A stretch of DNA of 64,000 nucleotides from contig NZ_CP121464.1 of the NCBI RefSeq assembly GCF_029690045.1, positions 4,588,001-4,652,000 on the forward strand, read 5' to 3'. Each line of letters opens with the position of its first letter. Within the stretch, counting starts at the first letter, position 1. Of the stretch, positions 1 through 64,000 are shown piece after piece. Below the pieces are notes generated by a model, which was not told the origin of the DNA, ran no database searches, and saw nothing but the letters and a program-made list of their open reading frames with translations. Source of the DNA: Janthinobacterium rivuli (GTDB taxonomy: Bacteria; Pseudomonadota; Gammaproteobacteria; Burkholderiales; Burkholderiaceae_D). The position numbers and the translations under genes are program-made.

Positions 1-549
1 GGCCTGTCCACCATCGAGCGCCCGTATGCGCGCCTGGTGGTGTTTTCCAGCCTGTCGAAGCGCTCGAACGTGCCGGGCATGCGCTCGGGCTTTGTTGCCG
101 GCGACGCGGAAGTACTGAAAAAATTCCTGCTCTACCGAACCTACCACGGCGGCGCCATGAGCCCCGCCGTGCAGGCGGCCTCCGTCGCGGCCTGGAACGA
201 CGAAACCCATGTCGAGGAAAATCGCGCCAAGTACCGCGCCAAGTTCGACGCCATCACGCCGCTGCTGCAATCGGTGATGGACGTGCAATTGCCGGACGCC
301 GGCTTCTACCTGTGGGCCGACGTCAGCCGCACGGGACTGTCCGACACCGAATTCGCGCAACGCCTGTACGCCGAATATAATGTCACGGTATTGCCTGGCA
401 GTTACCTGGCGCGCGACGCGCACGGCATCAATCCGGGCCGCAACCGCATCCGCATGGCCCTGGTGGCCGAAACGGCCGAAGGGCTGGAAGCCGCACTGCG
501 CATAGTAAAATTCTGCCAGCAGCTTTCCGCATCCGCATCAACCAACTAA
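1..549 (+). CDS. dapC: Succinyldiaminopimelate transaminase (C-terminal part)
   Basis: This is a class I/II PLP-dependent aminotransferase whose N-terminal half lies left of the window; about 182 residues are visible against roughly 400 in the family. The first visible residues contain the PLP-lysine segment [15 protein letters not shown] (Lys at visible residue 20), and near the end NRIRMALV carries the arginine that binds the substrate carboxylate. DapC makes N-succinyl-LL-2,6-diaminopimelate in the succinylase branch of lysine and peptidoglycan synthesis. The assignment to DapC rather than another aminotransferase rests on dapD lying 17 nt downstream on the same strand. The reading frame is open from base 1. 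Confidence 0.88.
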
Positions 550-566
550 ATAAACAAGACATCATC

Positions 567-1394
567 ATGAGCCAACAACTGCAAACCATCATCGACCAGG
601 CCTGGGAAAACCGCGCCGAGATCAATCCAGGCAACGGCACGGCCGAACTGCGCGACGCCGTTTCCCACGTCATCAATGGCCTGGACAACGGCAGCATCCG
701 CGTGGCCGAGAAAACCTCGGGCGACTGGGTGGTCAACCAGTGGGTCAAGAAAGCCGTGCTGCTGTCGTTCCGCCTGGAAGACAACGTCGTCCTGCCGTCG
801 GACGGCACGATGCAGTTCTACGACAAGGTGCCGACCAAGTTCGCCAATTACACCAAGGAAGACTTCGTCAAGGGCGGTTTCCGCGTGGTGCCGCCAGCCG
901 TCGCCCGCCGCGGCAGCTTCATCGCCAAGAACGTCGTGCTGATGCCGTCCTACGTCAACATCGGCGCCTACGTCGATGAAGGCGCCATGGTCGACACCTG
1001 GGCCACCGTCGGCTCCTGCGCGCAGATCGGCAAGAACGTCCACCTGTCCGGCGGCGTCGGCATCGGCGGCGTGCTGGAACCCATGCAAGCAAACCCGACC
1101 ATCATCGAAGACAACTGCTTCATCGGCGCCCGTTCGGAAATCGTCGAAGGCGTGATCGTCGAAGAAAACTCGGTCATCTCGATGGGCGTCTACATCGGCC
1201 AGTCGACCAAGATCTACGACCGCGCCACGGGCGAAGTGACCTACGGCCGCGTGCCAGCCGGTTCCGTCGTGGTGTCCGGCAACCTGCCTTCGGAAGACGG
1301 CAAGTACTCGCTGTACTGCGCCGTGATCGTCAAGCGCGTGGATGCAAAAACCCGCGCCAAGACCGGCATCAACGAGTTGCTGCGCGGAATTTAA
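567..1394 (+). CDS. dapD: Tetrahydrodipicolinate N-succinyltransferase
   Basis: 275 residues, the normal DapD length. It transfers succinyl from succinyl-CoA to tetrahydrodipicolinate in the cytoplasm, the committed step of the succinylase branch. Visible features are the N-terminal segment with [11 protein letters not shown], the conserved [12 protein letters not shown] region, and a left-handed beta-helix of imperfect hexapeptide repeats over about residues 100-230 (for example [20 protein letters not shown]). It follows dapC after 17 nt, so the two are probably one operon. A strong intrinsic terminator begins about 30 bp after the stop codon. Confidence 0.97.
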
Positions 1395-1425
1395 TCACTG
1401 CACAGTAAAGCATTCGCAAGACCTG

Positions 1426-1456
1426 AATGTCCCGCTTCGGCGGGACATTTTCATTT
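1426..1456 (+). terminator. Intrinsic terminator of dapCD
   Basis: A perfect 10-bp stem (1426-1435 pairing with 1440-1449) closed by a TTCG tetraloop is followed by a T-rich stretch (TTTCATTT). It lies 31 bp after the dapD stop and separates dapCD from the flavin monooxygenase gene. Confidence 0.9.
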
Positions 1457-1515
1457 CCGCCCAACAACTTCAATCGTCGTGCAGCCATCCCCCATCCTGT
1501 CCTATACTGGATGGC

Positions 1516-3063
1516 ATGAATACACCTCCCGTATTGATCGTCGGCGCCGGTCCTACCGGCCTCATGCTTGCCTTGCGCCTGGCGCGCCATGGCGTCGATT
1601 GCCGCATCATCGACAGGAACAGCGGTCCGGGACAGGCGTCGCGGGCCATGGCCGTGCATGCGCGCACGCTGGAGTTTTACCAGCAGCTGGGCTTTGCCGA
1701 CGAGCTCGTCAGCCTGGGCATCAAGATCAATGCCATGCACATCCATGAAGGCGGCGAGGAGCTGGTGAAACTGGCGCTGGGCGAGATCGGCGAAGGCCTG
1801 AGCCCCTACCCTTTCGTGCTGAGCCTGCCGCAGGACGAGCATGAGCGCTTCCTGATCAGCAAGCTGGCGGCGGCCGGCGTACACGTGGAATGGAACGTGG
1901 CGCTGGACCTGTGGACACAGGACGATAGCGAAGTGCAAGCTATCCTGCTCAAGGACGGCGAACGCCAATATTGCACGTTTAACTATATTTGCGGCTGCGA
2001 CGGCGCCCGCAGCAAGGTACGCGAGATCGCCGGTTTCGACTTTTCCGGCGGCACCTACGACCACCTGTATTACGTGGCCGACGCGCAAGTGGCGGGCAAG
2101 AATACGGATTTGCACGCCCACCTGGGCGCGAACTCGTTTGCGCTGATGCTGCCCGTGCGCACCAGTGGCATGCAGCGCCTGATCGGCATCCTGCCCGACC
2201 GCCCCGATGGCGCAGCGGCACCCGTGTTTGACGACGTGCGCAGCGACGTGGAAACCTTGCTGGGCGTCCAAGTCGAGCACGTGAACTGGTTTTCCACCTA
2301 TAAAGTCCACCACCGGGTGGCCGCGCAATTTCGCGAGCGGCGCTGCTTCATCCTCGGCGACGCGGCCCACCTGCACAGCCCCGTGGGCGGCCAGGGCATG
2401 AACACGGGCCTGGGCGACGCCGTCAACCTGGCGTGGAAACTGGCGCAAAAGCTGCGCGGACAAAGCAACGACGCCCTGCTCGACACCTATGAAAGCGAGC
2501 GCATCGTGTTTGCCCGCAAGCTCGTCGCCACCACCGACCGCGCCTTCCAGGCCATCGTCGCGCAAGGCATCGCCGGGCAATTCCTGCGGCGCTGGCTGGT
2601 GCCGCACGCGCTGCCCTTCCTCTCGGGCTTCGCGCGCGCGCGCCGTTTACTGTTCCAGACCGTGTCGCAAATTCAGATCCATTATGAAGACAGCGCCCTG
2701 TCCGCCGGCCATGCGGAATACCTGCGCGGCGGCGACCGCCTGCCGTGGTTCTCGGACGGCACGCAAGACAACTTTCTCGCCCTGCGCAGCATGGATTGGC
2801 AATTGCACATCTATGGCGAAGCGGCGCCCGAACTGCTGGACGAGGCGCGCGTGCTGAAACTGCCCGTGCACTGCTACACCTATAACGTGGCCGCCAAGCT
2901 GGCCGGCCTGGGCCGCGATGCGGCCTACCTGGTGCGCCCCGACGGCCACATTGCGCTGGCCCTGCACCAGCAGGAAAGCGGCGCCCTGCGCGCCCTGGCC
3001 TTGCGACTTGGCCTGCATTTCGGCCCGGCCGACTCGAACAAGGCGGCGCCACGGCCTGTGTAG
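1516..3063 (+). CDS. Class A FAD-dependent aromatic monooxygenase-like protein
   Basis: 515 residues from the ATG at 1516. An upstream in-frame extension would run back through the dapD terminator, so it is rejected. The protein is of the PheA/TfdB/UbiH-like class A flavin hydroxylase group. Visible motifs are the N-terminal dinucleotide fold VLIVGAGPTGLMLALRLA, CDGARSKVR (DG motif) near residue 170, and the GD motif FILGDAAHLHSPVGGQGMN near residue 285. The C-terminal ~150 residues form the thioredoxin-like tail typical of phenol-hydroxylase relatives. The substrate cannot be told from the sequence. The gene stands alone between dapD and the toxin-antitoxin pair. Confidence 0.85.
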   Translation: MNTPPVLIVGAGPTGLMLALRLARHGVDCRIIDRNSGPGQASRAMAVHARTLEFYQQLGFADELVSLGIKINAMHIHEGGEELVKLALGEIGEGLSPYPFVLSLPQDEHERFLISKLAAAGVHVEWNVALDLWTQDDSEVQAILLKDGERQYCTFNYICGCDGARSKVREIAGFDFSGGTYDHLYYVADAQVAGKNTDLHAHLGANSFALMLPVRTSGMQRLIGILPDRPDGAAAPVFDDVRSDVETLLGVQVEHVNWFSTYKVHHRVAAQFRERRCFILGDAAHLHSPVGGQGMNTGLGDAVNLAWKLAQKLRGQSNDALLDTYESERIVFARKLVATTDRAFQAIVAQGIAGQFLRRWLVPHALPFLSGFARARRLLFQTVSQIQIHYEDSALSAGHAEYLRGGDRLPWFSDGTQDNFLALRSMDWQLHIYGEAAPELLDEARVLKLPVHCYTYNVAAKLAGLGRDAAYLVRPDGHIALALHQQESGALRALALRLGLHFGPADSNKAAPRPV

Positions 3064-3110
3064 GCCAGCCAAGGTTTGTGGCAAATCAAAGTGGGGAATT
3101 TAATTTCCTT

Positions 3111-3146
3111 GCTTTGTTTGCTTTGTTTGACTTCGTGTCCTATGCT
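3111..3146 (+). promoter_or_regulatory. Candidate promoter with tandem 9-bp repeat
   Basis: Two adjacent copies of GCTTTGTTT (3111-3119 and 3120-3128) overlap a possible -35 (TTGCTT, 3118-3123). This is separated by 17 bp from a possible -10 (TATGCT, 3141-3146) upstream of the antitoxin-like gene. The repeat could be an operator for autoregulation. This is read by eye only. Confidence 0.4.
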
Positions 3147-3172
3147 GAAACATGCGTTTCAAGGAGACAGCC

Positions 3173-3889
3173 ATGTCGAACACATCGAACACACGCTCCC
3201 CTGTCAGCGATGGCGACACCAGCACGATTGATGAGGCCGCCACCGGCAGCGGGCATGCTTCAGCCGCGCCCTCGCTGGCCAGGCAGCTGGCGGATGCACT
3301 CGCTCCCAATGGCACGGGCTTGCGTTTTAACATTGCACAAGATACGTTCCAGGAAGCCTATGCATCGCTGCTGGACGCCGTGCCGCGCGACGACCGGCCC
3401 GCGCTGCTGGCGCAAATGCGGCGCGACCTCGATATCGTCGCCGAACGCGAGCTGAACCTGGCCTCTGATATCGGCGCGCATGCAGGACACATCAATACCC
3501 GGCAATTCATGCGCGGCCTGGAAGAGCAGGAGCGGCAGCAGCGTCAAAAAGACCTGGCCTCGCACAGCTTGCTGTCTGGCCCCGAACTGCGCGCCCGGCT
3601 GAAAGTCACGCCGCAGGCGCTCAGTGCGGCACTCAAAGCCAGACGCCTGTTCGCCTTGCGCGGCGCTTCGGGCGAATATGTCTATCCGGCATTTTTCGCC
3701 GATCCCCGCCACGACCGCCACATCCTGGAAAAAATCAGCAAAATCCTCGGCGACTTGCCGGGCGCCGCCAAATGGGATTTTTTTATCGCTCCGCGCCTGT
3801 CGCTGGGCGGCAAGTCGCCGCTCGAAGCCCTGGCCAAAGGCAAACTCGATGCCGTGATGGCGGCCGCCCGCGCCTACGCTGACGAATAA
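3173..3889 (+). CDS. Xre/MbcA/ParS-type antitoxin-like protein
   Basis: 238 residues from the ATG at 3173, chosen over the ATG at 3152 because AAGGAG sits at the right distance before it. The C-terminal half has the look of the MbcA/ParS/Xre antitoxin-toxin-binding domain: LLSGPELRARLKVTPQALSA (about residue 125), then KISKILGD...WDFFIAPRLSLGGKSPLEAL and a short C-terminal helix. The N-terminal 100 residues are polar and of unknown role. It lies 10 nt before a RES-domain gene, the usual partner of this antitoxin class. It would be expected to neutralise the toxin and repress the operon. The assignment is from motif and context. Confidence 0.7.
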   Translation: MSNTSNTRSPVSDGDTSTIDEAATGSGHASAAPSLARQLADALAPNGTGLRFNIAQDTFQEAYASLLDAVPRDDRPALLAQMRRDLDIVAERELNLASDIGAHAGHINTRQFMRGLEEQERQQRQKDLASHSLLSGPELRARLKVTPQALSAALKARRLFALRGASGEYVYPAFFADPRHDRHILEKISKILGDLPGAAKWDFFIAPRLSLGGKSPLEALAKGKLDAVMAAARAYADE

Positions 3890-3899
3890 CCGCGCGACC

Positions 3900-4508
3900 G
3901 TGGCAACCTTGCGCCTGCCCCGTCTGCCGCAACTGCCCGCAGCGCTACAGACGGTGCGCTGCGATCCCGCAGCGCTGTACCGTGTCTCCGGCCACGCCAC
4001 GGGCGAACCGTATTTCGGCAGGGCGAACACCTACCGCTTCGACGATCCCCACCCACAGGCGGCGGCCCGCTTCGGCACCTGCTACCTGGGCACGTCGCTG
4101 GCTGTGGCGCTTGCCGAAACCTTGCTGCATGACCGCAAACCCATCCATAACCGCTTCGTGATCGAGCTGGCCGTGATACAGGCACGCTTTGTGATTCGCT
4201 TCGCCGGCAAACCGCTTATCGTGGCTGATCTGACTGGTGCCGCCCTCAGGCAACTGGGTGGCCATGCGGGGCTCAGCGGCACGTCGTCGTATCAAACGAC
4301 CAAGGCCTGGTCGGCCGCCATCCATGCGCATCCGGACGCGGTCGACGGCATGCTCTACATGTCACGCCACAAGAATGATGAAACGGCGCTGGTACTGTTC
4401 CACCGCGCCGCGCCCAAGCTCGCGATGAAGTCCGCCACGCCGCTTTCTGTCCATCCGGACTTCGGCCAGGTCGCCACACTGCTTGGCATCCGCAGCGCCT
4501 GGCACTGA
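3900..4508 (+). CDS. RES-domain toxin, probable NAD+ phosphorylase/glycohydrolase
   Basis: 202 residues from a GTG start 10 nt after the antitoxin-like gene. The three residues that name the family are visible: Arg in ALYRVSGHATGEPYF, Glu in AVALAETLLHD and Ser in GLSGTSSYQTTKAWS. FGTCYLGTSLAVALAE is the typical core. Characterised RES toxins (for example Mycobacterium MbcT) degrade cellular NAD+ with phosphate or water. Together with the upstream gene this makes a type II toxin-antitoxin operon, here placed inside the dap region. Confidence 0.87.
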   Translation: MATLRLPRLPQLPAALQTVRCDPAALYRVSGHATGEPYFGRANTYRFDDPHPQAAARFGTCYLGTSLAVALAETLLHDRKPIHNRFVIELAVIQARFVIRFAGKPLIVADLTGAALRQLGGHAGLSGTSSYQTTKAWSAAIHAHPDAVDGMLYMSRHKNDETALVLFHRAAPKLAMKSATPLSVHPDFGQVATLLGIRSAWH

Positions 4509-4541
4509 ATCTGCCAGGATCATGCAACCTTGTTGCACCGC

Positions 4542-4569
4542 CGCATCGACTACGCATCGACTGTATAAT
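4542..4569 (+). promoter_or_regulatory. Candidate promoter of the arsC-like/dapE operon
   Basis: A perfect -10 hexamer TATAAT lies at 4564-4569, immediately preceded by a tandem 10-11 bp repeat (CGCATCGACT at 4542 and 4553). No good -35 sits at 16-18 bp, so activator dependence is possible. It is 77 bp before the next start codon. Confidence 0.45.
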
Positions 4570-4646
4570 GTCGGCTAACATCGTATTTTTCCCTGGCGCA
4601 AGCGCCGCGATCAAGCGAACCGCATTCATTCCCCTTAGCCCTACCC

Positions 4647-6180
<1,534 letters not shown>

Positions 6181-6236
6181 ACCAGAATACCGAGGCCCGT
6201 CACGGCGGGCCAGAACACCGTCTTTTCGAGAATGCC

Positions 6237-7127
6237 ATGACCCCGAACCCGTTTTCCACGCCACGCGACCTGCTGCGCTACGCCGTTACCCGTTTTAATA
6301 CCGCCAAGCTGTTTTTCGGCCACGGCAGCGCCGAAGCGTTCGACGAAGCGGCTTATCTGATCCTGCACACGTTGAAGTTGCCGCTCGACAAGCTCGAACC
6401 TTTCCTCGACGCCAAGCTGCTGCCGTCGGAAGTGGCCAGCGTCATGAGCGTCATCGACCGCCGCAGCATCGACCGCGTGCCGGCCGCCTACATCACCAAG
6501 GAAGGCTGGCTGGGCACGTACAATTTCTACGTCGACGAGCGCGTGATCGTGCCCCGCTCCTTCATCGCCGAGCTGATCCCTGAATATTTTTCGCCATGGG
6601 TGGCGGAACCGGAAGCGGTGGAAAACATCCTGGAACTGTGCACCGGTTCGGGCTGCCTGTCCATCATGATGGCCGACGCTTTCCCGAACGCCGCCGTCGA
6701 CGCCGTGGACATTTCCGCCGACGCGCTGGCCGTGGCCAAGCGCAACGTCGACACCTACAAACTGCAGGACCGCGTCACCCTGATCGAATCGGACCTGTAC
6801 ACGAACGTGCCGGCCAAGAAATATGATTTGATCATCAGCAACCCGCCATACGTGAATTCCGCGTCGATGGGCGCCCTGCCCCAGGAATACCTGGCGGAAC
6901 CGCAAATCGCCCTCGACGGCGGCAGCGACGGAATGTACCTGGTGCGCAAGATCATCGCCGGCGCGGCCGAACGCCTGACGGACGACGGCATCCTGATGAT
7001 TGAAATCGGCAACGAACGCGAATACGCGGAAGCGGCCTTCGGCGAGCTGGGCCTGACCTGGCTGACGACGAGCGCCGGCGACGACATGGTCTTCCTGCTG
7101 ACGGCCGAGCAGCTCAAGCTGGCGTAA
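6237..7127 (+). CDS. prmB: Ribosomal protein L3 glutamine N5-methyltransferase
   Basis: 296 residues from the ATG at 6237, 56 nt after dapE. It is a SAM-dependent methyltransferase of the HemK/PrmC/PrmB class. The N-terminal helical domain contains TAKLFFGHGSAEAFDEAAYL, the SAM site is ENILELCTGSGCLSIMMA, and the catalytic NPPY is in LIISNPPYVNSASMGALP. The N-terminal sequence and the spacing to NPPY fit PrmB, which methylates L3, rather than PrmC, which methylates release factors. Confidence 0.93.
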   Translation: MTPNPFSTPRDLLRYAVTRFNTAKLFFGHGSAEAFDEAAYLILHTLKLPLDKLEPFLDAKLLPSEVASVMSVIDRRSIDRVPAAYITKEGWLGTYNFYVDERVIVPRSFIAELIPEYFSPWVAEPEAVENILELCTGSGCLSIMMADAFPNAAVDAVDISADALAVAKRNVDTYKLQDRVTLIESDLYTNVPAKKYDLIISNPPYVNSASMGALPQEYLAEPQIALDGGSDGMYLVRKIIAGAAERLTDDGILMIEIGNEREYAEAAFGELGLTWLTTSAGDDMVFLLTAEQLKLA

Positions 7128-7175
7128 GCGCAGGCTTCAGCACGCAGCGCCTTAATTTACAACACAAAGAAAAAA

Positions 7176-9167
7176 ATGATACGTTTCCTACAAGTAAGCC
7201 TGATGCGCGGCATCAAACCGTTGCTCGAACAAGTCGATGTCACCCTCAATCCGGGCGACAAGATCGGCCTGATCGGCGCCAATGGCGCGGGCAAATCGAG
7301 CCTGTTCGCCATGATGCGTGGCGAATTGCACCCTGACCAGGGCGAGATCGATTTCCCGGCCAAGTGGCGCGTGGCTTACGTGGCGCAGGAAACGCCGCCG
7401 CTGGACCGTGCCGCGCTCGACTATGCGATCGATGGCGACATCACCCTGCGCAAACTGGAAGCGGAACTGGCGCGCCTGGAATCGGAGCCAGCCACGTCGG
7501 AAAACGGCATCGCCATCGGCGAAATCTACAGCGCCATGGCCGATGCGGACGCATATACCGTGCAGTCACGCGGCGAGCAATTGCTGCTGGGCCTGGGCTT
7601 TACCCTGGACCAGATGCAGCAACCAGTAGCGAGTTTCTCAGGCGGCTGGCGCATGCGCTTGAATCTGGCGCAAGCGCTGATGTGTCCGTCCGACCTGCTG
7701 CTGCTCGATGAACCGACCAACCATTTGGATCTGGACGCCATCATCTGGCTTGAAGACTGGCTCAAGCGCTACGCCGGCACCTTGCTGATCATTTCCCATG
7801 ACCGCGACTTCCTCGATGAAGTGGTCAACGTGGTCGTGCACATCGACGAGCGCAAGCTGAAACGCTATTCGGGCAACTATTCGAGCTTCGAGCGCCAACG
7901 CGCGGCGCAGATGATACTGGCCGCCGGCGCGCTGGAAAAGCAGCAGCGCAAGCGCGCCCACCTGGAATCGTTCGTCAACCGCTTCAAGGCGCAAGCGTCG
8001 AAGGCCCGCCAGGCGCAAAGCCGCATGAAGGCGCTGGCGAAGATGGAAGAACTGGCGCCGTTGCGCGCCGCCGCCGAATTCTCGTTCGAATTCCGCGAGC
8101 CGCTGAGCGCGCCGAACCCGCTGCTGGTGATGGAAGACGTCGATGCTGGCTACAAGATCGAGAACGAAGCGACGGGCGAAATCACGCATAAAACCATCGT
8201 CAACGGCATCAAGTTTTCGCTGCAGATCGGCCAGCGTATCGGCCTGCTGGGCCAGAACGGCGCCGGCAAATCGACCCTGATCAAGACCATCGCCGGCGAA
8301 CTGATGCCACTGACGGGCGACGCCACCATGGGCAAGGGCCTCAACATTGGCTACTTCGCCCAGCACCAGGTGGAAATGCTGCGCCATGACGAATCGCCGC
8401 TGTGGCATCTGGCCAAGATCGCCCCGACCGTGCGCGAGCAGGAACTGCGCAACTTCCTGGGCGGCTTCAACTTCCCCGGCAACATGGTCACCGCCTCGAT
8501 CGCACCGTTCTCGGGCGGCGAAAAAGCCCGTCTGGCGCTGGCCCTGATCGTCTGGCAGCGCCCGAACCTGCTGCTGCTCGATGAACCGACCAATCACCTG
8601 GATCTGGAAACGCGCGAAGCGCTGACGGAAGCGCTGGCCCAGTTCGAAGGCACGCTGGTCGTCGTGTCCCATGATCGCCATTTGCTGCGCGCCACCACCG
8701 ACGAATTCATCATCGTTGCCGACGGCAAGCTGCAGCCGTTCGACGGCGACCTGGACGACTACAAGGACTGGCTGTTCAAGACCAAGCTGGGTAAAGGTAC
8801 CGATGTGCTGCCGGCCGCCGGCAAGGCCAACAAGACCGATTTCCCCGTGGTCTCGCCCGTCGTTGCCGCAGCAGCCCCTGCCGCGCCCGTGCGCGACAAG
8901 CGCAAGGAAGCGGAAGAGCGCCAGAAAACGGCCGCCCTGCGCAAGCCGATCGAAAACAAGATCAAGCGCCAGGAAGAGCAGATCGCCAAGCGCAATGCGC
9001 AAAAGGCGGAAACCGACGCCAAACTGGGCGAGCCGACCATCTATGACGCCGCCAACAAGGCGAAATTGAAGCAATTGCTGGCCGACCAGACCTTCTTCAC
9101 CAAGGACCTGGCGCAACTGGAAGCGGAATGGCTGGACTTGCAGGACCAGTTAGAGAAACTCGGCTAA
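7176..9167 (+). CDS. ABC-F family ATPase (YheS/Uup-like)
   Basis: 663 residues with two ABC domains and no membrane segments. The first has GLIGANGAGKSS and LLLLDEPTNHLDLDA; the second has GLLGQNGAGKST, FSGGEKARLALAL and LLLLDEPTNHLDLET. An arm and charged linker (about residues 245-300) separate them. A charged, coiled-coil C-terminal tail (about 560-663: KRKEAEERQKTAALRKPIENK) resembles that of YheS. ABC-F proteins bind the ribosomal E site and act in translation rather than transport. An intrinsic terminator follows. Confidence 0.93.
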   Translation: MIRFLQVSLMRGIKPLLEQVDVTLNPGDKIGLIGANGAGKSSLFAMMRGELHPDQGEIDFPAKWRVAYVAQETPPLDRAALDYAIDGDITLRKLEAELARLESEPATSENGIAIGEIYSAMADADAYTVQSRGEQLLLGLGFTLDQMQQPVASFSGGWRMRLNLAQALMCPSDLLLLDEPTNHLDLDAIIWLEDWLKRYAGTLLIISHDRDFLDEVVNVVVHIDERKLKRYSGNYSSFERQRAAQMILAAGALEKQQRKRAHLESFVNRFKAQASKARQAQSRMKALAKMEELAPLRAAAEFSFEFREPLSAPNPLLVMEDVDAGYKIENEATGEITHKTIVNGIKFSLQIGQRIGLLGQNGAGKSTLIKTIAGELMPLTGDATMGKGLNIGYFAQHQVEMLRHDESPLWHLAKIAPTVREQELRNFLGGFNFPGNMVTASIAPFSGGEKARLALALIVWQRPNLLLLDEPTNHLDLETREALTEALAQFEGTLVVVSHDRHLLRATTDEFIIVADGKLQPFDGDLDDYKDWLFKTKLGKGTDVLPAAGKANKTDFPVVSPVVAAAAPAAPVRDKRKEAEERQKTAALRKPIENKIKRQEEQIAKRNAQKAETDAKLGEPTIYDAANKAKLKQLLADQTFFTKDLAQLEAEWLDLQDQLEKLG

Positions 9168-9177
9168 CGCCAAACAC

Positions 9178-9207
9178 AAAGACGACTCACGGGTCGTCTT
9201 TTTTTTA
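9178..9207 (+). terminator. Intrinsic terminator after the ABC-F gene
   Basis: A 9-bp stem (9178-9186 with 9193-9201) with a 6-base loop runs into a TTTTTTT tract. The stop codon of the convergent cheW lies at its end, so it can also serve the opposite strand through its A-rich side. Confidence 0.88.
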
Positions 9208-9687
9208 GGCCGCCTGCATGGGGCTGGGGCTGCGGATCGCCATCAGGCGGTCGATGTCGACGAGGATCAATCGGCGCCCCGCCACCGTGCCTAGGCCCAG
9301 CAGATAATCGGCTTCCGCCTCGCCCAGGCCTGGCACGGCGGCGATATCGGCGGGCGCCAGGCTGACGATATCGGTGACGCCATCGACCACCATGCCCATC
9401 ACGCCATTGCTTAGCTGCAAGATGATCACGTCCGTGGCCGGGTCGGGCGCGCCTTGGGCGCTGCCGAACGCGGCGCGCATGTCGACAATGGGGATAATCA
9501 CTCCGCGCGAGACGGCCACGCTGTGCAGCACTTCCCCTTCCGAGGAAAAACGGTCGAGTTCCTTCAGCGGACGCAATTCCCGCACGCGGCGGTAATCGAG
9601 GCCGTATTCCAGGCCGCCCAGCCGGAAGCTCAAGTACTGCGTCAGGTATTGCGCGGTTGCGGCGCCAGGCGTGGTCGTGGGCTGCAT
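9205..9687 (-). CDS. cheW: CheW-domain chemotaxis coupling protein
   Basis: 160 residues from the ATG at 9687, which follows AAGGA; longer in-frame starts lack a ribosome site. CheW couples receptors to the CheA kinase. Features are YLSFRLGGLEYGLDYRRVREL at the start, then RGVIIPIVDMRAAFG, MGMVVDGVTDIV and LILVDIDRLM, i.e. the two five-stranded SH3-like halves. No receptor or cheA is adjacent, so it is an isolated accessory CheW. Confidence 0.93.
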   Translation of the reverse strand: MQPTTTPGAATAQYLTQYLSFRLGGLEYGLDYRRVRELRPLKELDRFSSEGEVLHSVAVSRGVIIPIVDMRAAFGSAQGAPDPATDVIILQLSNGVMGMVVDGVTDIVSLAPADIAAVPGLGEAEADYLLGLGTVAGRRLILVDIDRLMAIRSPSPMQAA

Positions 9688-9883
9688 GATGTTCCTTTCG
9701 TCCGGTAAGCGCTGCCAGGATGCGCAGTGGCGCAATGTTGGCCCCATGCTAACCAGCATCACCGCGAGCGGCGTTGAGAAACATCAACTTTCCCGGAAGA
9801 CATCATCGGCTGGCCACCCCGCCCTTGCGCCGGCGCAGCCATCTTCCCTTACAATACCCCCATCGTTTCCCCACAGGCAGGCC

Positions 9884-10282
9884 ATGCAACACCTCGTCAA
9901 TCCCGCTGAAGTTGAATTTTCCGCCATCCGCGCCCAGGGCCCGGGCGGGCAGAACGTCAACAAGGTGTCCAGCGCCATCCATTTGCGCTTTCCCATCGCC
10001 GCCTCGTCGCTGCCGGAAGCGTACAAGGAACGGCTGCTGGCCCTGCGCGACAGCCGCATCAGCAAGGATGGCGTGCTGGTGCTCAAGGCGCAGCAGTCGC
10101 GCAGCCAGGAGCAGAACAAGGAAGAAGCGTTGCGGCGCTTGCAGGAAATCATCGACAGCGTGACCTTCCTGCCCGCCGTGCGCCGCGCCACCAAGCCCAC
10201 GCGCAGCTCGCAGCGGCGCCGCCTCGACAGCAAGAGCACGCACAGCGTGCTCAAGCAATCACGCGGCAAAGTCACGGATTGA
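9884..10282 (+). CDS. arfB: Alternative ribosome-rescue factor ArfB (YaeJ)
   Basis: 132 residues from the ATG at 9884, after AGGCAGGCC. It hydrolyses peptidyl-tRNA on ribosomes stalled without a stop codon. The GGQ loop is in IRAQGPGGQNVNKVSSAIHL (GGQ at residues 21-23). The basic C-terminal tail that enters the empty mRNA channel is visible (RATKPTRSSQRRRLDSK...LKQSRGKVTD). The stop codon is directly abutted by the stop of the convergent DUF342 gene. Confidence 0.95.
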   Translation: MQHLVNPAEVEFSAIRAQGPGGQNVNKVSSAIHLRFPIAASSLPEAYKERLLALRDSRISKDGVLVLKAQQSRSQEQNKEEALRRLQEIIDSVTFLPAVRRATKPTRSSQRRRLDSKSTHSVLKQSRGKVTD

Positions 10283-12142
10283 CTAAGGCGGTGGCTGGTA
10301 AGTCCAGTCCAGGCTGCCCGTGCTGTCCGCAAACACGGGCTGCGTGGCCGGCGTGGCGCTGCGCAGCAAGGCCTTGATTTCCTTTGGCGGCCGGTCGTAG
10401 ACCTTGGCCGGTCCAGGCGGCACGACCAGGGCGCGCACCGTCGTCTCGCCATCGATCAGGCCCAAGGTGCAGCGCGACTGGCCCGCCGTTGCCTGCCGTT
10501 CCTGGCGCAGCTGCGCCACCAGCGCCAGCATCTGCGCGTGCAGGATTTCCGACTGTTTTACTTCCACGCGCAGGCGCGCCACCTCTTTCAGGACGGGAGC
10601 AATGCGCGCGGCCAGCTTGTCGTACTGCACCTGTTGTGCCGGCTGCAACTGCAATTCGCCGCGCCGCAGCTGGCCCGCCAGGGTCAGGTAGTTGCGCACC
10701 TCGGGCAATTGCGCGATGGCATCGATCTCCTGCTGGCGCTTGTGCTGCACCTGCTGGTACTGCGTTGCCTTCGCCAGGCTTTCCGCAATCTTTTGATCGA
10801 GGGCGCTCAGGTCGGGTACCAAGGGAAAGAGCAGCATCTCCACCTGCCTGCGAGGGCCGGCGCTGCCGATGCGGATGGTGCGCGCCGCCACAGCGCAGCC
10901 TTCGGCCAGTTCGATGACGACCTCGTCGGCGATGATTTCGCAATTGCTGGCGCTGTCGATCACCACGCGCGTGCCGGCGATGACGCAGCTTTCCGCGCGT
11001 TTTACGTGGATTTCACCGCTCAGCGCCTGCAGCACGGAACCGGACGCGACGCCCTCGACGCGCACGTCGCCATGCTCATTGAAGGCTGTGCCGCCCACCA
11101 GGTTGCGCTGCAACCATATCAACCCGCCATGCGAGTGCAAATGGCCATACACGTCGCCATGGATGGTGATGTCGCTGCCGTCGAGCTGGCGCTGCTCCTG
11201 CACTTCGCCATATTCCTCGTAGGCGGCGCGCAGCTTCAGATTGCCCGTGGTGCGGCTGCTGACGCCTTCGCGGCTGACGATCTTGTTTTCGATCGACATC
11301 TTGCCGTGCTCATCGACATTCACGTAGCCATCCTGGGTGGCGACGAGGAAAGCGCCATCGCTGAAATGCTCGACCGCCGTGCCTGGCCCCGCCACCGTGG
11401 CCAGGTCCAGTTCCAGCGGCGCGGGGGGCGGCAGCGCCTTGCCGGCCAGGTCGTAGCCAGGCAAGCCGGGCGTACCAGGCAGCAGACGCAGCAGGCGCGC
11501 GTATTTTTTCACTTGCGGAAAGCGGTTCTTGAAACTGAGCAAATCGAGGCGGCCATCGGAGCGTTCGCGCGGCGCATCGTCGCGGTGGATGCCTTGCGAC
11601 ACTTCGACCAGCTGGGCGTCGCGCCCAGGCTGCGGCGGCAGCACCCGCGCCACCGTGATGCGCTCGGCCTTGCCGCTGGCGAGCATGGCGCGCACGGCCA
11701 CGCTATCGATGCCGTAGTGCACGCCCTTGCACCACAGGTCGGCCACCAGCTCGTCAAACTCGCGGCGCGCCGGCACCTGGCCATCCGCGTCCGCCGTCAA
11801 CGCTTCAAAGTAAAACTCGGCGCTGTCGCCACGGATCTTGATTTGCTGATACAGCGCGCGGCGCGGGGGTGGGAATGGCGACACGCGCACGGCGATGCGC
11901 AGCAAGGCGTCACCCTTGGGTGCGGCGCGGGGAGCGGGGGCATGGAACAGGGTCAGCAGGAACAAGCCGTAATCGAGGCCGGCCAGCAGTTGGCCCGACT
12001 GGAACAGCTGGTCGACGGCGGCGCGCAGTTGCGCCGGCGCCAGCGACAGATCCAGGAACACGCCCTCGTCGCGCTGGAGCAGGCCGTGCGGCAGGCCGCC
12101 TGCGGGGGCCGCATCCGGAACGCGTGTGTCGTCGTCGCTCAC
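10283..12142 (-). CDS. FapA-like DUF342 protein
   Basis: About 619 residues. The GTG at 12142 is preferred because GGGGAGG precedes it by 6 bases; a TTG at 12157 would put that ribosome site inside the gene. The FapA (flagellar assembly protein A/DUF342) polymer-like beta-helix is seen in the middle with repeats such as SDITIHGDVYGHLHSHGGLIW and GDVRVEGVASGSVLQALSGEIHV. This is followed by a coiled-coil stretch (about 440-560, Gln-rich) and a C-terminal TTVRALVVPPG segment. The exact role of FapA proteins is not established, and no flagellar genes are nearby. Confidence 0.82.
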   Translation of the reverse strand: MSDDDTRVPDAAPAGGLPHGLLQRDEGVFLDLSLAPAQLRAAVDQLFQSGQLLAGLDYGLFLLTLFHAPAPRAAPKGDALLRIAVRVSPFPPPRRALYQQIKIRGDSAEFYFEALTADADGQVPARREFDELVADLWCKGVHYGIDSVAVRAMLASGKAERITVARVLPPQPGRDAQLVEVSQGIHRDDAPRERSDGRLDLLSFKNRFPQVKKYARLLRLLPGTPGLPGYDLAGKALPPPAPLELDLATVAGPGTAVEHFSDGAFLVATQDGYVNVDEHGKMSIENKIVSREGVSSRTTGNLKLRAAYEEYGEVQEQRQLDGSDITIHGDVYGHLHSHGGLIWLQRNLVGGTAFNEHGDVRVEGVASGSVLQALSGEIHVKRAESCVIAGTRVVIDSASNCEIIADEVVIELAEGCAVAARTIRIGSAGPRRQVEMLLFPLVPDLSALDQKIAESLAKATQYQQVQHKRQQEIDAIAQLPEVRNYLTLAGQLRRGELQLQPAQQVQYDKLAARIAPVLKEVARLRVEVKQSEILHAQMLALVAQLRQERQATAGQSRCTLGLIDGETTVRALVVPPGPAKVYDRPPKEIKALLRSATPATQPVFADSTGSLDWTYQPPP

Positions 12143-12246
12143 CACTTGCCTCCCCAAAAACCGAGAATTGCCTCATTGCGTTAGAACAATATCACGGGGC
12201 GGGGCCGTGTGCCTGACTGAGCAACAATGTTGGCGGCCAAATGCAA

Positions 12247-12276
12247 ACAGGGCCACCTCTTGCGAGATGGCCCTGT
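12247..12276 (-). terminator. Hairpin downstream of the small secreted-protein gene
   Basis: A 9-bp stem (12247-12255 with 12268-12276), extended inside by 3 bp after one mismatch, lies 18 bp after the stop of the minus-strand gene at 12294. The T-tract on the minus strand is weak (TTGCATTTGG), so termination is likely but not certain. Confidence 0.5.
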
Positions 12277-12293
12277 CGGAGGGGGATGGATGC

Positions 12294-12683
12294 CTAGCGG
12301 CGCGGCGGATTCGAGTAAATGTCCTGGCCCACTTCGTTGATCTGGCGGCGCAGGTCACGCCGCTCGTCGGGCGTCATGCGGCCCGTGCGGCGCGAAGCGT
12401 CGGCGCCTTCGTTGGCGCGGCGCTGCTCTTCGGCACGCGTGTCGAAACTGCGTGCGTCACGCTGTTCGCGCAGTCGCGTATCATTGCTGTTGCTGCGCTG
12501 TACCTGCTCATACCGCTGGGCCTGCATTTGCTGCTGGTCGTCACGGCGTGGCGGCGGCTGGTTTTGCGCCGATGCCAGGCTGGCGGCAAACACGGAACAA
12601 ATGGCAAATGCGGACAGCACAGTCGTGCGTGCGGCGATAGCTGCGCTGGGAGCGGCGTGAATTTTTTTAGTAAAGATATTCAT
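12294..12683 (-). CDS. Small secreted protein of unknown function
   Basis: 129 residues from the ATG at 12683, preceded by GAGGAA. An N-terminal signal peptide is clear: a basic start, a hydrophobic run TTVLSAFAICSVFAASLASA, and cleavage after ASA. The mature part is very polar, rich in Gln, Arg and Asp (RRDDQQQMQAQRYEQVQRSN), and ends with MTPDERRDLRRQINEVGQDIY. Such tails are seen in small periplasmic proteins of Burkholderiales. No function can be given. Confidence 0.75.
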   Translation of the reverse strand: MNIFTKKIHAAPSAAIAARTTVLSAFAICSVFAASLASAQNQPPPRRDDQQQMQAQRYEQVQRSNSNDTRLREQRDARSFDTRAEEQRRANEGADASRRTGRMTPDERRDLRRQINEVGQDIYSNPPRR

Positions 12684-12877
12684 TGAGTTCCTCTTCCGCG
12701 ATGCCGTATAAACTAAAGCTGATTTCCACTGTGGCCCCAGTGTATGATGCTTTACACGGTGCAGTAAGAGTAATTGGGTAAAGTTTGTAACACTTTGTAA
12801 TGGGTCGCCACAGCCCCTTGCCGACGCCGCGCGAGGCGTTACTATAGCAACTAATATAAGATAACACGACACCCTAA

Positions 12878-13648
12878 ATGACCACAACCTCCACTTCCGG
12901 CAGCAACACAACAACGCAATCGATTCACGGCCACCAGGCAAAAATCATGGTGGTCGATGACGATGTGCGCCTGCGCGACCTGCTGCGCCGCTACCTGACC
13001 GAACAGGGCTTCAATGTCTTCACGGCAGAGAGCGCGACGGCCATGAACAAGCTGTGGCTGCGCGAACGCTACGATCTGCTGGTGCTCGACCTGATGCTGC
13101 CGGGCGAAGACGGCCTGTCGATCTGCCGCCGCCTGCGCGGCGCGGGCGACCAGACGCCGATCATCATGCTGACGGCCAAGGGTGAAGACGTGGACCGTAT
13201 CGTGGGCCTGGAAATGGGTGCCGACGATTACCTGCCGAAACCGTTCAATCCGCGCGAGCTGGTGGCCCGCATTGGCGCCGTACTGCGCCGCAAGGGTCCC
13301 GATGAAATCCCCGGCGCGCCGTCGGAAACGCCGCAAACCTTCGAGTTCGGCGACTTCGTGCTGGACCTGGGCACGCGTACCCTGAAAAAGAATGGCGAAA
13401 CGGTGCCGCTGACGACCGGCGAGTTTTCTGTGCTGAAAGTGTTTGCCCGCCATGCGCGCCAGCCGCTGTCGCGCGAAAAATTGATGGAACTGGCGCGCGG
13501 CCGCGAATACGAAGTGTTCGACCGCAGCCTGGACGTGCAAATCTCGCGCCTGCGCAAACTGATCGAACCCGACCCGTCGAGCCCGCTGTTCATCCAGACC
13601 GTGTGGGGCCTCGGCTACGTTTTCATCCCGGACGGACAGCCGCGCTGA
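12878..13648 (+). CDS. ompR: OmpR-type response regulator
   Basis: 256 residues. The receiver domain (about 23-140) has the acidic pair in IMVVDDDVRLRDLL, the phospho-acceptor Asp in DLLVLDLMLPGEDGLSICRR, Thr in IIMLTAKGEDVDRI, and Lys in DDYLPKPFNPRELVARI. The winged-helix DNA-binding domain (about 155-250) ends with SLDVQISRLRKLIEPDPSSP and VWGLGYVFIP. It is followed after 13 nt by its kinase. OmpR proteins control porins and envelope genes. The ~190 bp upstream is A/T-richer and probably holds the promoter. Confidence 0.93.
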   Translation: MTTTSTSGSNTTTQSIHGHQAKIMVVDDDVRLRDLLRRYLTEQGFNVFTAESATAMNKLWLRERYDLLVLDLMLPGEDGLSICRRLRGAGDQTPIIMLTAKGEDVDRIVGLEMGADDYLPKPFNPRELVARIGAVLRRKGPDEIPGAPSETPQTFEFGDFVLDLGTRTLKKNGETVPLTTGEFSVLKVFARHARQPLSREKLMELARGREYEVFDRSLDVQISRLRKLIEPDPSSPLFIQTVWGLGYVFIPDGQPR

Positions 13649-13661
13649 TCGCAGGCGAGGC

Positions 13662-15020
13662 ATGATGAAGCTTGTTCCCGATATCAGCCTGGCGCGGCTG
13701 AAAAGCGGCCTGTTCTGGCGCACCTTTTTGCTGCTGGGTACTTTGACCACCGTCAGCATGATCACCTGGATCGGCATGATTTCCGTCATCCAGCGCGAAC
13801 CGCAGGCGCAGCAGATTTCCGCCCAGATCATTTCCGTCGTCACCATCACGCATGCGGCATTGACGCACTCGGCGCCCGAGCTGCGCCGCGAGCTGCTGTT
13901 CGACCTCGTCAGCAATGAAGGCATCCGCATCTTCTCGCTGGAAGAGGACGACCGCATCGAGCCGCCGCCCGACAATTACCTGATGCCCGAGATCGAGGCG
14001 CAGGTGAAAGCCAAGCTGGGCAAGGACACGCGCTTTTCCGCGCGCGTCAACGGCGTGGCCGGCTTCTGGGTCAGCTTCAAGATCGACGACGACGAGTACT
14101 GGCTGATGCTGGACCGCGAGCGCCTGCGCGGCCTGACGGGCTTCCAGTGGCTGGGCTGGGCCAGCCTGGTGTCGCTGCTGTCCCTGCTGGGCGCAGCCAT
14201 CATTTCCAGCCTGATCAATTTACCGCTGTCGCGCCTGACGGCGGCCGCGCGCGACATCGCCAAAGGCAAGCAACCGGCGCCGCTGCCGGAAAAAGGCCCG
14301 ATCGAAATCATCGAGGCGAACCGCAGCTTCAACCAGATGGTCGATGATCTGAAACAGGTGGAATCGGACCGCGCCGTGATTTTGGCCGGTATCTCGCACG
14401 ATTTGCGCACGCCGCTGGCGCGCATGCAGCTGGAAGTGGAAATGGCGAACCTGTCGGACGAGGCGCGTGAAGGCATCCAGTCCGACATCGGGCAAATGGA
14501 CGCCATCATCGGCCAGTTCCTCGACTATGCCAAGCCGACGGAAGCGTCGAGCTTTACGGACGTCGACCTCAGTGGCTTGCTGACTGACATGACGCGCGAA
14601 GCGATGCGCCTGCCGGACGTGAAGATCAACGCCAGCATCGCCGACGGCGCGCATGCGATGGGCAACCCCACCGACCTGCGCCGCGTGCTGAACAACCTGA
14701 TCGAAAATGCGCGCCGCTATGGCAAGACGCCCGGCAGCGACGTGACGGAAATCGACATCGCCTGCCAGGTGCGCACCAGCCACGGCGCGAAAAAGGTGAT
14801 CATCGAGGTACAGGACCATGGCACGGGTGTGCCGGCAGAAAAGATCGAGCAGTTGATGAAGCCGTTCACCCGCCTCGACACGGCGCGCGGGCAGGCAAAC
14901 GGCGCCGGCCTGGGCCTGGCCATCGTCGACCGCGTGCTGCTGCGCCATGGCGCCGATTTACAAGTGCGCAACCGCGAAGGCGGCGGCCTGGCGTTTCAGA
15001 TCAGTTTGCCAGCGGCGTAA
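13662..15020 (+). CDS. envZ: EnvZ-type sensor histidine kinase
   Basis: 452 residues. It has one transmembrane helix near residues 20-42, a periplasmic sensor segment, and a second helix near 160-183 (LGWASLVSLLSLLGAAIISS). A HAMP domain follows (LPLSRLTAAARDIAKGK), then the dimerisation/phosphotransfer helix AGISHDLRTPLARMQLEVEM with His246. The ATPase part has NLIENARRYG, DHGTGVPAE and GAGLGLAIVDRV. It forms an operon with ompR. The periplasmic domain lacks any motif that would reveal the stimulus. Confidence 0.92.
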   Translation: MMKLVPDISLARLKSGLFWRTFLLLGTLTTVSMITWIGMISVIQREPQAQQISAQIISVVTITHAALTHSAPELRRELLFDLVSNEGIRIFSLEEDDRIEPPPDNYLMPEIEAQVKAKLGKDTRFSARVNGVAGFWVSFKIDDDEYWLMLDRERLRGLTGFQWLGWASLVSLLSLLGAAIISSLINLPLSRLTAAARDIAKGKQPAPLPEKGPIEIIEANRSFNQMVDDLKQVESDRAVILAGISHDLRTPLARMQLEVEMANLSDEAREGIQSDIGQMDAIIGQFLDYAKPTEASSFTDVDLSGLLTDMTREAMRLPDVKINASIADGAHAMGNPTDLRRVLNNLIENARRYGKTPGSDVTEIDIACQVRTSHGAKKVIIEVQDHGTGVPAEKIEQLMKPFTRLDTARGQANGAGLGLAIVDRVLLRHGADLQVRNREGGGLAFQISLPAA

Positions 15021-15132
15021 GCGGCGTAGGTCGGCTTAGCGCAAGGCGCGTAAGCCGACACCACCAGTGGCCTTGGCCAACAATGTTGTCGGATTACGCG
15101 AGGCAAGGCCTCGCTAATCCGACCTACGCCGC
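15021..15132. repeat. Nested inverted repeat (REP-like intergenic element)
   Basis: Outer 14-bp perfect arms (GCGGCGTAGGTCGG at 15021-15034, complement at 15119-15132) enclose two hairpins: GTCGGCTTA/TAAGCCGAC (15030-15038, 15051-15059) and GTCGGATTA/TAATCCGAC (15088-15096, 15115-15123). It sits between convergent genes. The GTCGGATTA...TAATCCGAC hairpin type is widespread in proteobacterial intergenic regions. It may also stop transcription. Confidence 0.75.
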
Positions 15133-15142
15133 CGGACCGCGG

Positions 15143-15622
15143 TCAAGCCGACGCCTGCTCCTGCGCCAGCAATTTATTCATCAACAATTCCGTCGCCCCG
15201 TAGCCGTACAGGGAATCGCTTTCCATGCCCGGCGTGTCGAAGGGGATCGATTCCTCGCGATTCAGCTTGGCAGGATCGGCGTCCGCATAACTGGCGCGCC
15301 AGGCGCGCTGCAGGGATTCATTGCGGCGGATAAAGGCCGGCATGGGCCAGTCGTCGCGGTTCCAGTGGGGGCTGTCGCCCAGCAGGGGCCAGCGCTCGTT
15401 GAGCAGGGCCATGTCGCCCGTGCGCAGGCGGCGCACGGCCTGTTCCGGCCGCAAGCCTTCCAGCTCTTCCAGCGTGGGCAAGCTGTCGCGCTTCGGCCCG
15501 AACATATACGCCAGCATGATGCGCCCGGCAGGCGCCCTGCGCGCCACCACGCCGACGGCATAACCGCCGCCCGGCAGGGGCACGGCAAACCAGCTGCCTT
15601 CTCGGTATGGTAATGATTTCAT
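15143..15622 (-). CDS. Imm26-like immunity-family protein
   Basis: 159 residues from the ATG at 15622. The opening REGSWFAVPLPGGGYAVGVVARR followed by RIMLAYMFGP is the pattern of the Imm26 family, named from polymorphic-toxin immunity genes. The C-terminal half is rich in charged residues and unrecognised. No toxin gene is adjacent, so this is either an orphan immunity gene or a housekeeping relative of the family. The evidence is a local motif only. Confidence 0.6.
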   Translation of the reverse strand: MKSLPYREGSWFAVPLPGGGYAVGVVARRAPAGRIMLAYMFGPKRDSLPTLEELEGLRPEQAVRRLRTGDMALLNERWPLLGDSPHWNRDDWPMPAFIRRNESLQRAWRASYADADPAKLNREESIPFDTPGMESDSLYGYGATELLMNKLLAQEQASA

Positions 15623-15715
15623 TTCTGCAAACTCCCCCAAAATCGTGTTCGGGGCACAGTCTACGCGAAGCAAGGCGAAAGTGGCGCATGGTACGCCACG
15701 ACAACAAACCAATAG

Positions 15716-16021
15716 TTACAATATTTTCTCGTCATAGTGATACTGGGCAACAATTGGCCCCGCCTTGAACAGCGCTTCCTTCATGGCCGTGTCCAGGCGC
15801 GCGTCGCGGCGGCGCATCCATTCGAGCAGCATGGCCGCTTCCTTGCGGCTGGTGTCGCCCGCATGCGCGAGCACGCGGCGCAGTTCCGGGTCCGTGCACG
15901 CCTCGAAGCGCTGGCTGTTCAGGTCCAGCGCCTGCAGCGCGGCGATGGTGGCGCCGATGGCGCGGTGCATGTCGAGCGCGGTGGCCGGCAAGCCGGATTC
16001 TTCCAGTGGGACGTTGGTCAT
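15716..16021 (-). CDS. EncFtn-like (encapsulated ferritin family) protein lacking iron ligands
   Basis: 101 residues from the ATG at 16021 (AAGGA six bases upstream; the ATG at 16027 would overlap that site). The sequence aligns with short encapsulated ferritin-like proteins such as that of Rhodospirillum rubrum: HRAIGATIAALQALD, CTDPELRRVLAH, AAMLLEWMRRRDARLD and LFKAGPI are all in register. The residues known as the ferroxidase ligands (Glu32, Glu62, His65 in the R. rubrum numbering as I recall it) correspond here to Ala, Ser and Glu, and the Trp38-Tyr39 pair is Leu-Asn. No encapsulin gene is visible. It is therefore probably not an active ferroxidase. It is divergent from the alcohol dehydrogenase gene. 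Confidence 0.65.
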   Translation of the reverse strand: MTNVPLEESGLPATALDMHRAIGATIAALQALDLNSQRFEACTDPELRRVLAHAGDTSRKEAAMLLEWMRRRDARLDTAMKEALFKAGPIVAQYHYDEKIL

Positions 16022-16163
16022 GCGCATTCCTTTTCGCGTAGTGGTGACATCGGCTGCATTCTCCACCGCGCGGACGAAAAGCTCAAGCGTCCACGACACG
16101 TTTCCACCCGTTCGGCCATAATCATGGCTCAGCAACAGCCTAAACCCCAGCGGCAGGAGTCCC

Positions 16164-17321
16164 ATGTTCAATTTCGACTTTTACAATCCGACGCAAATCC
16201 TTTTCGGCCAGGGCCAGATCGCCGCCATCACGGCGCTGATCCCGCCGCAGGCCAGAGTGCTCATGACGTATGGCGGCGGCAGCATCAGGCAGAACGGCGT
16301 CTATGATGAAGTCAGGGCGGCGCTGGCCGGCCATACGGTGCTGGAATTTGCCGGCATCGAACCCAATCCCAGCTATGAAACCCTGATGCAGGCCGTGGCC
16401 ATGGTGAAAAGCGAGCGCATCGATTTCCTGCTGGCCGTCGGCGGCGGATCCGTGGTCGATGGCACCAAGTTCATCGCCGCGGCCGCCCTGCACGAAGGCG
16501 AGGCGTGGGACATCCTGGCCAAGGGCGGCAAGATCGTCGAGGCCGCCCTGCCCTTCGGCACCGTCTTGACGTTACCTGCCACGGGGTCCGAAATGAATGG
16601 TTCGGCCGTGATCACGCGCAAGGCGACGCAGGAAAAGCGCTCGTTCATGAGCCGCAAGGTATATCCGAAATTCTCCGTGCTGGATCCGTCGAAGACCTTT
16701 ACATTACCGCTGCGCCAGGTGGGCAACGGCGTCGTCGATGCGTTTGCGCATGTGATGGAGCAATACCTGACTTACCCTGTGAACGCGTCCGTGCAGGACC
16801 GCTTTGCCGAAGGCATTTTATTGACCCTGATCGAGGAAGGCCCGAAGGCGCTGTCGCACCCGGACGACTACGACGTGCGCGCCAACGTGATGTGGAGCGC
16901 CACCCTGGCCTTGAACGGCCTGATCGGCGTGGGCGTGCCGCAGGACTGGTCCACGCACGCCATCGGCCACGAATTGACGGCCTTGTACGAGCTCGACCAC
17001 GCGCAGACCCTGGCCATCATCCTGCCCAGCATGCTGCGCGTGCGCAAGCAGGCCAAGCGCGCCAAGCTGCTGCAGTACGCGGCCCGCGTGTGGGGACTCG
17101 ACGGCGGTGACGAGGATGGACGCATCGAGGCCGCCATCGCGCGCACGGAATTCTTCTTCCGGCACATGGGCGTCAAGACGCGCCTGGCCGACTATGGCCT
17201 GAACCACGCCAGCGTGGATGCCGTCGTGTCCGCCCTGGAAGCGCACGGCATGACGGCGCTGGGCGAGCAGCGTGAAATCACGCCCGCCGTCAGCCGCAAG
17301 GTGCTGGAACTGAGTTTATAG
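16164..17321 (+). CDS. yqhD: Iron-containing alcohol dehydrogenase (YqhD type)
   Basis: 385 residues, the YqhD length. It reduces aldehydes with NADPH in the cytoplasm. Visible features are the start NFDFYNPTQILFGQGQI, the nucleotide loop YGGGSIRQNGVYDEV, and LLAVGGGSVVDGTKF. Metal ligands fall in NGVVDAFAHVMEQYL (Asp and His) and STHAIGHELTALYELDHAQ (two His). YqhD enzymes clear short-chain and lipid-derived aldehydes. It is transcribed divergently from the EncFtn-like gene, and the next element is a TPP riboswitch. Confidence 0.92.
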   Translation: MFNFDFYNPTQILFGQGQIAAITALIPPQARVLMTYGGGSIRQNGVYDEVRAALAGHTVLEFAGIEPNPSYETLMQAVAMVKSERIDFLLAVGGGSVVDGTKFIAAAALHEGEAWDILAKGGKIVEAALPFGTVLTLPATGSEMNGSAVITRKATQEKRSFMSRKVYPKFSVLDPSKTFTLPLRQVGNGVVDAFAHVMEQYLTYPVNASVQDRFAEGILLTLIEEGPKALSHPDDYDVRANVMWSATLALNGLIGVGVPQDWSTHAIGHELTALYELDHAQTLAIILPSMLRVRKQAKRAKLLQYAARVWGLDGGDEDGRIEAAIARTEFFFRHMGVKTRLADYGLNHASVDAVVSALEAHGMTALGEQREITPAVSRKVLELSL

Positions 17322-17392
17322 ATTCCAGCCACACTGTTGTAAAACGGTCAGCCGGGTGGGACAGCTGGCCGTGGTTCATGCTAAGCTGTCAG

Positions 17393-17472
17393 TTCGCTAG
17401 GGGTCCTGGAGCAGTCATCCGGGTGAGAGATACCCTTCGTACCTGATCTGGATAATGCCAGCGAAGGAAAGC
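17393..17472 (+). promoter_or_regulatory. TPP riboswitch (THI element)
   Basis: The thiamine pyrophosphate aptamer is clear: the closing stem TTCGCT (17393-17398) pairs with AGCGAA (17460-17465). GGGTGAGAGATACCC at 17421-17435 and the near-invariant ACCTGATCTGGATAATGCCA (17441-17460) followed by GCG form the two sensor arms. It lies about 100 nt upstream of the TonB-dependent receptor start. No strong terminator follows, so control is more likely at translation. The receptor is therefore predicted to be repressed by thiamine pyrophosphate. Confidence 0.95.
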
Positions 17473-17571
17473 GCAAAGTACCTCCCTCCTTTGATAGCTC
17501 CTGCGTTGGCGCCAGCCGAACAAGCAGCCTGCCGTGCTCTTTACCGAGTCGGCTTGAACCACGAGCAATCT

Positions 17572-19737
17572 ATGTCCACACCGAATTTATCTGTTTCTGT
17601 ATTGACCCTGGCGATCCTGCACGCGTTTGCCGTACCCGCCCTGGCCGCGAATGACACCGCCGAAGCCGTCGACCCGCAGGCGCAAAGCATGGCCGAAGTC
17701 GTCGTCACGGCCAGCAAGGCGCCGGCCGCCAGACGCGCCTCCGTCGGCGGTTTTTCCGACGCGCCGCTGCTGCAGACGCCGGCGTCCGTCACCGTCATCG
17801 GGCAGAAAGAAATACAAGATCTGCAGATCCGCAACCTCAGCGACGCCGTCAAGCTCGACGCCAGCATCAATGAATCGTACAACGCCGTCGGCTATGCGGA
17901 ACAGTTCACCATCCGGGGCTTCAAGCTCGATACGAACTCCAGCTACCGCAAGGATGGCGTGGCGATCCCCGGTGACACGCAAATTCCGTTGGAAAACAAG
18001 GAACGCATCGAAGTATTGAAAGGCCTGGCCGGCTTGCAGGCAGGCGTGGCCGCGCCGGGCGGCGTGATCGACTTCATCGTCAAGCGCCCGACCGCCGCGC
18101 CATTGCGCACCGTCACCGTGGAAACGCGCGAACGGGGTACCCTGTACGGCGCCGTCGACCTGGGCGGCCGCCTGGAAGACACGCGCTTCGGCTACCGCGT
18201 CAACGTGGCGGCCGAGCGCCTGCGCTCCTACATCAAGGGTGCCGACGGCAACCGTAAATTCATTTCCGGCGCCTTCGACTGGCAGATTTCGCCGCAAGCG
18301 CTGCTGCAACTCGACGCCGACTACCAGGACAAGGCGCAAGTAACGGCGCCCGGCTTCCAGCTGCTGAGCAATGGCAAGCTGCCTTCCAACGTCAGCGCCG
18401 ACACCATGCTCAACAAGCAGCCCTGGACGCACCCGGTGGAAACCGTCACCAGCAACCTGGGCCTGCGCTTCCAGTACGCCTTCAACGAGGATTGGCGCGC
18501 CACCGTGTCGGCCAACCAGCACACGTTCAAGCGCGACGACTACACTGCCTACCCGTATGGATGCAGTCCGGAAGGCTGGATGCCTGTGTTCTGCAGCAAT
18601 GGCGATTTCTCCGTGTGGGACTTCCGCAGCCTGGGCGAAACGAAAAAGCCCCTGAGCGCGCAAGCCATGATCCAGGGCAAGTTCGCCACGGGCAGCTTGC
18701 GCCATGAGGTCACGGCGGGCGTGTCGTATTTCAACCGCAAGGACCGGGCCGGCAAGTATGTGTATGACGAAGTGGGCATCAGCAATATCTACCGCCCCGT
18801 CATCGTCGCCCCATCCGACGGTGTCACGGGTCCCGTGCGCCTGGTGCGCAACGACAAGGAAAAATCCGTCTTCGTGCAGGACATCGTCAGCCTGGCACCG
18901 AACTGGAAGCTGCATGGCGGCGTGCGCCACATCGATGTCGATGGCTATCAGTACGTGCTCAAGGCCGACCAGGAAATCCGCGCCAGGCACGACTTCCTGC
19001 TGCCGAACGTGGCGCTGGTGTACAACCCGCAAGACAATATCGCTGTCTACGCATCGTACTCGCAGGGCATGGAACACGGCGGCACGGCCGACCGCTATGC
19101 GGAAAACGCCAACGTGGAACTGACGCCTAGCCGCTCGAAGCAGATCGAACTGGGCGTGAAGGCGGACCTGACGCCTGACTTCATGGTCGCCGCCACCCTG
19201 TTCCAGATCCGCAAAGGCCTGGAATTCAACCAGTACCTCGACAGCAGCATGAGCACCTACAACTTCGTGCGCGCAGGCCAGGCCCAGCACCGTGGACTGG
19301 AACTGTCGGCCCAGGGCAAGGCTTTCGCCAACCTGAGCCTGGGCGCCTCCGTGACGGCCCTGAACAGCCAGCAATCAGATACGGGCAGTGCTGACTACGA
19401 TGGCAAGCGCGTGCCCAACGTGCCCGCCTTCAAGGCCGCCGTGCGGGCCGACTATGCCGTGCCGCAAGTGGCGGGCCTGAGCGTGAATGGCAGCTGGGAA
19501 TATGCGGGCAAGAAGGCGTTCGAGAACAACAATACCACCTTCGTGCCCTCGTACAGCGTGTTCAACCTGGGCGCCGCCTGGGCCACGCGCATCGCTGGCA
19601 CGCGCGCCGTGCTGCGCGCCAGCGTCAACAACGTGGCCGACAAGTTCTACTGGCGCGATGTGACACCGGAAGCAGGCGGCTACCTGTTCCCGGGCGCCAG
19701 CCGCACGTTCAAGGTGTCGGCGCAGTTTGACTTTTAA
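17572..19737 (+). CDS. TPP-riboswitch-controlled TonB-dependent outer-membrane receptor
   Basis: 721 residues from the ATG at 17572; an in-frame ATG at 17455 lies inside the riboswitch and is rejected. A signal peptide ends near VPALAAND. It is followed by a TonB-box-like MAEVVVTASK, the plug domain (about 60-170: LQTPASVTVIGQKEIQDLQI, FTIRGFKLDTNSSYRKDGVA, ERIEVLKGLAGLQAGVAAPG) and the 22-strand barrel ending in the aromatic terminus FKVSAQFDF. The fold resembles siderophore receptors, but riboswitch control and the neighbouring pnuC/kinase genes point to uptake of thiamine or a precursor across the outer membrane. Confidence 0.9.
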   Translation: MSTPNLSVSVLTLAILHAFAVPALAANDTAEAVDPQAQSMAEVVVTASKAPAARRASVGGFSDAPLLQTPASVTVIGQKEIQDLQIRNLSDAVKLDASINESYNAVGYAEQFTIRGFKLDTNSSYRKDGVAIPGDTQIPLENKERIEVLKGLAGLQAGVAAPGGVIDFIVKRPTAAPLRTVTVETRERGTLYGAVDLGGRLEDTRFGYRVNVAAERLRSYIKGADGNRKFISGAFDWQISPQALLQLDADYQDKAQVTAPGFQLLSNGKLPSNVSADTMLNKQPWTHPVETVTSNLGLRFQYAFNEDWRATVSANQHTFKRDDYTAYPYGCSPEGWMPVFCSNGDFSVWDFRSLGETKKPLSAQAMIQGKFATGSLRHEVTAGVSYFNRKDRAGKYVYDEVGISNIYRPVIVAPSDGVTGPVRLVRNDKEKSVFVQDIVSLAPNWKLHGGVRHIDVDGYQYVLKADQEIRARHDFLLPNVALVYNPQDNIAVYASYSQGMEHGGTADRYAENANVELTPSRSKQIELGVKADLTPDFMVAATLFQIRKGLEFNQYLDSSMSTYNFVRAGQAQHRGLELSAQGKAFANLSLGASVTALNSQQSDTGSADYDGKRVPNVPAFKAAVRADYAVPQVAGLSVNGSWEYAGKKAFENNNTTFVPSYSVFNLGAAWATRIAGTRAVLRASVNNVADKFYWRDVTPEAGGYLFPGASRTFKVSAQFDF

Positions 19738-20282
19738 TTGAGGGAAATGGCGGGCGCTGCAGTGAGCGCCTGCCGCAGCAAAGGGGCCGCCTGTTGCAGG
19801 CGCGCCTCCAGGCTGTCGTGCAGCACGTGGTAGACGATGCCGCGCGCGTCGAGCTCGTCGAGCAGGTAGCGGTAGATCAGCTGGCGCACGGCTTCCGACT
19901 CGCGCTGCAAGCCGTCGGCCACCCACGGGCTGTCGGGCGCCGTCACCAGCGTCACATCGTACCGCGTGGCATCGGCCAGCGCCGCCAGCGGCGCATCGGC
20001 ACCATGGAAATAATGGCGGCTGTAGACCACCGTCATCAACGGCGTCGTGTCGCAAAACAGGAAGTGACGGGCTTGCGCGGCGGCCGCCGCTTCGCGCTCA
20101 ACTTGCGTGCGCGCGATGCCGTACTGGTCGGCCGCGACGGGCACCCTGCCCTGCGTTTCGACGAATTCACGCAAATATTCGGGCACCCAGACGCTGCCGT
20201 AGCGTTCGGCCAGGGCGGCCGCCAGGGTCGACTTGCCCGACGATTCCGCGCCCAGGATGGCCACGCGCACGCAGTGGCCCAT
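19734..20282 (-). CDS. NadR-like P-loop kinase
   Basis: 182 residues from the ATG at 20282, whose A is shared with the stop of the upstream transporter gene (TGATG). It resembles the C-terminal ribosylnicotinamide-kinase domain of NadR alone. The P-loop is VAILGAESSGKSTLAAALAE, followed by VWVPEYLREFVE and FCDTTPLMTVVYSRHYF. Kinases of this type trap vitamins brought in by PnuC-type transporters. Whether the substrate is nicotinamide riboside or a thiamine compound is open; the riboswitch-controlled receptor next door argues for the second. The last 3 bases overlap the convergent receptor gene. Confidence 0.8.
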   Translation of the reverse strand: MGHCVRVAILGAESSGKSTLAAALAERYGSVWVPEYLREFVETQGRVPVAADQYGIARTQVEREAAAAAQARHFLFCDTTPLMTVVYSRHYFHGADAPLAALADATRYDVTLVTAPDSPWVADGLQRESEAVRQLIYRYLLDELDARGIVYHVLHDSLEARLQQAAPLLRQALTAAPAISLN

Positions 20283-20893
20283 CACTTGAGGACCATCGCG
20301 CTCGGCGCGGCCGGTGCCGACTTTCTCCACGCCAGCAAGCCGATGATGGCCATCACGACAAAGAAGGCATACAGCACGGCCGTCAGGGTCAGGCCCTTGT
20401 GCAGGTACAGCCACACGTACAGCACGTCGACGATGATCCAGGCGATCCAGTTTTCCAGCTTCTTGCGCGACAGCAGGAATTGCCCCACCAGGCTGCCTGC
20501 CGTAAGGAAACCGTCCGCGTGGGGCACGTCCGTGTCCGTCGTCGTCAGCAGCCAGGCGATGAGCAGAAAGCCGACCAGCCAGCCCATGCCGCAAGCCAGC
20601 CAGCCGCGGCCATCGAGGCGCGTGACGGGCAGGCTCTTGCCGCCGCTGGCCGGGTGCAGCCACTGGTACCAGCCCCAGAACGAGACGCTGATGAACAGCA
20701 GTTGCAAGGCCATGTCGCCATACAGGCGCGACTCGAAAAACACAAAACCGTAGGCGGCCGAGGAAATGATGGCGAACAGCCACGCCCAATGATTCTGGCG
20801 GATGTTCAGCGCAACGGTTGTCAATGCCAGGACAAAGGAAATCAGTTCAAGCGGCGTGGTGGCAAAACCCAGCAGGAGAAGCGTATCGTTCAT
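20282..20893 (-). CDS. pnuC: PnuC-family vitamin transporter (PnuC/PnuT)
   Basis: 203 residues with about seven hydrophobic helices. ELISFVLALTTVALNIRQNHWAW, LYGDMALQLLFISVSFWGWYQW and ENWIAWIIVDVLYVWLYLHKGL are characteristic of PnuC facilitators, including the Trp-rich WGWYQW pore motif. The family takes up nicotinamide riboside (PnuC), riboflavin (PnuX) or thiamine (PnuT); the sequence alone does not separate these here. Translational coupling to the kinase supports import followed by phosphorylation. The nearby TPP riboswitch favours a thiamine role. Confidence 0.88.
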   Translation of the reverse strand: MNDTLLLLGFATTPLELISFVLALTTVALNIRQNHWAWLFAIISSAAYGFVFFESRLYGDMALQLLFISVSFWGWYQWLHPASGGKSLPVTRLDGRGWLACGMGWLVGFLLIAWLLTTTDTDVPHADGFLTAGSLVGQFLLSRKKLENWIAWIIVDVLYVWLYLHKGLTLTAVLYAFFVVMAIIGLLAWRKSAPAAPSAMVLK

Positions 20894-20967
20894 GGGAATC
20901 GTGATGAGGCTGGTGGTGCAGTATGCAATACCAGCCCTGAATAAGCAAGATTGCCCGCTCAGTGCGC

Positions 20968-21486
20968 TTAAGCGAAGCCGCCCTTCACGGCGCGCGCCAG
21001 CGAACGCTGCACGATCAGCTTGTGGAAAGGCCGGATCACCAGGATGTAGGCGCGCCCCACCGCATTATGGCAATGCACGACGCTGGACATGGTGATGCGG
21101 CCATGCGGTCCCGCGTCCCGGTGGCGCAGCACCGACAGGCGGAAATCCAGGTGACTGTCATCCTCGCCCACGATGATTTCATCGTCGCTGACGGCAAAGA
21201 TGCGGAAGATGCCGATGCGCTTGCCTGGCCTGGCTTCCATCTGCCTGGCCGTGCGGATGCCGAAGCGCGCCACGATGGCGTCGCGCACCACCATCAGCTT
21301 GCGCGCCCAGCCCGGCTGGCTGCCCAGCAGGATGCGCGCCAGGCTTTCCATGTCCATCTGGCGCGCCTGCGCGGTCGGCAGGTCGACGGCATACGCGTCG
21401 GCCAGGTGGCTGCCCGGGTACAAGGGGGCGATGCTGGCGCCGGGCGGCAAGGCCACGGCGCGTACAGCGTTGTTCATCTCTTGCAT
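20968..21486 (-). CDS. DUF2867 family protein
   Basis: 172 residues. The DUF2867 pattern is visible: HLADAYAVDLP near residue 30, then DDEIIVGEDDSHLDFRLSV, ITMSSVVHCHNAVGRAYILV and IRPFHKLIVQRSLARA at the end. The family is related to SRPBCC-like and ligand-binding folds and has no firm function. It is divergent from the TetR gene and shares the operator-bearing intergenic region, so it is the likely target of that repressor. Confidence 0.82.
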   Translation of the reverse strand: MQEMNNAVRAVALPPGASIAPLYPGSHLADAYAVDLPTAQARQMDMESLARILLGSQPGWARKLMVVRDAIVARFGIRTARQMEARPGKRIGIFRIFAVSDDEIIVGEDDSHLDFRLSVLRHRDAGPHGRITMSSVVHCHNAVGRAYILVIRPFHKLIVQRSLARAVKGGFA

Positions 21487-21495
21487 GTGCTCTCC

Positions 21496-21550
21496 ATGTG
21501 TTCAGTGATAACATGAGCATCATACACGACAATGTGAACAGCGATAACAT
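21496..21550. promoter_or_regulatory. Paired operator-like direct repeats
   Basis: Two 19-bp copies of the form ATGTGwwCAGyGATAACAT lie at 21496-21514 and 21532-21550, their starts 36 bp apart. Each is an imperfect palindrome with ATGT...ACAT ends. They fill the intergenic space between the DUF2867 gene and tetR, and the second one abuts the tetR start, so they are probable TetR binding sites for control of both genes. Confidence 0.65.
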
Positions 21551-21553
21551 AGA

Positions 21554-22189
21554 ATGACAAGCACAAGTACTTACCATCACGGCAACCTGCGCGACACCCT
21601 GGTCGCCGCCACCATCGCGCAACTGGCGCAGCAGCACGACGCCACCCTCTCGCTGCGCGAACTGGCGCGCACGGTGGGCGTGTCGATCGCCGCCGTGTAC
21701 CGCCACTTCCCCAGCAAGGAAGCCTTGCTGGCCGACGTGGCGGCGGCCGGCTTCGCCAGCCTGATCGCCAAGTGGGAGGCACAACTGCCGCCGCAGGGCA
21801 GCCTGCCCTCCGAGCAGCGTTTTCAGCTGCTGGGCCAGCAATACATCGAATTCGCCCTGGCCGCACCGGCCCACTACCGGCTGATGTTCGAGCACCAGGA
21901 CGTGCGCCAGTTCCCCGCCCTGCTGGAAGCGGCGCAGGCGTGCTTCCAGTACGTGCTGCAGACGGCCGGCGCGGCCGTGCGCGAAGCGGGACTCGATGCG
22001 CGCTGGGACAAGGCCGCCGCCAGCGCCGGCTGGTCGCTGGGCCATGGCTACGTGATGCTGCTGCTGAGCGGCCGCCTGGCCATGGCGGACGGCGGCGACG
22101 ATTTATCGCCCGCGATGGTGCCGCGCTTTTTCCAGTTGCCGGTGGAGGCGTTGCGGCAGGCGCATCAGCAAGCGGGAGAACAGCAATGA
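21554..22189 (+). CDS. TetR/AcrR family transcriptional regulator
   Basis: 211 residues. The N-terminal helix-turn-helix is typical: YHHGNLRDTLVAATIAQLAQ, then LSLRELARTVGVSIAAVYRHFPSKEALLADVAAAGF. The C-terminal ligand and dimer domain (about 80-205) contains LAAPAHYRLMFEHQDVRQFPAL, part of which is repeated as DNA at 46131-46176. It is divergent from the DUF2867 gene and probably represses both itself and that gene. The ligand is unknown. Confidence 0.9.
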   Translation: MTSTSTYHHGNLRDTLVAATIAQLAQQHDATLSLRELARTVGVSIAAVYRHFPSKEALLADVAAAGFASLIAKWEAQLPPQGSLPSEQRFQLLGQQYIEFALAAPAHYRLMFEHQDVRQFPALLEAAQACFQYVLQTAGAAVREAGLDARWDKAAASAGWSLGHGYVMLLLSGRLAMADGGDDLSPAMVPRFFQLPVEALRQAHQQAGEQQ

Positions 22190-22202
22190 CGGCCATCGCC
22201 AG

Positions 22203-22844
22203 ATGCGCCGGCTGATCATGCAACATCCCATGGAACCATCCATTGTCCCGGGCACCGAGGGCTATGCAGACAATGCAGGGCAGCTCATCGCCCGATACGA
22301 CAGCGTTGCCTTCCTGGACAAATACCGCCCCGTTGCTCATCTCTTGCCGACGCGAGCAAGCAGCGTGCTCGACATCGGCGCCGGGACAGGCGGCGACGCG
22401 GCGTGCCTGGCAAGCCTGGGGCACACAGTGGTCGCGCTTGAGCCCATTGCCGCATTCCGCGCAGCGGGCATGCAGGCGCACGCCCCGGCCAACATCGAAT
22501 GGGTGAACGATAGCCTGCCCGCCCTGTCTGCGATAGGCGCGCGCCAAACCAGGTATGACCTGATTGTCGTCGCGGCCGTCTGGATGCATCTGGCAGCGGA
22601 AGAAAGAATGGAGGCGATGGGCAATATCAGCATATTACTCAAGCCCGGCGCAATGCTCGTCATGTCCCTGAGGCATGGACCAGCCCCTGAAGGCCGTCGC
22701 ATCTTTGATGTATCCGCCAGTGAAACGGCAGAGCTCGCAATGCGGCATCAGCTCAAAGTGATGCTGCATACGCAGGCGCCATCCGTGCAACTGCAGAATC
22801 GCCAGGCGGGGGTGAGCTGGTCCTGGCTTGTTTTTGAGAAATGA
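22203..22844 (+). CDS. SAM-dependent methyltransferase
   Basis: Up to 213 residues; the start is uncertain among ATG codons at 22203, 22218 and 22230, none with a clear ribosome site. Motif I is SVLDIGAGTGGDAACLASLG, followed by an acidic residue in VVALEPIAAFR, NIEWVNDSLPAL and LIVVAAVWMHL. The fold is class I; the substrate is unknown. It lies 13 nt after tetR on the same strand, so it may be cotranscribed. Confidence 0.85.
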   Translation: MRRLIMQHPMEPSIVPGTEGYADNAGQLIARYDSVAFLDKYRPVAHLLPTRASSVLDIGAGTGGDAACLASLGHTVVALEPIAAFRAAGMQAHAPANIEWVNDSLPALSAIGARQTRYDLIVVAAVWMHLAAEERMEAMGNISILLKPGAMLVMSLRHGPAPEGRRIFDVSASETAELAMRHQLKVMLHTQAPSVQLQNRQAGVSWSWLVFEK

Positions 22845-22930
22845 TTCAAGCTGAAGCAGCATGCGCCAGGGAGTTGGCACGGCGCGCAGTCAGCCGAATC
22901 TAGCCATTATTTTTGAAACGCCGTCAATTT

Positions 22931-23422
22931 ATGCACAATATATCGATAGACACGCTCTCCGTGATTGCAAGACAATGCATTGCGCTCACCTGTTTGCAGC
23001 GCTTTTGCCTGCAGCATGCCCTTGACCACCCCGCCCTGTCCGCGTTCACCGGCCACGTGTGGAAAGTGGCGCAGCTCGCGCCTGGGGATTTTGCTGCGTG
23101 GGAATGCGGCTTTGCTGCCCTGGCCGTGAACGGCATGGGTGACCCCTGGCCCGATGACATCCGCATGGCCATTCCCGGGCACCTGCTCGGCACGCTGGAG
23201 GAACTTGTTCAGCATGTGCTGGAAACGAGCGCCTGTAGCTGGTATGGCGACGACCTTCCGGCCAGCAGGCGGCAGCTGGAAGCCGTCCTTGCCATCTGTG
23301 CCAGGCATGACGTGGCCGTGCCGCAGCTTGCGCACTATGCGCAGCACGATGCGGCGCTGCGCGGCGGCTGGGGGCCGGTGCTGTCGGACGAAGAAGTCAG
23401 AGCCTGGCAAGCCCTGATATAA
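22931..23422 (+). CDS. Hypothetical protein
   Basis: 163 residues from the ATG at 22931 (a TTG at 22913 is possible). I do not recognise a family. The sequence is mixed alpha-helical with several Cys and Trp residues (DTLSVIARQCIALTCLQRFC; HVWKVAQLAPGDFAAWECGF; LVQHVLETSACSWYGDDLP) and no signal peptide or membrane helix. Its size and composition resemble small immunity-type proteins, but this is only an impression. A decayed gene follows on the other strand. Confidence 0.55.
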   Translation: MHNISIDTLSVIARQCIALTCLQRFCLQHALDHPALSAFTGHVWKVAQLAPGDFAAWECGFAALAVNGMGDPWPDDIRMAIPGHLLGTLEELVQHVLETSACSWYGDDLPASRRQLEAVLAICARHDVAVPQLAHYAQHDAALRGGWGPVLSDEEVRAWQALI

Positions 23423-23444
23423 CATGCGGCAGGCAACTGATCGG

Positions 23445-23677
23445 GCAGCCGCTCCTCTTCATGCGTATCGGCATCGACTTGCTTGAACACGGTCGGGAAG
23501 CGCGCGCAAGTCCTGATTTGCTCGAAAGCATGGCACAGCTGGCCAATTGCCGGCACGTCGGCTTCCATGCACGCGTTCGTGTCAAAGCTCAGCGAAAGGG
23601 ACCGGCGTTGAAGGCAAAGGCTGACAATGCCTGACCCTTGAAGGGGGAGGCGCCCAGCACTGCCAGCGACGCGCTGC
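23445..23677 (-). pseudogene. Decayed copy of the hypothetical gene at 45526-46068
   Basis: Read on the minus strand this contains recognisable pieces of the intact gene at 45526-46068: SLAVLGAS-FKGQALSAFAFNA, then a frame break, LSFDT, a deletion, CMEADVPAIGQL, a further deletion, then QIRTCARF and VDADTHEEERL. Relative to the intact gene it has at least two internal deletions and a frameshift. At the DNA level the matching stretches are roughly four-fifths identical by eye. It occupies most of the ~315-bp gap between the hypothetical gene and the PPTase gene. Confidence 0.8.
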
Positions 23678-23737
23678 GGCAAGCGGGTCGTCCATCGTGA
23701 GCAATGACCTTGCACGATGGCAGGAATCGGGTAATCT

Positions 23738-24562
23738 ATGCCCATCTCAATGTATAGAACGGCGACGATGAAGCGTGCAGAAGCGAGCGTTGACATGCAG
23801 TCCGGGCGCTTGCCGGCCAGCGATGAAGCACAGCGGCAAGGGCTGCTTCCCCTGCCCCTGCCATTCATCCACCAGGCAGAGGACGGCATGGCGCCTGCGC
23901 TGCAGATCACCGTCCTGCATTTCCAGCCCTATCCATTCCAGAGCGCCGCCTTCCATGCGCATGACATCGCCCTGCCCGCCGCCATCGCGCGCAGCGTGCC
24001 AAAACGGCAAGCGGAGTATTTTTTCGGCCGGCTGGCAGCGCGCGCCGCGCTGGCGCGCCTCGGCATCGCCGACGCGCAGATCGGCACCGGCGCCTCGCGC
24101 CAGCCCTTGTGGCCAGCCGGCGTGGTCGGCAGCATCAGCCACGGCGGCGGCTATGCCGCTGCGGTGGCCTTGCCGGCGCAGCGGCACGAAGCCATCGGCA
24201 TCGACATTGAAGCGGTGGTCGGCGCGGAGATGCGCGAAGCCTTGCTGAGCACGGCGATCGGCCTGCCCGAGCTTGCCCTGCTGCATCAGCTCAACAGTGT
24301 GAACGCCCTGGAGTTTTTGATGACGGTGGTGTTTTCCGCCAAGGAAAGTTTTTTCAAGGCCGCCTTTCCCACGGTCGGCTACTATTTCGACTTTACCGCC
24401 GTGACACTGACCGCATTCGACGAGGCCAGGCGCACCCTGACGTTTCGGATCAACCAGACGCTGTCGCCGCGCCTGCACGCCAGCGCCCGGTTTTCCGTAG
24501 ATTACGACTTGCTCGATGCGCACACCGTCATCACGCACTGCGGCTGGCGCGGATGGGTGTGA
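23738..24562 (+). CDS. 4'-Phosphopantetheinyl transferase (Sfp/EntD type)
   Basis: Up to 274 residues; starts at 23738, 23768 or 23795 are possible. It transfers phosphopantetheine from CoA to the carrier domains of the PKS-NRPS nearby. Visible motifs are RQAEYFFGRLAARAAL, GSISHGGGYAAAVALP, the Mg-binding AIGIDIEAV and FSAKESFFKAAFPTVG (the WxxKE-type motif). It is of the two-fold pseudodimer group that serves secondary metabolism. It is convergent with the SDR gene (7-bp gap) and marks the left edge of the biosynthetic cluster. Confidence 0.93.
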   Translation: MPISMYRTATMKRAEASVDMQSGRLPASDEAQRQGLLPLPLPFIHQAEDGMAPALQITVLHFQPYPFQSAAFHAHDIALPAAIARSVPKRQAEYFFGRLAARAALARLGIADAQIGTGASRQPLWPAGVVGSISHGGGYAAAVALPAQRHEAIGIDIEAVVGAEMREALLSTAIGLPELALLHQLNSVNALEFLMTVVFSAKESFFKAAFPTVGYYFDFTAVTLTAFDEARRTLTFRINQTLSPRLHASARFSVDYDLLDAHTVITHCGWRGWV

Positions 24563-24569
24563 TTCCTGG

Positions 24570-25292
24570 CTAGGATCCCTGCGACGTGGACGTGACGAAT
24601 ATTTCGCGCATGCACACGCTCTGCGGCAGCTGGTAGGCAAACGCGATGATGCCGGCCACATCTTCCGGAGCCAGCAGGGAGTCGAGCGTGCCCAGCCACT
24701 CCTCGAACATGGCGCGGGCGGACGCCGAGGTCGTGCTGCGCAACAGGGGCGTATCGACCACGCCGGGCGAGACGGTGCTGACGCGGATGTTGTGCTCAGC
24801 CATGTCCAGCCCCAGCGCCGCCGTATAGCCGTGGACGGCAAATTTGGAAGCGCAATAGCCGGCATGCATGGGAAACGCCTGACGGCCGGCAATCGAGCTG
24901 ACATTGAAGACCGTGCCGCGCCGCTGGCGCAGCATGCCTGACAACACACTCTGAACCAGGTTGACGCTGCCGACGACGTTGGTATTGAGCATCTCGGCAA
25001 ACTCCGCCGCGTCCTGCCCGGCGGCCGCGGCCAGCCGCATGATGCCCGCGCTGTTGACCAGGCAGTCGACGGTGCCATGGCGCTGCTCCGCCTGGCGCAC
25101 GGCTTCCTGGACTGCCTGCGCATCGCCCACGTCCAGCGCGGCACAGATGGACTGCGGCAAGTCCAGCGCCTCCAGTGCCGCCTTGCGGCGGCCGATCAGC
25201 AGCAGCGGATGGCCGGCGGCGCTGAACTGCCGCGCCACCGCCGCGCCGATCCCGGAACCGGCGCCGCTCACCACGACGAGCGGGCGGCTCAA
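24570..25292 (-). CDS. Short-chain dehydrogenase/reductase in the biosynthetic cluster
   Basis: 240 residues if a TTG at 25292 is used. That TTG overlaps the stop of the upstream gene as TTGA, a common coupling arrangement. Classical SDR motifs are present: VVVSGAGSGIGAAVARQF (cofactor), NSAGIM, SSIAGRQAFPMHAGYCASK (Ser, Tyr, Lys of the active site) and VSPGVVDTPL. It probably oxidises or reduces a hydroxyl or carbonyl of the cluster product or of a precursor. It is cotranscribed with the TDO-like gene. Confidence 0.88.
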   Translation of the reverse strand: MSRPLVVVSGAGSGIGAAVARQFSAAGHPLLLIGRRKAALEALDLPQSICAALDVGDAQAVQEAVRQAEQRHGTVDCLVNSAGIMRLAAAAGQDAAEFAEMLNTNVVGSVNLVQSVLSGMLRQRRGTVFNVSSIAGRQAFPMHAGYCASKFAVHGYTAALGLDMAEHNIRVSTVSPGVVDTPLLRSTTSASARAMFEEWLGTLDSLLAPEDVAGIIAFAYQLPQSVCMREIFVTSTSQGS

Positions 25293-26866
25293 CTGGCCAT
25301 CCTGGCCGGACGTTTGCGCTGGGCGCGATCCTGCACGTCGGCATACATTTCCTTGACCGCATTGGCGGTGAAATGCGCCATGTATTCGTCGAAGCCGCCT
25401 TTTTGCACGATAGGCAGCGGCGGCACGGGCAGCTTGCCGAGCAGGGCCTGGTACAGCGGGGCAATCGGATCGTTCTTGTGCGCCTGGCGGAAACCGTTGG
25501 CCGTCACCGCGGCGTTCTCGGCGCCCGAAATCGACGCGGTAGGCGTCATGTCCTCGGGGCTGACGCCGATCTGCGTCTTGACGAACTGCATGTGCTCGTC
25601 GCGCCATGTGCGCACGTATTGATGCATATACACCACCTGGCGCAGTATGTCGGCGCGCGGGTCGCCGTGCTGCTGCAGCAACGCCAGCACGATCTGCTGC
25701 AGCCGCTCGTCGTCGCCTGCCAGCTGTTCGTCCATCGCCGCCAGTTGCAGGCGCAGGGCTTTGACCAGCGACGGATAAATCGTCAGGAACAAGCCCTTGC
25801 GCAAGTTGTGCGAATGCGAGCCGCTGGTGATGCCGAGCGCCGGGCGGATGGCGAAATACGCTTTCGGGCTGAGCGTGCGGACGATGGGACGGATGTTGTC
25901 GGTCACCACTTGCAGCAGCTTGCTGCACAGCGCCAGCGAGCGCGCATGCGTGCCGAACGTGGCTTGCTCGTTGCCCAGCAAGGCAACGATGATCTCGCTG
26001 GACACTTCATTGACCAGGCCCACCAGCACTTCGCTGATCTGGTGATAGGCGCGAAATTGCATCAGGCAGGTCGGATCCTTGAGGTCGACGCAGTTGACCG
26101 CTTCGCGCACTTCATCATTTTGAATCAGGCGCTGATAGAACACGCCAGCGTCCTCGCCCGCCTCGCGCCGCACGCCGGGCAGGCGCACCTGCTCCATGGC
26201 GCTGAGCCAGATCGACTCGTAATTGCTGTTGACGAAGCTGTGGAAGAAGACAAAACGCTGCGGATCGTCGAGATCCTTGTCGCCCAGATCGCTGTACTGC
26301 TCGGTGGCCTCGGCCCGCAGGATGGCGTGCATGCGCGCAGCCTGCACCAGATAATCCTGGAAGACGGCCGAATCGCGGATGCTGATGCTGTCGCCCTGCT
26401 GGCCGCCCTGGTCCACCTGCACCAGCAACTGGGACAGGCTGTACAGGGTTTCGTGGAAACGATTGGCCCAGCCGATCTTCAGCGACGCGTCGGCGATGTG
26501 GCCGCGCTTGACGTCGTCCGTGATGCGGCGCGCCAGCACCACCAGATTATTCAGGCAAATCTCGGCGCCACGGAAGATGGCGATGGCCGCGCGGGCCGGC
26601 ACTGCATGGCCGCTATTGTTGATCAGGCGGTCCAGGTACTTAATGCCATGCAATAACTCGTAGTTGGCCAGCACGGCAGTACAGTCGATCTCGCCATTCG
26701 TGGCGAATGCGGCACGGCGATGGCGGATTTCCTCTTCGTCAAAGGACTTGGCCAGCAGCTTGGTGGTGGCGTGTTCCTCGGTGACCGGCAAATTACTTTT
26801 GCTCTGCAAATACGCGCGCACATCGTCCAGAATGGCTTGCGTGGCGGAGACGGTTGGGGTTTCCAT
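25289..26866 (-). CDS. Tryptophan 2,3-dioxygenase-superfamily haem protein
   Basis: 525 residues from the ATG at 26866, which follows GAGGAA. Overall similarity to known proteins is low, but the C-terminal half carries the TDO-superfamily signature. YMHQYVRTWRDEHMQFVKTQ matches the WRxxH...V helix that supplies the haem-ligand His, followed by a Gly-rich turn (IGVSPEDMTPTASISGAENA). ALGITSGSHSHNLRKGLF resembles the SGxQSxxxR substrate loop. The superfamily includes tryptophan and indole dioxygenases, PrnB and aromatic hydroxylases such as SfmD/MarE. Here it is coupled to an SDR in a PKS-NRPS cluster, so oxidation of an aromatic amino acid or an intermediate is inferred. Confidence 0.6.
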   Translation of the reverse strand: METPTVSATQAILDDVRAYLQSKSNLPVTEEHATTKLLAKSFDEEEIRHRRAAFATNGEIDCTAVLANYELLHGIKYLDRLINNSGHAVPARAAIAIFRGAEICLNNLVVLARRITDDVKRGHIADASLKIGWANRFHETLYSLSQLLVQVDQGGQQGDSISIRDSAVFQDYLVQAARMHAILRAEATEQYSDLGDKDLDDPQRFVFFHSFVNSNYESIWLSAMEQVRLPGVRREAGEDAGVFYQRLIQNDEVREAVNCVDLKDPTCLMQFRAYHQISEVLVGLVNEVSSEIIVALLGNEQATFGTHARSLALCSKLLQVVTDNIRPIVRTLSPKAYFAIRPALGITSGSHSHNLRKGLFLTIYPSLVKALRLQLAAMDEQLAGDDERLQQIVLALLQQHGDPRADILRQVVYMHQYVRTWRDEHMQFVKTQIGVSPEDMTPTASISGAENAAVTANGFRQAHKNDPIAPLYQALLGKLPVPPLPIVQKGGFDEYMAHFTANAVKEMYADVQDRAQRKRPARMAS

Positions 26867-26957
26867 TAAATTCCTCATAGGGCGACAAGGTCAGGGCTGC
26901 AGGCAGCAGCCGGCGGGCGAATCGCGGACAAGTATAGAAATCTCTCCCCTGCGCCGA

Positions 26958-26977
26958 AACTGTCATTTCCTCCAGTT
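26958..26977. promoter_or_regulatory. Lux-box-like site upstream of the thioesterase gene
   Basis: AACTGTCATTTCCTCCAGTT has five-base arms AACTG/CAGTT in perfect dyad and ends 65 bp before the thioesterase ATG. A -10-like TGTAGT begins 16 bp after it (26994). It also lies 91 bp upstream of the divergent TDO-like gene, so one site could serve both operons. It resembles the boxes at 42444 and 44750. Confidence 0.7.
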
Positions 26978-27042
26978 ATACGGGGAACCCATCTGTAGTC
27001 CAATGGCCCGCTCCAACCGCCCCTACTACACTGGATCCCCGC

Positions 27043-28260
27043 ATGAGTTCTCCATCTTCACGCGACACCCTGCAACAACTGCGTCAGCACATGGCGCGGC
27101 TGTACGGCCTGCCGGTGCAACTCAGCCTGCTGGCGGCCCTGCTGCACGCCTGCCAGCACATCTACGGACAACGCACGCAAATATTGCTGCACTGGGCGGG
27201 ACTGCCCTTGACGCCGGCCGGCGACGACGCCTCGGCCTGGCTGCGGCAACTGCTCGACGCCTGCGAAGCGCCGGCGGCGGGCAGCGCCCCCGGCCGCCCC
27301 GCGCAGGCATTGACGCTGGCCAGGATCGAAGTGCGCACGCCCCGGCGCAGCGTGATACTGGCGCCGTGCGATCCGATGCCCTCCGACGACTGGAGCATCC
27401 GCGGCGCGCCCGGCGGAGAGGCGCTGCAACAGGCCTGGCAACAGGCCGCCGCCACGCTGGCGCAGACGCTGGAGGCCGAATCGCTGGTCGAACTGTCGCG
27501 CGCGCTGGGCCTGCCGCCAGCCGCCAAGCCGCAGCCGGCGCTGTACCTGGTGCATGGCGCCGACGGCAGCGCGGCGCCCTTCGCCGCCCTTGCCGCCCGC
27601 CTGGATTGCCGCGTGTTCGCGTTCAACCTGCGCCAGGCCGGGCGCCGCCAGCCAAGCATACAGGCCCTGGCGGCGCACTACGTCAGGCGCATGCTGAGCG
27701 GCCCGCCCGCGGCGGCCTACCGTATCGGCGGCCATTCCTTCGGCGCCATCGTCGCTGCCGAAATGGCGACGATATTGCGCAGCGTCGGCAAGCAGGTCGA
27801 CCAGGTGGTGCTGCTGGATCCGTCGCTGGCCATGGCCGCGCGCGACCGCCAGAGCGACGCCGGCAACGAAATGCTGACCCTGTATCTGGCCCTGCATCCC
27901 GAGATGACCGAGCAGCAGGTCACAGGACACATGGATGCCGATGAACTGGCCGCGCGCATCGCGCAGCGCATGCCCAAGGGCCGCATCGACGAAGTGTTAA
28001 GCAACCGCCACGCCTGCCTGGCCCTGCTGCAGCGCTACCGGCCGACGCCGGGCGGCGCCGACGGCGCCAGCTGCCTGCGCCTGCATGCCCGCCAGCCTTT
28101 CATCGCCAGCTGGAACGCGGCGGCCATGGCGCACCGCCAGCCCGGCATCGAAGTACCAGGCAACCATTTTTCCATGCTGGCCGAGCCCCATGCCGGCAGC
28201 CTGGCCCAACTGATACAAACGCACCGAGAATCCAACCATGACCACTCCTTACACTCCTGA
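27043..28260 (+). CDS. Alpha/beta-hydrolase thioesterase (type II TE) of the cluster
   Basis: 405 residues, longer than a usual type II thioesterase (about 250). The C-terminal ~235 residues form the hydrolase: ALYLVHGADGSAAPFAALAA, the nucleophile elbow YRIGGHSFGAIVAAEMA, and the catalytic His in VPGNHFSML. The N-terminal ~150 residues (QLSLLAALLHACQHIYGQRTQ) recall the C-terminal part of condensation domains and may be a remnant or docking region. It probably clears misloaded carrier domains or releases an early intermediate, since the megasynthase itself ends in a reductase. It is the first gene of the plus-strand operon and overlaps the next gene by 23 nt. Confidence 0.85.
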   Translation: MSSPSSRDTLQQLRQHMARLYGLPVQLSLLAALLHACQHIYGQRTQILLHWAGLPLTPAGDDASAWLRQLLDACEAPAAGSAPGRPAQALTLARIEVRTPRRSVILAPCDPMPSDDWSIRGAPGGEALQQAWQQAAATLAQTLEAESLVELSRALGLPPAAKPQPALYLVHGADGSAAPFAALAARLDCRVFAFNLRQAGRRQPSIQALAAHYVRRMLSGPPAAAYRIGGHSFGAIVAAEMATILRSVGKQVDQVVLLDPSLAMAARDRQSDAGNEMLTLYLALHPEMTEQQVTGHMDADELAARIAQRMPKGRIDEVLSNRHACLALLQRYRPTPGGADGASCLRLHARQPFIASWNAAAMAHRQPGIEVPGNHFSMLAEPHAGSLAQLIQTHRESNHDHSLHS

Positions 28261-30094
28261 ATATCCCCATCAGCTGGTCGAGCGCCAGGCCCGCCTGACA
28301 CCCGCGCTGCCAGCCCTGTGCTCGGCCGCCGGCAGCGTGTCGTATGGCGAACTCAATGCACGCGCCAACCGCCTGGCGCGGCTGCTGCAAACGGTGCATC
28401 AGGTGCGGCCGATGGACAGTGTCGCCGTCTGCAGCGCGCATGAGCCAAGCCGTTCGCTGCTGTTGCTGGCGCTGGCCAAGTGCGGCGCCGTGTACGTGCC
28501 CGTGGATATCGAATGCCCCACCGAGCGCCTGCAGCGCATCGCGCAACAGGCCGGCGTGCGTCTGCTGCTGACGGCGCTGAGCGAGCGCCGCATGGCGGCC
28601 GAGACCACGCTGAACGTGCTGCCGTGCGCGCAAGCCGAGCTCGCTGCCCGCGACCTGTCCGACGCCGACATGGCGCCGCTGGTGCCGGTGACGGCGCCGC
28701 TGTACATCATCTTCACCTCCGGCTCGACGGGCCAGCCCAAGGGCGTCGCCGTCTCGCACGCCGCCGCCTACAACCATTTCAGCTGGATCGTGCGCTACCT
28801 GAACGTCACGGCCGGCGACTGCTGGCTGCAAAGCATACATCCGTGCTTCGATCCATCGATGCATGAATTGATGGCGCCGCTGATGGTCGGGGCCCGCATC
28901 GCCTTCCTCGGCGGCGAGCGCAACATCGACGGCGACCGCATCGTCGACGCCATCGAGCGCCACCAGGCGACCCACATGACCACGGTGCCCACCATGCTCA
29001 CCCTGATCCTGCAAACGCCGGGCGTGGAGCGCTGCACCTCGATGCGCGCGATGTGCGTCGGCGGCGAGGTCTTCCGGCCGGCGCTGGCGGCACGCGCCAG
29101 CGCGCTGCTGCCGGCGGCCGGCATCTACAACGTCTACGGTCCCACGGAAGCGACCATCATGGCCAGCGCCTGGCGCTACGACGGCCAGCCCGCCGATTCG
29201 CTGCCGATAGGCGAGCCGGTGCCGCACACGCGCTTTTACCTGCGCGACGGGGAAGGCCGGGTGCATCGGCTCAGTCCCTTCCTCGAAGGCGAGCTGTGTA
29301 TCAGTGGCGCCGCGCTGGCCAACGGCTATGTCAACGATGCGGCCGAAACGGCGCGCAAATTCATCGCCAATCCGCTGCCGGAGCCGGAAGCGCCGCTGCT
29401 GTACCAGCGCCTCTACCTGACCGGCGACGTCTGCCGCGTCGACGCCGACGGCGAGCTGCACTGCATCGGCCGCGTCGATGACCAGGTCAAGGTCAACGGC
29501 CAGCGCGTCGAACTGGCGGAAATCGAGGCCACGCTGCTCGATTCCGGCCTGCTGGACGACGTCACCGCCCTGCTGGCGGGCACACGCCTGGTCGCGGCGC
29601 TGGTGCCTGGCGCGGGCGCCGACGACGACGCCCGCTGGCTCGAGCGCCTTGCCGCCCACGCCGCCCGCGCCCTGCCGCCCGCCTGGTTGCCCAGGCAATA
29701 CCTCCCGCTACGCGAAATCCCGCGCCAGGCACTGAGCGGCAAGGCGGACCGCAAAGCCTTGCAGGCAATGTTCGCCAGCGACAACGTGGCGGCGCCCCTG
29801 CCGCACGCCGCGCGCGACACCGCGCAGGCGGGCGCCTGCATAGAGCGGCTGGCGGCGGCCCTGGCCGACACCCTGGGCATGCCTGGCGCCGCGCTGGAGC
29901 ACGACCTGCCGTTTGCCGAACTGGGACTCGATTCGCTCGGCGTGCAAGTGTATGCGCTGCGCGTGAGCACGGACTTCGGCGTGCGCCTGCGTGCCGAGGA
30001 GCTGTTTGAATTCTTCACGCTGGAACTGCTGGCGCAAGCCATCGCCGCGCGGCAGGACAGCAGCGCCGCCTCCCTGGCCCACGCCGGGGCATAA
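28238..30094 (+). CDS. Stand-alone NRPS adenylation-thiolation protein
   Basis: 618 residues: an A domain (about 10-520) and a T domain (about 535-610). The core motifs are IIFTSGSTGQPKGVAVSH (A3), NVYGPTEATIM (A5), YLTGDVCRVDADGELHCIGR (A7-A8) and the catalytic lysine in LSGKADRKAL (A10). The carrier serine is in LGLDSLGVQVY. The A4 region reads FDPSMHE rather than FDxSxWE; by-eye alignment gives a pocket beginning Asp-Pro-His, which I cannot match to a known substrate. It probably activates a starter or an amino acid to be oxidised on the carrier before passing to the megasynthase. Confidence 0.92.
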   Translation: MTTPYTPEYPHQLVERQARLTPALPALCSAAGSVSYGELNARANRLARLLQTVHQVRPMDSVAVCSAHEPSRSLLLLALAKCGAVYVPVDIECPTERLQRIAQQAGVRLLLTALSERRMAAETTLNVLPCAQAELAARDLSDADMAPLVPVTAPLYIIFTSGSTGQPKGVAVSHAAAYNHFSWIVRYLNVTAGDCWLQSIHPCFDPSMHELMAPLMVGARIAFLGGERNIDGDRIVDAIERHQATHMTTVPTMLTLILQTPGVERCTSMRAMCVGGEVFRPALAARASALLPAAGIYNVYGPTEATIMASAWRYDGQPADSLPIGEPVPHTRFYLRDGEGRVHRLSPFLEGELCISGAALANGYVNDAAETARKFIANPLPEPEAPLLYQRLYLTGDVCRVDADGELHCIGRVDDQVKVNGQRVELAEIEATLLDSGLLDDVTALLAGTRLVAALVPGAGADDDARWLERLAAHAARALPPAWLPRQYLPLREIPRQALSGKADRKALQAMFASDNVAAPLPHAARDTAQAGACIERLAAALADTLGMPGAALEHDLPFAELGLDSLGVQVYALRVSTDFGVRLRAEELFEFFTLELLAQAIAARQDSSAASLAHAGA

Positions 30095-30102
30095 GGATGA
30101 GC

Positions 30103-31614
30103 ATGCAAACCAGCAGCGATATCTGCATCATCGGCGGCGGCATCAGCGGCCTGTATCTGGCGCTGCGGCTCAAGCGCAGCGCGCCGCAATTGCGCATCCA
30201 GCTGTTCGAGGCGCTGGAGGCGGTCGGTGGCCGCGTGCAGACCGAACCCATGTTGAGCGGCCAGTTCCGCGCCGAATTCGGCGCCGTGCGCATCGAACCG
30301 GACCTGCAGCCCTTGATGGACCAGTTTGTGCAGCAGCTGGGCATCGCCACCAGCGCCATCACCTCGCATGAGGCCTGCTCGGCGATCCGGCCCGACCTGA
30401 CGCGCCTGACGCCGGCCGAACGCGTCGTGGTCGAGCAGGCCGCCGGCGGCGACGTCGCCTGGGCGCTGCTGTGGCACGGCATCGCGCAGGTCATCGGCGC
30501 GCAATGGCCGCTGGCCAGCGACCATCTGGAACGTCCGGCCCGCGCCGTGGAAAAGGCCAGCTTCCGGCGCCTGGCGCAGTTTGGCGGACGCCCGCTGTAC
30601 CAGCAGGGCATGTGGAACGTGCTGAGCGAGGTGCTGAGCCATGAAGCCGTCGAATTCACCCGCGAAAAAGGCGCGTTCTACAATTTCAAGAACCAGAATC
30701 CCAACGCCGCCGACTGGATCTGCCAGCTGCTCGACATGCGCCTGATGCAGCGCCCCTCGTACATTCCGCAGGGCGGCATGCAGGCGCTGATCGACGCCGC
30801 CGAACAGGCCGTGCGCGCGGCCGGCGTCGAGATCCATGTGCGCCACCAGTTGCTGGCCTTTGGCGAACGCGCCGATGGCGCACTCGATCTGCAGTTGCTG
30901 CATGACGGCGAACGCGTGACGCTGCGCACGCGGCGCCTGATCCTGGCCCTGCCGCGCAGCGCCCTGGAAGCGCTGGCGCCGTCGCTGCCCGCGCCGGTGC
31001 AGGCCAGCCTGGACGCCGTGCTGTGCTTCCCCATCGTCTGGGCCTCGTGCGTGATGGCCGATCCCTGGTGGGCGCCCGGTACCCCGCCCGGCAGCGGCGA
31101 AGGCGCCACCACCCGCGCCGCCCATTTCGAATCGCATCCCGAGCAGCCCGAAGCCTACGGCCTGGCGATGTTCTACAACGACGACCCCTGGTGCCACTAC
31201 TGGGCCAACCTGACCGACACGCCAGGCGCGCGCTTCCCGCACAAGGGCCGGCCGGTGCACAGCAGCGACGAGCGCCTGCGGCAAGCCCTGGTGCGCACCT
31301 TGCAGCAGACCTTTGGCCGCGACGACGAGCCGCAGCTGCTCGAATGGGGCTTGTGCGACTGGAGCGCGGCGCCGTTCGGCGCCGGTGTGCATTTCTGGAA
31401 ACCCGGACGCGATTCGGAACAGGTGATGCGCACCCTGGCCGCATTCGCCCTCGGCGACGACGGCCGCGCGCCGCAGGTGCATATCTGCGGCGAGGCCTAT
31501 TCCGACTTCCAGGGCTTTTTCGAAGGCGCGCTGCGCTCGGCCCAGCGCGTGCTGCAGGCGCTGCCGGCGAACGCGACTTCCTCCCATCAAGGATCAGACC
31601 ATGAATGCCACTAA
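30103..31614 (+). CDS. Flavin amine oxidase (L-amino-acid-oxidase type)
   Basis: 503 residues from the ATG at 30103, six bases after AAGG (an ATG at 30097 is also possible). The FAD fold is at the N-terminus: ICIIGGGISGLYLALRLKR, LFEALEAVGGRVQTE. The amine-oxidase substrate region has AEFGAVRIEP, and the C-terminal flavin motif is QVHICGEAYSDFQGFFEGAL. The group includes VioA-like and monoamine oxidases that turn an amino acid into an imine or keto acid. Its place between the A-T protein and the megasynthase suggests oxidation of the activated amino acid or the chain. It overlaps the next gene by 14 nt. Confidence 0.85.
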   Translation: MQTSSDICIIGGGISGLYLALRLKRSAPQLRIQLFEALEAVGGRVQTEPMLSGQFRAEFGAVRIEPDLQPLMDQFVQQLGIATSAITSHEACSAIRPDLTRLTPAERVVVEQAAGGDVAWALLWHGIAQVIGAQWPLASDHLERPARAVEKASFRRLAQFGGRPLYQQGMWNVLSEVLSHEAVEFTREKGAFYNFKNQNPNAADWICQLLDMRLMQRPSYIPQGGMQALIDAAEQAVRAAGVEIHVRHQLLAFGERADGALDLQLLHDGERVTLRTRRLILALPRSALEALAPSLPAPVQASLDAVLCFPIVWASCVMADPWWAPGTPPGSGEGATTRAAHFESHPEQPEAYGLAMFYNDDPWCHYWANLTDTPGARFPHKGRPVHSSDERLRQALVRTLQQTFGRDDEPQLLEWGLCDWSAAPFGAGVHFWKPGRDSEQVMRTLAAFALGDDGRAPQVHICGEAYSDFQGFFEGALRSAQRVLQALPANATSSHQGSDHECH

Positions 31615-34600
31615 TCTCCCCTCCCCGAGCGACATCGCCATCGTCGGCATGGCTTGCGAACTGCCCGGCCAGGCCGATACCCTGGCCGGTTTCGAACATG
31701 TGCTGATGCACGGCATCGACGCCACCAGCGCCTTGCCGGCCGAGCGCTTCGACAGCGCCACCCGCGACGGCCTGGCCGCCGCCGCCCGCCATGGCGGCTA
31801 TCTGCAACGCTCGCCATGGATGTTCGACGCCGGCTGCTTCGGCATCGCGCCCAAGGAGGCCGCCTACATGGATCCGCAGCACCGCCTGCTGCTCGAATGC
31901 GCCTACCACGCGCTCGAGGATGCCGGCCTCGATCCGGCGGCGCTGCGCGGCAACCCGTGCGGGGTGTTTGTCGGCGTCAGCACCAGCGATTTCGGCCGGC
32001 GCATGGCTGCCAGCGGCGACTACAACGGCTACCTCAGCCGCGGTGCGCTGGGCAGCATGGCGGCCGGCCGGCTGTCCTACCATTTCGGCCTGGAAGGCCC
32101 CAGCCTGGTGGTCGACACGGCCTGCTCGTCATCGCTGGTGGCGCTGCACCAGGCCATTTCAGCGCTGCGCGAAGGGCGCTGCGGCATGGCCATCGTGGCG
32201 GGCGTGTCGCTGATCCTGGCGCACGACTACAGCGCCGACCTCGCCGCTGCCGGCATGCTGGCGGCCGACGGCCGCTGCAAGCCCTTCACCCGCCATGCCG
32301 ACGGTTTCTCGCGCGGCGAAGGCGTCGGCGCCATCGTGCTGCTGCCGGCCGCCGACGCGGCGGCGCGCGGCATGCGCGCGTACGCCCACGTGCTCGGCAG
32401 CGCCATCAACAGCGATGGCCGCAGCAACGGCATCACCGCGCCATCGAAAAGCGCCCAGCGCCGCCTGATGGAACAGGCGCTGCACAGCGCCGGCCTGACG
32501 CCGGCACAGGTGTCGCACATTGAAACCCACGGCACCGGCACCGCGCTGGGCGACCGTATCGAACTGGACGCGCTGGGCGAGGTATTCGGCCGGCGCGACA
32601 CGCCGCTGTTCCTCGGCGCCGCCAAGGCCAACATCGCCCACTGCGAGGGGGCCGCCGGCATTGCCGGCATCATCAAGATGGCGCTGAGCCTGCATCGGCG
32701 CCGCATCGCGCCGCACTGCTTTGCGCACGATATCGATGCGGCCGTCGCCAGCGCCCTGCCGCAGGCGGTGCTGCCCGCGCAAGCGCTGGCCTGGCCCGGC
32801 GACAGCCGCCGCATCGGCGGCGTCAGCTCCTTCGGCATGAGCGGCAGCAATGCCCACGTGCTGCTGGGCGAAGCGGCCGACGCGCCGCTGGCAGGGCCGG
32901 AGGTCGCGGCCGGCGGCCCGCAGCTGCTGCAGCTGTCGGCCCGCAGCACCGGGGCACTGCAGGCCCTGGCGCAAGGCTATGCCGGCTGGCTGGCGCAGCC
33001 GGACGCTCCCGCCGCCGCGGCCGTCTGCCACGCTGCGCTGTTCCAGCGGCAACAGTGGAACCAGGCCCGGCTGTCAGTCGCGGGCAACAACGCATCCGAG
33101 CTGGCAGCGCAACTGCTCCGGCGCCTGGACACGCCCTTGCGCCCCCGCCCGGCCTCGGCGCGGGTCGCACTGGTATTTACCGGCCAGGGCAGCCAGTACA
33201 CCAACATGGCGCGCCAGCTGTACCAGCAAAATACCCTGTTCCGCTCGCTGCTGGAGCCGCTGGCCGCCCGCCTCGACCATCTGGCGGGCGAGGATACGCA
33301 CATCCTCGACGCCCTGTTTGCCGGCGACGCCGGGCTGCGCCAGCCGAGCGGACGCGAGCGTCAACGCAGCGCCCAGCTGTCGCTCTTCCTGATCGAATAT
33401 GCGCTGGCCGAGTTCTGGCGCGCGCTGGGTTTGCGGCCGGTGGCGGTGCTGGGCCACAGCGTTGGCGAATATGCCGCTGCCTGCGTGGCTGGCGTGATGG
33501 ACTTCGACGTGGCCGTGCGCATGCTGCTGGCCAGGGCCGACGCCATGGAAGCGGCCTGCGCCGCCAGCGACTCGGCCATGCTGGCCGTGGCCGCCACGCC
33601 GCAGCAGCTGGCGCCGCTGCTGGCGCGCATCTGCGCCGACGAACCGGCGCTCTGGATCGCCGTGCGCAATAGCGCGCAATCGGTGGTGGTGGCGGGCCGC
33701 GCCACGGCGCTCGCGCAACTGTCGCAGGCCGCCGCGGACGCCGGCCTGGTTTGCACGCCGCTGGCCACGCGGGGTGCTTTCCACACGCCGCTGATGGCGC
33801 CGGCCGCCGCGCAATTCGCCGCCGCCTGCGCGGCGATCGCGCCGGCGCTGCGCGCGCCGGCCGCCGCCGTGCGCTTTTATAGCTCGGTCGACAGCGACGA
33901 CACGGCCGCGCTGGAGCAAGGCGTCGATCAGCTGCGCTACTGGAGCGAGCAGATTCAGACGCCCGTCAATTTTGCCGACGCCATTGCCCGCCTGCTGGCG
34001 GACGGGCCGGACCTGGTGCTGGAAATCGGCCCGCGCGCCGTGCTGACCCCGTTGACGGCCAGCGCCGCGCGTCTGGCCGGCCGCGCCATCGTCTGCCTGC
34101 CCAGCCTGGACATGCGCCACGACGACGTGCCCACCGTGCTGCGCGCGCTGGGCAGCCTGAGCGAACATGGCGCGCTCGATCCACGCCAGGCGATGCGGCA
34201 ATTCGCCGTCCAGACAGAACGCCCCGTGCCAGCCGGACTGCCGCTGTACCCGTTCCAGCGCGAGCACGTCCAGCCAGCGTCGTGGCAAACCAGCCTGCCG
34301 GCCCTGGGCAGCGCCGCCATGGTGCCAGTGCCGCCCGTCGCGGCGCTGGCGATACGCCATGAACTGAGCCTCGACCCGCAGGCCGGCGACAGCTGGCTGC
34401 AGCAGCACGTCATCGATGGCGCCGCCGTCCTGCCCGGCATGTACTACCTGTCCAGCGCCTTCAGCCTGGCGCAGCGCTGGCTGCCGCAGGCGGCGGATGC
34501 CGCTGCGCAGCAATTGACACTGCGCGACCTGCTGATCCATCAGCCGCTGGCGCTGGCGGCCGACGCCCCTGCCGCGCTGACGGTGGACATCGGCGGCCCG

Positions 34601-37600
34601 GATACACGGCAGTCGTATCAGCTGCGCTACAGCGCGCCCGGCCATGCGCGGGCGCTGCACGCCGAAGTGCGCGCCGGCTGGAACGCAATGCCACAGCCCG
34701 ACAACGCGGACGCCCCGGGAGCGGCGGCGCAGTGGGACGATGCCGCGCCCTTCTATGACCATTACCGTGCCCGCGGCGTCAGCTATGGCCCCCTGTTCCA
34801 GCGGGTGCAGGCCAGCCACCGGGTATCGGATAGCGAACTGTGGGGACGCATCCTGCCGCCGGAGGCGCCCACGGCCAGCCTGCCGCTGTGGCATGCGGCC
34901 CTGCTCGACAACTGCCTGCATACGCTGGGCATCTGCGCCGGCGACCCGCAGCAGGCCTACGTGCCGGTGTCGGTGGGCAGCGCCTGGTTCGACGCCAGCG
35001 CGGCCTGGAACGCCAGCATCCTTTGCCAGGCCGTGCTGCGGCCGGCGCCCGCCGGTTTCCTCGATGGCGAACTGCGGCTGTATTCCGGACAGGGGCGCTG
35101 CATCGGCGTCTTGAGCGAAGTGAGCTGCGCTGCTCTGGGCGCCGCGGCCATGCCTGCCGCCCTGCCGCTGCACGCGGTCGACTGGGTGGCGTACACGGCG
35201 CCCGCAGGCTTGCCGGCCCGGCCCGCCGCCGGCGAGCAATGGCTGCTGGCAGCGGCCGCCAACAGCAGCTTGCCGGCGGCATGCGTGCAATGGCTGGCAG
35301 AGGCCGACGTGCATACCCGCCATGCGCAGTGGGACGCCGATGGCAAGCTGCATGGCGCGGAATCGGCCACGGCACCGCTGCGCACCATCCTGGTATTGCT
35401 CGACCCGGCCCACCCGCAGCCGGCGGATGCGGCCGCACTGGCGCACTGGGTACGCAACTGGCGCGAAACGCTGCAAGTGCTGCTGGACCGGCAGCCTGGC
35501 CAGCCTTTGCAGCTATGCCTGGCCGACGTGGCCGCGCACGCCGATGGCGAGGCCGCGCACACCCGCCGCGCCTTGGCGCAAGGGCTGGCAACGAATTTGC
35601 GCAGCGAACTGCCGGCACTTGACGTCAGTTGGCTGGACAGCGACGCCGATGGCGCAGCCATCGCCGCCGCGGCCTGCGCCGTGCGGGCGCAGCCGGCGGG
35701 ACTGGCCGACGGCGGCATCGCCGCCAGCCTGTGGCGGCTGCGCGCCGGCATCCTGGCGCAACGGCGCACGCTGCGCGTGGCACAGCCCACGGCGCCGGAT
35801 CAGCCTTGCTGCCGCGCCGAAGGCACCTACTGGATCAGCGGCGTTTTCGGCGGCATAGGCCGCCACCTGGCCGAGCACCTGGTGCGCCATGCTGGCTGCC
35901 GCAGCCTCGTCCTCGTCACCCGCGCGGCGCCAACGGAGGAACAACAAGCCTGGCTCGCGCAACTGGCCACGCAGGGCGTGGCGTTGCAACTGCTGCTGGC
36001 GGACCTGAACGATACGGCGTCGGCCAGCGCCGCGCTGGAAGCGTGCGGCGCGCCCATGCACGGCCTGTTCCACCTGGCCGGCAGCCTGGATGACCGCCCC
36101 ATCGGCGACATCGACGCGGCGCAATTGCAACAAGTGCTCGGCGCCAAGCTGGGCGGCGCATGGCTGCTGCACCGGCACGCCGCGCGGCATGCGGAACTCG
36201 ACTATTTTGTCCTGTTCTCGTCGCTGGCCGCGCTGCTGGAATCGCCAGGCCAGCTCGCTTATACGGCCGCGAATGCGGGATTGCAGCTGCTGGCGGCGCA
36301 ACGCCGGCACGATGGCCTGCCCGCCACCGTGATCGACTGGGGACCGTGGGACGGCGCGGGCATGATGCGCGGCCTGGCGCAGGGCAAACGTTCGCGCGCG
36401 CTGCGCCAGCTGGCACCGATGGCGCCGGCACGCGGCTGCGCCACGCTCGCCGCGCTGCTGGCCGGCCCGGAACGCGACGGCCATTACGCCGTGTACGCGC
36501 TGGCGCCCGCCGCCGCGGCAGGCCAGGAGCAGCCATGCGCCAGCGCCGGCGCGAACGCGGACGGCGACCTGCTGGCCCAGCTGATCGCCAGCGAAACAGG
36601 ACATGCCGCCAGCACGCTCGACGAGCAGGCGACGCTGGAACAGCTGGGCCTTGATTCGGTGGGCCTGATCCGCATTCGCAGCGAACTGCAAAGCCAGCTG
36701 GGCCACAGCATCCCCGTGGCGCTGCTGCTGGCGGGCGGCACGCTGGCGGAACTGCGGCAACGCCTGGCCGGCCTGCAGCCGGCGGCAGCCGCGCAGGCCC
36801 CCGAGACCGTCCCGGACGCCGGGCCGGCCACGCCGCGCATTCCCCTGTCGCCCGGGCAGTTTTCGCTGTGGTACGAACAGCAGCGCCAGGATGCGGGCAA
36901 CGCCTATCAATGCGCCATCGGCTGGCGCATCGACGGCACCGGCCTGGACATGGCGGCCCTGCAGGCCCGCTGGGAGGCACTGATCGCCGCGCACGAATTG
37001 CTGCGCGCGACCGTCGATGGCGACGACCAGGAGACGGGTCCCGCCTATGTGGTGCATGCGCCCGCCACGGTCCAGGCGGCCAACGCCATCCGGCAGCAGC
37101 CGGTGCAGGATGAGGCGGCGGCGCTGGCGCACATCGCCGACATGCTGGCCATGGCCCCTTCGCTGCACGACAGCTTTGCCACGCGCGTGACGCTACTGCG
37201 CGCGCACGACGGCACCGGCTACCTGGTACTGAGTTCCAACCATGTGCTGATGGACGCCAGCGCCATGTTTTACGTCGGCCAGCAACTCGCCGGCGCCTTG
37301 TGCGGACTGGCGCCGGCCGACAGCCCCGGACCGGTGGCGCAGTACCGCGACTTTGCCGCCAGCCAGCGCCAGCTCGGCGCCGACGCCGTGGCACGGGCGG
37401 CAGACCACATCGCGCCACAGCTGCTGGCGCAAGACGACAGCCTGCTGCGTCTCGATTTGCCGTATGAGCGCACGCCGGCGCCGTCTGCCGCGGGCGACAG
37501 CGTGGCGATCCCCCTGTCCGCCGAAGCGATGCAGCGGCTGCGCGCCCTGCCCGCCAGCCGCCGCGCCAGCGTCTGCCTGGCGGCCTGGCTGCTGCTGCTG

Positions 37601-40600
37601 GCGCGCTACAGCGGCCAGCAGCGCGTGCTCACCGGCGTGGCGTTCAACGGCCGCACCCAGCAACGCTGGCGCCACACGGTCGGCCACTTCGTCAACGTGC
37701 TGCCGCTGGTGCTCGACATCGACGAAAACGGCAACAGCACGGCGCTGGAACGCAGCGTGTCGGGCGCCCTGTTCGACCTGCTCGAGTTCCAGGATATTCC
37801 GCTGGCCCAGCTGATGCGCGACGAACGGCTGAAGGCGGCCGTGCAGGGCCACGATCCCCTGCAAAGCTATTTCAACTTCTTCGACGCCACGGAAATGCAT
37901 CTGGAGGCAGGCGCCGCCAGACTGACGCCGCTGACGATCCCGCAACAGCTGGCGCAGTTCGACCTGAGTCTCTGGATCACGCAATACCAGGGGCATTGGG
38001 ACATGCTGCTGAAGTTCCGCTGCAGCGCCTTCAGCCAGCCCGCCATGGCGCGCATGGCGGCGCACTATGCGGCGCTGCTGGCGCAGCTGGCGGCCGGCAG
38101 CGACGACGCCGTGGCGCACCTGTCCATGCTGTCGGCCGCCGAGCAGCACTGCCTGCTGGGCGGCCAGGGCCCAGGCACGGCGCCGCTCGCCGCCGCCACG
38201 CCGGCCGGTGCGCGGGCATTGCCGGTATACCAGCAATTCCTGCTGCAGGCCGAACGCCATCCCTCGGCCGTGGCGCTGGAATGGGACGCGCATAGCCTCA
38301 GCTATGCGCAATTGCGGCACCATGTCCAGCAACTGGCCTCGCAACTGGCGGCGCTGGGCATCGGCAAGGAGCACACGGTCGGCCTGATGATGCCGCGCGC
38401 GGCCTGCCCGGAATCGGTGATCGCGATTCTGGCGCTGTGGCAATGCGGTGCCGCCTATGTCGCACTGGACCTGCAGCATCCGCCGCAACGCTCGCTGTAC
38501 ATGCTGCAGACGGCGCGCTGCGCCTTGCTGCTGACGGCTGGCGAACGCCCCGGCACGGAGATGCAGGCGCTGCTGCGGGCGCAGGCGCAACTGGGCGTGC
38601 TGGAAATCGTCCTCGGGCAAGCGCTGTCGGTGCAGGTGCGGCAGGCGGTCGTGGTGCCGCCGGCCGAGCGGCTGGAGCCGAACAGCCCGTATGCGGACGG
38701 CGGCGGCGACCTGGCGTATGTGCTGTACACCTCCGGCAGTACCGGCATGCCCAAGGGCGTGCTGGTCGAGCATGCGGGCCTGAGCGAGCGCCTGGCGTGG
38801 ATGGCGGAATATTTCAGCTTTGGCCCCGGCGACAAGTTCCTGCAAGGCACGGTGCTGACGTTCGACATTTCCGTCCCGGAATACTGCCTGCCGCTGATCT
38901 GCGGCGGCACCGTGGTGCTGCTGCCGCATGGCGCCGCTGGCAGCGCGCACGTGGCCGCCTGCCAGGCGCACGGCGTGACGATGATGAGCACCGTACCGTC
39001 GCTGCTCAACCTGCTGGTCACCGAGCTGGCCGCCTGCCACAGCCTGCGCCACGTCATCTCCGTGGGTGAGGCGCTGATGCGGCCCGTGGTGGAACAATGG
39101 CTGGCCTCGGGCACGGCAACGGTGCTGCACAACCTGTATGGCCCGACCGAAGCCACCATCTACGCCACCTTCCATGCCTGCCGCGCCTTACCGCACGGCA
39201 GCGGCGCACTCATCGGCAAACCCTGCCCCGGTGTCAATTGCTGGGTGCTGGACAAGCTGGGACGGCCGGTACCGGCTGGCGTGGCAGGTGAACTGTACCT
39301 GGGCGACAGCGGCGTCGCGCGCGGCTACATCGGCACGGTGCGCCAGCCCGATCCGTTCTACGGCAATCCGCAGCAGACGCCGCAGCGGCGCATCTACCGC
39401 ACGGGCGACATCGTCAGATGGACCGCCGAGGGCGAACTGGACTACATCGGCCGCAATGATTTCCGCGTCAAGCTGCGCGGCCAGCTGATCGAACTGGGCG
39501 AGATCGAGCACGCGCTGCTGGCGCAGCCCGGCGTCCAGCATGCGTGCGCGCTGGTGATGGAAATCGGTCAGCCCGGTGCGACGACACGCCAGATCATGGC
39601 GGCCGTGATCGCCCGCACGCAAGCCGATGCTGCGCTGCTGCAACGGCTGCGCCAGCGGCTGCCCGAGTACATGCTGCCATCGCAGCTGTTCCAGTTCGAC
39701 GCCTTCCCGCTCAACAGCAGCGGCAAGGTCGACCGCGCGGCACTGAGCGCCCTGTTGACGCAGCGGCTGGCACAGCAGCGCGAGCAGCGCCTGCCCGCCA
39801 CGGCGGCGGCCCTGACGCCGCTGCAGCAGCGCATCTGTGCGCTGTGGCAGGAATTGCTGCAAGTGCCAGTGGTGGATGTCGACGAGAACTTTTTCCAGCT
39901 GGGCGGCGATTCGCTGGTGCTCACGCGCATGGTGCTGGCCGTGGAACGCACGCTGGGACTGCGCATCCAGTTCGGCCGTTTCGTCAGCAATCCCACCATC
40001 AACGGCTTGCTGGCGGCCGATGCGGCCGAGGGCACGGCACCGCCCCGGCGCGCCTACGAGGCCGACCTGGAACGCATGGGCGATCTGCCGCCGTTCCCCG
40101 CTGGCGCCACGCCAGGCAAGGCCGTGATGCTGACCGGCGCCAGCGGCCACCTCGGCATGCATCTGCTGCACGCGCTGCTGAACGAAAGTTCGGCCAGCAT
40201 CGTCCTGCCGCTGCGTGGCGACGACGGCATGGCACGCCTGGCGGCCCGCTATCGCCGCCTGTTCCATGCGGACTTGCCGTCGCAACGGCTGAGCGTGCTG
40301 CAGGCCGACCTGGCCTTGCCGTCGCTGGGCATGTCGGCCGCCGATTATGCTGCCTGCCGCGCCAGCGTCGGCCAGGTGATCCACGCGGCGGCGCACGTGA
40401 ATCACGCCGCCGACTATGGCTCCATGCGCGACGGCAACGTGGGCGCCACCCGCAATGTGCTGCTGTTCGCGGCGCAGGCCGGCGCCGCGCACGTGCATCA
40501 TATGTCGACCCAGTTCACCGAGCTGGCCGACTTGCCGGAAGCGCCGCTGGCCGCCTCCAGCCTGGAAGCAATCGCTTCCGGCTACGAGCAGTCCAAGCTG

Positions 40601-41164
40601 GCGGCCGAGCTGCAAGTGACGCAGGCGATGGCACTGGGCTATCCGGCCACGGTGTACCGCCTGCCCCTGATGTTCGACGACAGCGACACGCGCCTGTACA
40701 CGCAAAACCACTTTGTCGCGCTGGCCGTCAAATGCCTGCAGATGGACGCCTATCCGGATCTGCCGATGCCCGTCACGCTGCTGCCCACGGCGCTGGTGGC
40801 CAGTTACGTGGCAAGGCGCAGCAAGTTGTGCACGGCGCCGGGGGTACGCAACCTCAGCCTCGGGCCCTTGGCGTTCGACACGCTCGCCGCAGCCCTGCGC
40901 CCCACGCTGCAGGCCACGCCTGCCGCGCGCTGGGTCGAGCGCAGCAGGCAGGAGACGGCGGAAGACGATCCCTTCTTCCGCCTGCTGCCGCTGTATGCCG
41001 ACCTGGGCGAGCCGCAGCCCGCGCAGGCGGCGTCGCGGCAGGTGGCCAATGACGAGTTCCTGCGCGAACTGGCGCAACTCGAACTGCGCGAGGTACGCGA
41101 CGCCGCCACGCTGCACAACTTTGCCGTCAGCAGCCTGCGCCGCCTGGCCCAGGCAACCGATTAA
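31601..41164 (+). CDS. Hybrid PKS-NRPS megasynthase KS-AT-DH-KR-ACP-C-A-T-R
   Basis: 3187 residues. KS (about 1-430): Cys175 in DTACSSSL, His310 in ETHGTGT, His347. AT (about 525-840): Ser620 in GHSVGEYAA and AFH at His728, the malonyl-CoA pattern. DH (about 920-1190): His936 in HVIDGAAVLP, Asp1103. KR (about 1400-1600): GVFGGIG, Ser1541, Tyr1554 and an LDD motif (B-type). ACP: Ser1686. C (about 1745-2170): NHVLMDA in place of HHxxxDG, with the second His1881 and Asp1885 kept. A (about 2190-2715): YTSGSTGMPKG, Lys2709. T: Ser2771. Terminal reductase (from about 2840): TGASGHLG, Tyr2995 and Lys2999, so release is reductive. It adds one malonyl unit as an enoyl extension, then one amino acid. 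There is no ER or methyltransferase. Confidence 0.96.
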   Translation: MNATNLPSPSDIAIVGMACELPGQADTLAGFEHVLMHGIDATSALPAERFDSATRDGLAAAARHGGYLQRSPWMFDAGCFGIAPKEAAYMDPQHRLLLECAYHALEDAGLDPAALRGNPCGVFVGVSTSDFGRRMAASGDYNGYLSRGALGSMAAGRLSYHFGLEGPSLVVDTACSSSLVALHQAISALREGRCGMAIVAGVSLILAHDYSADLAAAGMLAADGRCKPFTRHADGFSRGEGVGAIVLLPAADAAARGMRAYAHVLGSAINSDGRSNGITAPSKSAQRRLMEQALHSAGLTPAQVSHIETHGTGTALGDRIELDALGEVFGRRDTPLFLGAAKANIAHCEGAAGIAGIIKMALSLHRRRIAPHCFAHDIDAAVASALPQAVLPAQALAWPGDSRRIGGVSSFGMSGSNAHVLLGEAADAPLAGPEVAAGGPQLLQLSARSTGALQALAQGYAGWLAQPDAPAAAAVCHAALFQRQQWNQARLSVAGNNASELAAQLLRRLDTPLRPRPASARVALVFTGQGSQYTNMARQLYQQNTLFRSLLEPLAARLDHLAGEDTHILDALFAGDAGLRQPSGRERQRSAQLSLFLIEYALAEFWRALGLRPVAVLGHSVGEYAAACVAGVMDFDVAVRMLLARADAMEAACAASDSAMLAVAATPQQLAPLLARICADEPALWIAVRNSAQSVVVAGRATALAQLSQAAADAGLVCTPLATRGAFHTPLMAPAAAQFAAACAAIAPALRAPAAAVRFYSSVDSDDTAALEQGVDQLRYWSEQIQTPVNFADAIARLLADGPDLVLEIGPRAVLTPLTASAARLAGRAIVCLPSLDMRHDDVPTVLRALGSLSEHGALDPRQAMRQFAVQTERPVPAGLPLYPFQREHVQPASWQTSLPALGSAAMVPVPPVAALAIRHELSLDPQAGDSWLQQHVIDGAAVLPGMYYLSSAFSLAQRWLPQAADAAAQQLTLRDLLIHQPLALAADAPAALTVDIGGPDTRQSYQLRYSAPGHARALHAEVRAGWNAMPQPDNADAPGAAAQWDDAAPFYDHYRARGVSYGPLFQRVQASHRVSDSELWGRILPPEAPTASLPLWHAALLDNCLHTLGICAGDPQQAYVPVSVGSAWFDASAAWNASILCQAVLRPAPAGFLDGELRLYSGQGRCIGVLSEVSCAALGAAAMPAALPLHAVDWVAYTAPAGLPARPAAGEQWLLAAAANSSLPAACVQWLAEADVHTRHAQWDADGKLHGAESATAPLRTILVLLDPAHPQPADAAALAHWVRNWRETLQVLLDRQPGQPLQLCLADVAAHADGEAAHTRRALAQGLATNLRSELPALDVSWLDSDADGAAIAAAACAVRAQPAGLADGGIAASLWRLRAGILAQRRTLRVAQPTAPDQPCCRAEGTYWISGVFGGIGRHLAEHLVRHAGCRSLVLVTRAAPTEEQQAWLAQLATQGVALQLLLADLNDTASASAALEACGAPMHGLFHLAGSLDDRPIGDIDAAQLQQVLGAKLGGAWLLHRHAARHAELDYFVLFSSLAALLESPGQLAYTAANAGLQLLAAQRRHDGLPATVIDWGPWDGAGMMRGLAQGKRSRALRQLAPMAPARGCATLAALLAGPERDGHYAVYALAPAAAAGQEQPCASAGANADGDLLAQLIASETGHAASTLDEQATLEQLGLDSVGLIRIRSELQSQLGHSIPVALLLAGGTLAELRQRLAGLQPAAAAQAPETVPDAGPATPRIPLSPGQFSLWYEQQRQDAGNAYQCAIGWRIDGTGLDMAALQARWEALIAAHELLRATVDGDDQETGPAYVVHAPATVQAANAIRQQPVQDEAAALAHIADMLAMAPSLHDSFATRVTLLRAHDGTGYLVLSSNHVLMDASAMFYVGQQLAGALCGLAPADSPGPVAQYRDFAASQRQLGADAVARAADHIAPQLLAQDDSLLRLDLPYERTPAPSAAGDSVAIPLSAEAMQRLRALPASRRASVCLAAWLLLLARYSGQQRVLTGVAFNGRTQQRWRHTVGHFVNVLPLVLDIDENGNSTALERSVSGALFDLLEFQDIPLAQLMRDERLKAAVQGHDPLQSYFNFFDATEMHLEAGAARLTPLTIPQQLAQFDLSLWITQYQGHWDMLLKFRCSAFSQPAMARMAAHYAALLAQLAAGSDDAVAHLSMLSAAEQHCLLGGQGPGTAPLAAATPAGARALPVYQQFLLQAERHPSAVALEWDAHSLSYAQLRHHVQQLASQLAALGIGKEHTVGLMMPRAACPESVIAILALWQCGAAYVALDLQHPPQRSLYMLQTARCALLLTAGERPGTEMQALLRAQAQLGVLEIVLGQALSVQVRQAVVVPPAERLEPNSPYADGGGDLAYVLYTSGSTGMPKGVLVEHAGLSERLAWMAEYFSFGPGDKFLQGTVLTFDISVPEYCLPLICGGTVVLLPHGAAGSAHVAACQAHGVTMMSTVPSLLNLLVTELAACHSLRHVISVGEALMRPVVEQWLASGTATVLHNLYGPTEATIYATFHACRALPHGSGALIGKPCPGVNCWVLDKLGRPVPAGVAGELYLGDSGVARGYIGTVRQPDPFYGNPQQTPQRRIYRTGDIVRWTAEGELDYIGRNDFRVKLRGQLIELGEIEHALLAQPGVQHACALVMEIGQPGATTRQIMAAVIARTQADAALLQRLRQRLPEYMLPSQLFQFDAFPLNSSGKVDRAALSALLTQRLAQQREQRLPATAAALTPLQQRICALWQELLQVPVVDVDENFFQLGGDSLVLTRMVLAVERTLGLRIQFGRFVSNPTINGLLAADAAEGTAPPRRAYEADLERMGDLPPFPAGATPGKAVMLTGASGHLGMHLLHALLNESSASIVLPLRGDDGMARLAARYRRLFHADLPSQRLSVLQADLALPSLGMSAADYAACRASVGQVIHAAAHVNHAADYGSMRDGNVGATRNVLLFAAQAGAAHVHHMSTQFTELADLPEAPLAASSLEAIASGYEQSKLAAELQVTQAMALGYPATVYRLPLMFDDSDTRLYTQNHFVALAVKCLQMDAYPDLPMPVTLLPTALVASYVARRSKLCTAPGVRNLSLGPLAFDTLAAALRPTLQATPAARWVERSRQETAEDDPFFRLLPLYADLGEPQPAQAASRQVANDEFLRELAQLELREVRDAATLHNFAVSSLRRLAQATD

Positions 41165-41173
41165 CGCCTTGCC

Positions 41174-41206
41174 GGCCGGGGTGCAGCCGCGCCCCGGCCC
41201 ATTTTT
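41174..41206 (+). terminator. Intrinsic terminator between megasynthase and exporter
   Basis: GGCCGGGG (41174-41181) pairs perfectly with CCCCGGCC (41192-41199) over a 10-base loop, followed by CATTTTT. It starts about 10 bp after the megasynthase stop and lies wholly within the 51-bp gap before the MFS gene, so some transcripts should end here and exporter levels may be lower. Confidence 0.75.
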
Positions 41207-41215
41207 GATGAGTTC

Positions 41216-42433
41216 ATGATGAAATCCAGACTGGTTTATCTCGCCCTGTTCAGTACCATTTTCGCCGATGCCGCCGGCATCGGCATCGTCTATCCGACCC
41301 TGACCCCGCTGCTGCTGGGCGATGCGTCGCCGCTGTTCGACGCCAGCCAGGGGCCGGCCTTCCGCTCGGCCGTCTACGGCCTGCTGCTGGCCATCTATCC
41401 GCTGATGATGTGCCTCGGCTCGCCCTGGCTGGGCGCCCTGTCGGACCGCAAGGGCCGCAAGCCCGTACTTCTGCTGTGCTTGCTCGGCAATGCCGGCGGC
41501 ATGGCGCTGACCGCCTTTGGCGTCTGGCAAGGCAGCCTGGTACTGATCTGCTGCGGCCGGGCGCTGGCCGGCATCACGGCCGCCAGCCTGCCGGTGGCGC
41601 AAGCGGCCATCATCGACCTGAGCACGACCGACAGCAAGGCCGCCAACCTCGCGCTGGTGACGGCCGCCAACGGCATCGGCTTCGTTGCCGGGCCGCTGCT
41701 GGGCGGCATCATGCACCAGCAGGGCGCGGCGCTGTGGCTGCCCTATCTCTGGGCGGCGCTGCTGCCGCTGGCCAGCGCCGTGCTTGTCCTGCTGTGCTAC
41801 ACGGATACCCGCGCTTTGTCGACCGACAACACCCATCCGTGGCGCAATCTGTGGCAGATGCTGTGCCGTCCCGAGCTGCGCCATCCCTTGCTGCTGCTGG
41901 CCATCTTTCTACTCGGCTACTACATGTATTTCAACTACATGGCCGCGTTTGCGCTGCTGCATTACAGCTTTGACGCCTGGCAGGAAGCCCAGCTGCTGGC
42001 GTATTATTCCACCTGCTTTGCCCTTGCCATGCTGTTTATCGTGCCCTGGGCCACCCGCCGCTTTGCGCTGGAGCGCATCCTGCCCATCAGCCTGTCCATC
42101 CAGCCGCCGCTGGTCGCTGCCGTGGCCCTGGGCGATGCGCCTGCCGTGCTATGGCTGCTGACCGGCCCGCTGGCGATCGCCGTCGCCACGACCTATGTCT
42201 GTCTGCTCAGCATTGCTTCCAACCGCACGCTGACGGAGCGCCAGGGACAACTGATGGGCTTGATCTCTTCGATCAATGCCCTGGCCTGGGGTGTCGCGCC
42301 GCTGATCACGGCGGCCCTGCAGCCCCTGTCGACCTTGCTACCGATCATGGTGGCGGCGCTGGTCTTGCTCGCTGGCGTGGCGTGCATGCTGCTCGCGCGC
42401 CAGCGCCAGCTGCAAGCGGGCGGCGCCAAGTGA
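41216..42433 (+). CDS. MFS drug/metabolite exporter (TCR/Tet-like)
   Basis: 405 residues with about 12 hydrophobic helices. The family motif in loop 2-3 is visible as GSPWLGALSDRKGRKPVLL. Motif C-like FVAGPLLGGIMHQQG near residue 160 marks the drug:H+ antiporter group. It resembles TetA/BcR-type exporters. Placed directly after the megasynthase, it most likely exports the product and gives self-protection. Start codons at 41216 and 41219 are both possible. Confidence 0.9.
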   Translation: MMKSRLVYLALFSTIFADAAGIGIVYPTLTPLLLGDASPLFDASQGPAFRSAVYGLLLAIYPLMMCLGSPWLGALSDRKGRKPVLLLCLLGNAGGMALTAFGVWQGSLVLICCGRALAGITAASLPVAQAAIIDLSTTDSKAANLALVTAANGIGFVAGPLLGGIMHQQGAALWLPYLWAALLPLASAVLVLLCYTDTRALSTDNTHPWRNLWQMLCRPELRHPLLLLAIFLLGYYMYFNYMAAFALLHYSFDAWQEAQLLAYYSTCFALAMLFIVPWATRRFALERILPISLSIQPPLVAAVALGDAPAVLWLLTGPLAIAVATTYVCLLSIASNRTLTERQGQLMGLISSINALAWGVAPLITAALQPLSTLLPIMVAALVLLAGVACMLLARQRQLQAGGAK

Positions 42434-42443
42434 ACGGCGCGCC

Positions 42444-42463
42444 ACCTGTCATTTCCTACAGGG
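42444..42463. promoter_or_regulatory. Lux-box-like site upstream of the FabF-like gene
   Basis: ACCTGTCATTTCCTACAGGG has CCTGT/ACAGG arms in dyad and ends 65 bp before the ATG at 42529, the same distance as the site at 26958. A -10-like TGATAC lies about 19 bp after it. Ten bases (CTGTCATTTC) are identical with the 26958 site. Confidence 0.75.
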
Positions 42464-42528
42464 GTGGCGGGCCAGGGATTGCTGATACATTGCGGCTTTG
42501 TCCGAATTAACCTGCTGAAAGGACTGCG

Positions 42529-43845
42529 ATGTCTTCGTCCCCCTACGTCCTCCCCCATCCACTCGGCCTGCGCCGCGTGGTCGTTACAGGCATCGGCATG
42601 CTGACCCCGCTGGCGGTGGGCGCCGAGCGCACCTGGCAACGGCTGCTGGCCGGCCACAGCGGCATCGGCGTGCTGGACCGCTTTCCCGCCGCCCACCTGC
42701 CGGCGCGCATCGCGGGTCAGTTGCCGGCGGCCGGGGAAGAAGGCGGTTTTCGGCCCGAGGACTGGGTCGAACGCAAGGAACTGAAGAAAATGGATCCGTT
42801 CATCGTCTACGCCATCGCCGCAGCCACCGAAGCGCTGCGCGATGCCGGCTGGGCCCCGGCCGAGCTGGCGGAACAGGAACGCAGCGGCGTCATGATCGGT
42901 TCCGGCATCGGCGGCCTGCCCGGCATCGAAGGCGCGGCCAGGGCGCTGGAAAATGGCAGCCAGCGGCGCCTGTCGCCATTTTTCATCCCGTCCAACCTGA
43001 TCAACCTGGCAACTGGACACATCGCCATCCAGCACCATCTGCGCGGCCCGGCGCACGCCACCGTCACCGCCTGCGCCTCGGGCGCGCACGCCATCGGCGA
43101 TGCGGCGCGCATGATTGCGCTCGACGATGCCGATGTTATGGTTGCCGGCGGCACCGAAGGCACGATCTGCGAGCTCGGCGTGGCAGGTTTTTGCGCCGCC
43201 CGCGCCCTCTCCACGGCGTTCAACGATGCGCCCGAGCGCGCCTCCCGGCCCTGGGACCGTGACCGCGACGGCTTCGTGATGGGCGAAGGCAGCGGCGTCA
43301 TGGTGCTGGAAGAGTACGAACACGCGCGTGCGCGCGGCGCGCGGATATACGCCGAAGTGATCGGCTATGGCATGTCGGGCGACGCCTACCATGCCGTGGC
43401 GCCGCCGGAAGACGGCAACGGCGCGGCCCGCGCCATGCAGGCGGCGTTGCGGCGCGCCCGCCTGGCGCCCGAGTCCATCGATTACATCAATGCGCACGCG
43501 ACGTCGACCCCCGCCGGCGACCTGGCGGAAATCGCCGCCTTGCGGCACGTGTTCGGCGCCCATCTGCACGGCGGCGTCTCGGTATCCTCGACCAAGTCGG
43601 CCATGGGCCACCTGCTGGGCGCTTCCGGCAGCGTGGAAGCCATCCTGTCGGTGCTGGCCTTGCGCGACCAGATCGTGCCGCCCACCTTGAATCTGGACAA
43701 CCGCGCCGCCGAATGCGAAGGCATCGATCTGGTGGCCGGCAAGGCATACGCCAGGCCGATCCGCCATGTACTGTCGAATTCGTTCGGTTTTGGCGGCACC
43801 AATGCCGCGCTGATTTTTGCCGCGCCGCCGGATGCCGCCCCTTGA
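42529..43845 (+). CDS. FabF-type beta-ketoacyl-ACP synthase in the cluster
   Basis: 438 residues, the size of KAS II, preceded by AAAGGA. It starts RRVVVTGIGMLTPLAVGAERTW. The catalytic residues are Cys in VTACASGAHAIGDA, His in INAHATSTPAGDLAE, and Lys/His in SSTKSAMGHLLGASG; all are intact. It joins malonyl-ACP to an acyl primer. As a separate gene inside a PKS-NRPS cluster it could build a dedicated acyl starter, or it could be a resistant replacement for the cell's own FabF. It has its own lux-box-like promoter and is convergent with luxR (12-bp gap). Confidence 0.9.
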   Translation: MSSSPYVLPHPLGLRRVVVTGIGMLTPLAVGAERTWQRLLAGHSGIGVLDRFPAAHLPARIAGQLPAAGEEGGFRPEDWVERKELKKMDPFIVYAIAAATEALRDAGWAPAELAEQERSGVMIGSGIGGLPGIEGAARALENGSQRRLSPFFIPSNLINLATGHIAIQHHLRGPAHATVTACASGAHAIGDAARMIALDDADVMVAGGTEGTICELGVAGFCAARALSTAFNDAPERASRPWDRDRDGFVMGEGSGVMVLEEYEHARARGARIYAEVIGYGMSGDAYHAVAPPEDGNGAARAMQAALRRARLAPESIDYINAHATSTPAGDLAEIAALRHVFGAHLHGGVSVSSTKSAMGHLLGASGSVEAILSVLALRDQIVPPTLNLDNRAAECEGIDLVAGKAYARPIRHVLSNSFGFGGTNAALIFAAPPDAAP

Positions 43846-43857
43846 AGCCAGCGTCAG

Positions 43858-44604
43858 TTACAGCAGGCGCAAGGCCATCGCCTTGATGACGGCGGCCGTC
43901 TTGTTGACGGTATCGAGCTTCTGCAGGGAGTTGCTGATGTGAAAGGTCACGGTGCGTTCGGTAATGTTCAGGATCTCGCTGATGTCGGCCGAGGTCTTGC
44001 CATCGGCGCACCAGCGCAGCACTTCCGCCTCGCGCTCGGTCAGCTGGATTTTGGGCGCATCCTTGGCCGGCACGGCGATGGCGTCGGCAAAATGTTCATG
44101 CACGACATTGGCAAGCCAGGCCACGCGCAAGGAGAGCACGTCGATTTCCCGCTCCGTCAAGGGTTTGCAGGAGCGGGAAAAACTCAGCAGGCCAACCTGG
44201 CCGCTCATGTCGCAGGACGATTGCCCCCAGCCGTAGCGCAAGCCGTGGGCGTGGGCGTCCTCCCAGAACTCGCGATTCTCGTCCAGCATTTCGCCGCCCC
44301 ACAGGATGGGCAGCAAGGAGCGGTTGGCGCGGCTGACCGTCGGGTCGGAACGCATGTACGACTGCTCGGAATAACGGCGCTGCCACGAACTCGGGTAATT
44401 ATTCACCGTAAACACCTTGGGCCTGGACATCGGCAGACGGCCTTGCAGGCCATAGGCGCAATAATCGAACCCCAGGTCGCCGGCCACACCCACCAGCACT
44501 TCGAATATGTCATCCGGCGTGCGGGTAGCAGCCAGATTTTCGATCACACCTTGTTTCCATTCTGCTGCCGGAAGACGCGTTTTTGGGGCGTTGTAAGCGA
44601 ACAT
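43858..44604 (-). CDS. luxR: LuxR-family AHL-responsive transcriptional regulator
   Basis: 248 residues, preceded by AAGGA. The autoinducer-binding domain (about 20-170) has FDYCAYGLQG, and the ligand-contact pattern is in NYPSSWQRRYSEQSYMRSDP (Trp, Tyr and Asp-Pro) followed by LLPILW. The C-terminal LuxR helix-turn-helix (about 182-245) reads LTEREAEVLRWCADGKTSAD and ITERTVTFHISNSLQKLDTV. It should bind an acyl-homoserine lactone and act at the lux-box-like sites in this cluster. It is divergent from luxI. Confidence 0.93.
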   Translation of the reverse strand: MFAYNAPKTRLPAAEWKQGVIENLAATRTPDDIFEVLVGVAGDLGFDYCAYGLQGRLPMSRPKVFTVNNYPSSWQRRYSEQSYMRSDPTVSRANRSLLPILWGGEMLDENREFWEDAHAHGLRYGWGQSSCDMSGQVGLLSFSRSCKPLTEREIDVLSLRVAWLANVVHEHFADAIAVPAKDAPKIQLTEREAEVLRWCADGKTSADISEILNITERTVTFHISNSLQKLDTVNKTAAVIKAMALRLL

Positions 44605-44749
44605 AGAAGTCCTTAGTCAGGGGGGAGAATTTGCCGCGGACTCATCGCGCATGATAAAAAGGCACGTCGGCAAGTCGGCGTATGGTATAGCAAAGTCTGC
44701 TTCAAATTCTCACCAAAACGCACTGCCAGCAACATAAATCAGCCCCGCT

Positions 44750-44769
44750 ACCTGTGGTTCCCTACAGTT
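44750..44769. promoter_or_regulatory. Lux-box-like site upstream of luxI
   Basis: ACCTGTGGTTCCCTACAGTT has CTGT/ACAG arms in dyad (4 bp core plus the outer A-T pair). It ends 55 bp before the luxI ATG, with -10-like TACACT beginning 16 bp after it (44786). This matches the classic position for LuxR activation and implies positive feedback on signal synthesis. Confidence 0.8.
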
Positions 44770-44824
44770 TTGTATCGGCCGCAATTACACTGTAATAGCC
44801 ATCCCGTCACAGCCGTCAATAATC

Positions 44825-45460
44825 ATGAAACTCCTTTCAGCCAAATCCGATACGCTTTGCAGTATTTTGAAGTCCGAATTGGAGCACTACCGCTACAAAG
44901 TGTTTGTGGAAACCCTGGGATGGGATTTGCCATCGCAGGATGGCAGGGAGACGGACCAGTTCGACCATGACGATACCTACTATGTCATCGCGCGCGATGG
45001 CGAGGGGCGCATCAACGGCTGCGCCCGGCTCTTGCCCACCGATCGCCAATATTTACTGGGGGAAATATTTCCCCAGCTAATGGCCGGCCAGGCACCGCCG
45101 CGCCATCACGAGATCTGGGAATTGTCCCGCTTCACGTCGATGGATCTGCACGACAACCGCAATACCCTGGAAGACACCTTCCGCCTGCTGCGCAAGGCCA
45201 TCGCCACGGCGGCGACCTTGGGCGCGCGCCGGATTATTTCCGTCTCCCCCGTCGGCATCGAGCGCCTGCTGCGGCAAGGCGGCTTTTCGACGGAGCGCGC
45301 CGGGCCGCCGATGCGCGTGAACGGCCACCTGCTGTACGCGTGCTGGATCGATGTGCCGGCCCAGCTCGAGCCGATCAGCGCACTGCCGGCGCGCCTGTGG
45401 CGCATGCTCGGCGTGCGCGGCACGGCAGCGCTGCGGGGACAAATCGCCGGCGCCGCTTAG
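44825..45460 (+). CDS. luxI: Acyl-homoserine-lactone synthase
   Basis: 211 residues of the LuxI/LasI family. The conserved N-terminal residues are in order: YRYKVFVETLGWDLP (Arg, Phe, Trp), DQFDHDDTYYVIARD (Asp), RINGCARLLPTDRQYLLGEI (Arg) and HEIWELSRFTSM (Glu, Arg). It makes an AHL from S-adenosylmethionine and acyl-ACP; the acyl chain cannot be predicted. It is paired divergently with luxR and closes the biosynthetic cluster on the right. Confidence 0.95.
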   Translation: MKLLSAKSDTLCSILKSELEHYRYKVFVETLGWDLPSQDGRETDQFDHDDTYYVIARDGEGRINGCARLLPTDRQYLLGEIFPQLMAGQAPPRHHEIWELSRFTSMDLHDNRNTLEDTFRLLRKAIATAATLGARRIISVSPVGIERLLRQGGFSTERAGPPMRVNGHLLYACWIDVPAQLEPISALPARLWRMLGVRGTAALRGQIAGAA

Positions 45461-45525
45461 CCGGCTGGCCAGCAATGTGCGGGACGGGGGCTACCCTGCC
45501 TTTGCCCCTGCCCGCAATTGCCGCG

Positions 45526-46068
45526 TCATGCCGGACTTGTCACGGCCGCCAGCCGCACCTGGTCGAGCAGCCGCTCCTCTTCATCGGTGTCGGCATCGAC
45601 TTGCGTGACCACGGTCCAGAATCGCGCGCAGGTCCTGATCTGCCCGAAAGCACCGTGCGTTTCAAGGCGCACCATGGTTTTCCTGAGGCTGTGCAGATAG
45701 CCTTCCTCGATGGCATCGAGCTGCCCGTCATCGGCCGCGTCGACCAGTTCGAGCAGCGCAGCTTCGATCCTTGCATGCCCCTCCTCCCATAATCGCCCGA
45801 TTTCCGGCACGTCGACTTCCATGCACTCGTTCGACCAGTCCGGCGGGTAATCACCACGCTTTCTGTTATCAGGATCGGTGTCAAAGCTCAGCGAAAGGGA
45901 CGGGAACGATACGGCGTTGAAGGCAAAGGCTGAAAATGCCTGATCCTTGAAAGCAGAGGCGCCAAGCACTGCCAGCGAGGCGCTGGCCAGCCTGAACCAG
46001 GTTGCTTCAACGTCGTAGGCTGTTTCAAACGTTTGCCAATCCGGCTGCAAATCGGGAGTCTGGGGCAT
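45526..46068 (-). CDS. Hypothetical protein (intact copy of the pseudogene at 23445)
   Basis: 180 residues. I recognise no firm family; the SLSLSFDTDPDNRKRGDYPP segment followed by DWSNECMEVDVPEIGRLWEE vaguely recalls DUF4303 proteins. There is no signal peptide or membrane helix, and the second half is helical and acidic (ALLELVDAADDGQLDAIEEG). A degenerate copy in the same orientation lies at 23445-23677 on the other side of the biosynthetic cluster. It sits next to the type VI effector-immunity genes. Confidence 0.7.
   Translation of the reverse strand: MPQTPDLQPDWQTFETAYDVEATWFRLASASLAVLGASAFKDQAFSAFAFNAVSFPSLSLSFDTDPDNRKRGDYPPDWSNECMEVDVPEIGRLWEEGHARIEAALLELVDAADDGQLDAIEEGYLHSLRKTMVRLETHGAFGQIRTCARFWTVVTQVDADTDEEERLLDQVRLAAVTSPA
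45568..45985. repeat. Right copy of the direct repeat flanking the biosynthetic cluster
   Basis: This stretch, inside the intact hypothetical gene, matches 23445-23677 in the same orientation. The left copy lacks about 120 bp and about 45 bp internally. The two copies bracket the PPTase-to-luxI region. Confidence 0.7.
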
Positions 46069-46109
46069 GGGGGCCTGTCGAAAATAATAGCGGTGGATAG
46101 TGCGAGGAA

Positions 46110-47774
46110 TTATACGTGCTTAGCCTGGCCTACCGGCTGATGTTCGAGCACCAGGAGGTGCGCCAGTTCCCCGCCCCGCAGGACACGGGGTGACGCATCC
46201 ATCAAATGCCACGTCACATGGTCGTCTGGCAAGTCCAGCAGCCAGTCGCGGCGCGGTCGCGGGAACGGTGCGCCCTGGGTCAGCCATGCCTGGCGCCAGT
46301 ACTGGTTGACGGTCGCCTGCAGCGGATGGTCGGCCGCTACCCACGGTTGCCAGACGCCGCTGACCGGACAGGCCTGGTCGCAAGCGCAGCTCAACCATGG
46401 CTCGGGCCGCGCCACCTCGCGCAGCAAGCCGTGCACCGCGCGCGGTTCCACGGCCCCTTGGTTATGCCGTATCGTCAGACACTGTTCCCACGTCACGCTG
46501 CCATAACGGCTCTTGCCATCAGCATCGAGCACGCTGAAATGGCGGAACTCTTCGCCTTTACGGAACAGCCGGGCCGGCTCCGTCAAACCCTGCCCAGCGG
46601 CGGGTTGCCAGTATGCGGAAAACGGCGCGGTCGGCGCGTCGCTGTGCAAGCCGGTGGGATGCAGCGCATAGTCGGCTGCCAGGAAATACGGTTTTTGTAA
46701 CAGCGAGGCGGCGCTTGGTTTTGGGGTGGCTGGCGGTGGACGGACGCCCATGGCGGCGTCGAGCAGGCTCTTTCGTTGACCATCCCACGGCGGCAGATCG
46801 GCCGGTGGCAATGGCAGAATTTTATCGAGGTTGGGGAAGCGGCGATTGGGATTGAAACCGAGGGCACGATTAAGTACGCCATAACGTTCCGCCCGTGCTT
46901 TATCAATATACGGAACCACCATGTTCGCAAGATCAAATGGATCTCCGAATTCAATCTGAAGTTTGTTTGCACACTTCTCGCAACCCAGGCTTACTCCAAC
47001 ATGTAATACTTGCAAAGCGCGTTCTTTGGTTTCAGCAGTTCTTTCCCCATCAGATGTACCGTCAGGAGTTCTTACTACATAATATAAATAATATAAATAA
47101 TATAAATCATATGCGGATGGACCATAACCTTGGGCAACCGCACATTCCAGCATTTTGGTCGCTACAGGAATATTGCCCCACATATCAATACCTGGATGAT
47201 CCTCTCCAGCGGTCAATTTTTCGCCGAGAAAACCCATTGCCTGTGGATTTCCCATCTGCGCCGCCTTTTGCCAGAAGGCATAAGCGCGAGTGATGTCGCC
47301 GGTGACGCCCGTACCATTCGCATAATACGTTCCCATCCGGTCATAAGCCGCCGGAATTCCGAGCCGCATCGCCTTTTCCACCAGTTGCACCGCCTCTTCC
47401 TCTCCATGCAAGGGATCACGCCCTTCCACATACAGGCTGGCCAGATTGAGCATCGCCTTCCAGTGCAATCGCTCTGCCGCTTGACGCGTCAGATCGACGA
47501 TTTTTTTGTAATCGCGGTCTTCCACGAAAATTTCAGGGTCTTCCATGGCGCGCGCTTCGAGGAACCAGTCCTCGGCTTGCGCATCGATGGGTGGCACTTT
47601 GCTCGCCTCGGCTTCACAGATAAAATCCGCGACATGCGGATTGAAAAGTGGCAGGCTTTGGTTGCGTGGCAGGACTTTGTCGTTAGGCATTTTGCAGGCA
47701 AGCAGGCAGCACAAGAAAGTAAGCGACGCGAGGCATCCTCTCGTGGCAGCCATGCTGGATTGAGTGCCATTCAT
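46110..47774 (-). CDS. Sel1-repeat lipoprotein, probable Tle5 immunity protein (second copy)
   Basis: 554 residues from the ATG at 47774, which follows GGAGG. A lipoprotein signal (CLASLTFLCCLLAC) precedes the Cys. The middle (about 90-260) has Sel1/TPR-like helix pairs: AMLNLASLYVEGRDPLHGEE, AAYDRMGTYYANGTGV, AYAFWQKAAQMGNPQAMGFL. It is nearly identical to the neighbouring 47802-49394 gene from the lipobox Cys to DASxx near the end. The signal peptide differs, there is an extra Leu-Tyr-Tyr unit, and the last ~27 residues come from unrelated antisense tetR-like DNA. Sel1-repeat proteins are known immunity partners of Tle5 phospholipases. Confidence 0.8.
   Translation of the reverse strand: MNGTQSSMAATRGCLASLTFLCCLLACKMPNDKVLPRNQSLPLFNPHVADFICEAEASKVPPIDAQAEDWFLEARAMEDPEIFVEDRDYKKIVDLTRQAAERLHWKAMLNLASLYVEGRDPLHGEEEAVQLVEKAMRLGIPAAYDRMGTYYANGTGVTGDITRAYAFWQKAAQMGNPQAMGFLGEKLTAGEDHPGIDMWGNIPVATKMLECAVAQGYGPSAYDLYYLYYLYYVVRTPDGTSDGERTAETKERALQVLHVGVSLGCEKCANKLQIEFGDPFDLANMVVPYIDKARAERYGVLNRALGFNPNRRFPNLDKILPLPPADLPPWDGQRKSLLDAAMGVRPPPATPKPSAASLLQKPYFLAADYALHPTGLHSDAPTAPFSAYWQPAAGQGLTEPARLFRKGEEFRHFSVLDADGKSRYGSVTWEQCLTIRHNQGAVEPRAVHGLLREVARPEPWLSCACDQACPVSGVWQPWVAADHPLQATVNQYWRQAWLTQGAPFPRPRRDWLLDLPDDHVTWHLMDASPRVLRGGELAHLLVLEHQPVGQAKHV
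46131..46176. repeat. 46-bp fragment of a tetR-like gene
   Basis: 45 of 46 bases match 21875-21920 within the tetR gene in the same orientation (coding YRLMFEHQ-VRQFPA on the plus strand). Here it is read antisense as the C-terminus (GGELAHLLVLEHQPV) of the second immunity copy. Confidence 0.85.
46192..47700. repeat. Tandem duplication, left copy
   Basis: About 1.5 kb nearly identical to 47821-49320. The copies start together at GACGCATCCATCAAATGCC and end together just after the lipobox-coding GCATTTTGCAGGCA. The offset changes from 1629 to 1620 because of one extra 9-bp unit in this copy (47081-47107, three units of AATATAAAT against two at 48710-48727). Confidence 0.92.
47081..47107. repeat. 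9-bp tandem repeat coding Leu-Tyr-Tyr
   Basis: Three in-frame copies of AATATAAAT; read on the minus strand each gives TTA-TAT-TAT. The sister gene has two copies (48710-48727). It is a likely slippage site. Confidence 0.9.
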
Positions 47775-47801
47775 TGTGTCCTCCATCGCTGCGGCATTGC
47801 G

Positions 47802-49394
47802 TTATCCAAGACCAGGAATGGACGCATCCATCAAATGCCACGTCACATCGTCGTCTGGCAAATCGAGCAGCCAGTCGCGGCGCGGTCGCGGGAACGGTGC
47901 GCCCTGGGTCAGCCACGCCTGGCGCCAGTACTGGTTGACGATGGCCTGCAGCGGATGGTCGACCGCTACCCACGGTTGCCAGACGCCGCTGACCGGACAC
48001 GCTTGCCCGCAAGCACAGCTCAACCATGGCTCGGGCCGCGCCACCTTGCGCAGCAAGCCGTGCACCGCGCGCGGCTCCACTGCCCCATGGCTATGCCGTA
48101 TCGTCAGACACTGTTCCCACGTCACGCTGCCATAACGGCTCTTGCCATCAGCATCGAGCACGCTGAAATGGCGGAACTCTTCGCCTTTATGGAACAGCCG
48201 GGCCGGCTCCGTCAAACCCTGCCCTTGGGCCGGTTGCCAGTATGCGGAAAACGGCGCGGTCGGCGCGTCGCTGTGCAAGCCGGTGCGGCGCAGCGCATAG
48301 TCGGCTGCCAGGAAATACGGCTTTTGTAACAGCGAGGCGGCGCTTGGTTTCGGGGTGGCTGGCGGTGGGCGCACGCCCATGGCGGCATGCAGCAAGGTAT
48401 CCCTGTCGCCATTCCAGGGCGGCAAATCGGCGGGGGGCAGTGGCAATACCTTGTCCAGATTAGGAAAGCGCGCGTTGGGATTGAATCCCAGTTCACGATT
48501 AAGTACGCCATAACGTTCCGCCCGTGCTTTATCAATATACGGAACCACCATGTTCGCAAGATCAAATGGATCTCCGAATTCAATCTGAAGTTTGTTTGCA
48601 CACTTCTCGCAACCCAGGCTTACTCCAACATGTAATACTTGCAAAGCGCGTTCTTTGGTTTCAGCGGTTCTTTCCCCATCAGATGTACCGTCAGGAGTTC
48701 TTACTACATAATATAAATAATATAAATCATATGCGGATGGACCATAACCTTGGGCAAGCGCACATTCCAGCATTTTGGTCGCTACAGGAATGTTGCCCCA
48801 CATATCAATACCTGGATGATCCTCTCCAGCAGTCAATTTTTCGCCGAGAAAACCCATTGCCTGTGGATTGCCCATCTGCGCCGCCTTTTGCCAGAAAGCA
48901 TAAGCGCGCGTGATGTCGCCGCTGACGCCCGTACCATTCGCATAATACGTTCCCATCCGGTCATAGGCGGCAGGTATGCCGAGCCGCATCGCCTTTTCCA
49001 CCAGTTGCACCGCTTCTTCCTCTCCATGCAAGGGATCACGCCCTTCCACATACAGGCTGGCCAGATTGAGCATCGCCTTCCAGTGCAAACGCTGCGCCGC
49101 TTGACGCGTCAGATCGACGATTTTTTTGTAATCGCGGTCTTCCACGAAAATTTCAGGATCTTCCATGGCGCGCGCTTCGAGGAACCAGTCCTCGGCTTGC
49201 GCATCGATGGGCGGCACCTTGCTCGCCTCGGTTTCACAGATAAAATCCGCGACATGCGGATTGAAAAGTGGCAGGCTTTGGTTGCGTGGCGGGACTTTGT
49301 CGTTAGGCATTTTGCAGGCAATCAAAGGAACACAGAGAAGAACTGCCAACGCAAAAAATGGCAGGCGAAAAAAGACGGTATTTTTTTTACTCAT
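47802..49394 (-). CDS. Sel1-repeat lipoprotein, probable Tle5 immunity protein (Tli5-like)
   Basis: 530 residues from the ATG at 49394, five bases after GGGA; an ATG at 49400 would overlap the effector stop as ATGA. The signal peptide FFRLPFFALAVLLCVPLIAC ends in a lipobox. The mature protein starts CKMPNDKVPPRNQSLP and has Sel1-like repeats over about 85-260, then a long C-terminal domain (VTWEQCLTIRH, LSCACGQACPVSGVWQPW). Position directly after the phospholipase gene and the periplasmic lipoprotein form fit an immunity protein that blocks Tle5 in the periplasm. This is the likely original copy. Confidence 0.82.
   Translation of the reverse strand: MSKKNTVFFRLPFFALAVLLCVPLIACKMPNDKVPPRNQSLPLFNPHVADFICETEASKVPPIDAQAEDWFLEARAMEDPEIFVEDRDYKKIVDLTRQAAQRLHWKAMLNLASLYVEGRDPLHGEEEAVQLVEKAMRLGIPAAYDRMGTYYANGTGVSGDITRAYAFWQKAAQMGNPQAMGFLGEKLTAGEDHPGIDMWGNIPVATKMLECALAQGYGPSAYDLYYLYYVVRTPDGTSDGERTAETKERALQVLHVGVSLGCEKCANKLQIEFGDPFDLANMVVPYIDKARAERYGVLNRELGFNPNARFPNLDKVLPLPPADLPPWNGDRDTLLHAAMGVRPPPATPKPSAASLLQKPYFLAADYALRRTGLHSDAPTAPFSAYWQPAQGQGLTEPARLFHKGEEFRHFSVLDADGKSRYGSVTWEQCLTIRHSHGAVEPRAVHGLLRKVARPEPWLSCACGQACPVSGVWQPWVAVDHPLQAIVNQYWRQAWLTQGAPFPRPRRDWLLDLPDDDVTWHLMDASIPGLG
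47821..49320. repeat. Tandem duplication, right copy
   Basis: Partner of 46192-47700; see there. This copy is directly attached to the effector gene. Confidence 0.92.
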
Positions 49395-49396
49395 GA

Positions 49397-51451
49397 TCAT
49401 CCCAAACGTATGGTGGAGCTGCGCGTGTCTTCCAATGGCAACAGGAAACCGGTCATTTTCTTTAAATCTGAATTTCCAGATTTATTGAATTTTTTCTTGC
49501 GATTTGCACCCATCAACTCCACCCATTTCCCGAACGCCGACACAATCTCCGCCTTCGTCCCGCCCCCGCCATCGACCAGTCCCCCGCTATGCATGCGCCA
49601 CACCCGCTTGCGCAAATCGTGGGCCACGCGGCGGTCGATGGTGGCGATATTGATTTCGCTGTCGACGGCCATGCTGCGCTGGTTCAGGTTGGCGCTGCCC
49701 AAGGTCATGAACACGTCGTCGACCAGCATCAATTTGGAATGGATGTAGATTTCACGGTAGCGCCAGCGGTCGTTGTCGAACGCGCTGACATTGAGCATCG
49801 CCACCGACACCTTCAATCCGAATTCGCTTTCGAGCGTCATCACGCCGGGTTTGTTGATACCGTTGGAATGCCGCACCACGTCGGGCAACTTGACTTCAAC
49901 CTCGTTGGTGATGCCGAATCCGCCTCTGACAGGCCGGGTTTTCGGCTGCTTGTTGTAGTCGTCGATCATGGTGTTTTGACCCGTCATGCCAGCATGCTGC
50001 CCCAGCGCCGCCAGCGTGTCGTGGGTGCGCGGCACCATCTGCGCGCGTTCTGGCACGGGGATGACGATGAATACGTGCATGACTGGCATATCACGCATGG
50101 TCTTGCCAGCTTTCAGGCTTCCGGCCTTCCAGGCGGCGACCACCTTCTTGCGCTCGGCCAGCAAGTGCCGGGCCCATTCTTCATACTGGAAATACTGATT
50201 TTCCACATACAGGTAGCCGGCCGCCAGGCTGGCCTGGGTCACGGCTCGAAAATAGGTTTCCTTGATCGTCTTGTCCTGCTCCTCGGGCTGGGTCAGGACG
50301 ATCTGCACGGTGGAGTCGTCCGGCCCGGCCTCGCGCAACAGCTGGGCCGGCGGGTTTTTACATGACGAATACCAACTCACGCATTCCCCGGCGGCCTGAT
50401 GCGTGCGGTCGTCGATCGCGCGGTCCCATGCCTTCACGAAATTGTTGTACAGCGCGATCAATGCCTTGCCACCGTCGATGCGGCAGGCATAATCCTGGTA
50501 CGGTTTCAGCGTGGCGAACCCGCCGTCCGCGGCCATTCCCTGCAAACACTCGCGCCGCTCGTTGACACCGCCCTGTTCGCGGCGCGTATCGTCGAGCAGA
50601 TGGGCCGTCGTATCCCAATAATCGGTCACCGAGTTCAGGCCCATTACATAGCCGACGGCCTTGGATCCCATTTCGTGGGAGAAATCGATCAGGACCGGCT
50701 TCTGGTGATGCGTGCCCAGGTATTGCATGCCGGGCTTTTCAATTTCCCCCATCGTCAAGCCGCGCGGCTGGTTGATTTCGGTCGCGATACTCTTGCTGAT
50801 CGCGGCGCTGTCGCCGTGCCGCAAGCGAATCTCCAGGCCCTCCAACAAGCCATGGAACGCGGCCGCATACCAGCTGTGGCAATATTCTTCACGCGCCAGC
50901 ATCGGGATATCCTCGGGCCGGACGATATCGCCCCTGAAAGCACTGCTTAAAACAAGTTTTTTCCTGACTGCCTCCTGCAACATCGCCAGGCTGGCTCTGG
51001 CGCTGATGTCGTCGGGGCGCTGTCCACCGGTTTTCCATGGCGAGGTGCCGTGCGAATACCCCGGCATAGTGCGCGCTATTGGCGAACCGATCCGGTCATA
51101 CCAGATCAGCAGGCGCACCCTGACGTGACGCCGTGCGGCGGCGATCAGCAAGTCGCCAAACGTGTCGCCACGCGGCCAGGTGGCGCTGTTGCCGCGCACC
51201 AGTTCCATGCCCGGATCGAAGCCCCAGCAGCACAGGTCGATGGAATTTTTAGCCCTGGCGATCTCGGCGGCGATGTCGGCGAACCCCTCCTGTCCGCAAA
51301 TGAACAGCGTCAGCTTGTTGTTGTGTGTGATCGGGTGGCTGGCCTTGCCCTTCAGGTTGCGGTTTTCCAGCAGCCACTGGAGCGAACTCGTCGCAGTGCG
51401 TCCGACTTCGTCGATATGGGTGGTTTCGATGCGGCTGGTCGATTCCGGCAT
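49397..51451 (-). CDS. Type VI phospholipase D effector (Tle5 family)
   Basis: 684 residues, preceded by GGAGAG. Two HKD half-sites are present: HHQKPVLIDF (about residue 250) and IHSKLMLVDDVFMTLGSANL (about residue 575). There are dual PLD folds, each with a nearby GSxN/G-type element (GSANLNQRS). There is no signal peptide, as expected for a protein carried by the type VI needle. Tle5 enzymes cleave membrane phospholipids such as phosphatidylethanolamine in rival cells. It is 25 nt after vgrG and is followed by two immunity copies. Confidence 0.92.
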   Translation of the reverse strand: MPESTSRIETTHIDEVGRTATSSLQWLLENRNLKGKASHPITHNNKLTLFICGQEGFADIAAEIARAKNSIDLCCWGFDPGMELVRGNSATWPRGDTFGDLLIAAARRHVRVRLLIWYDRIGSPIARTMPGYSHGTSPWKTGGQRPDDISARASLAMLQEAVRKKLVLSSAFRGDIVRPEDIPMLAREEYCHSWYAAAFHGLLEGLEIRLRHGDSAAISKSIATEINQPRGLTMGEIEKPGMQYLGTHHQKPVLIDFSHEMGSKAVGYVMGLNSVTDYWDTTAHLLDDTRREQGGVNERRECLQGMAADGGFATLKPYQDYACRIDGGKALIALYNNFVKAWDRAIDDRTHQAAGECVSWYSSCKNPPAQLLREAGPDDSTVQIVLTQPEEQDKTIKETYFRAVTQASLAAGYLYVENQYFQYEEWARHLLAERKKVVAAWKAGSLKAGKTMRDMPVMHVFIVIPVPERAQMVPRTHDTLAALGQHAGMTGQNTMIDDYNKQPKTRPVRGGFGITNEVEVKLPDVVRHSNGINKPGVMTLESEFGLKVSVAMLNVSAFDNDRWRYREIYIHSKLMLVDDVFMTLGSANLNQRSMAVDSEINIATIDRRVAHDLRKRVWRMHSGGLVDGGGGTKAEIVSAFGKWVELMGANRKKKFNKSGNSDLKKMTGFLLPLEDTRSSTIRLG

Positions 51452-51476
51452 AGTGCTCTCCCGTCAGTGTCGTGAA

Positions 51477-54251
51477 TCATTGAACCCCGCGGCCATCGGC
51501 GGTGTCGTCGAACGCGCGCAAGCCGCGGTTCGACAGCTTCTGTTCGCCGTCCGGCGCCGCGTTCGGGTCGAAGCGTGCGCTCGCTTGCAATGAAAACTCT
51601 TCGCCATTGCCAAGGACGACACGGTAGCGCGGCGTGCCGTCCTGGTGCGCGATCAGGATGCGGCCGAATTCGTCGGTCAGGCCTTGCTCGACTTCGGCCT
51701 CCCCGTTGTACAGCGTGTACGGCACATGCGCGTACTGACCGCCATCCGCATGGGCCTGTATCGTATGCTGCAATTGCCCCGCTACCGGCGCGATGGGCGG
51801 TTCCAGCTCCGGTTGCGGCCGGTTCTTGGGCGCCAGCGTTTCCAGGTTTCCATGGAACAGCGTCGGCGACGCGGTAAAAAACTGCACCTTGTCGCTAATT
51901 TCAAGCATGCAATCGGCGCCATGCAGGCGCACGCCTTTGCGGCCGCGAATATTCACCCAGTCGGCCTGGCTGATCAACTCCAGCACCTTGTTGGCGACGA
52001 TATCGACCGCATCGGTTTGCGCCGCGATCTGTACCGGGCCAGCTGCGGCGATCAGTTTCATTCCCGCCTTGTGGACGAACAGGCGCAGCGCTGCGCCGAT
52101 GCTGGCGAACAGACCGCCGCCGGCCGCCAGCGACAGGTCGCACCCGGCCGTCAGCGCGGTGTGCCCGGCGCTGGCGATGTGCGTCGATTGCGCGGTCGTC
52201 GTTTCGATACCGGCCGGACTGGCCAGTACCAGATGCGGCTTTGATAATTCAGGAAATGCGCTTTCGCCACTGCCGCCACCGCCCTTGATCCCGGCATTCT
52301 GGGCTTTCAGCACATCGGCGGCGGCGCCCTGCTGGGCGGCGCTTTCTTGCGCGCCGTAATGCTGCGCCAGGGCGGCAAGCGCCTTGTGCCGCTCAGCAGC
52401 CTCGGCCAACCGGCGCAAGGTTTCATCCATGCTCTTGATATGCGAAGCGGCGCCAGGGCGTGCTTCGGTGGTCAGCAACATGCCGCGGCCGGCGCGCGCC
52501 ACACCCCAGGCGTCTGACGCCAGTTCCCAGCCCTCGCCACGCGCATCCTTGCGCCCGCTGGCGTCTTCGATGCGGCTGATGCAGCCGAGCGACAATTGGC
52601 TGTGCTGATGATCGCTTTTCAGTTGCGCCTGGATGCGCTGGTGCGTGTCATCGAGCACCAGCTGGTTGCCGCGCACGCCGTAGCCGCCGCCAGGCATCAG
52701 CTCGGCGCTGCGCCAGCCGCCCAGTACGCATTGCCCCGGCAAATTCCACGGCGGCGCATGGTTGCCGTTGTACACCGCGCCGACAATGACGGGACGGTCG
52801 ATATTGCCGTCGAGAAACTGGATCAACACTTCCTGGCCAATGCGCGGCAACGCGATCTGGCCGAACGCCTGGCCCGCCCATGGCGTCATGACCCTGATCC
52901 ATGGCGAACTGCCCGCGTCGAACTTGCCCAGCCGGTCCCAGTGGAATTGCACCTTCACCCGGCCCAGCGCGTCGGTATGGATGGTTTCGCCTGCCGGCCC
53001 GGTGACGATCGCCGTCTGCACGCCGGGCAAGGCACAAGGCGTGCTGTTGAAGTGCCGACCCGGATACCAGCGGATGCTCTTGCGGATGCAGCTAAAACGG
53101 TTTTCATACCGCGACTTCGCGCCCGTCCCAGTCTGGTAATTGTTGCTGGCGATATGATCGACCGACAGGATCAGGTATTCGCGCGAGCGGACGTCCGGGC
53201 GCGCCGCTTCCCCTCTGGCGGCCATGGCTTGCTCGCCGCTGAAGTGTCCGCCCAGCGTGAAACTGCGCCCGGCCTGGGCGCAGCGGTGATTGCCGCCAGC
53301 CTCGAAGTATTGCGCCTGGCAGTTATGCTCCTCCAGGCGGCGTTGCGCCAGTGCTTCGCCGCCGCCCATGTCGGCATAGCCATAGCCGGTGTTTTGATAC
53401 AGTTCATGGGCAACCACGTCGCCCTGCTGGTGCAGCGCATGGCCGCTGGCGCGGCTGGCATACGGCTGCTTGTAGTTGAAGCTGGCCAGCGTGAGCGAGC
53501 CTGAAGCGATCTTCCGTATTGCCTGCCAATCGCGTATGCCGTCGCCCTCCAGCGAGCCTGCGCCGCTGCGAAACACCATCTCGTCGGAGACACTGGCATC
53601 GCGGTCGCCTGGATCGATGCTGTCGCTGAGCCAGGTATTGTCGCCCAGACACAGCGTATGACCGTCGGCGCGATGTTCATACCAGTAATGAAGTCCCTGG
53701 TCTTCCCAGCGCCGGTGCAGATGGTTGTAATCGGTTTCATTATGCTGGTTGGCGCAGCTTAATATCGCTTTTTCCTCATGCAGCCGGTTTTGCCAGTCGC
53801 GCTGCACATAATGATCGAAGGTCGTTTCGCTGATGTCGATGACCGTGCGTTCGTGGAACGAGACGTTGTCCATGCGCAGCCTGGACAACGCCAGCCAGGG
53901 TTGCAGCACCATCTGGTAGAACGCGAAACCGCCATCGCTGCGCAACAAGCGAAACTCGCCGACATAACCATTAAAATGGCGCAAGCTGCCGTCATCGCGC
54001 ACCATCGAAATCGTGACCATGCGTCCCATCATCGCTGTCAGGGGAACGTGGAGATTGTCGGACAGCAGTTCGACGTCGAAGCGAAAGTCGCGTGACATTT
54101 CCTCGTGTGCGCGCAAACTGTTGACCAGCAACGCGGTATCGGGCGGACCATCGCCGCGCGGAAAATCCATGCGCAGCAAGCGGCTGTCCTGGTCTCGCCA
54201 GTTCGCTCCGAAAAGGCGCGCCAGATCGGCTGCCAGCTCGCCATCATCCAT
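51477..54251 (-). CDS. vgrG: Type VI secretion spike protein VgrG
   Basis: 924 residues from the ATG at 54251 after AAGGAGG. The gp27-like part (about 30-400) has FRFDVELLSDNLHVPLTAMM, DYNHLHRRWEDQGLHYWYEH and CQAQYFEAGGNHRCAQAGRSF. The gp5 OB-fold follows (VTGPAGETIHTDALGRVKVQ, WIRVMTPWAGQAFGQIALPR, GQEVLIQFLDGNIDRPVIVG). Then come a DUF2345 beta-helix (about 640-800) and a C-terminal YTLYNGEAEVEQGLTDEFGR extension used for cargo binding. It delivers the neighbouring Tle5. No other type VI structural genes are in the window. Confidence 0.95.
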   Translation of the reverse strand: MDDGELAADLARLFGANWRDQDSRLLRMDFPRGDGPPDTALLVNSLRAHEEMSRDFRFDVELLSDNLHVPLTAMMGRMVTISMVRDDGSLRHFNGYVGEFRLLRSDGGFAFYQMVLQPWLALSRLRMDNVSFHERTVIDISETTFDHYVQRDWQNRLHEEKAILSCANQHNETDYNHLHRRWEDQGLHYWYEHRADGHTLCLGDNTWLSDSIDPGDRDASVSDEMVFRSGAGSLEGDGIRDWQAIRKIASGSLTLASFNYKQPYASRASGHALHQQGDVVAHELYQNTGYGYADMGGGEALAQRRLEEHNCQAQYFEAGGNHRCAQAGRSFTLGGHFSGEQAMAARGEAARPDVRSREYLILSVDHIASNNYQTGTGAKSRYENRFSCIRKSIRWYPGRHFNSTPCALPGVQTAIVTGPAGETIHTDALGRVKVQFHWDRLGKFDAGSSPWIRVMTPWAGQAFGQIALPRIGQEVLIQFLDGNIDRPVIVGAVYNGNHAPPWNLPGQCVLGGWRSAELMPGGGYGVRGNQLVLDDTHQRIQAQLKSDHQHSQLSLGCISRIEDASGRKDARGEGWELASDAWGVARAGRGMLLTTEARPGAASHIKSMDETLRRLAEAAERHKALAALAQHYGAQESAAQQGAAADVLKAQNAGIKGGGGSGESAFPELSKPHLVLASPAGIETTTAQSTHIASAGHTALTAGCDLSLAAGGGLFASIGAALRLFVHKAGMKLIAAAGPVQIAAQTDAVDIVANKVLELISQADWVNIRGRKGVRLHGADCMLEISDKVQFFTASPTLFHGNLETLAPKNRPQPELEPPIAPVAGQLQHTIQAHADGGQYAHVPYTLYNGEAEVEQGLTDEFGRILIAHQDGTPRYRVVLGNGEEFSLQASARFDPNAAPDGEQKLSNRGLRAFDDTADGRGVQ

Positions 54252-54341
54252 ATCGCCTCCTTCGGATAGTTCCCCTAAGCCATGCTAACCATGGTGAACG
54301 CTGGCATCTTGATGGAACTCAAACTAGTTGCCTAAACGTAA

Positions 54342-54377
54342 AAAAGCCGCATCGGCCCTGCGGCGGATGCGGCTTTT
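54342..54377 (-). terminator. Intrinsic terminator of the S46 peptidase gene
   Basis: A perfect 12-bp stem (54342-54353 with 54366-54377). On the minus strand it is followed by a T tract, 17 bp after the peptidase stop codon. Confidence 0.88.
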
Positions 54378-54394
54378 ATCCCAGCTGGGAAAAA

Positions 54395-56542
54395 TTACTT
54401 CTTGGAAGCTTTCGGATACTTGATCGTCATTTCCTTGAGCAAGTTATCGGCGTGGTCCACTTCCTTCATCACCCACAACATGTAACGGATGTCGAGGTGG
54501 ATGGCGCGCGTGATGGCGGTGTCGAAGTACCAGTCCTTGGTGATCGATTCATACGTCGAATCGAAGTTCAGGCCGATCAGTTCGCCACGCTTGTTCATCA
54601 CGGCCGAGCCGGAATTGCCGCCCGTGGTGTCGGCGCTGGTGAGGAAGTTGACGGGAACCGTACCCAAGGCCGGGTCGCGGAACTGGCCGTAGCGTTTTTG
54701 CTTGACGGCGTCGATCAGCGCTTGCGGGGCTTCGAACGGGGCCTTGCCCGTGACTTTCTCGACGATGCCTTCCACGGTCGTGAACGGGCCTTTGCTGAGG
54801 CCGTCGCGCGGCGAGTACGGCGAGACCGTACCGTACGTCACGCGCAGGGTCGAGTTCGCGTCAGGATACACAGGCTTGCCTTGCGACTTCTTCCACGCGA
54901 TCACGGCTTGCATGTATTGCGGAATCACGCGTTCCAGATTGCCGTCGATTTCCTTGCGGCGCTCTTCCAGCGCCGCCTCGACCGGCTGCAGCTTGATGGC
55001 CAGCGCCATGAAGGCGTCGTCGGACTGGGCAACGGCGGCCTGGTCCTTTTCCAGCCAGGCCAGGCGCTTGGCCGTGTCAGCCAGCTGCGTCTGCTGGTAC
55101 AGGGCCGCCACGGCGCCTGGGGCCGGCAGCAGCGCGTCCAGGCCTTGCGGATGGCTCTTCGCCGCCAGTTGCGCGTAACGCTTCAGGCCGGCTTCAAAAC
55201 GCGCCTGGTCGACCTTGTTGACGTACGACTGTTCCAGGCGGGTCAGGCGGGCCTTGATGAAGGCCAGGTCGCGCTGCTGGAAGCCCGATTCGCGCTCGGC
55301 GTCCGCTTTCTGGCGCTCCAGCGACAAACGGTAGAGGGTGCGCGCGCTTTTCAGCAAGTCGCTGTTGGTGGCCACGCTCCAGGCGAACTCTTCTTCGCTC
55401 AGGGCCATGTCGCTGGCGATGGCCGCGTCCAGTTCCGCCAGCAGGGTAGTCGACACGTTCGGCTGTTTCGCGTACCAGGCGCGGAACTCGGCATCCTGCA
55501 CGTCCTTGATGGCGGCGATGTCCTTGCGGGCGAAACCGTCGAGCAAGCCCTGGGTTTTCTTCAGCACGTTGTTGATGCTTTTTACCACGCTCGCATAGCG
55601 CACGGCAGCGACCGCGTCGCCATTCGTGGCGTCGGCCATCACGGCCAGGTCGGCTTGCAGTTCGGACACTTTCAACGGGAAGGCCGTATCGCGCGCAAAA
55701 CGGATTTCCGCCGGCAGCTTATAGCGGCTGGTGCGGCCGGGATAACCCGCCAGCAAGATGCCGTCACCGGCTTTCAAGCCTTCGGCCGAGACCACCAGGA
55801 AATCCTTCGATTTGTACGGTACGTTGTCGGGCGACGGGTCGGCCGGACGGCCATCCTTGCCCACGTAGGCGCGCAGGAACGAGTAATCGCCCGTATGGCG
55901 CGGCCATTCGTAGTTGTCGATGTCGCCGCCGAAGTTGCCGATCTTGTCCGATGGCGCGTAGACCAGGCGCACGTCGCGTATCATCATCTGGCGGATGCGG
56001 TAGTACTCGAGGCCGCGGTGGAAGGCGGGCACGGAGCAGCGGTACATCTTGTCCGTTTCGCATTCGGCGATCAGGTCCTTGACGCGCTTTTCCACGGCTT
56101 CGTGGCGCGCGCGGCCGCTCATGTCGGCCGTCAAGCCTTTCAGCACGCGGTCGCTGACGTTTTCCACCTTGTCCGTCACATACACGAGGCTGTTCGGACC
56201 GCCCGGCAGCTCTGCGGCGCGCGTCTTGGCCAGGAAGCCGTTGGTGATGTAATTGTGTTCCGGCGTGGAATTGCGCTGCACGGCGCCATACGCGCAGTGG
56301 TGGTTCGTCACCACCAGGCCGGCGTCGGAAACGAAAGCGGCCGAGCAGCCGCCCAGCGACACGATGGCGCTCATCGGGTGTTTGCTCAGGTCGGCCAGTT
56401 TTTCCGCAGGAATTTCAATGCCGACCCGTTTCAGTTCGGCTTTCAGCTGTGGCAGCTGGTGTGGTTGCCACTGCCCTTCGTCGGCGTGTGCGCCGGCGAA
56501 CGCGCCCATCAAGGCGACTGGTAATACGATTGTCTTGAACAA
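54395..56542 (-). CDS. S46 family dipeptidyl-peptidase
   Basis: About 715 residues. A TTG at 56542 is preferred because GGAGGAG lies six bases upstream; an ATG at 56557 would put that site inside the gene. The product then begins with a normal signal peptide FKTIVLPVALMGAFAGAHA. The S46 catalytic triad is visible: His in VVTNHHCAYGAVQ, Asp in GGDIDNYEWPRHTGDYS and Ser in GGNSGSAVMNKRGELIGLNF. The residue after NFD that separates DPP7 (Gly) from DPP11 (Arg) is Ser here, so specificity is unclear. It is periplasmic and releases dipeptides from peptide N-termini. Confidence 0.92.
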   Translation of the reverse strand: MFKTIVLPVALMGAFAGAHADEGQWQPHQLPQLKAELKRVGIEIPAEKLADLSKHPMSAIVSLGGCSAAFVSDAGLVVTNHHCAYGAVQRNSTPEHNYITNGFLAKTRAAELPGGPNSLVYVTDKVENVSDRVLKGLTADMSGRARHEAVEKRVKDLIAECETDKMYRCSVPAFHRGLEYYRIRQMMIRDVRLVYAPSDKIGNFGGDIDNYEWPRHTGDYSFLRAYVGKDGRPADPSPDNVPYKSKDFLVVSAEGLKAGDGILLAGYPGRTSRYKLPAEIRFARDTAFPLKVSELQADLAVMADATNGDAVAAVRYASVVKSINNVLKKTQGLLDGFARKDIAAIKDVQDAEFRAWYAKQPNVSTTLLAELDAAIASDMALSEEEFAWSVATNSDLLKSARTLYRLSLERQKADAERESGFQQRDLAFIKARLTRLEQSYVNKVDQARFEAGLKRYAQLAAKSHPQGLDALLPAPGAVAALYQQTQLADTAKRLAWLEKDQAAVAQSDDAFMALAIKLQPVEAALEERRKEIDGNLERVIPQYMQAVIAWKKSQGKPVYPDANSTLRVTYGTVSPYSPRDGLSKGPFTTVEGIVEKVTGKAPFEAPQALIDAVKQKRYGQFRDPALGTVPVNFLTSADTTGGNSGSAVMNKRGELIGLNFDSTYESITKDWYFDTAITRAIHLDIRYMLWVMKEVDHADNLLKEMTIKYPKASKK

Positions 56543-56629
56543 GATTTGCTCCTCCATAAAAAGCAGGCGAAAGTATAGCCTGTCCAGGCGGCATGAGCCG
56601 GCAAAAATTATCCCGATGCAATTTCTGTA

Positions 56630-58753
56630 TCAGCCGGCCGGCCGCCCCGTGCCCTGCAGGGGGATCTGCAGGGACAGCCGGCAACCGGCGCCCGAGGCCG
56701 GCACGCCCACCTCGAACTGGCCGCCCAGCGCCGTCACCCGCTCGGCGATGCCGATCAGGCCAAAGCACTGTTTTTTACGCTGCTGCTGCGGCGTGATGCC
56801 GATGCCGTTGTCGCTGATGGCCACGTACACGGCGCAGGCATCCGAACTGAGCTCGATCTCGACCTGGCTGGCCTGGGCATGGCGCATGACGTTGCTGAGC
56901 GCTTCTTGCACGATGCGGAACAGCACGATCTCGACCTGGCTGCCGATGGCGGAAAACAGCGCCTCGTCGCGTATCAGCAGCTGGCAAGCGACGCCGCTGC
57001 GCTTGCGGAAGTCGCCCACCTGCCACTCGATGGCGGCCTGCAAGCCCAGGTCCAGCGCCATCGGGCGCAGTTCGTTCATGATGCCGCGCACGCTCTTGAT
57101 GGTGGTGTCGACATTGCTGAGGACAGCGCCGACCCGGCGGTGCAGGCGCGGATGGGAACCTTCCGTGCGGGCGCTGAGCATGGAAATATCGATGCGCAGC
57201 GCCAGCAGGTTTTGCCCCAGTTCATCGTGGATATCGCGCGAGATGCGCTTGCGCTCGTCTTCCTTGGCCGTTTCCAGGTGCAGCGCCAGCTGGCGCAGCT
57301 GCGCATGCGACTGGCGCAGGGCGCCGTCCATCAGCTTGCGTTCGGTAATGTCCGTGTGCGCCACCACCACGCGCAGCGGCCCTTCGCCAAGAAAACGGCT
57401 GACCCTGGCCTGCGACCAGCGGGGGCCTGAGCGCGTGGCAAACTCATACTCGAGCGCAAACGCGTCCGCATTGCCGGCAATCACGGCGCGGATGCCGGCG
57501 GCCAGCTCGCGCCCGGCACTGCGCTGCCAGCGCGGATCCGTCTCGCAAAATTCCAGGTATTGCAGCGGCTGCGGCGTTTGCCCGACGAAGGCCAGGCAAG
57601 CCTGGTTGGCATGCACGACGCGCCCCGCCCGGTCCAGCACCAGCACCCGGTCCGTCAGGGAATCGATGGTGGCGTGAAAGAAGCGCTCTGCGTCGCGCAA
57701 GGCTTCCTGCGCCCGCTCGCGCTGGTGCACTTCCAGCTGCAGGTGCTGGTTGGCGCGCAGCAATTCGGCCGTGCGGTCGACCACCCGCTGGTCCAGCTCG
57801 CGATGCAGCTCGCGCAAGTCCGCCTCGGCCAGCTTGCGCTCGGTGATGTCGGAAAACACGCCGACAAAATGGCTGATCGCCCCATCCGGGCTGCGCATGG
57901 GCGTGATCGACAGCGATTCGACGAAGCGCTCGCCATTCTTGCGCCGGTTCACCAGTTCGCCATACCAACTGCCATCCTGGTGCAGGCTGCGCCACATGGC
58001 CTCATAAAAATGCGGCAAATGCGTGCCGCCGCCGAGGAAGGACGGATCGCGCCCGATGGCTTCCTCCGCCTGGTAGCCGGTGATGGTGGTGAAAGCGGGG
58101 TTGACGGAAATGATGCGGTTGGCGCTGTCCGTCACGAGCACGCCTTCGCGGATGCTGTCGAGTATCACAAACGCGCGCCGCAAGGCCGATTCGCGCACGT
58201 GCTCGTCGCCCAGGTCCGTCACCAGCATGCGCGCCGTGGCGCTGTCCGCATCGTAATTGGCTTCGATGCGCACCATGCCGCGCATGCCGCCCGCTTCGCC
58301 TTCGAACAGCGGCGCTTCGAGCACCTGGCGCGCGCCACCCGTGAAAACGGCGTCGAGGAAGAGCCGGAAGCCGCCCTGCGCCTGGGGCGCGACGAATTGC
58401 TCGAAACGCCGCCCCAGCAGCCGGTTCTTGTCACGTTGCAACAAGCCGCAGGCCGCCACGTTGACACGCGTGATGACGCCTTCGCGCGCCAGCGAAAAAT
58501 AGCTGACGGGCGCCTGCTCATACAGCTGCGCATAACGGTCGCGGCTGCTTTCATATTCATTTTTCAGCTGCTCCAGTTCGGCCAGGGCCGCGCTCTGCAT
58601 TTCCAGCTCGATCTGGCTGACCTGCAACTCATGCAACTGGCGCATCACCTCTTCATTCGACTGCGGCAAGGGCTGGCGCTGCTGCGCCGCCAATTGCTCG
58701 GCCTGCTCTCGCAATCTGGCCGGCACGTTCTCCTCGTCGAATGGTTCGTTCAT
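56630..58753 (-). CDS. PAS-containing NarL-class sensor histidine kinase
   Basis: 707 residues and no membrane helix. A coiled coil (about 10-75) leads into three PAS domains (about 75-190, 195-315, 360-480; ITGYQAEEAIGRDPSFLGGG and HFVGVFSDITERK are typical). Next come the HisKA_3 helix EDERKRISRDIHDELGQNL, with the phosphorylated His, and an HATPase_c domain (VQEALSNVMRHAQAS, ISDNGIGI, GLIGIAERV). It is translationally coupled to the upstream CheB-CheR fusion gene (ATGA overlap at 58750-58753). No response regulator gene is adjacent. Confidence 0.92.
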   Translation of the reverse strand: MNEPFDEENVPARLREQAEQLAAQQRQPLPQSNEEVMRQLHELQVSQIELEMQSAALAELEQLKNEYESSRDRYAQLYEQAPVSYFSLAREGVITRVNVAACGLLQRDKNRLLGRRFEQFVAPQAQGGFRLFLDAVFTGGARQVLEAPLFEGEAGGMRGMVRIEANYDADSATARMLVTDLGDEHVRESALRRAFVILDSIREGVLVTDSANRIISVNPAFTTITGYQAEEAIGRDPSFLGGGTHLPHFYEAMWRSLHQDGSWYGELVNRRKNGERFVESLSITPMRSPDGAISHFVGVFSDITERKLAEADLRELHRELDQRVVDRTAELLRANQHLQLEVHQRERAQEALRDAERFFHATIDSLTDRVLVLDRAGRVVHANQACLAFVGQTPQPLQYLEFCETDPRWQRSAGRELAAGIRAVIAGNADAFALEYEFATRSGPRWSQARVSRFLGEGPLRVVVAHTDITERKLMDGALRQSHAQLRQLALHLETAKEDERKRISRDIHDELGQNLLALRIDISMLSARTEGSHPRLHRRVGAVLSNVDTTIKSVRGIMNELRPMALDLGLQAAIEWQVGDFRKRSGVACQLLIRDEALFSAIGSQVEIVLFRIVQEALSNVMRHAQASQVEIELSSDACAVYVAISDNGIGITPQQQRKKQCFGLIGIAERVTALGGQFEVGVPASGAGCRLSLQIPLQGTGRPAG

Positions 58754-61434
58754 GACACGTTCTCGCCGCTATTGCCTGCCGCCGCAGCGCCGGACTGGAT
58801 CTGGCGCAACTGGGCTTCCAGTACCTTCGACTCGGTAATATTAATAAAGGTCACCACCACGCCATCGATGACATTTTCCACCGTGCGGTACGGCATGATG
58901 CGCACGTTGTACCAGCGCCCATTCTTGGTCTGCACTTGCCGCTCGCAAAACACGAGGCTGCGGATCACTTCCAGCGCGTCCGCCTCCAGGTTCGGGTAGG
59001 CGAGGTCGTTGACGATGTCGCTGAGCGGGCGGCGCAAGTCCGTCTGGATCAGCTTGTAGATTTGCGTGGCCGGCGCCGTGAAGCGGCGGATGCGCAGGTC
59101 GCTGTCGAGGAAGATGGTGGCGATATCGGTACTATTAAGCAGATTTTTCATATCGCTGTTGACCAGCGACAAATCATCGACCTTCGATTGCAGCTCGGCA
59201 TTGACGGTGTACAACTCCTCATTGAGCGACTGCATTTCTTCCTTCGACGTGGTCAGCTCTTCGTTCGCCGATTGCAACTCTTCATTGGTCGACTGCAATT
59301 CCTCGTTGGCCGATTTGAGCTCTTCGCGCGAGGTCTGCATTTCGTCGCGCACGGCCTGGATTTCATTGCGCGCCTGGATCAGCTGCTGCTCCAGTTCCAG
59401 CACCTTGGGATTCGGCGAGCGGCCCCGGCGCGGGGCAGCCGCCAGCGGCACGCTGTCAAACGTGACGAAGACCATGCCGCGCAGCGCTTCGGGCTGGCGC
59501 AACGCTTCCGCCGTCAAATCCACGCCCTGCGCCTGTCCTGCGTAATCCTTGAGCACCAGGCCTTTCAGGCGTACCAGGCTGTCGCTTTGCAGCGCCTGCT
59601 TGATCAGGCTGGCCAGCTCGTAGCGCAAGCCCTCGCGTGCCATGGCGTGGATATTCCAGTTGGCCTTGCCGGCCGCCGGTTCCAGGAAGGCGCCCGTGCG
59701 GCCATTGATATACAGGATGTCCCCATCCTGGTTCAGCAGCACGGCCGCAGGCGAATATTTCTGGAGCAATAATTGCTCGACATGGGATTGGATTTTTCCG
59801 GGCATGCTGACTTCTCTCGTGTCGCTGGGGGTAGGAGGAGTGGCCGACGACACCTTGGTGGGGAAGTACGTCAGCAGGCGCTGGCGCGCCAGGTTGTCGA
59901 GACGGCGGTACAACCGGGTCGATGTCGTCAGCGGCGAAAACAGGTCGGAAAAATGACCGGGCGTGTCGGCGCTGCCCAACAGCAAAACGCCGTCGCGGTT
60001 CAAGGCGTAATGAAACAGGGGAATCAAACGCTGCTGCAGCTTGGCATTGAGATAAATCAACAGATTGCGGCAGCACAGGATGTCGAGCTTGGTAAACGGC
60101 GGGTCCGAAATGATGTTTTGCTGGGCAAAGATGATCATGTTGCGGATCTCTTTCCGGACCAGGTAATCGTTCTTGTCCTGCAAGAAAAACCGTTCCAGAC
60201 GCTCGGCCGACACATCGCTGCTGATGCTGTGCGGAAAACGGCCCTGGCGCGCGCGGTCGATGGCGTCGGCCGACAGGTCGGTGGCAAAAATCTGCAGGCT
60301 GTATTTCGCCGGCGGGTTGCTGCCGGCCACCACTTCATGGAAGACCATGGCCAGCGAATACGCTTCCTCACCCGTGGAACAGGCAGGAATCCAGGCCTTG
60401 AACGCGCGCCCGTCCGGGTGAGCCGCCAGCATTTGCGGCAAGACCACCATCTTCAGGTATTCCCACACTTTCGGATCGCGGAAAAAATTCGTCACGCCGA
60501 TCAGCAGTTCCTTGAACAGCAAGTCGATTTCCGCGGGATTGTTACGCAGATAGGGAATGTACTCTTCCATCGACGTCATCTGGTACAGGCTCATGCGGCG
60601 TTCGATGCGGCGCAGCACCGTATTGATCTTGTAGTCCGAGAAGCTGTTGCCCGTATGTTCGGACAGCAAGGCGACAATTTCCTGCAATGCATTGCGTCCG
60701 CTCGGCTCCCTGCCCGGCAACTCCAGGAAGCTGCTGCGAAACAGGTAACTGACGATCTTTTCCGGCATCTTGTCGGGAAAATCGACGAGGTCCACGGCGT
60801 CGGCAGCGATAGCGCTTTGCGGCATCATGTCGAACTTGGCCGTATCGGGATGCTGGGCCAGGGTCAGGCCGCCCGCCTGCTTGATGGCCTGCAAGCCGCG
60901 CGTGCCGTCGCTGCCCATGCCGGACAGAATCACGCCCACGGCCAGTTCGCCCAGCTCGGCCGCCAGGCTTTCCAAGAAAGCATTGATGGGCAAGCGGTGT
61001 CCGCGCAGCTGCAGCGGTTCGCTGAGCAGGAAACGCCCCTTCGACAGGCCGAGGTCGGCATTCGACGGGATCACGTAAATATGGTTGGGCCGCAATGCGG
61101 TCTGGTGCGTGATTTCCGTGACGGGAATGCTGGTGGCCCGCTGCAGCAGTTCCGGCAACAGGGCTTTTTGCGTGGGATCAAGGTGCTGGATCACCACATA
61201 GGCGATGCCGCTTTCCGGCGGCACATGGGTCAGGAAAGCGACAATAGGGTCGAGTCCGCCGGCGGAAGCGCCGATGGCCACCACGGGAAACCCGATGGTG
61301 GGCGCTTCCGTAACAGTAGGCAGGCTGGCCAGACTGGTTTTGCTGCGTTTGCGGGTTATCATCGTCTGCAAGAAACCAGCCTCGGCAAACCTTACCATGG
61401 CCGGCAATTGATAATCTTGCATTCTAGCACTCAA
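58750..61434 (-). CDS. CheB-CheR-PAS fusion protein
   Basis: Up to 894 residues; the start is uncertain (ATG at 61434, 61422 and 61362 possible). The CheB methylesterase domain (about 45-235) has VVAIGASAGGLDPI, YVVIQHLDPTQKA and ILSGMGSDGTRGL (Ser, His, Asp). The CheR methyltransferase (about 245-515) has the SAM motif IPACSTGEEAYSLAM and ILCCRNLLIYL. A PAS-like part follows, then a long heptad coiled coil (about 680-775: ELKSANEELQSTNEELQSAN) and a final PAS domain (IATIFLDSDLRIRRFTAPAT). No receiver domain precedes CheB. It is coupled to the PAS kinase, so it is a signalling module rather than classical chemotaxis. Confidence 0.93.
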   Translation of the reverse strand: MSARMQDYQLPAMVRFAEAGFLQTMITRKRSKTSLASLPTVTEAPTIGFPVVAIGASAGGLDPIVAFLTHVPPESGIAYVVIQHLDPTQKALLPELLQRATSIPVTEITHQTALRPNHIYVIPSNADLGLSKGRFLLSEPLQLRGHRLPINAFLESLAAELGELAVGVILSGMGSDGTRGLQAIKQAGGLTLAQHPDTAKFDMMPQSAIAADAVDLVDFPDKMPEKIVSYLFRSSFLELPGREPSGRNALQEIVALLSEHTGNSFSDYKINTVLRRIERRMSLYQMTSMEEYIPYLRNNPAEIDLLFKELLIGVTNFFRDPKVWEYLKMVVLPQMLAAHPDGRAFKAWIPACSTGEEAYSLAMVFHEVVAGSNPPAKYSLQIFATDLSADAIDRARQGRFPHSISSDVSAERLERFFLQDKNDYLVRKEIRNMIIFAQQNIISDPPFTKLDILCCRNLLIYLNAKLQQRLIPLFHYALNRDGVLLLGSADTPGHFSDLFSPLTTSTRLYRRLDNLARQRLLTYFPTKVSSATPPTPSDTREVSMPGKIQSHVEQLLLQKYSPAAVLLNQDGDILYINGRTGAFLEPAAGKANWNIHAMAREGLRYELASLIKQALQSDSLVRLKGLVLKDYAGQAQGVDLTAEALRQPEALRGMVFVTFDSVPLAAAPRRGRSPNPKVLELEQQLIQARNEIQAVRDEMQTSREELKSANEELQSTNEELQSANEELTTSKEEMQSLNEELYTVNAELQSKVDDLSLVNSDMKNLLNSTDIATIFLDSDLRIRRFTAPATQIYKLIQTDLRRPLSDIVNDLAYPNLEADALEVIRSLVFCERQVQTKNGRWYNVRIMPYRTVENVIDGVVVTFINITESKVLEAQLRQIQSGAAAAGNSGENVS

Positions 61435-61490
61435 GCAGCGCGTAAAAACGCGAATTTGGCGCCGGGGTTTCCCTGCGCCTGCCGACTCCC

Positions 61491-62921
61491 TTACTGCGCC
61501 TGCGGCGCATGCCAGCCGCCGCCCAGCGACTGGATCAGGGCCACGGCCGTCGTCTGGCGGTCCGCCTGCGCCTGCACCAGCGAACGGCGCGCCGACAGGG
61601 CCGTCACCTGCGCCGTCACCACGTCCGTGTAGCCGACCTGGCCCGCGTTGTAGCGATTCAGCATCTGCTGCTCGACCTGGTCGGCGGCGGATGACGCCTG
61701 CTGGCGCAGTGCCAGCTGCTCGGCCAGCGCGCGCGTGGCCGACAACTGGTCTTCCACGGCGCCAAAGGCACTGAGTACCGTTTGGCGGTAACGGGCCACG
61801 GCCGCTTCATGCCCCGCCTTGGCCGCATCCACGCTGGCCGTGGTGGCGCCCGCGTTGAACAGGGTTTGCGCTGCCGACACGCCCAAGGACCACAGGCTCG
61901 ACGATGCGTTGAACAGGTCGCCCACACGGCTGGCGCCGGAACCATAGGAGCCCGTCAGGTTCAGGCTCGGATAGTAGGCCGAGCGGGCGATGCCGATCTG
62001 CTCGTTGGCCACGGCAACCCTACGCTCGGCGGCCGCGATGTCGGGTCGGCGCTGCAGCAGGGTCGAGGGCACGCCCAGCGGCACCTCGGGCACGGTCAGG
62101 GTCCACGGCGCCACGGCCAGGCTGAAGTCGGACGGCGCGCGGCCCAAAAGTATCGCGATCGCGTGTTCGAGCTGGGCGCGCGCACGCGTCTGGCTGGACA
62201 GGTCGATCTGCGCATTGGCCAGCTGCGTCTGCGCCTGCAGCAGGTCGGACTTGGCGGCGATGCCGGAGTTGAAGCGGTTACCGGTAATCTCGAGCACGCG
62301 CTTGTAGCCGTCGATCGTGGCATTGAGCAGCGCGATCTGCGCATCGCTCTGGCGCAGCGAAAAATAATTGGTGGCCAGCTCGCCCTGCGCCGACAGGCGC
62401 GCTGCCGCCAGGTCGGCTGCGCTGGCGCTGGCACTGGCGTCCGCCCCCGTCACGCCGGCGCGCAGCTTGCCCCACACGTCCGGTTCCCACGAGGCGCCGA
62501 TGGCGGCCTTGAAGTTGTTGTTCGTCTGCTGCTCGCCCCCGCCGCCGGAGCGGGCGCCGCTGCCCGTCAGGTTCACCGTCGGGAACAGCGAGGCGCGCTG
62601 TTCGCGCACCAGCGCGCGCGCCTGCTCGTACGAGGCGATGGCGGCGGCCACGTTCTGGTTCGATATGTCGATGCCTTCGGCCAGCTGGTTCAGCTGCGCG
62701 TCACCGAACAGGGTCCACCACGGCCCCCGTTCCAGGGTATCGGCCGGCACGGCGGGCTGCCAGCCTGCCGCCTCCTTGAACGCTTGCGGCGCGGCGGCCG
62801 TCGGCACTTCATACGTGGGGCTGACGGCGCAGCCGGCCAGCAGGACGAAGGCGGCCGCGGTGGCCAGCGACAGCAGATGGCGTGCCGGTGCGGTCGATAC
62901 GATAGGTTTTACATGCTTCAT
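61491..62921 (-). CDS. RND efflux outer-membrane lipoprotein (NodT/OprM family)
   Basis: 476 residues. The lipoprotein signal is SLATAAAFVLLAGC, with Cys about residue 31. The outer-membrane factor repeats are visible: WWTLFGDAQLNQLAEGIDIS, AAIASYEQARALVREQRASLFPTVNL, and the second copy with SLWSLGVSAAQTLFNAGATTASVDA and VGYTDVVTAQVTALSARRSL. It forms the channel of a tripartite pump. Its ATG overlaps the permease stop by 4 nt (ATGA), so it is the last gene of the efflux operon. Confidence 0.94.
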   Translation of the reverse strand: MKHVKPIVSTAPARHLLSLATAAAFVLLAGCAVSPTYEVPTAAAPQAFKEAAGWQPAVPADTLERGPWWTLFGDAQLNQLAEGIDISNQNVAAAIASYEQARALVREQRASLFPTVNLTGSGARSGGGGEQQTNNNFKAAIGASWEPDVWGKLRAGVTGADASASASAADLAAARLSAQGELATNYFSLRQSDAQIALLNATIDGYKRVLEITGNRFNSGIAAKSDLLQAQTQLANAQIDLSSQTRARAQLEHAIAILLGRAPSDFSLAVAPWTLTVPEVPLGVPSTLLQRRPDIAAAERRVAVANEQIGIARSAYYPSLNLTGSYGSGASRVGDLFNASSSLWSLGVSAAQTLFNAGATTASVDAAKAGHEAAVARYRQTVLSAFGAVEDQLSATRALAEQLALRQQASSAADQVEQQMLNRYNAGQVGYTDVVTAQVTALSARRSLVQAQADRQTTAVALIQSLGGGWHAPQAQ

Positions 62922-64000
62922 GATTGTGTGCTCGGGTTATCTGGCCCAGGAATGCGGCTCAATTGCTGCTCGTCGGCGCTGCGCGTGCGCAGCTTGTCGA
63001 GCAGGATGTAGACCACCGGGGTGGTCAGCAATGTGAGTAACTGGCTGGCAATCAGGCCGCCGATGATGGCGACCCCCAAGGGCTGGCGTAGCTCCGACCC
63101 CTCGCCGAAACCGATCGCCAGCGGCAAGGCGCCAAGCGCCGCCGCGAGGGTGGTCATCAGAATGGGGCGGAAACGCAGCAAACAAGCCTCGCGCACCGCC
63201 TCCACAGCTGTCAGCCCGCGCGAACGCTCGGCCTCCAGCGCGAAGTCGATGATCAATATAGCATTTTTCTTGACGATACCGATCAACAGGAACACACCGA
63301 TCAGGGCGATGATGGAAAACTCCATGCGGAACAGCAGCAAGGCCAGCACGGCGCCCACCCCTGCCGACGGCAAGGTCGACAGCACGGTGACCGGGTGGAT
63401 CAGGCTTTCGTACAAAATGCCCAGCACGATGTAGATCACCACGATGGCCGCCAGGATCAACAGCGGCTGCTCCTTGTTGCTGTCCTGCGCACTCTTCGCC
63501 GAACCCTGGAAGCTGCCGCGCACGTTGACGGGCATGCCGATTTCCGACTCCGCCTGGGCCACGGCCGCCTGCCCGTCGCTGAGCGGATAGCCGTCGGCCA
63601 GGTTGAACGACACGGTGGTCGCCAGTTCGCCGCCCTGGTGGTTGATCGACGTGGCCGTCGAGCTTTCCGCGAAGGTGCTGAACGACGACAGCGGCACCAT
63701 GGTCGTCAGGGTCGTGGACAGGGCCGAGCCGCTGGACGGATCGCGCGCCGCCGTCGTATTCGGCGTCGTCGCGGCAACGCTGGTGCTGGCCGTGGTGGCG
63801 CTGGTGGCCGTCGTGCTGGCGGCCACGGCGGCCGCATTCGACGCCGGCACGTACACGGAGCGCAGCGCTTCCGGGCTTTGCGCATAGCGCGGCGCCACTT
63901 CCATGATCACGTGGTACTGGTTCAGCTCATCGTAGATGGTCGCCACCTGGCGCTGGCCGAAACTGTTGTACAGCGCATTGTCGATATCCTTGACTTGCAC
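62918..64000 (-). CDS. RND efflux permease, C-terminal part (MdtC/MuxC-like)
   Basis: 360 C-terminal residues of a ~1050-residue inner-membrane pump; the rest lies beyond the right edge. VKDIDNALYNSFGQRQVATIY is a periplasmic loop typical of MdtB/MdtC pumps. Later come transmembrane helices LLILAAIVVIYIVLGILYESLIHP, SIIALIGVFLLIGIVKKNAILIIDF and LRFRPILMTTLAAALGALPLA. An unusual Ala/Thr/Ser-rich stretch of about 45 residues (NAAAVAASTTATSATTAST and onwards) sits in the periplasmic domain after VYVPASN. It probably exports drugs or other small molecules with the lipoprotein encoded downstream. Confidence 0.93.
   Translation of the reverse strand: MQVKDIDNALYNSFGQRQVATIYDELNQYHVIMEVAPRYAQSPEALRSVYVPASNAAAVAASTTATSATTASTSVAATTPNTTAARDPSSGSALSTTLTTMVPLSSFSTFAESSTATSINHQGGELATTVSFNLADGYPLSDGQAAVAQAESEIGMPVNVRGSFQGSAKSAQDSNKEQPLLILAAIVVIYIVLGILYESLIHPVTVLSTLPSAGVGAVLALLLFRMEFSIIALIGVFLLIGIVKKNAILIIDFALEAERSRGLTAVEAVREACLLRFRPILMTTLAAALGALPLAIGFGEGSELRQPLGVAIIGGLIASQLLTLLTTPVVYILLDKLRTRSADEQQLSRIPGPDNPSTQS

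Follow-up and report, generated by a model that had tools for sequence, protein, structure and literature searches.

The window analysed here is a 64,000-nucleotide stretch of Janthinobacterium rivuli DNA, positions 4588001–4652000 of a single 6.33-Mb contig. Open frames together with Pfam and NCBIfam family searches placed every gene named in the original prediction between positions 23738 and 45460 of the window:

23738–24562, plus strand: PPTase, Sfp/EntD type (PF17837, PF01648)
24570–25298, minus strand: SDR, downstream of the haem gene (PF00106)
25289–26866 or 26878 (alternative starts), minus strand: TDO-fold haem protein, HDAO superfamily
27043–28260, plus strand: stand-alone thioesterase (TE) with an N-terminal extension of ~160 aa (PF00975)
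28238–30094, plus strand: adenylation-thiolation (A-T) protein, code DPHTCGVIMK (PF00501, PF00550)
30097–31614, plus strand: L-amino-acid-oxidase-like flavoprotein, W315 at the flavin-side lysine position (PF01593)
31601–41164, plus strand: PKS-NRPS megasynthase, 3187 aa, KS-AT-DH-KR-ACP-C-A-T-R (Pfam, motifs)
41216–42433, plus strand: putative MFS exporter (PF07690)
42529–43845, plus strand: FabF-like ketosynthase (TIGR03150), Cys-His-His intact
43858–44604, minus strand: putative LuxR-type AHL receptor (PF03472, PF00196)
44825–45460, plus strand: putative LuxI-type AHL synthase (PF00765)

GC content is 0.65–0.73 at 24–44 kb, 0.55–0.58 at 46–50 kb and 0.61–0.67 in the rest of the window. The gene called TDO-like from sequence does encode a TDO fold; its setting was refined, in that it lies on the minus strand with the SDR gene, divergent from the TE-to-ketosynthase block. 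The NCBIfam models closest to the MFS protein are Tet-type, with scores far under their cut-offs.

The megasynthase was checked for frameshifts; none was found in the window, and all 3187 aa lie in one open frame. The order of the domains and their catalytic motifs in that frame are those of a PKS-NRPS hybrid with a reductive-release architecture:

31631–33115, plus strand: KS domain, catalytic Cys and both His present
33173–34144, plus strand: AT domain, GHSVGE and AFH motifs
34385–35149, plus strand: DH domain, HxxxGxxxxP and DxxxH present
35822–36352, plus strand: KR domain, YxxxN present
36563–36760 (approximate ends), plus strand: ACP, LGLDSVG at residue 1682
36839–38155, plus strand: condensation domain, NHxxxDA
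38246–39727, plus strand: adenylation domain, code DIPSIVLIYK
39827–40015, plus strand: thiolation domain
40124–41047, plus strand: thioester reductase domain (PF07993, TIGR01746), TGASGHLG and GYEQSK

The two AT motifs are those of the malonyl type. Two Burkholderia orthologues (~48% identical) retain the catalytic residues of KS, AT, DH, KR, ACP, C, T and R, with changes in some motif neighbours (the KR, for example, is without LDD). All five copies read have the same code in the fused A domain. In the assembly, the reading frame of the Rugamonas megasynthase (L014, near 5182–5233) is broken between the PKS and C regions. The C-A-T-R module order is shared with MxcG, the reductively terminated NRPS of myxochelin; the match to NF038078 is partial (421 of 2300 bits, far under the family cut-off) and, unlike in MxcG, C-A-T-R follows a reducing PKS module. 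For neither DPHTCGVIMK nor DIPSIVLIYK was a matching amino acid found. Solved A-domain structures were tried as a guide to the substrates, and the nearest ones (linear gramicidin synthase and others) proved uninformative. The intact KR, DH and R domains would be compatible with an unsaturated amide as the product, its end being an aldehyde, an alcohol or a cyclic imine.

The cluster had been predicted to be self-contained, and its surroundings agree: the island ends near the PPTase gene and luxI, and its site is empty in nine of ten clusterless Janthinobacterium loci. These ten, out of eleven non-own loci with the left-flank TetR gene (L052 was left out), were aligned to the window, and none of the ten genomes has an oxidase orthologue. 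In nine of them the TetR end, with or without window positions 22928–23534, is followed within 0.3 kb by 45554–46118, with nothing of the cluster between; at the tenth flank (L045) the empty-site junction was not seen. Self-comparison and the empty sites define a repeat on the two flanks:

23433–23676, unstranded: left flank, degenerate partial copy of part of gene 45526–46068
45555–45985, unstranded: right flank, counterpart of the left repeat, inside open frame 45526–46068

In addition, a 54-base piece of the TetR gene (21874–21927) recurs beyond the island at 46130–46183, 94% identical. J. violaceinigrum carries the cluster at the same place with a different left junction, 22161 being followed after 158 bases by 23852, and the window's left repeat was not seen there among matches over 150 bases. 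Read from these junctions, the insert is the stretch from just before the PPTase gene to just after luxI, close to the predicted 23738–45460. Integration may have proceeded via a homologous flank; no integrase is found among the eleven assigned cluster genes. Adjoining the island is a type-VI-secretion-like block (46110–54251) with VgrG (51477–54251), a PLD-domain protein (49397–51451) and two Sel1/DUF6396 proteins. This block is absent at this place from J. violaceinigrum, which passes from 46118 to 54340.

An alignment-based scan of a species-representative collection found the haem protein at five loci, in J. violaceinigrum FT13W, Rugamonas sp. CCM 8940, Burkholderia arboris, Burkholderia sp. 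BCC0506 and Mycetohabitans endofungorum. Genes for the SDR, haem protein, TE, A-T protein, oxidase, megasynthase, MFS protein and FabF-like ketosynthase stand in the same order in four of these loci (not Mycetohabitans), the J. violaceinigrum cluster being split over two contigs. In four other genomes the haem gene has an SDR orthologue (62–91%) as its neighbour. J. violaceinigrum and Rugamonas have an orthologous LuxR, and the Burkholderia clusters are followed by a distant one (34–35%). Among the compared loci, a PPTase orthologue and LuxI were each seen only in J. violaceinigrum (L004 for the PPTase). That these two genes are not seen in all orthologous loci might suggest a chance neighbourhood instead of one pathway, but eight genes keep their order in Rugamonas and two Burkholderia and the insertion ends coincide with the ends of the gene set, so that we consider chance very improbable. 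Ten pieces drawn from nine of the cluster genes (haem protein, TE, A-T protein, oxidase, two megasynthase pieces, MFS, ketosynthase, LuxR and LuxI; the set left out SDR and PPTase) gave NG86 dN/dS values of 0.042–0.284 against the J. violaceinigrum copy, the lowest values being those of the FabF-like ketosynthase (0.042) and the haem protein (0.049). Low dN/dS, kept catalytic residues and the single open frame together argue that the cluster is neither a product of chance nor decayed.

The Mycetohabitans haem gene adjoins a different NRPS gene of 34 kb. It lies on the M. endofungorum megaplasmid NZ_CP062179.1 (L018, L019), where the 49% identical haem protein is encoded just upstream of an 11,376-aa NRPS. 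Two of the seven A domains of this NRPS have a common aromatic-looking code, DLWSIAAAC-, and none of the seven matches either adenylation code of the cluster.

Both proteins of a LuxR/LuxI circuit are encoded in the cluster, LuxI being the only PF00765 match in the 6.33-Mb genome, and lux-box-like sites lie at three promoters:

26960–26975, plus strand: lux-box-like site CTGTCATTTCCTCCAG, divergent TDO-like/TE promoter
42446–42461, plus strand: lux-box-like site CTGTCATTTCCTACAG, before the FabF-like gene
44752–44767, plus strand: lux-box-like site CTGTGGTTCCCTACAG, upstream of luxI

Counted from the end of each site, the start codons of TE, the FabF-like gene and luxI are 67, 67 and 57 bases away; the divergent haem gene is separated from the first site by 81 or 93 bases, depending on which start is used. 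Together with the occurrence of a luxI of 90% or more in only two of 40 genus genomes, the three sites support the claim that the cluster is quorum-linked. The pattern CTGTNNNTTYCNHCAG has two matches in the genome, both in the cluster (one for the reversed control), and a mean of 0.01 in shuffles of the window. With at most one mismatch, CCTGTNNNTTCCTACAG matches the genome three times, twice in the cluster; with two mismatches there are 26 matches as compared with 15 for the reversed control. Both patterns were read off the sites themselves, which had been noticed when the promoters were compared by eye and were counted afterwards, so the genome count shows a near-private pattern, not that the sites work. 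None of the three was recovered by a simple dyad scan, and the plain dyad CTGT-N8-ACAG has two matches in the window, a number attained in 11 of 100 shuffles. Two Burkholderia stretches of 19–20 kb have a single such dyad each, in the same divergent TDO-like/TE promoter (of 200 shuffles, 18 and 15 attained this number); no such dyad occurs in the 13-kb stretches next to them, which contain the MFS end, ketosynthase and LuxR.

In Rugamonas (L014, 13105–14234), luxR and a lux-box-like site (13267–13282) are kept, and no luxI was found in the ~1 kb before the contig end; the Rugamonas cluster may answer to a foreign or distant signal. Two other Janthinobacterium (L057, L058) have a LuxI relative (54–56%) away from the TetR locus, with one stop inside the matched frame. 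The accessible parts of PMC12618000 and PMC5080296 report luxI/luxR in some Janthinobacterium and describe no such cluster.

The A-T code DPHTCGVIMK is present in 21 of 23 listed A-T homologues (E <= 1e-100, the window's record included), the lowest about 42% identical, and in all five copies compared among the cluster loci. The deviating codes are those of P0061 (Crossiella equi) and P0064; the latter is apparently on the same contig as P0088, the sole oxidase without both W315 and R65. The adjoining gene had been called a flavin amine oxidase. Its PF01593-type assignment stands, but the protein is homologous to L-amino-acid oxidases and lacks their usual flavin lysine. It has the FAD fold and the carboxylate-binding arginine of L-amino-acid oxidases, with W315 in place of the flavin-side catalytic lysine, the residue mutated in structures 8zf8 (K304A) and 7eii (K387A). 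Of the 23 closer rows, 22 have Trp at that position and one has Leu (alignment A3 holds 32 of 33 oxidase homologues, P0099 being dropped; alignment A2 holds 12 of 33). The flavoprotein thus differs from L-methionine oxidase (PDB 8zb2/8zf8) and related bacterial L-amino-acid oxidases in its Trp, and also in that its gene adjoins an A-T gene. VioA, the L-tryptophan oxidase of violacein synthesis, is further removed (82 bits, cut-off 600) and belongs to a different pathway.

The flavoprotein could be an ordinary free L-amino-acid oxidase, the imino or keto acid (possibly a cyclic imine) then being loaded by the A-T protein. R65, which in L-amino-acid oxidases binds the free carboxylate, is kept, which favours a free substrate over a carrier-bound one. 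The Asp of an adenylation code normally binds the alpha-amine of the substrate, and the A-T code keeps it; this and the replaced flavin-side lysine argue against the ordinary oxidase, which we regard as rather unlikely.

Relatives of both proteins extend beyond the clusters: the W315 flavoprotein has a relative in Legionella micdadei (P0077), and in Crossiella equi there are relatives of flavoprotein and A-T protein (P0073/P0061). An A-T motif scan of the class genomes and a query with the Legionella oxidase (E <= 1e-30) each found one of 369, the own genome only. Any oxidase match occurs in 81 of 392 family genomes, one of 81% or more in only three, and no plasmid-borne oxidase was found at 1e-40. 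Co-location was assessed by taking records on contigs of equal size as lying on the same contig, for 27 of 42 haem, all 23 A-T and 23 of 33 oxidase records; the remaining ones add no pair. By this proxy seven A-T records are apparently co-located with an oxidase record, and one of the seven with a haem record too. Four of the six contigs without a haem record carry the identical A-T code; they are 22–31 kb long and perhaps incomplete, and the absence of haem records is judged from a homology list of limited sensitivity. From these sequences the A-T protein and oxidase look like the wider unit and the haem protein like an addition.

The haem protein itself has a TDO-type helical fold with a haem-ligating His, as in the HDAO superfamily, and is not a tryptophan 2,3-dioxygenase by TIGR03036 (28.7 bits, cut-off 390.7). 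Its link to TDO is faint by sequence alone (profile E 0.02–0.03, single-sequence E 0.96; best Foldseek E 0.0017). Fold, axial His and substrate-binding residues are common to it and TDO/MarE. It differs in its length (529 aa, with more than 200 additional N-terminal residues) and in two loops: it has PTASIS (446–451) where TDO has GTGGS and MarE SLGGR, the loop being placed by eye, and ITSG where these have PASG or DATG (comparison loops from the accessible part of PMC11904535). With the same by-eye placement the GTGGS loop was not found in it, and no internal repeat was detected. The alignment (A1) comprised 33 of 42 haem homologues after the window's own record, fragments and near-duplicates had been dropped. 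A second branch of the family (P0032–P0042, 32–37% identical), in which seven of 11 members are named tryptophan 2,3-dioxygenase by their source, keeps FRAYHQ, the lid Tyr and the axial His in its ten aligned members. Two of 399 order genomes have a haem homologue (E <= 0.001), the second being a weak 89-residue match.

The haem enzyme might supply kynurenine or formylkynurenine to the A-T protein, the oxidase then deaminating it to a quinolone-type starter. Quinaldic-acid pathways provide the model for such a deamination. The TDO active-site residues are kept, including the Thr and Ser of the two loops placed by eye, and in five genomes, of which the window's is one, the genes for haem enzyme and oxidase lie close to that for the A-T protein. 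Only one of the seven contigs with A-T and oxidase records has a haem record, however, and four others have the identical A-T code. We therefore think this route improbable. Since contigs without a listed haem homologue have the same A-T code, the haem-derived unit was assigned to the second module or to tailoring and not to the A-T protein.

The cluster ketosynthase scores as FabF (TIGR03150, 591 bits, cut-off 494) and has the Cys-His-His triad. Four cluster-bearing relatives have a copy 72–97% identical to it and a next-best copy at 50–53%; in Mycetohabitans, which is without the cluster, the best FabF-like copy is at 53%. The 50–53% copies are presumed from identity, not from their loci, to be housekeeping FabF. 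The cluster copy may protect fatty-acid synthesis in the producer. There is a nearly equal chance that it is instead a biosynthetic enzyme, acting on the starter or in trans-extension, consistent with its intact catalytic residues, its synteny and its being the most constrained piece tested (dN/dS 0.042). Its FabF score, its own lux-box-like site and the lack of any gap in the block big enough for a free ACP gene point away from a biosynthetic role.

The following scheme is built on what the sequence shows: the genes present, their catalytic motifs, the conservation of synteny and of adenylation codes, the empty sites and the lux-box-like sites. The A-T protein would tether one amino acid, which the adjoining oxidase-derived flavoprotein would oxidise, with about even chances for the carrier-bound and the free form. 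The KS would receive this unit in trans and one malonyl unit would be added, KR and DH giving an alpha,beta-unsaturated acyl chain. A second amino acid would be coupled by the C-A-T module, and the R domain would release an aldehyde (or alcohol); the aldehyde may then cyclise to an imine. The TDO-fold haem enzyme and the SDR are predicted to oxidise tryptophan or a close relative, the MFS protein to export the product, and the FabF-like ketosynthase, under its own lux-box-like site, may shield fatty-acid synthesis. If the haem-derived unit were kynurenine at the last module, the aldehyde would lie near the aniline and could give a seven-membered imine. The accessible part of PMC9598734 calls kynurenine-derived 1-benzazepines rare among natural products.

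The assembly-line order and its control are well supported. That the cluster is an intact, horizontally acquired biosynthetic island with its own LuxR/LuxI on-switch at high density and follows this pathway is, on balance, somewhat probable. A bolder proposal, put forward tentatively and held to be unlikely, is that the A-T protein and flavoprotein are a new two-protein PKS starter module, the oxidase having been re-tooled (Lys to Trp) for a carrier-bound amino acid and the TDO-fold enzyme giving a kynurenine-type second unit. The starter would then be imino- or dehydroaminoacyl, from desaturation or oxidation of the amino acid on the carrier, and in the released kynurenine-type unit, ring closure between the aldehyde and that unit's aniline could yield a benzazepine imine. 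Such a module would be spread over Burkholderiales, the actinomycete Crossiella equi and metagenome contigs, with at least the flavoprotein in Legionella.

The gene combination had been described as unfamiliar, and open PMC full text, searched partly by single parts, yielded no characterised match; for the PDB entries 8ZB2/8ZF8 no paper turned up there. A cluster-encoded LuxR is common to this cluster and the luxR-linked Proteobacteria clusters of PMC5872303, in the accessible part of which PKS-NRPS hybrids make up 11% of the luxR-linked clusters listed and no such gene set is named; the paper as a whole mentions Janthinobacterium 0 times. The cluster probably makes an undescribed small molecule via an unusual pair of starter enzymes. 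With a compact, intact pathway and a private on-switch, discovery of the product is directly testable. With the haem enzyme there is a third loop type to consider in asking what decides whether TDO-fold enzymes insert one or two oxygen atoms, and the recurring A-T code with the Lys-to-Trp change marks a starter-unit family that is recognisable from sequence and has a chemistry open to assay on two small proteins.
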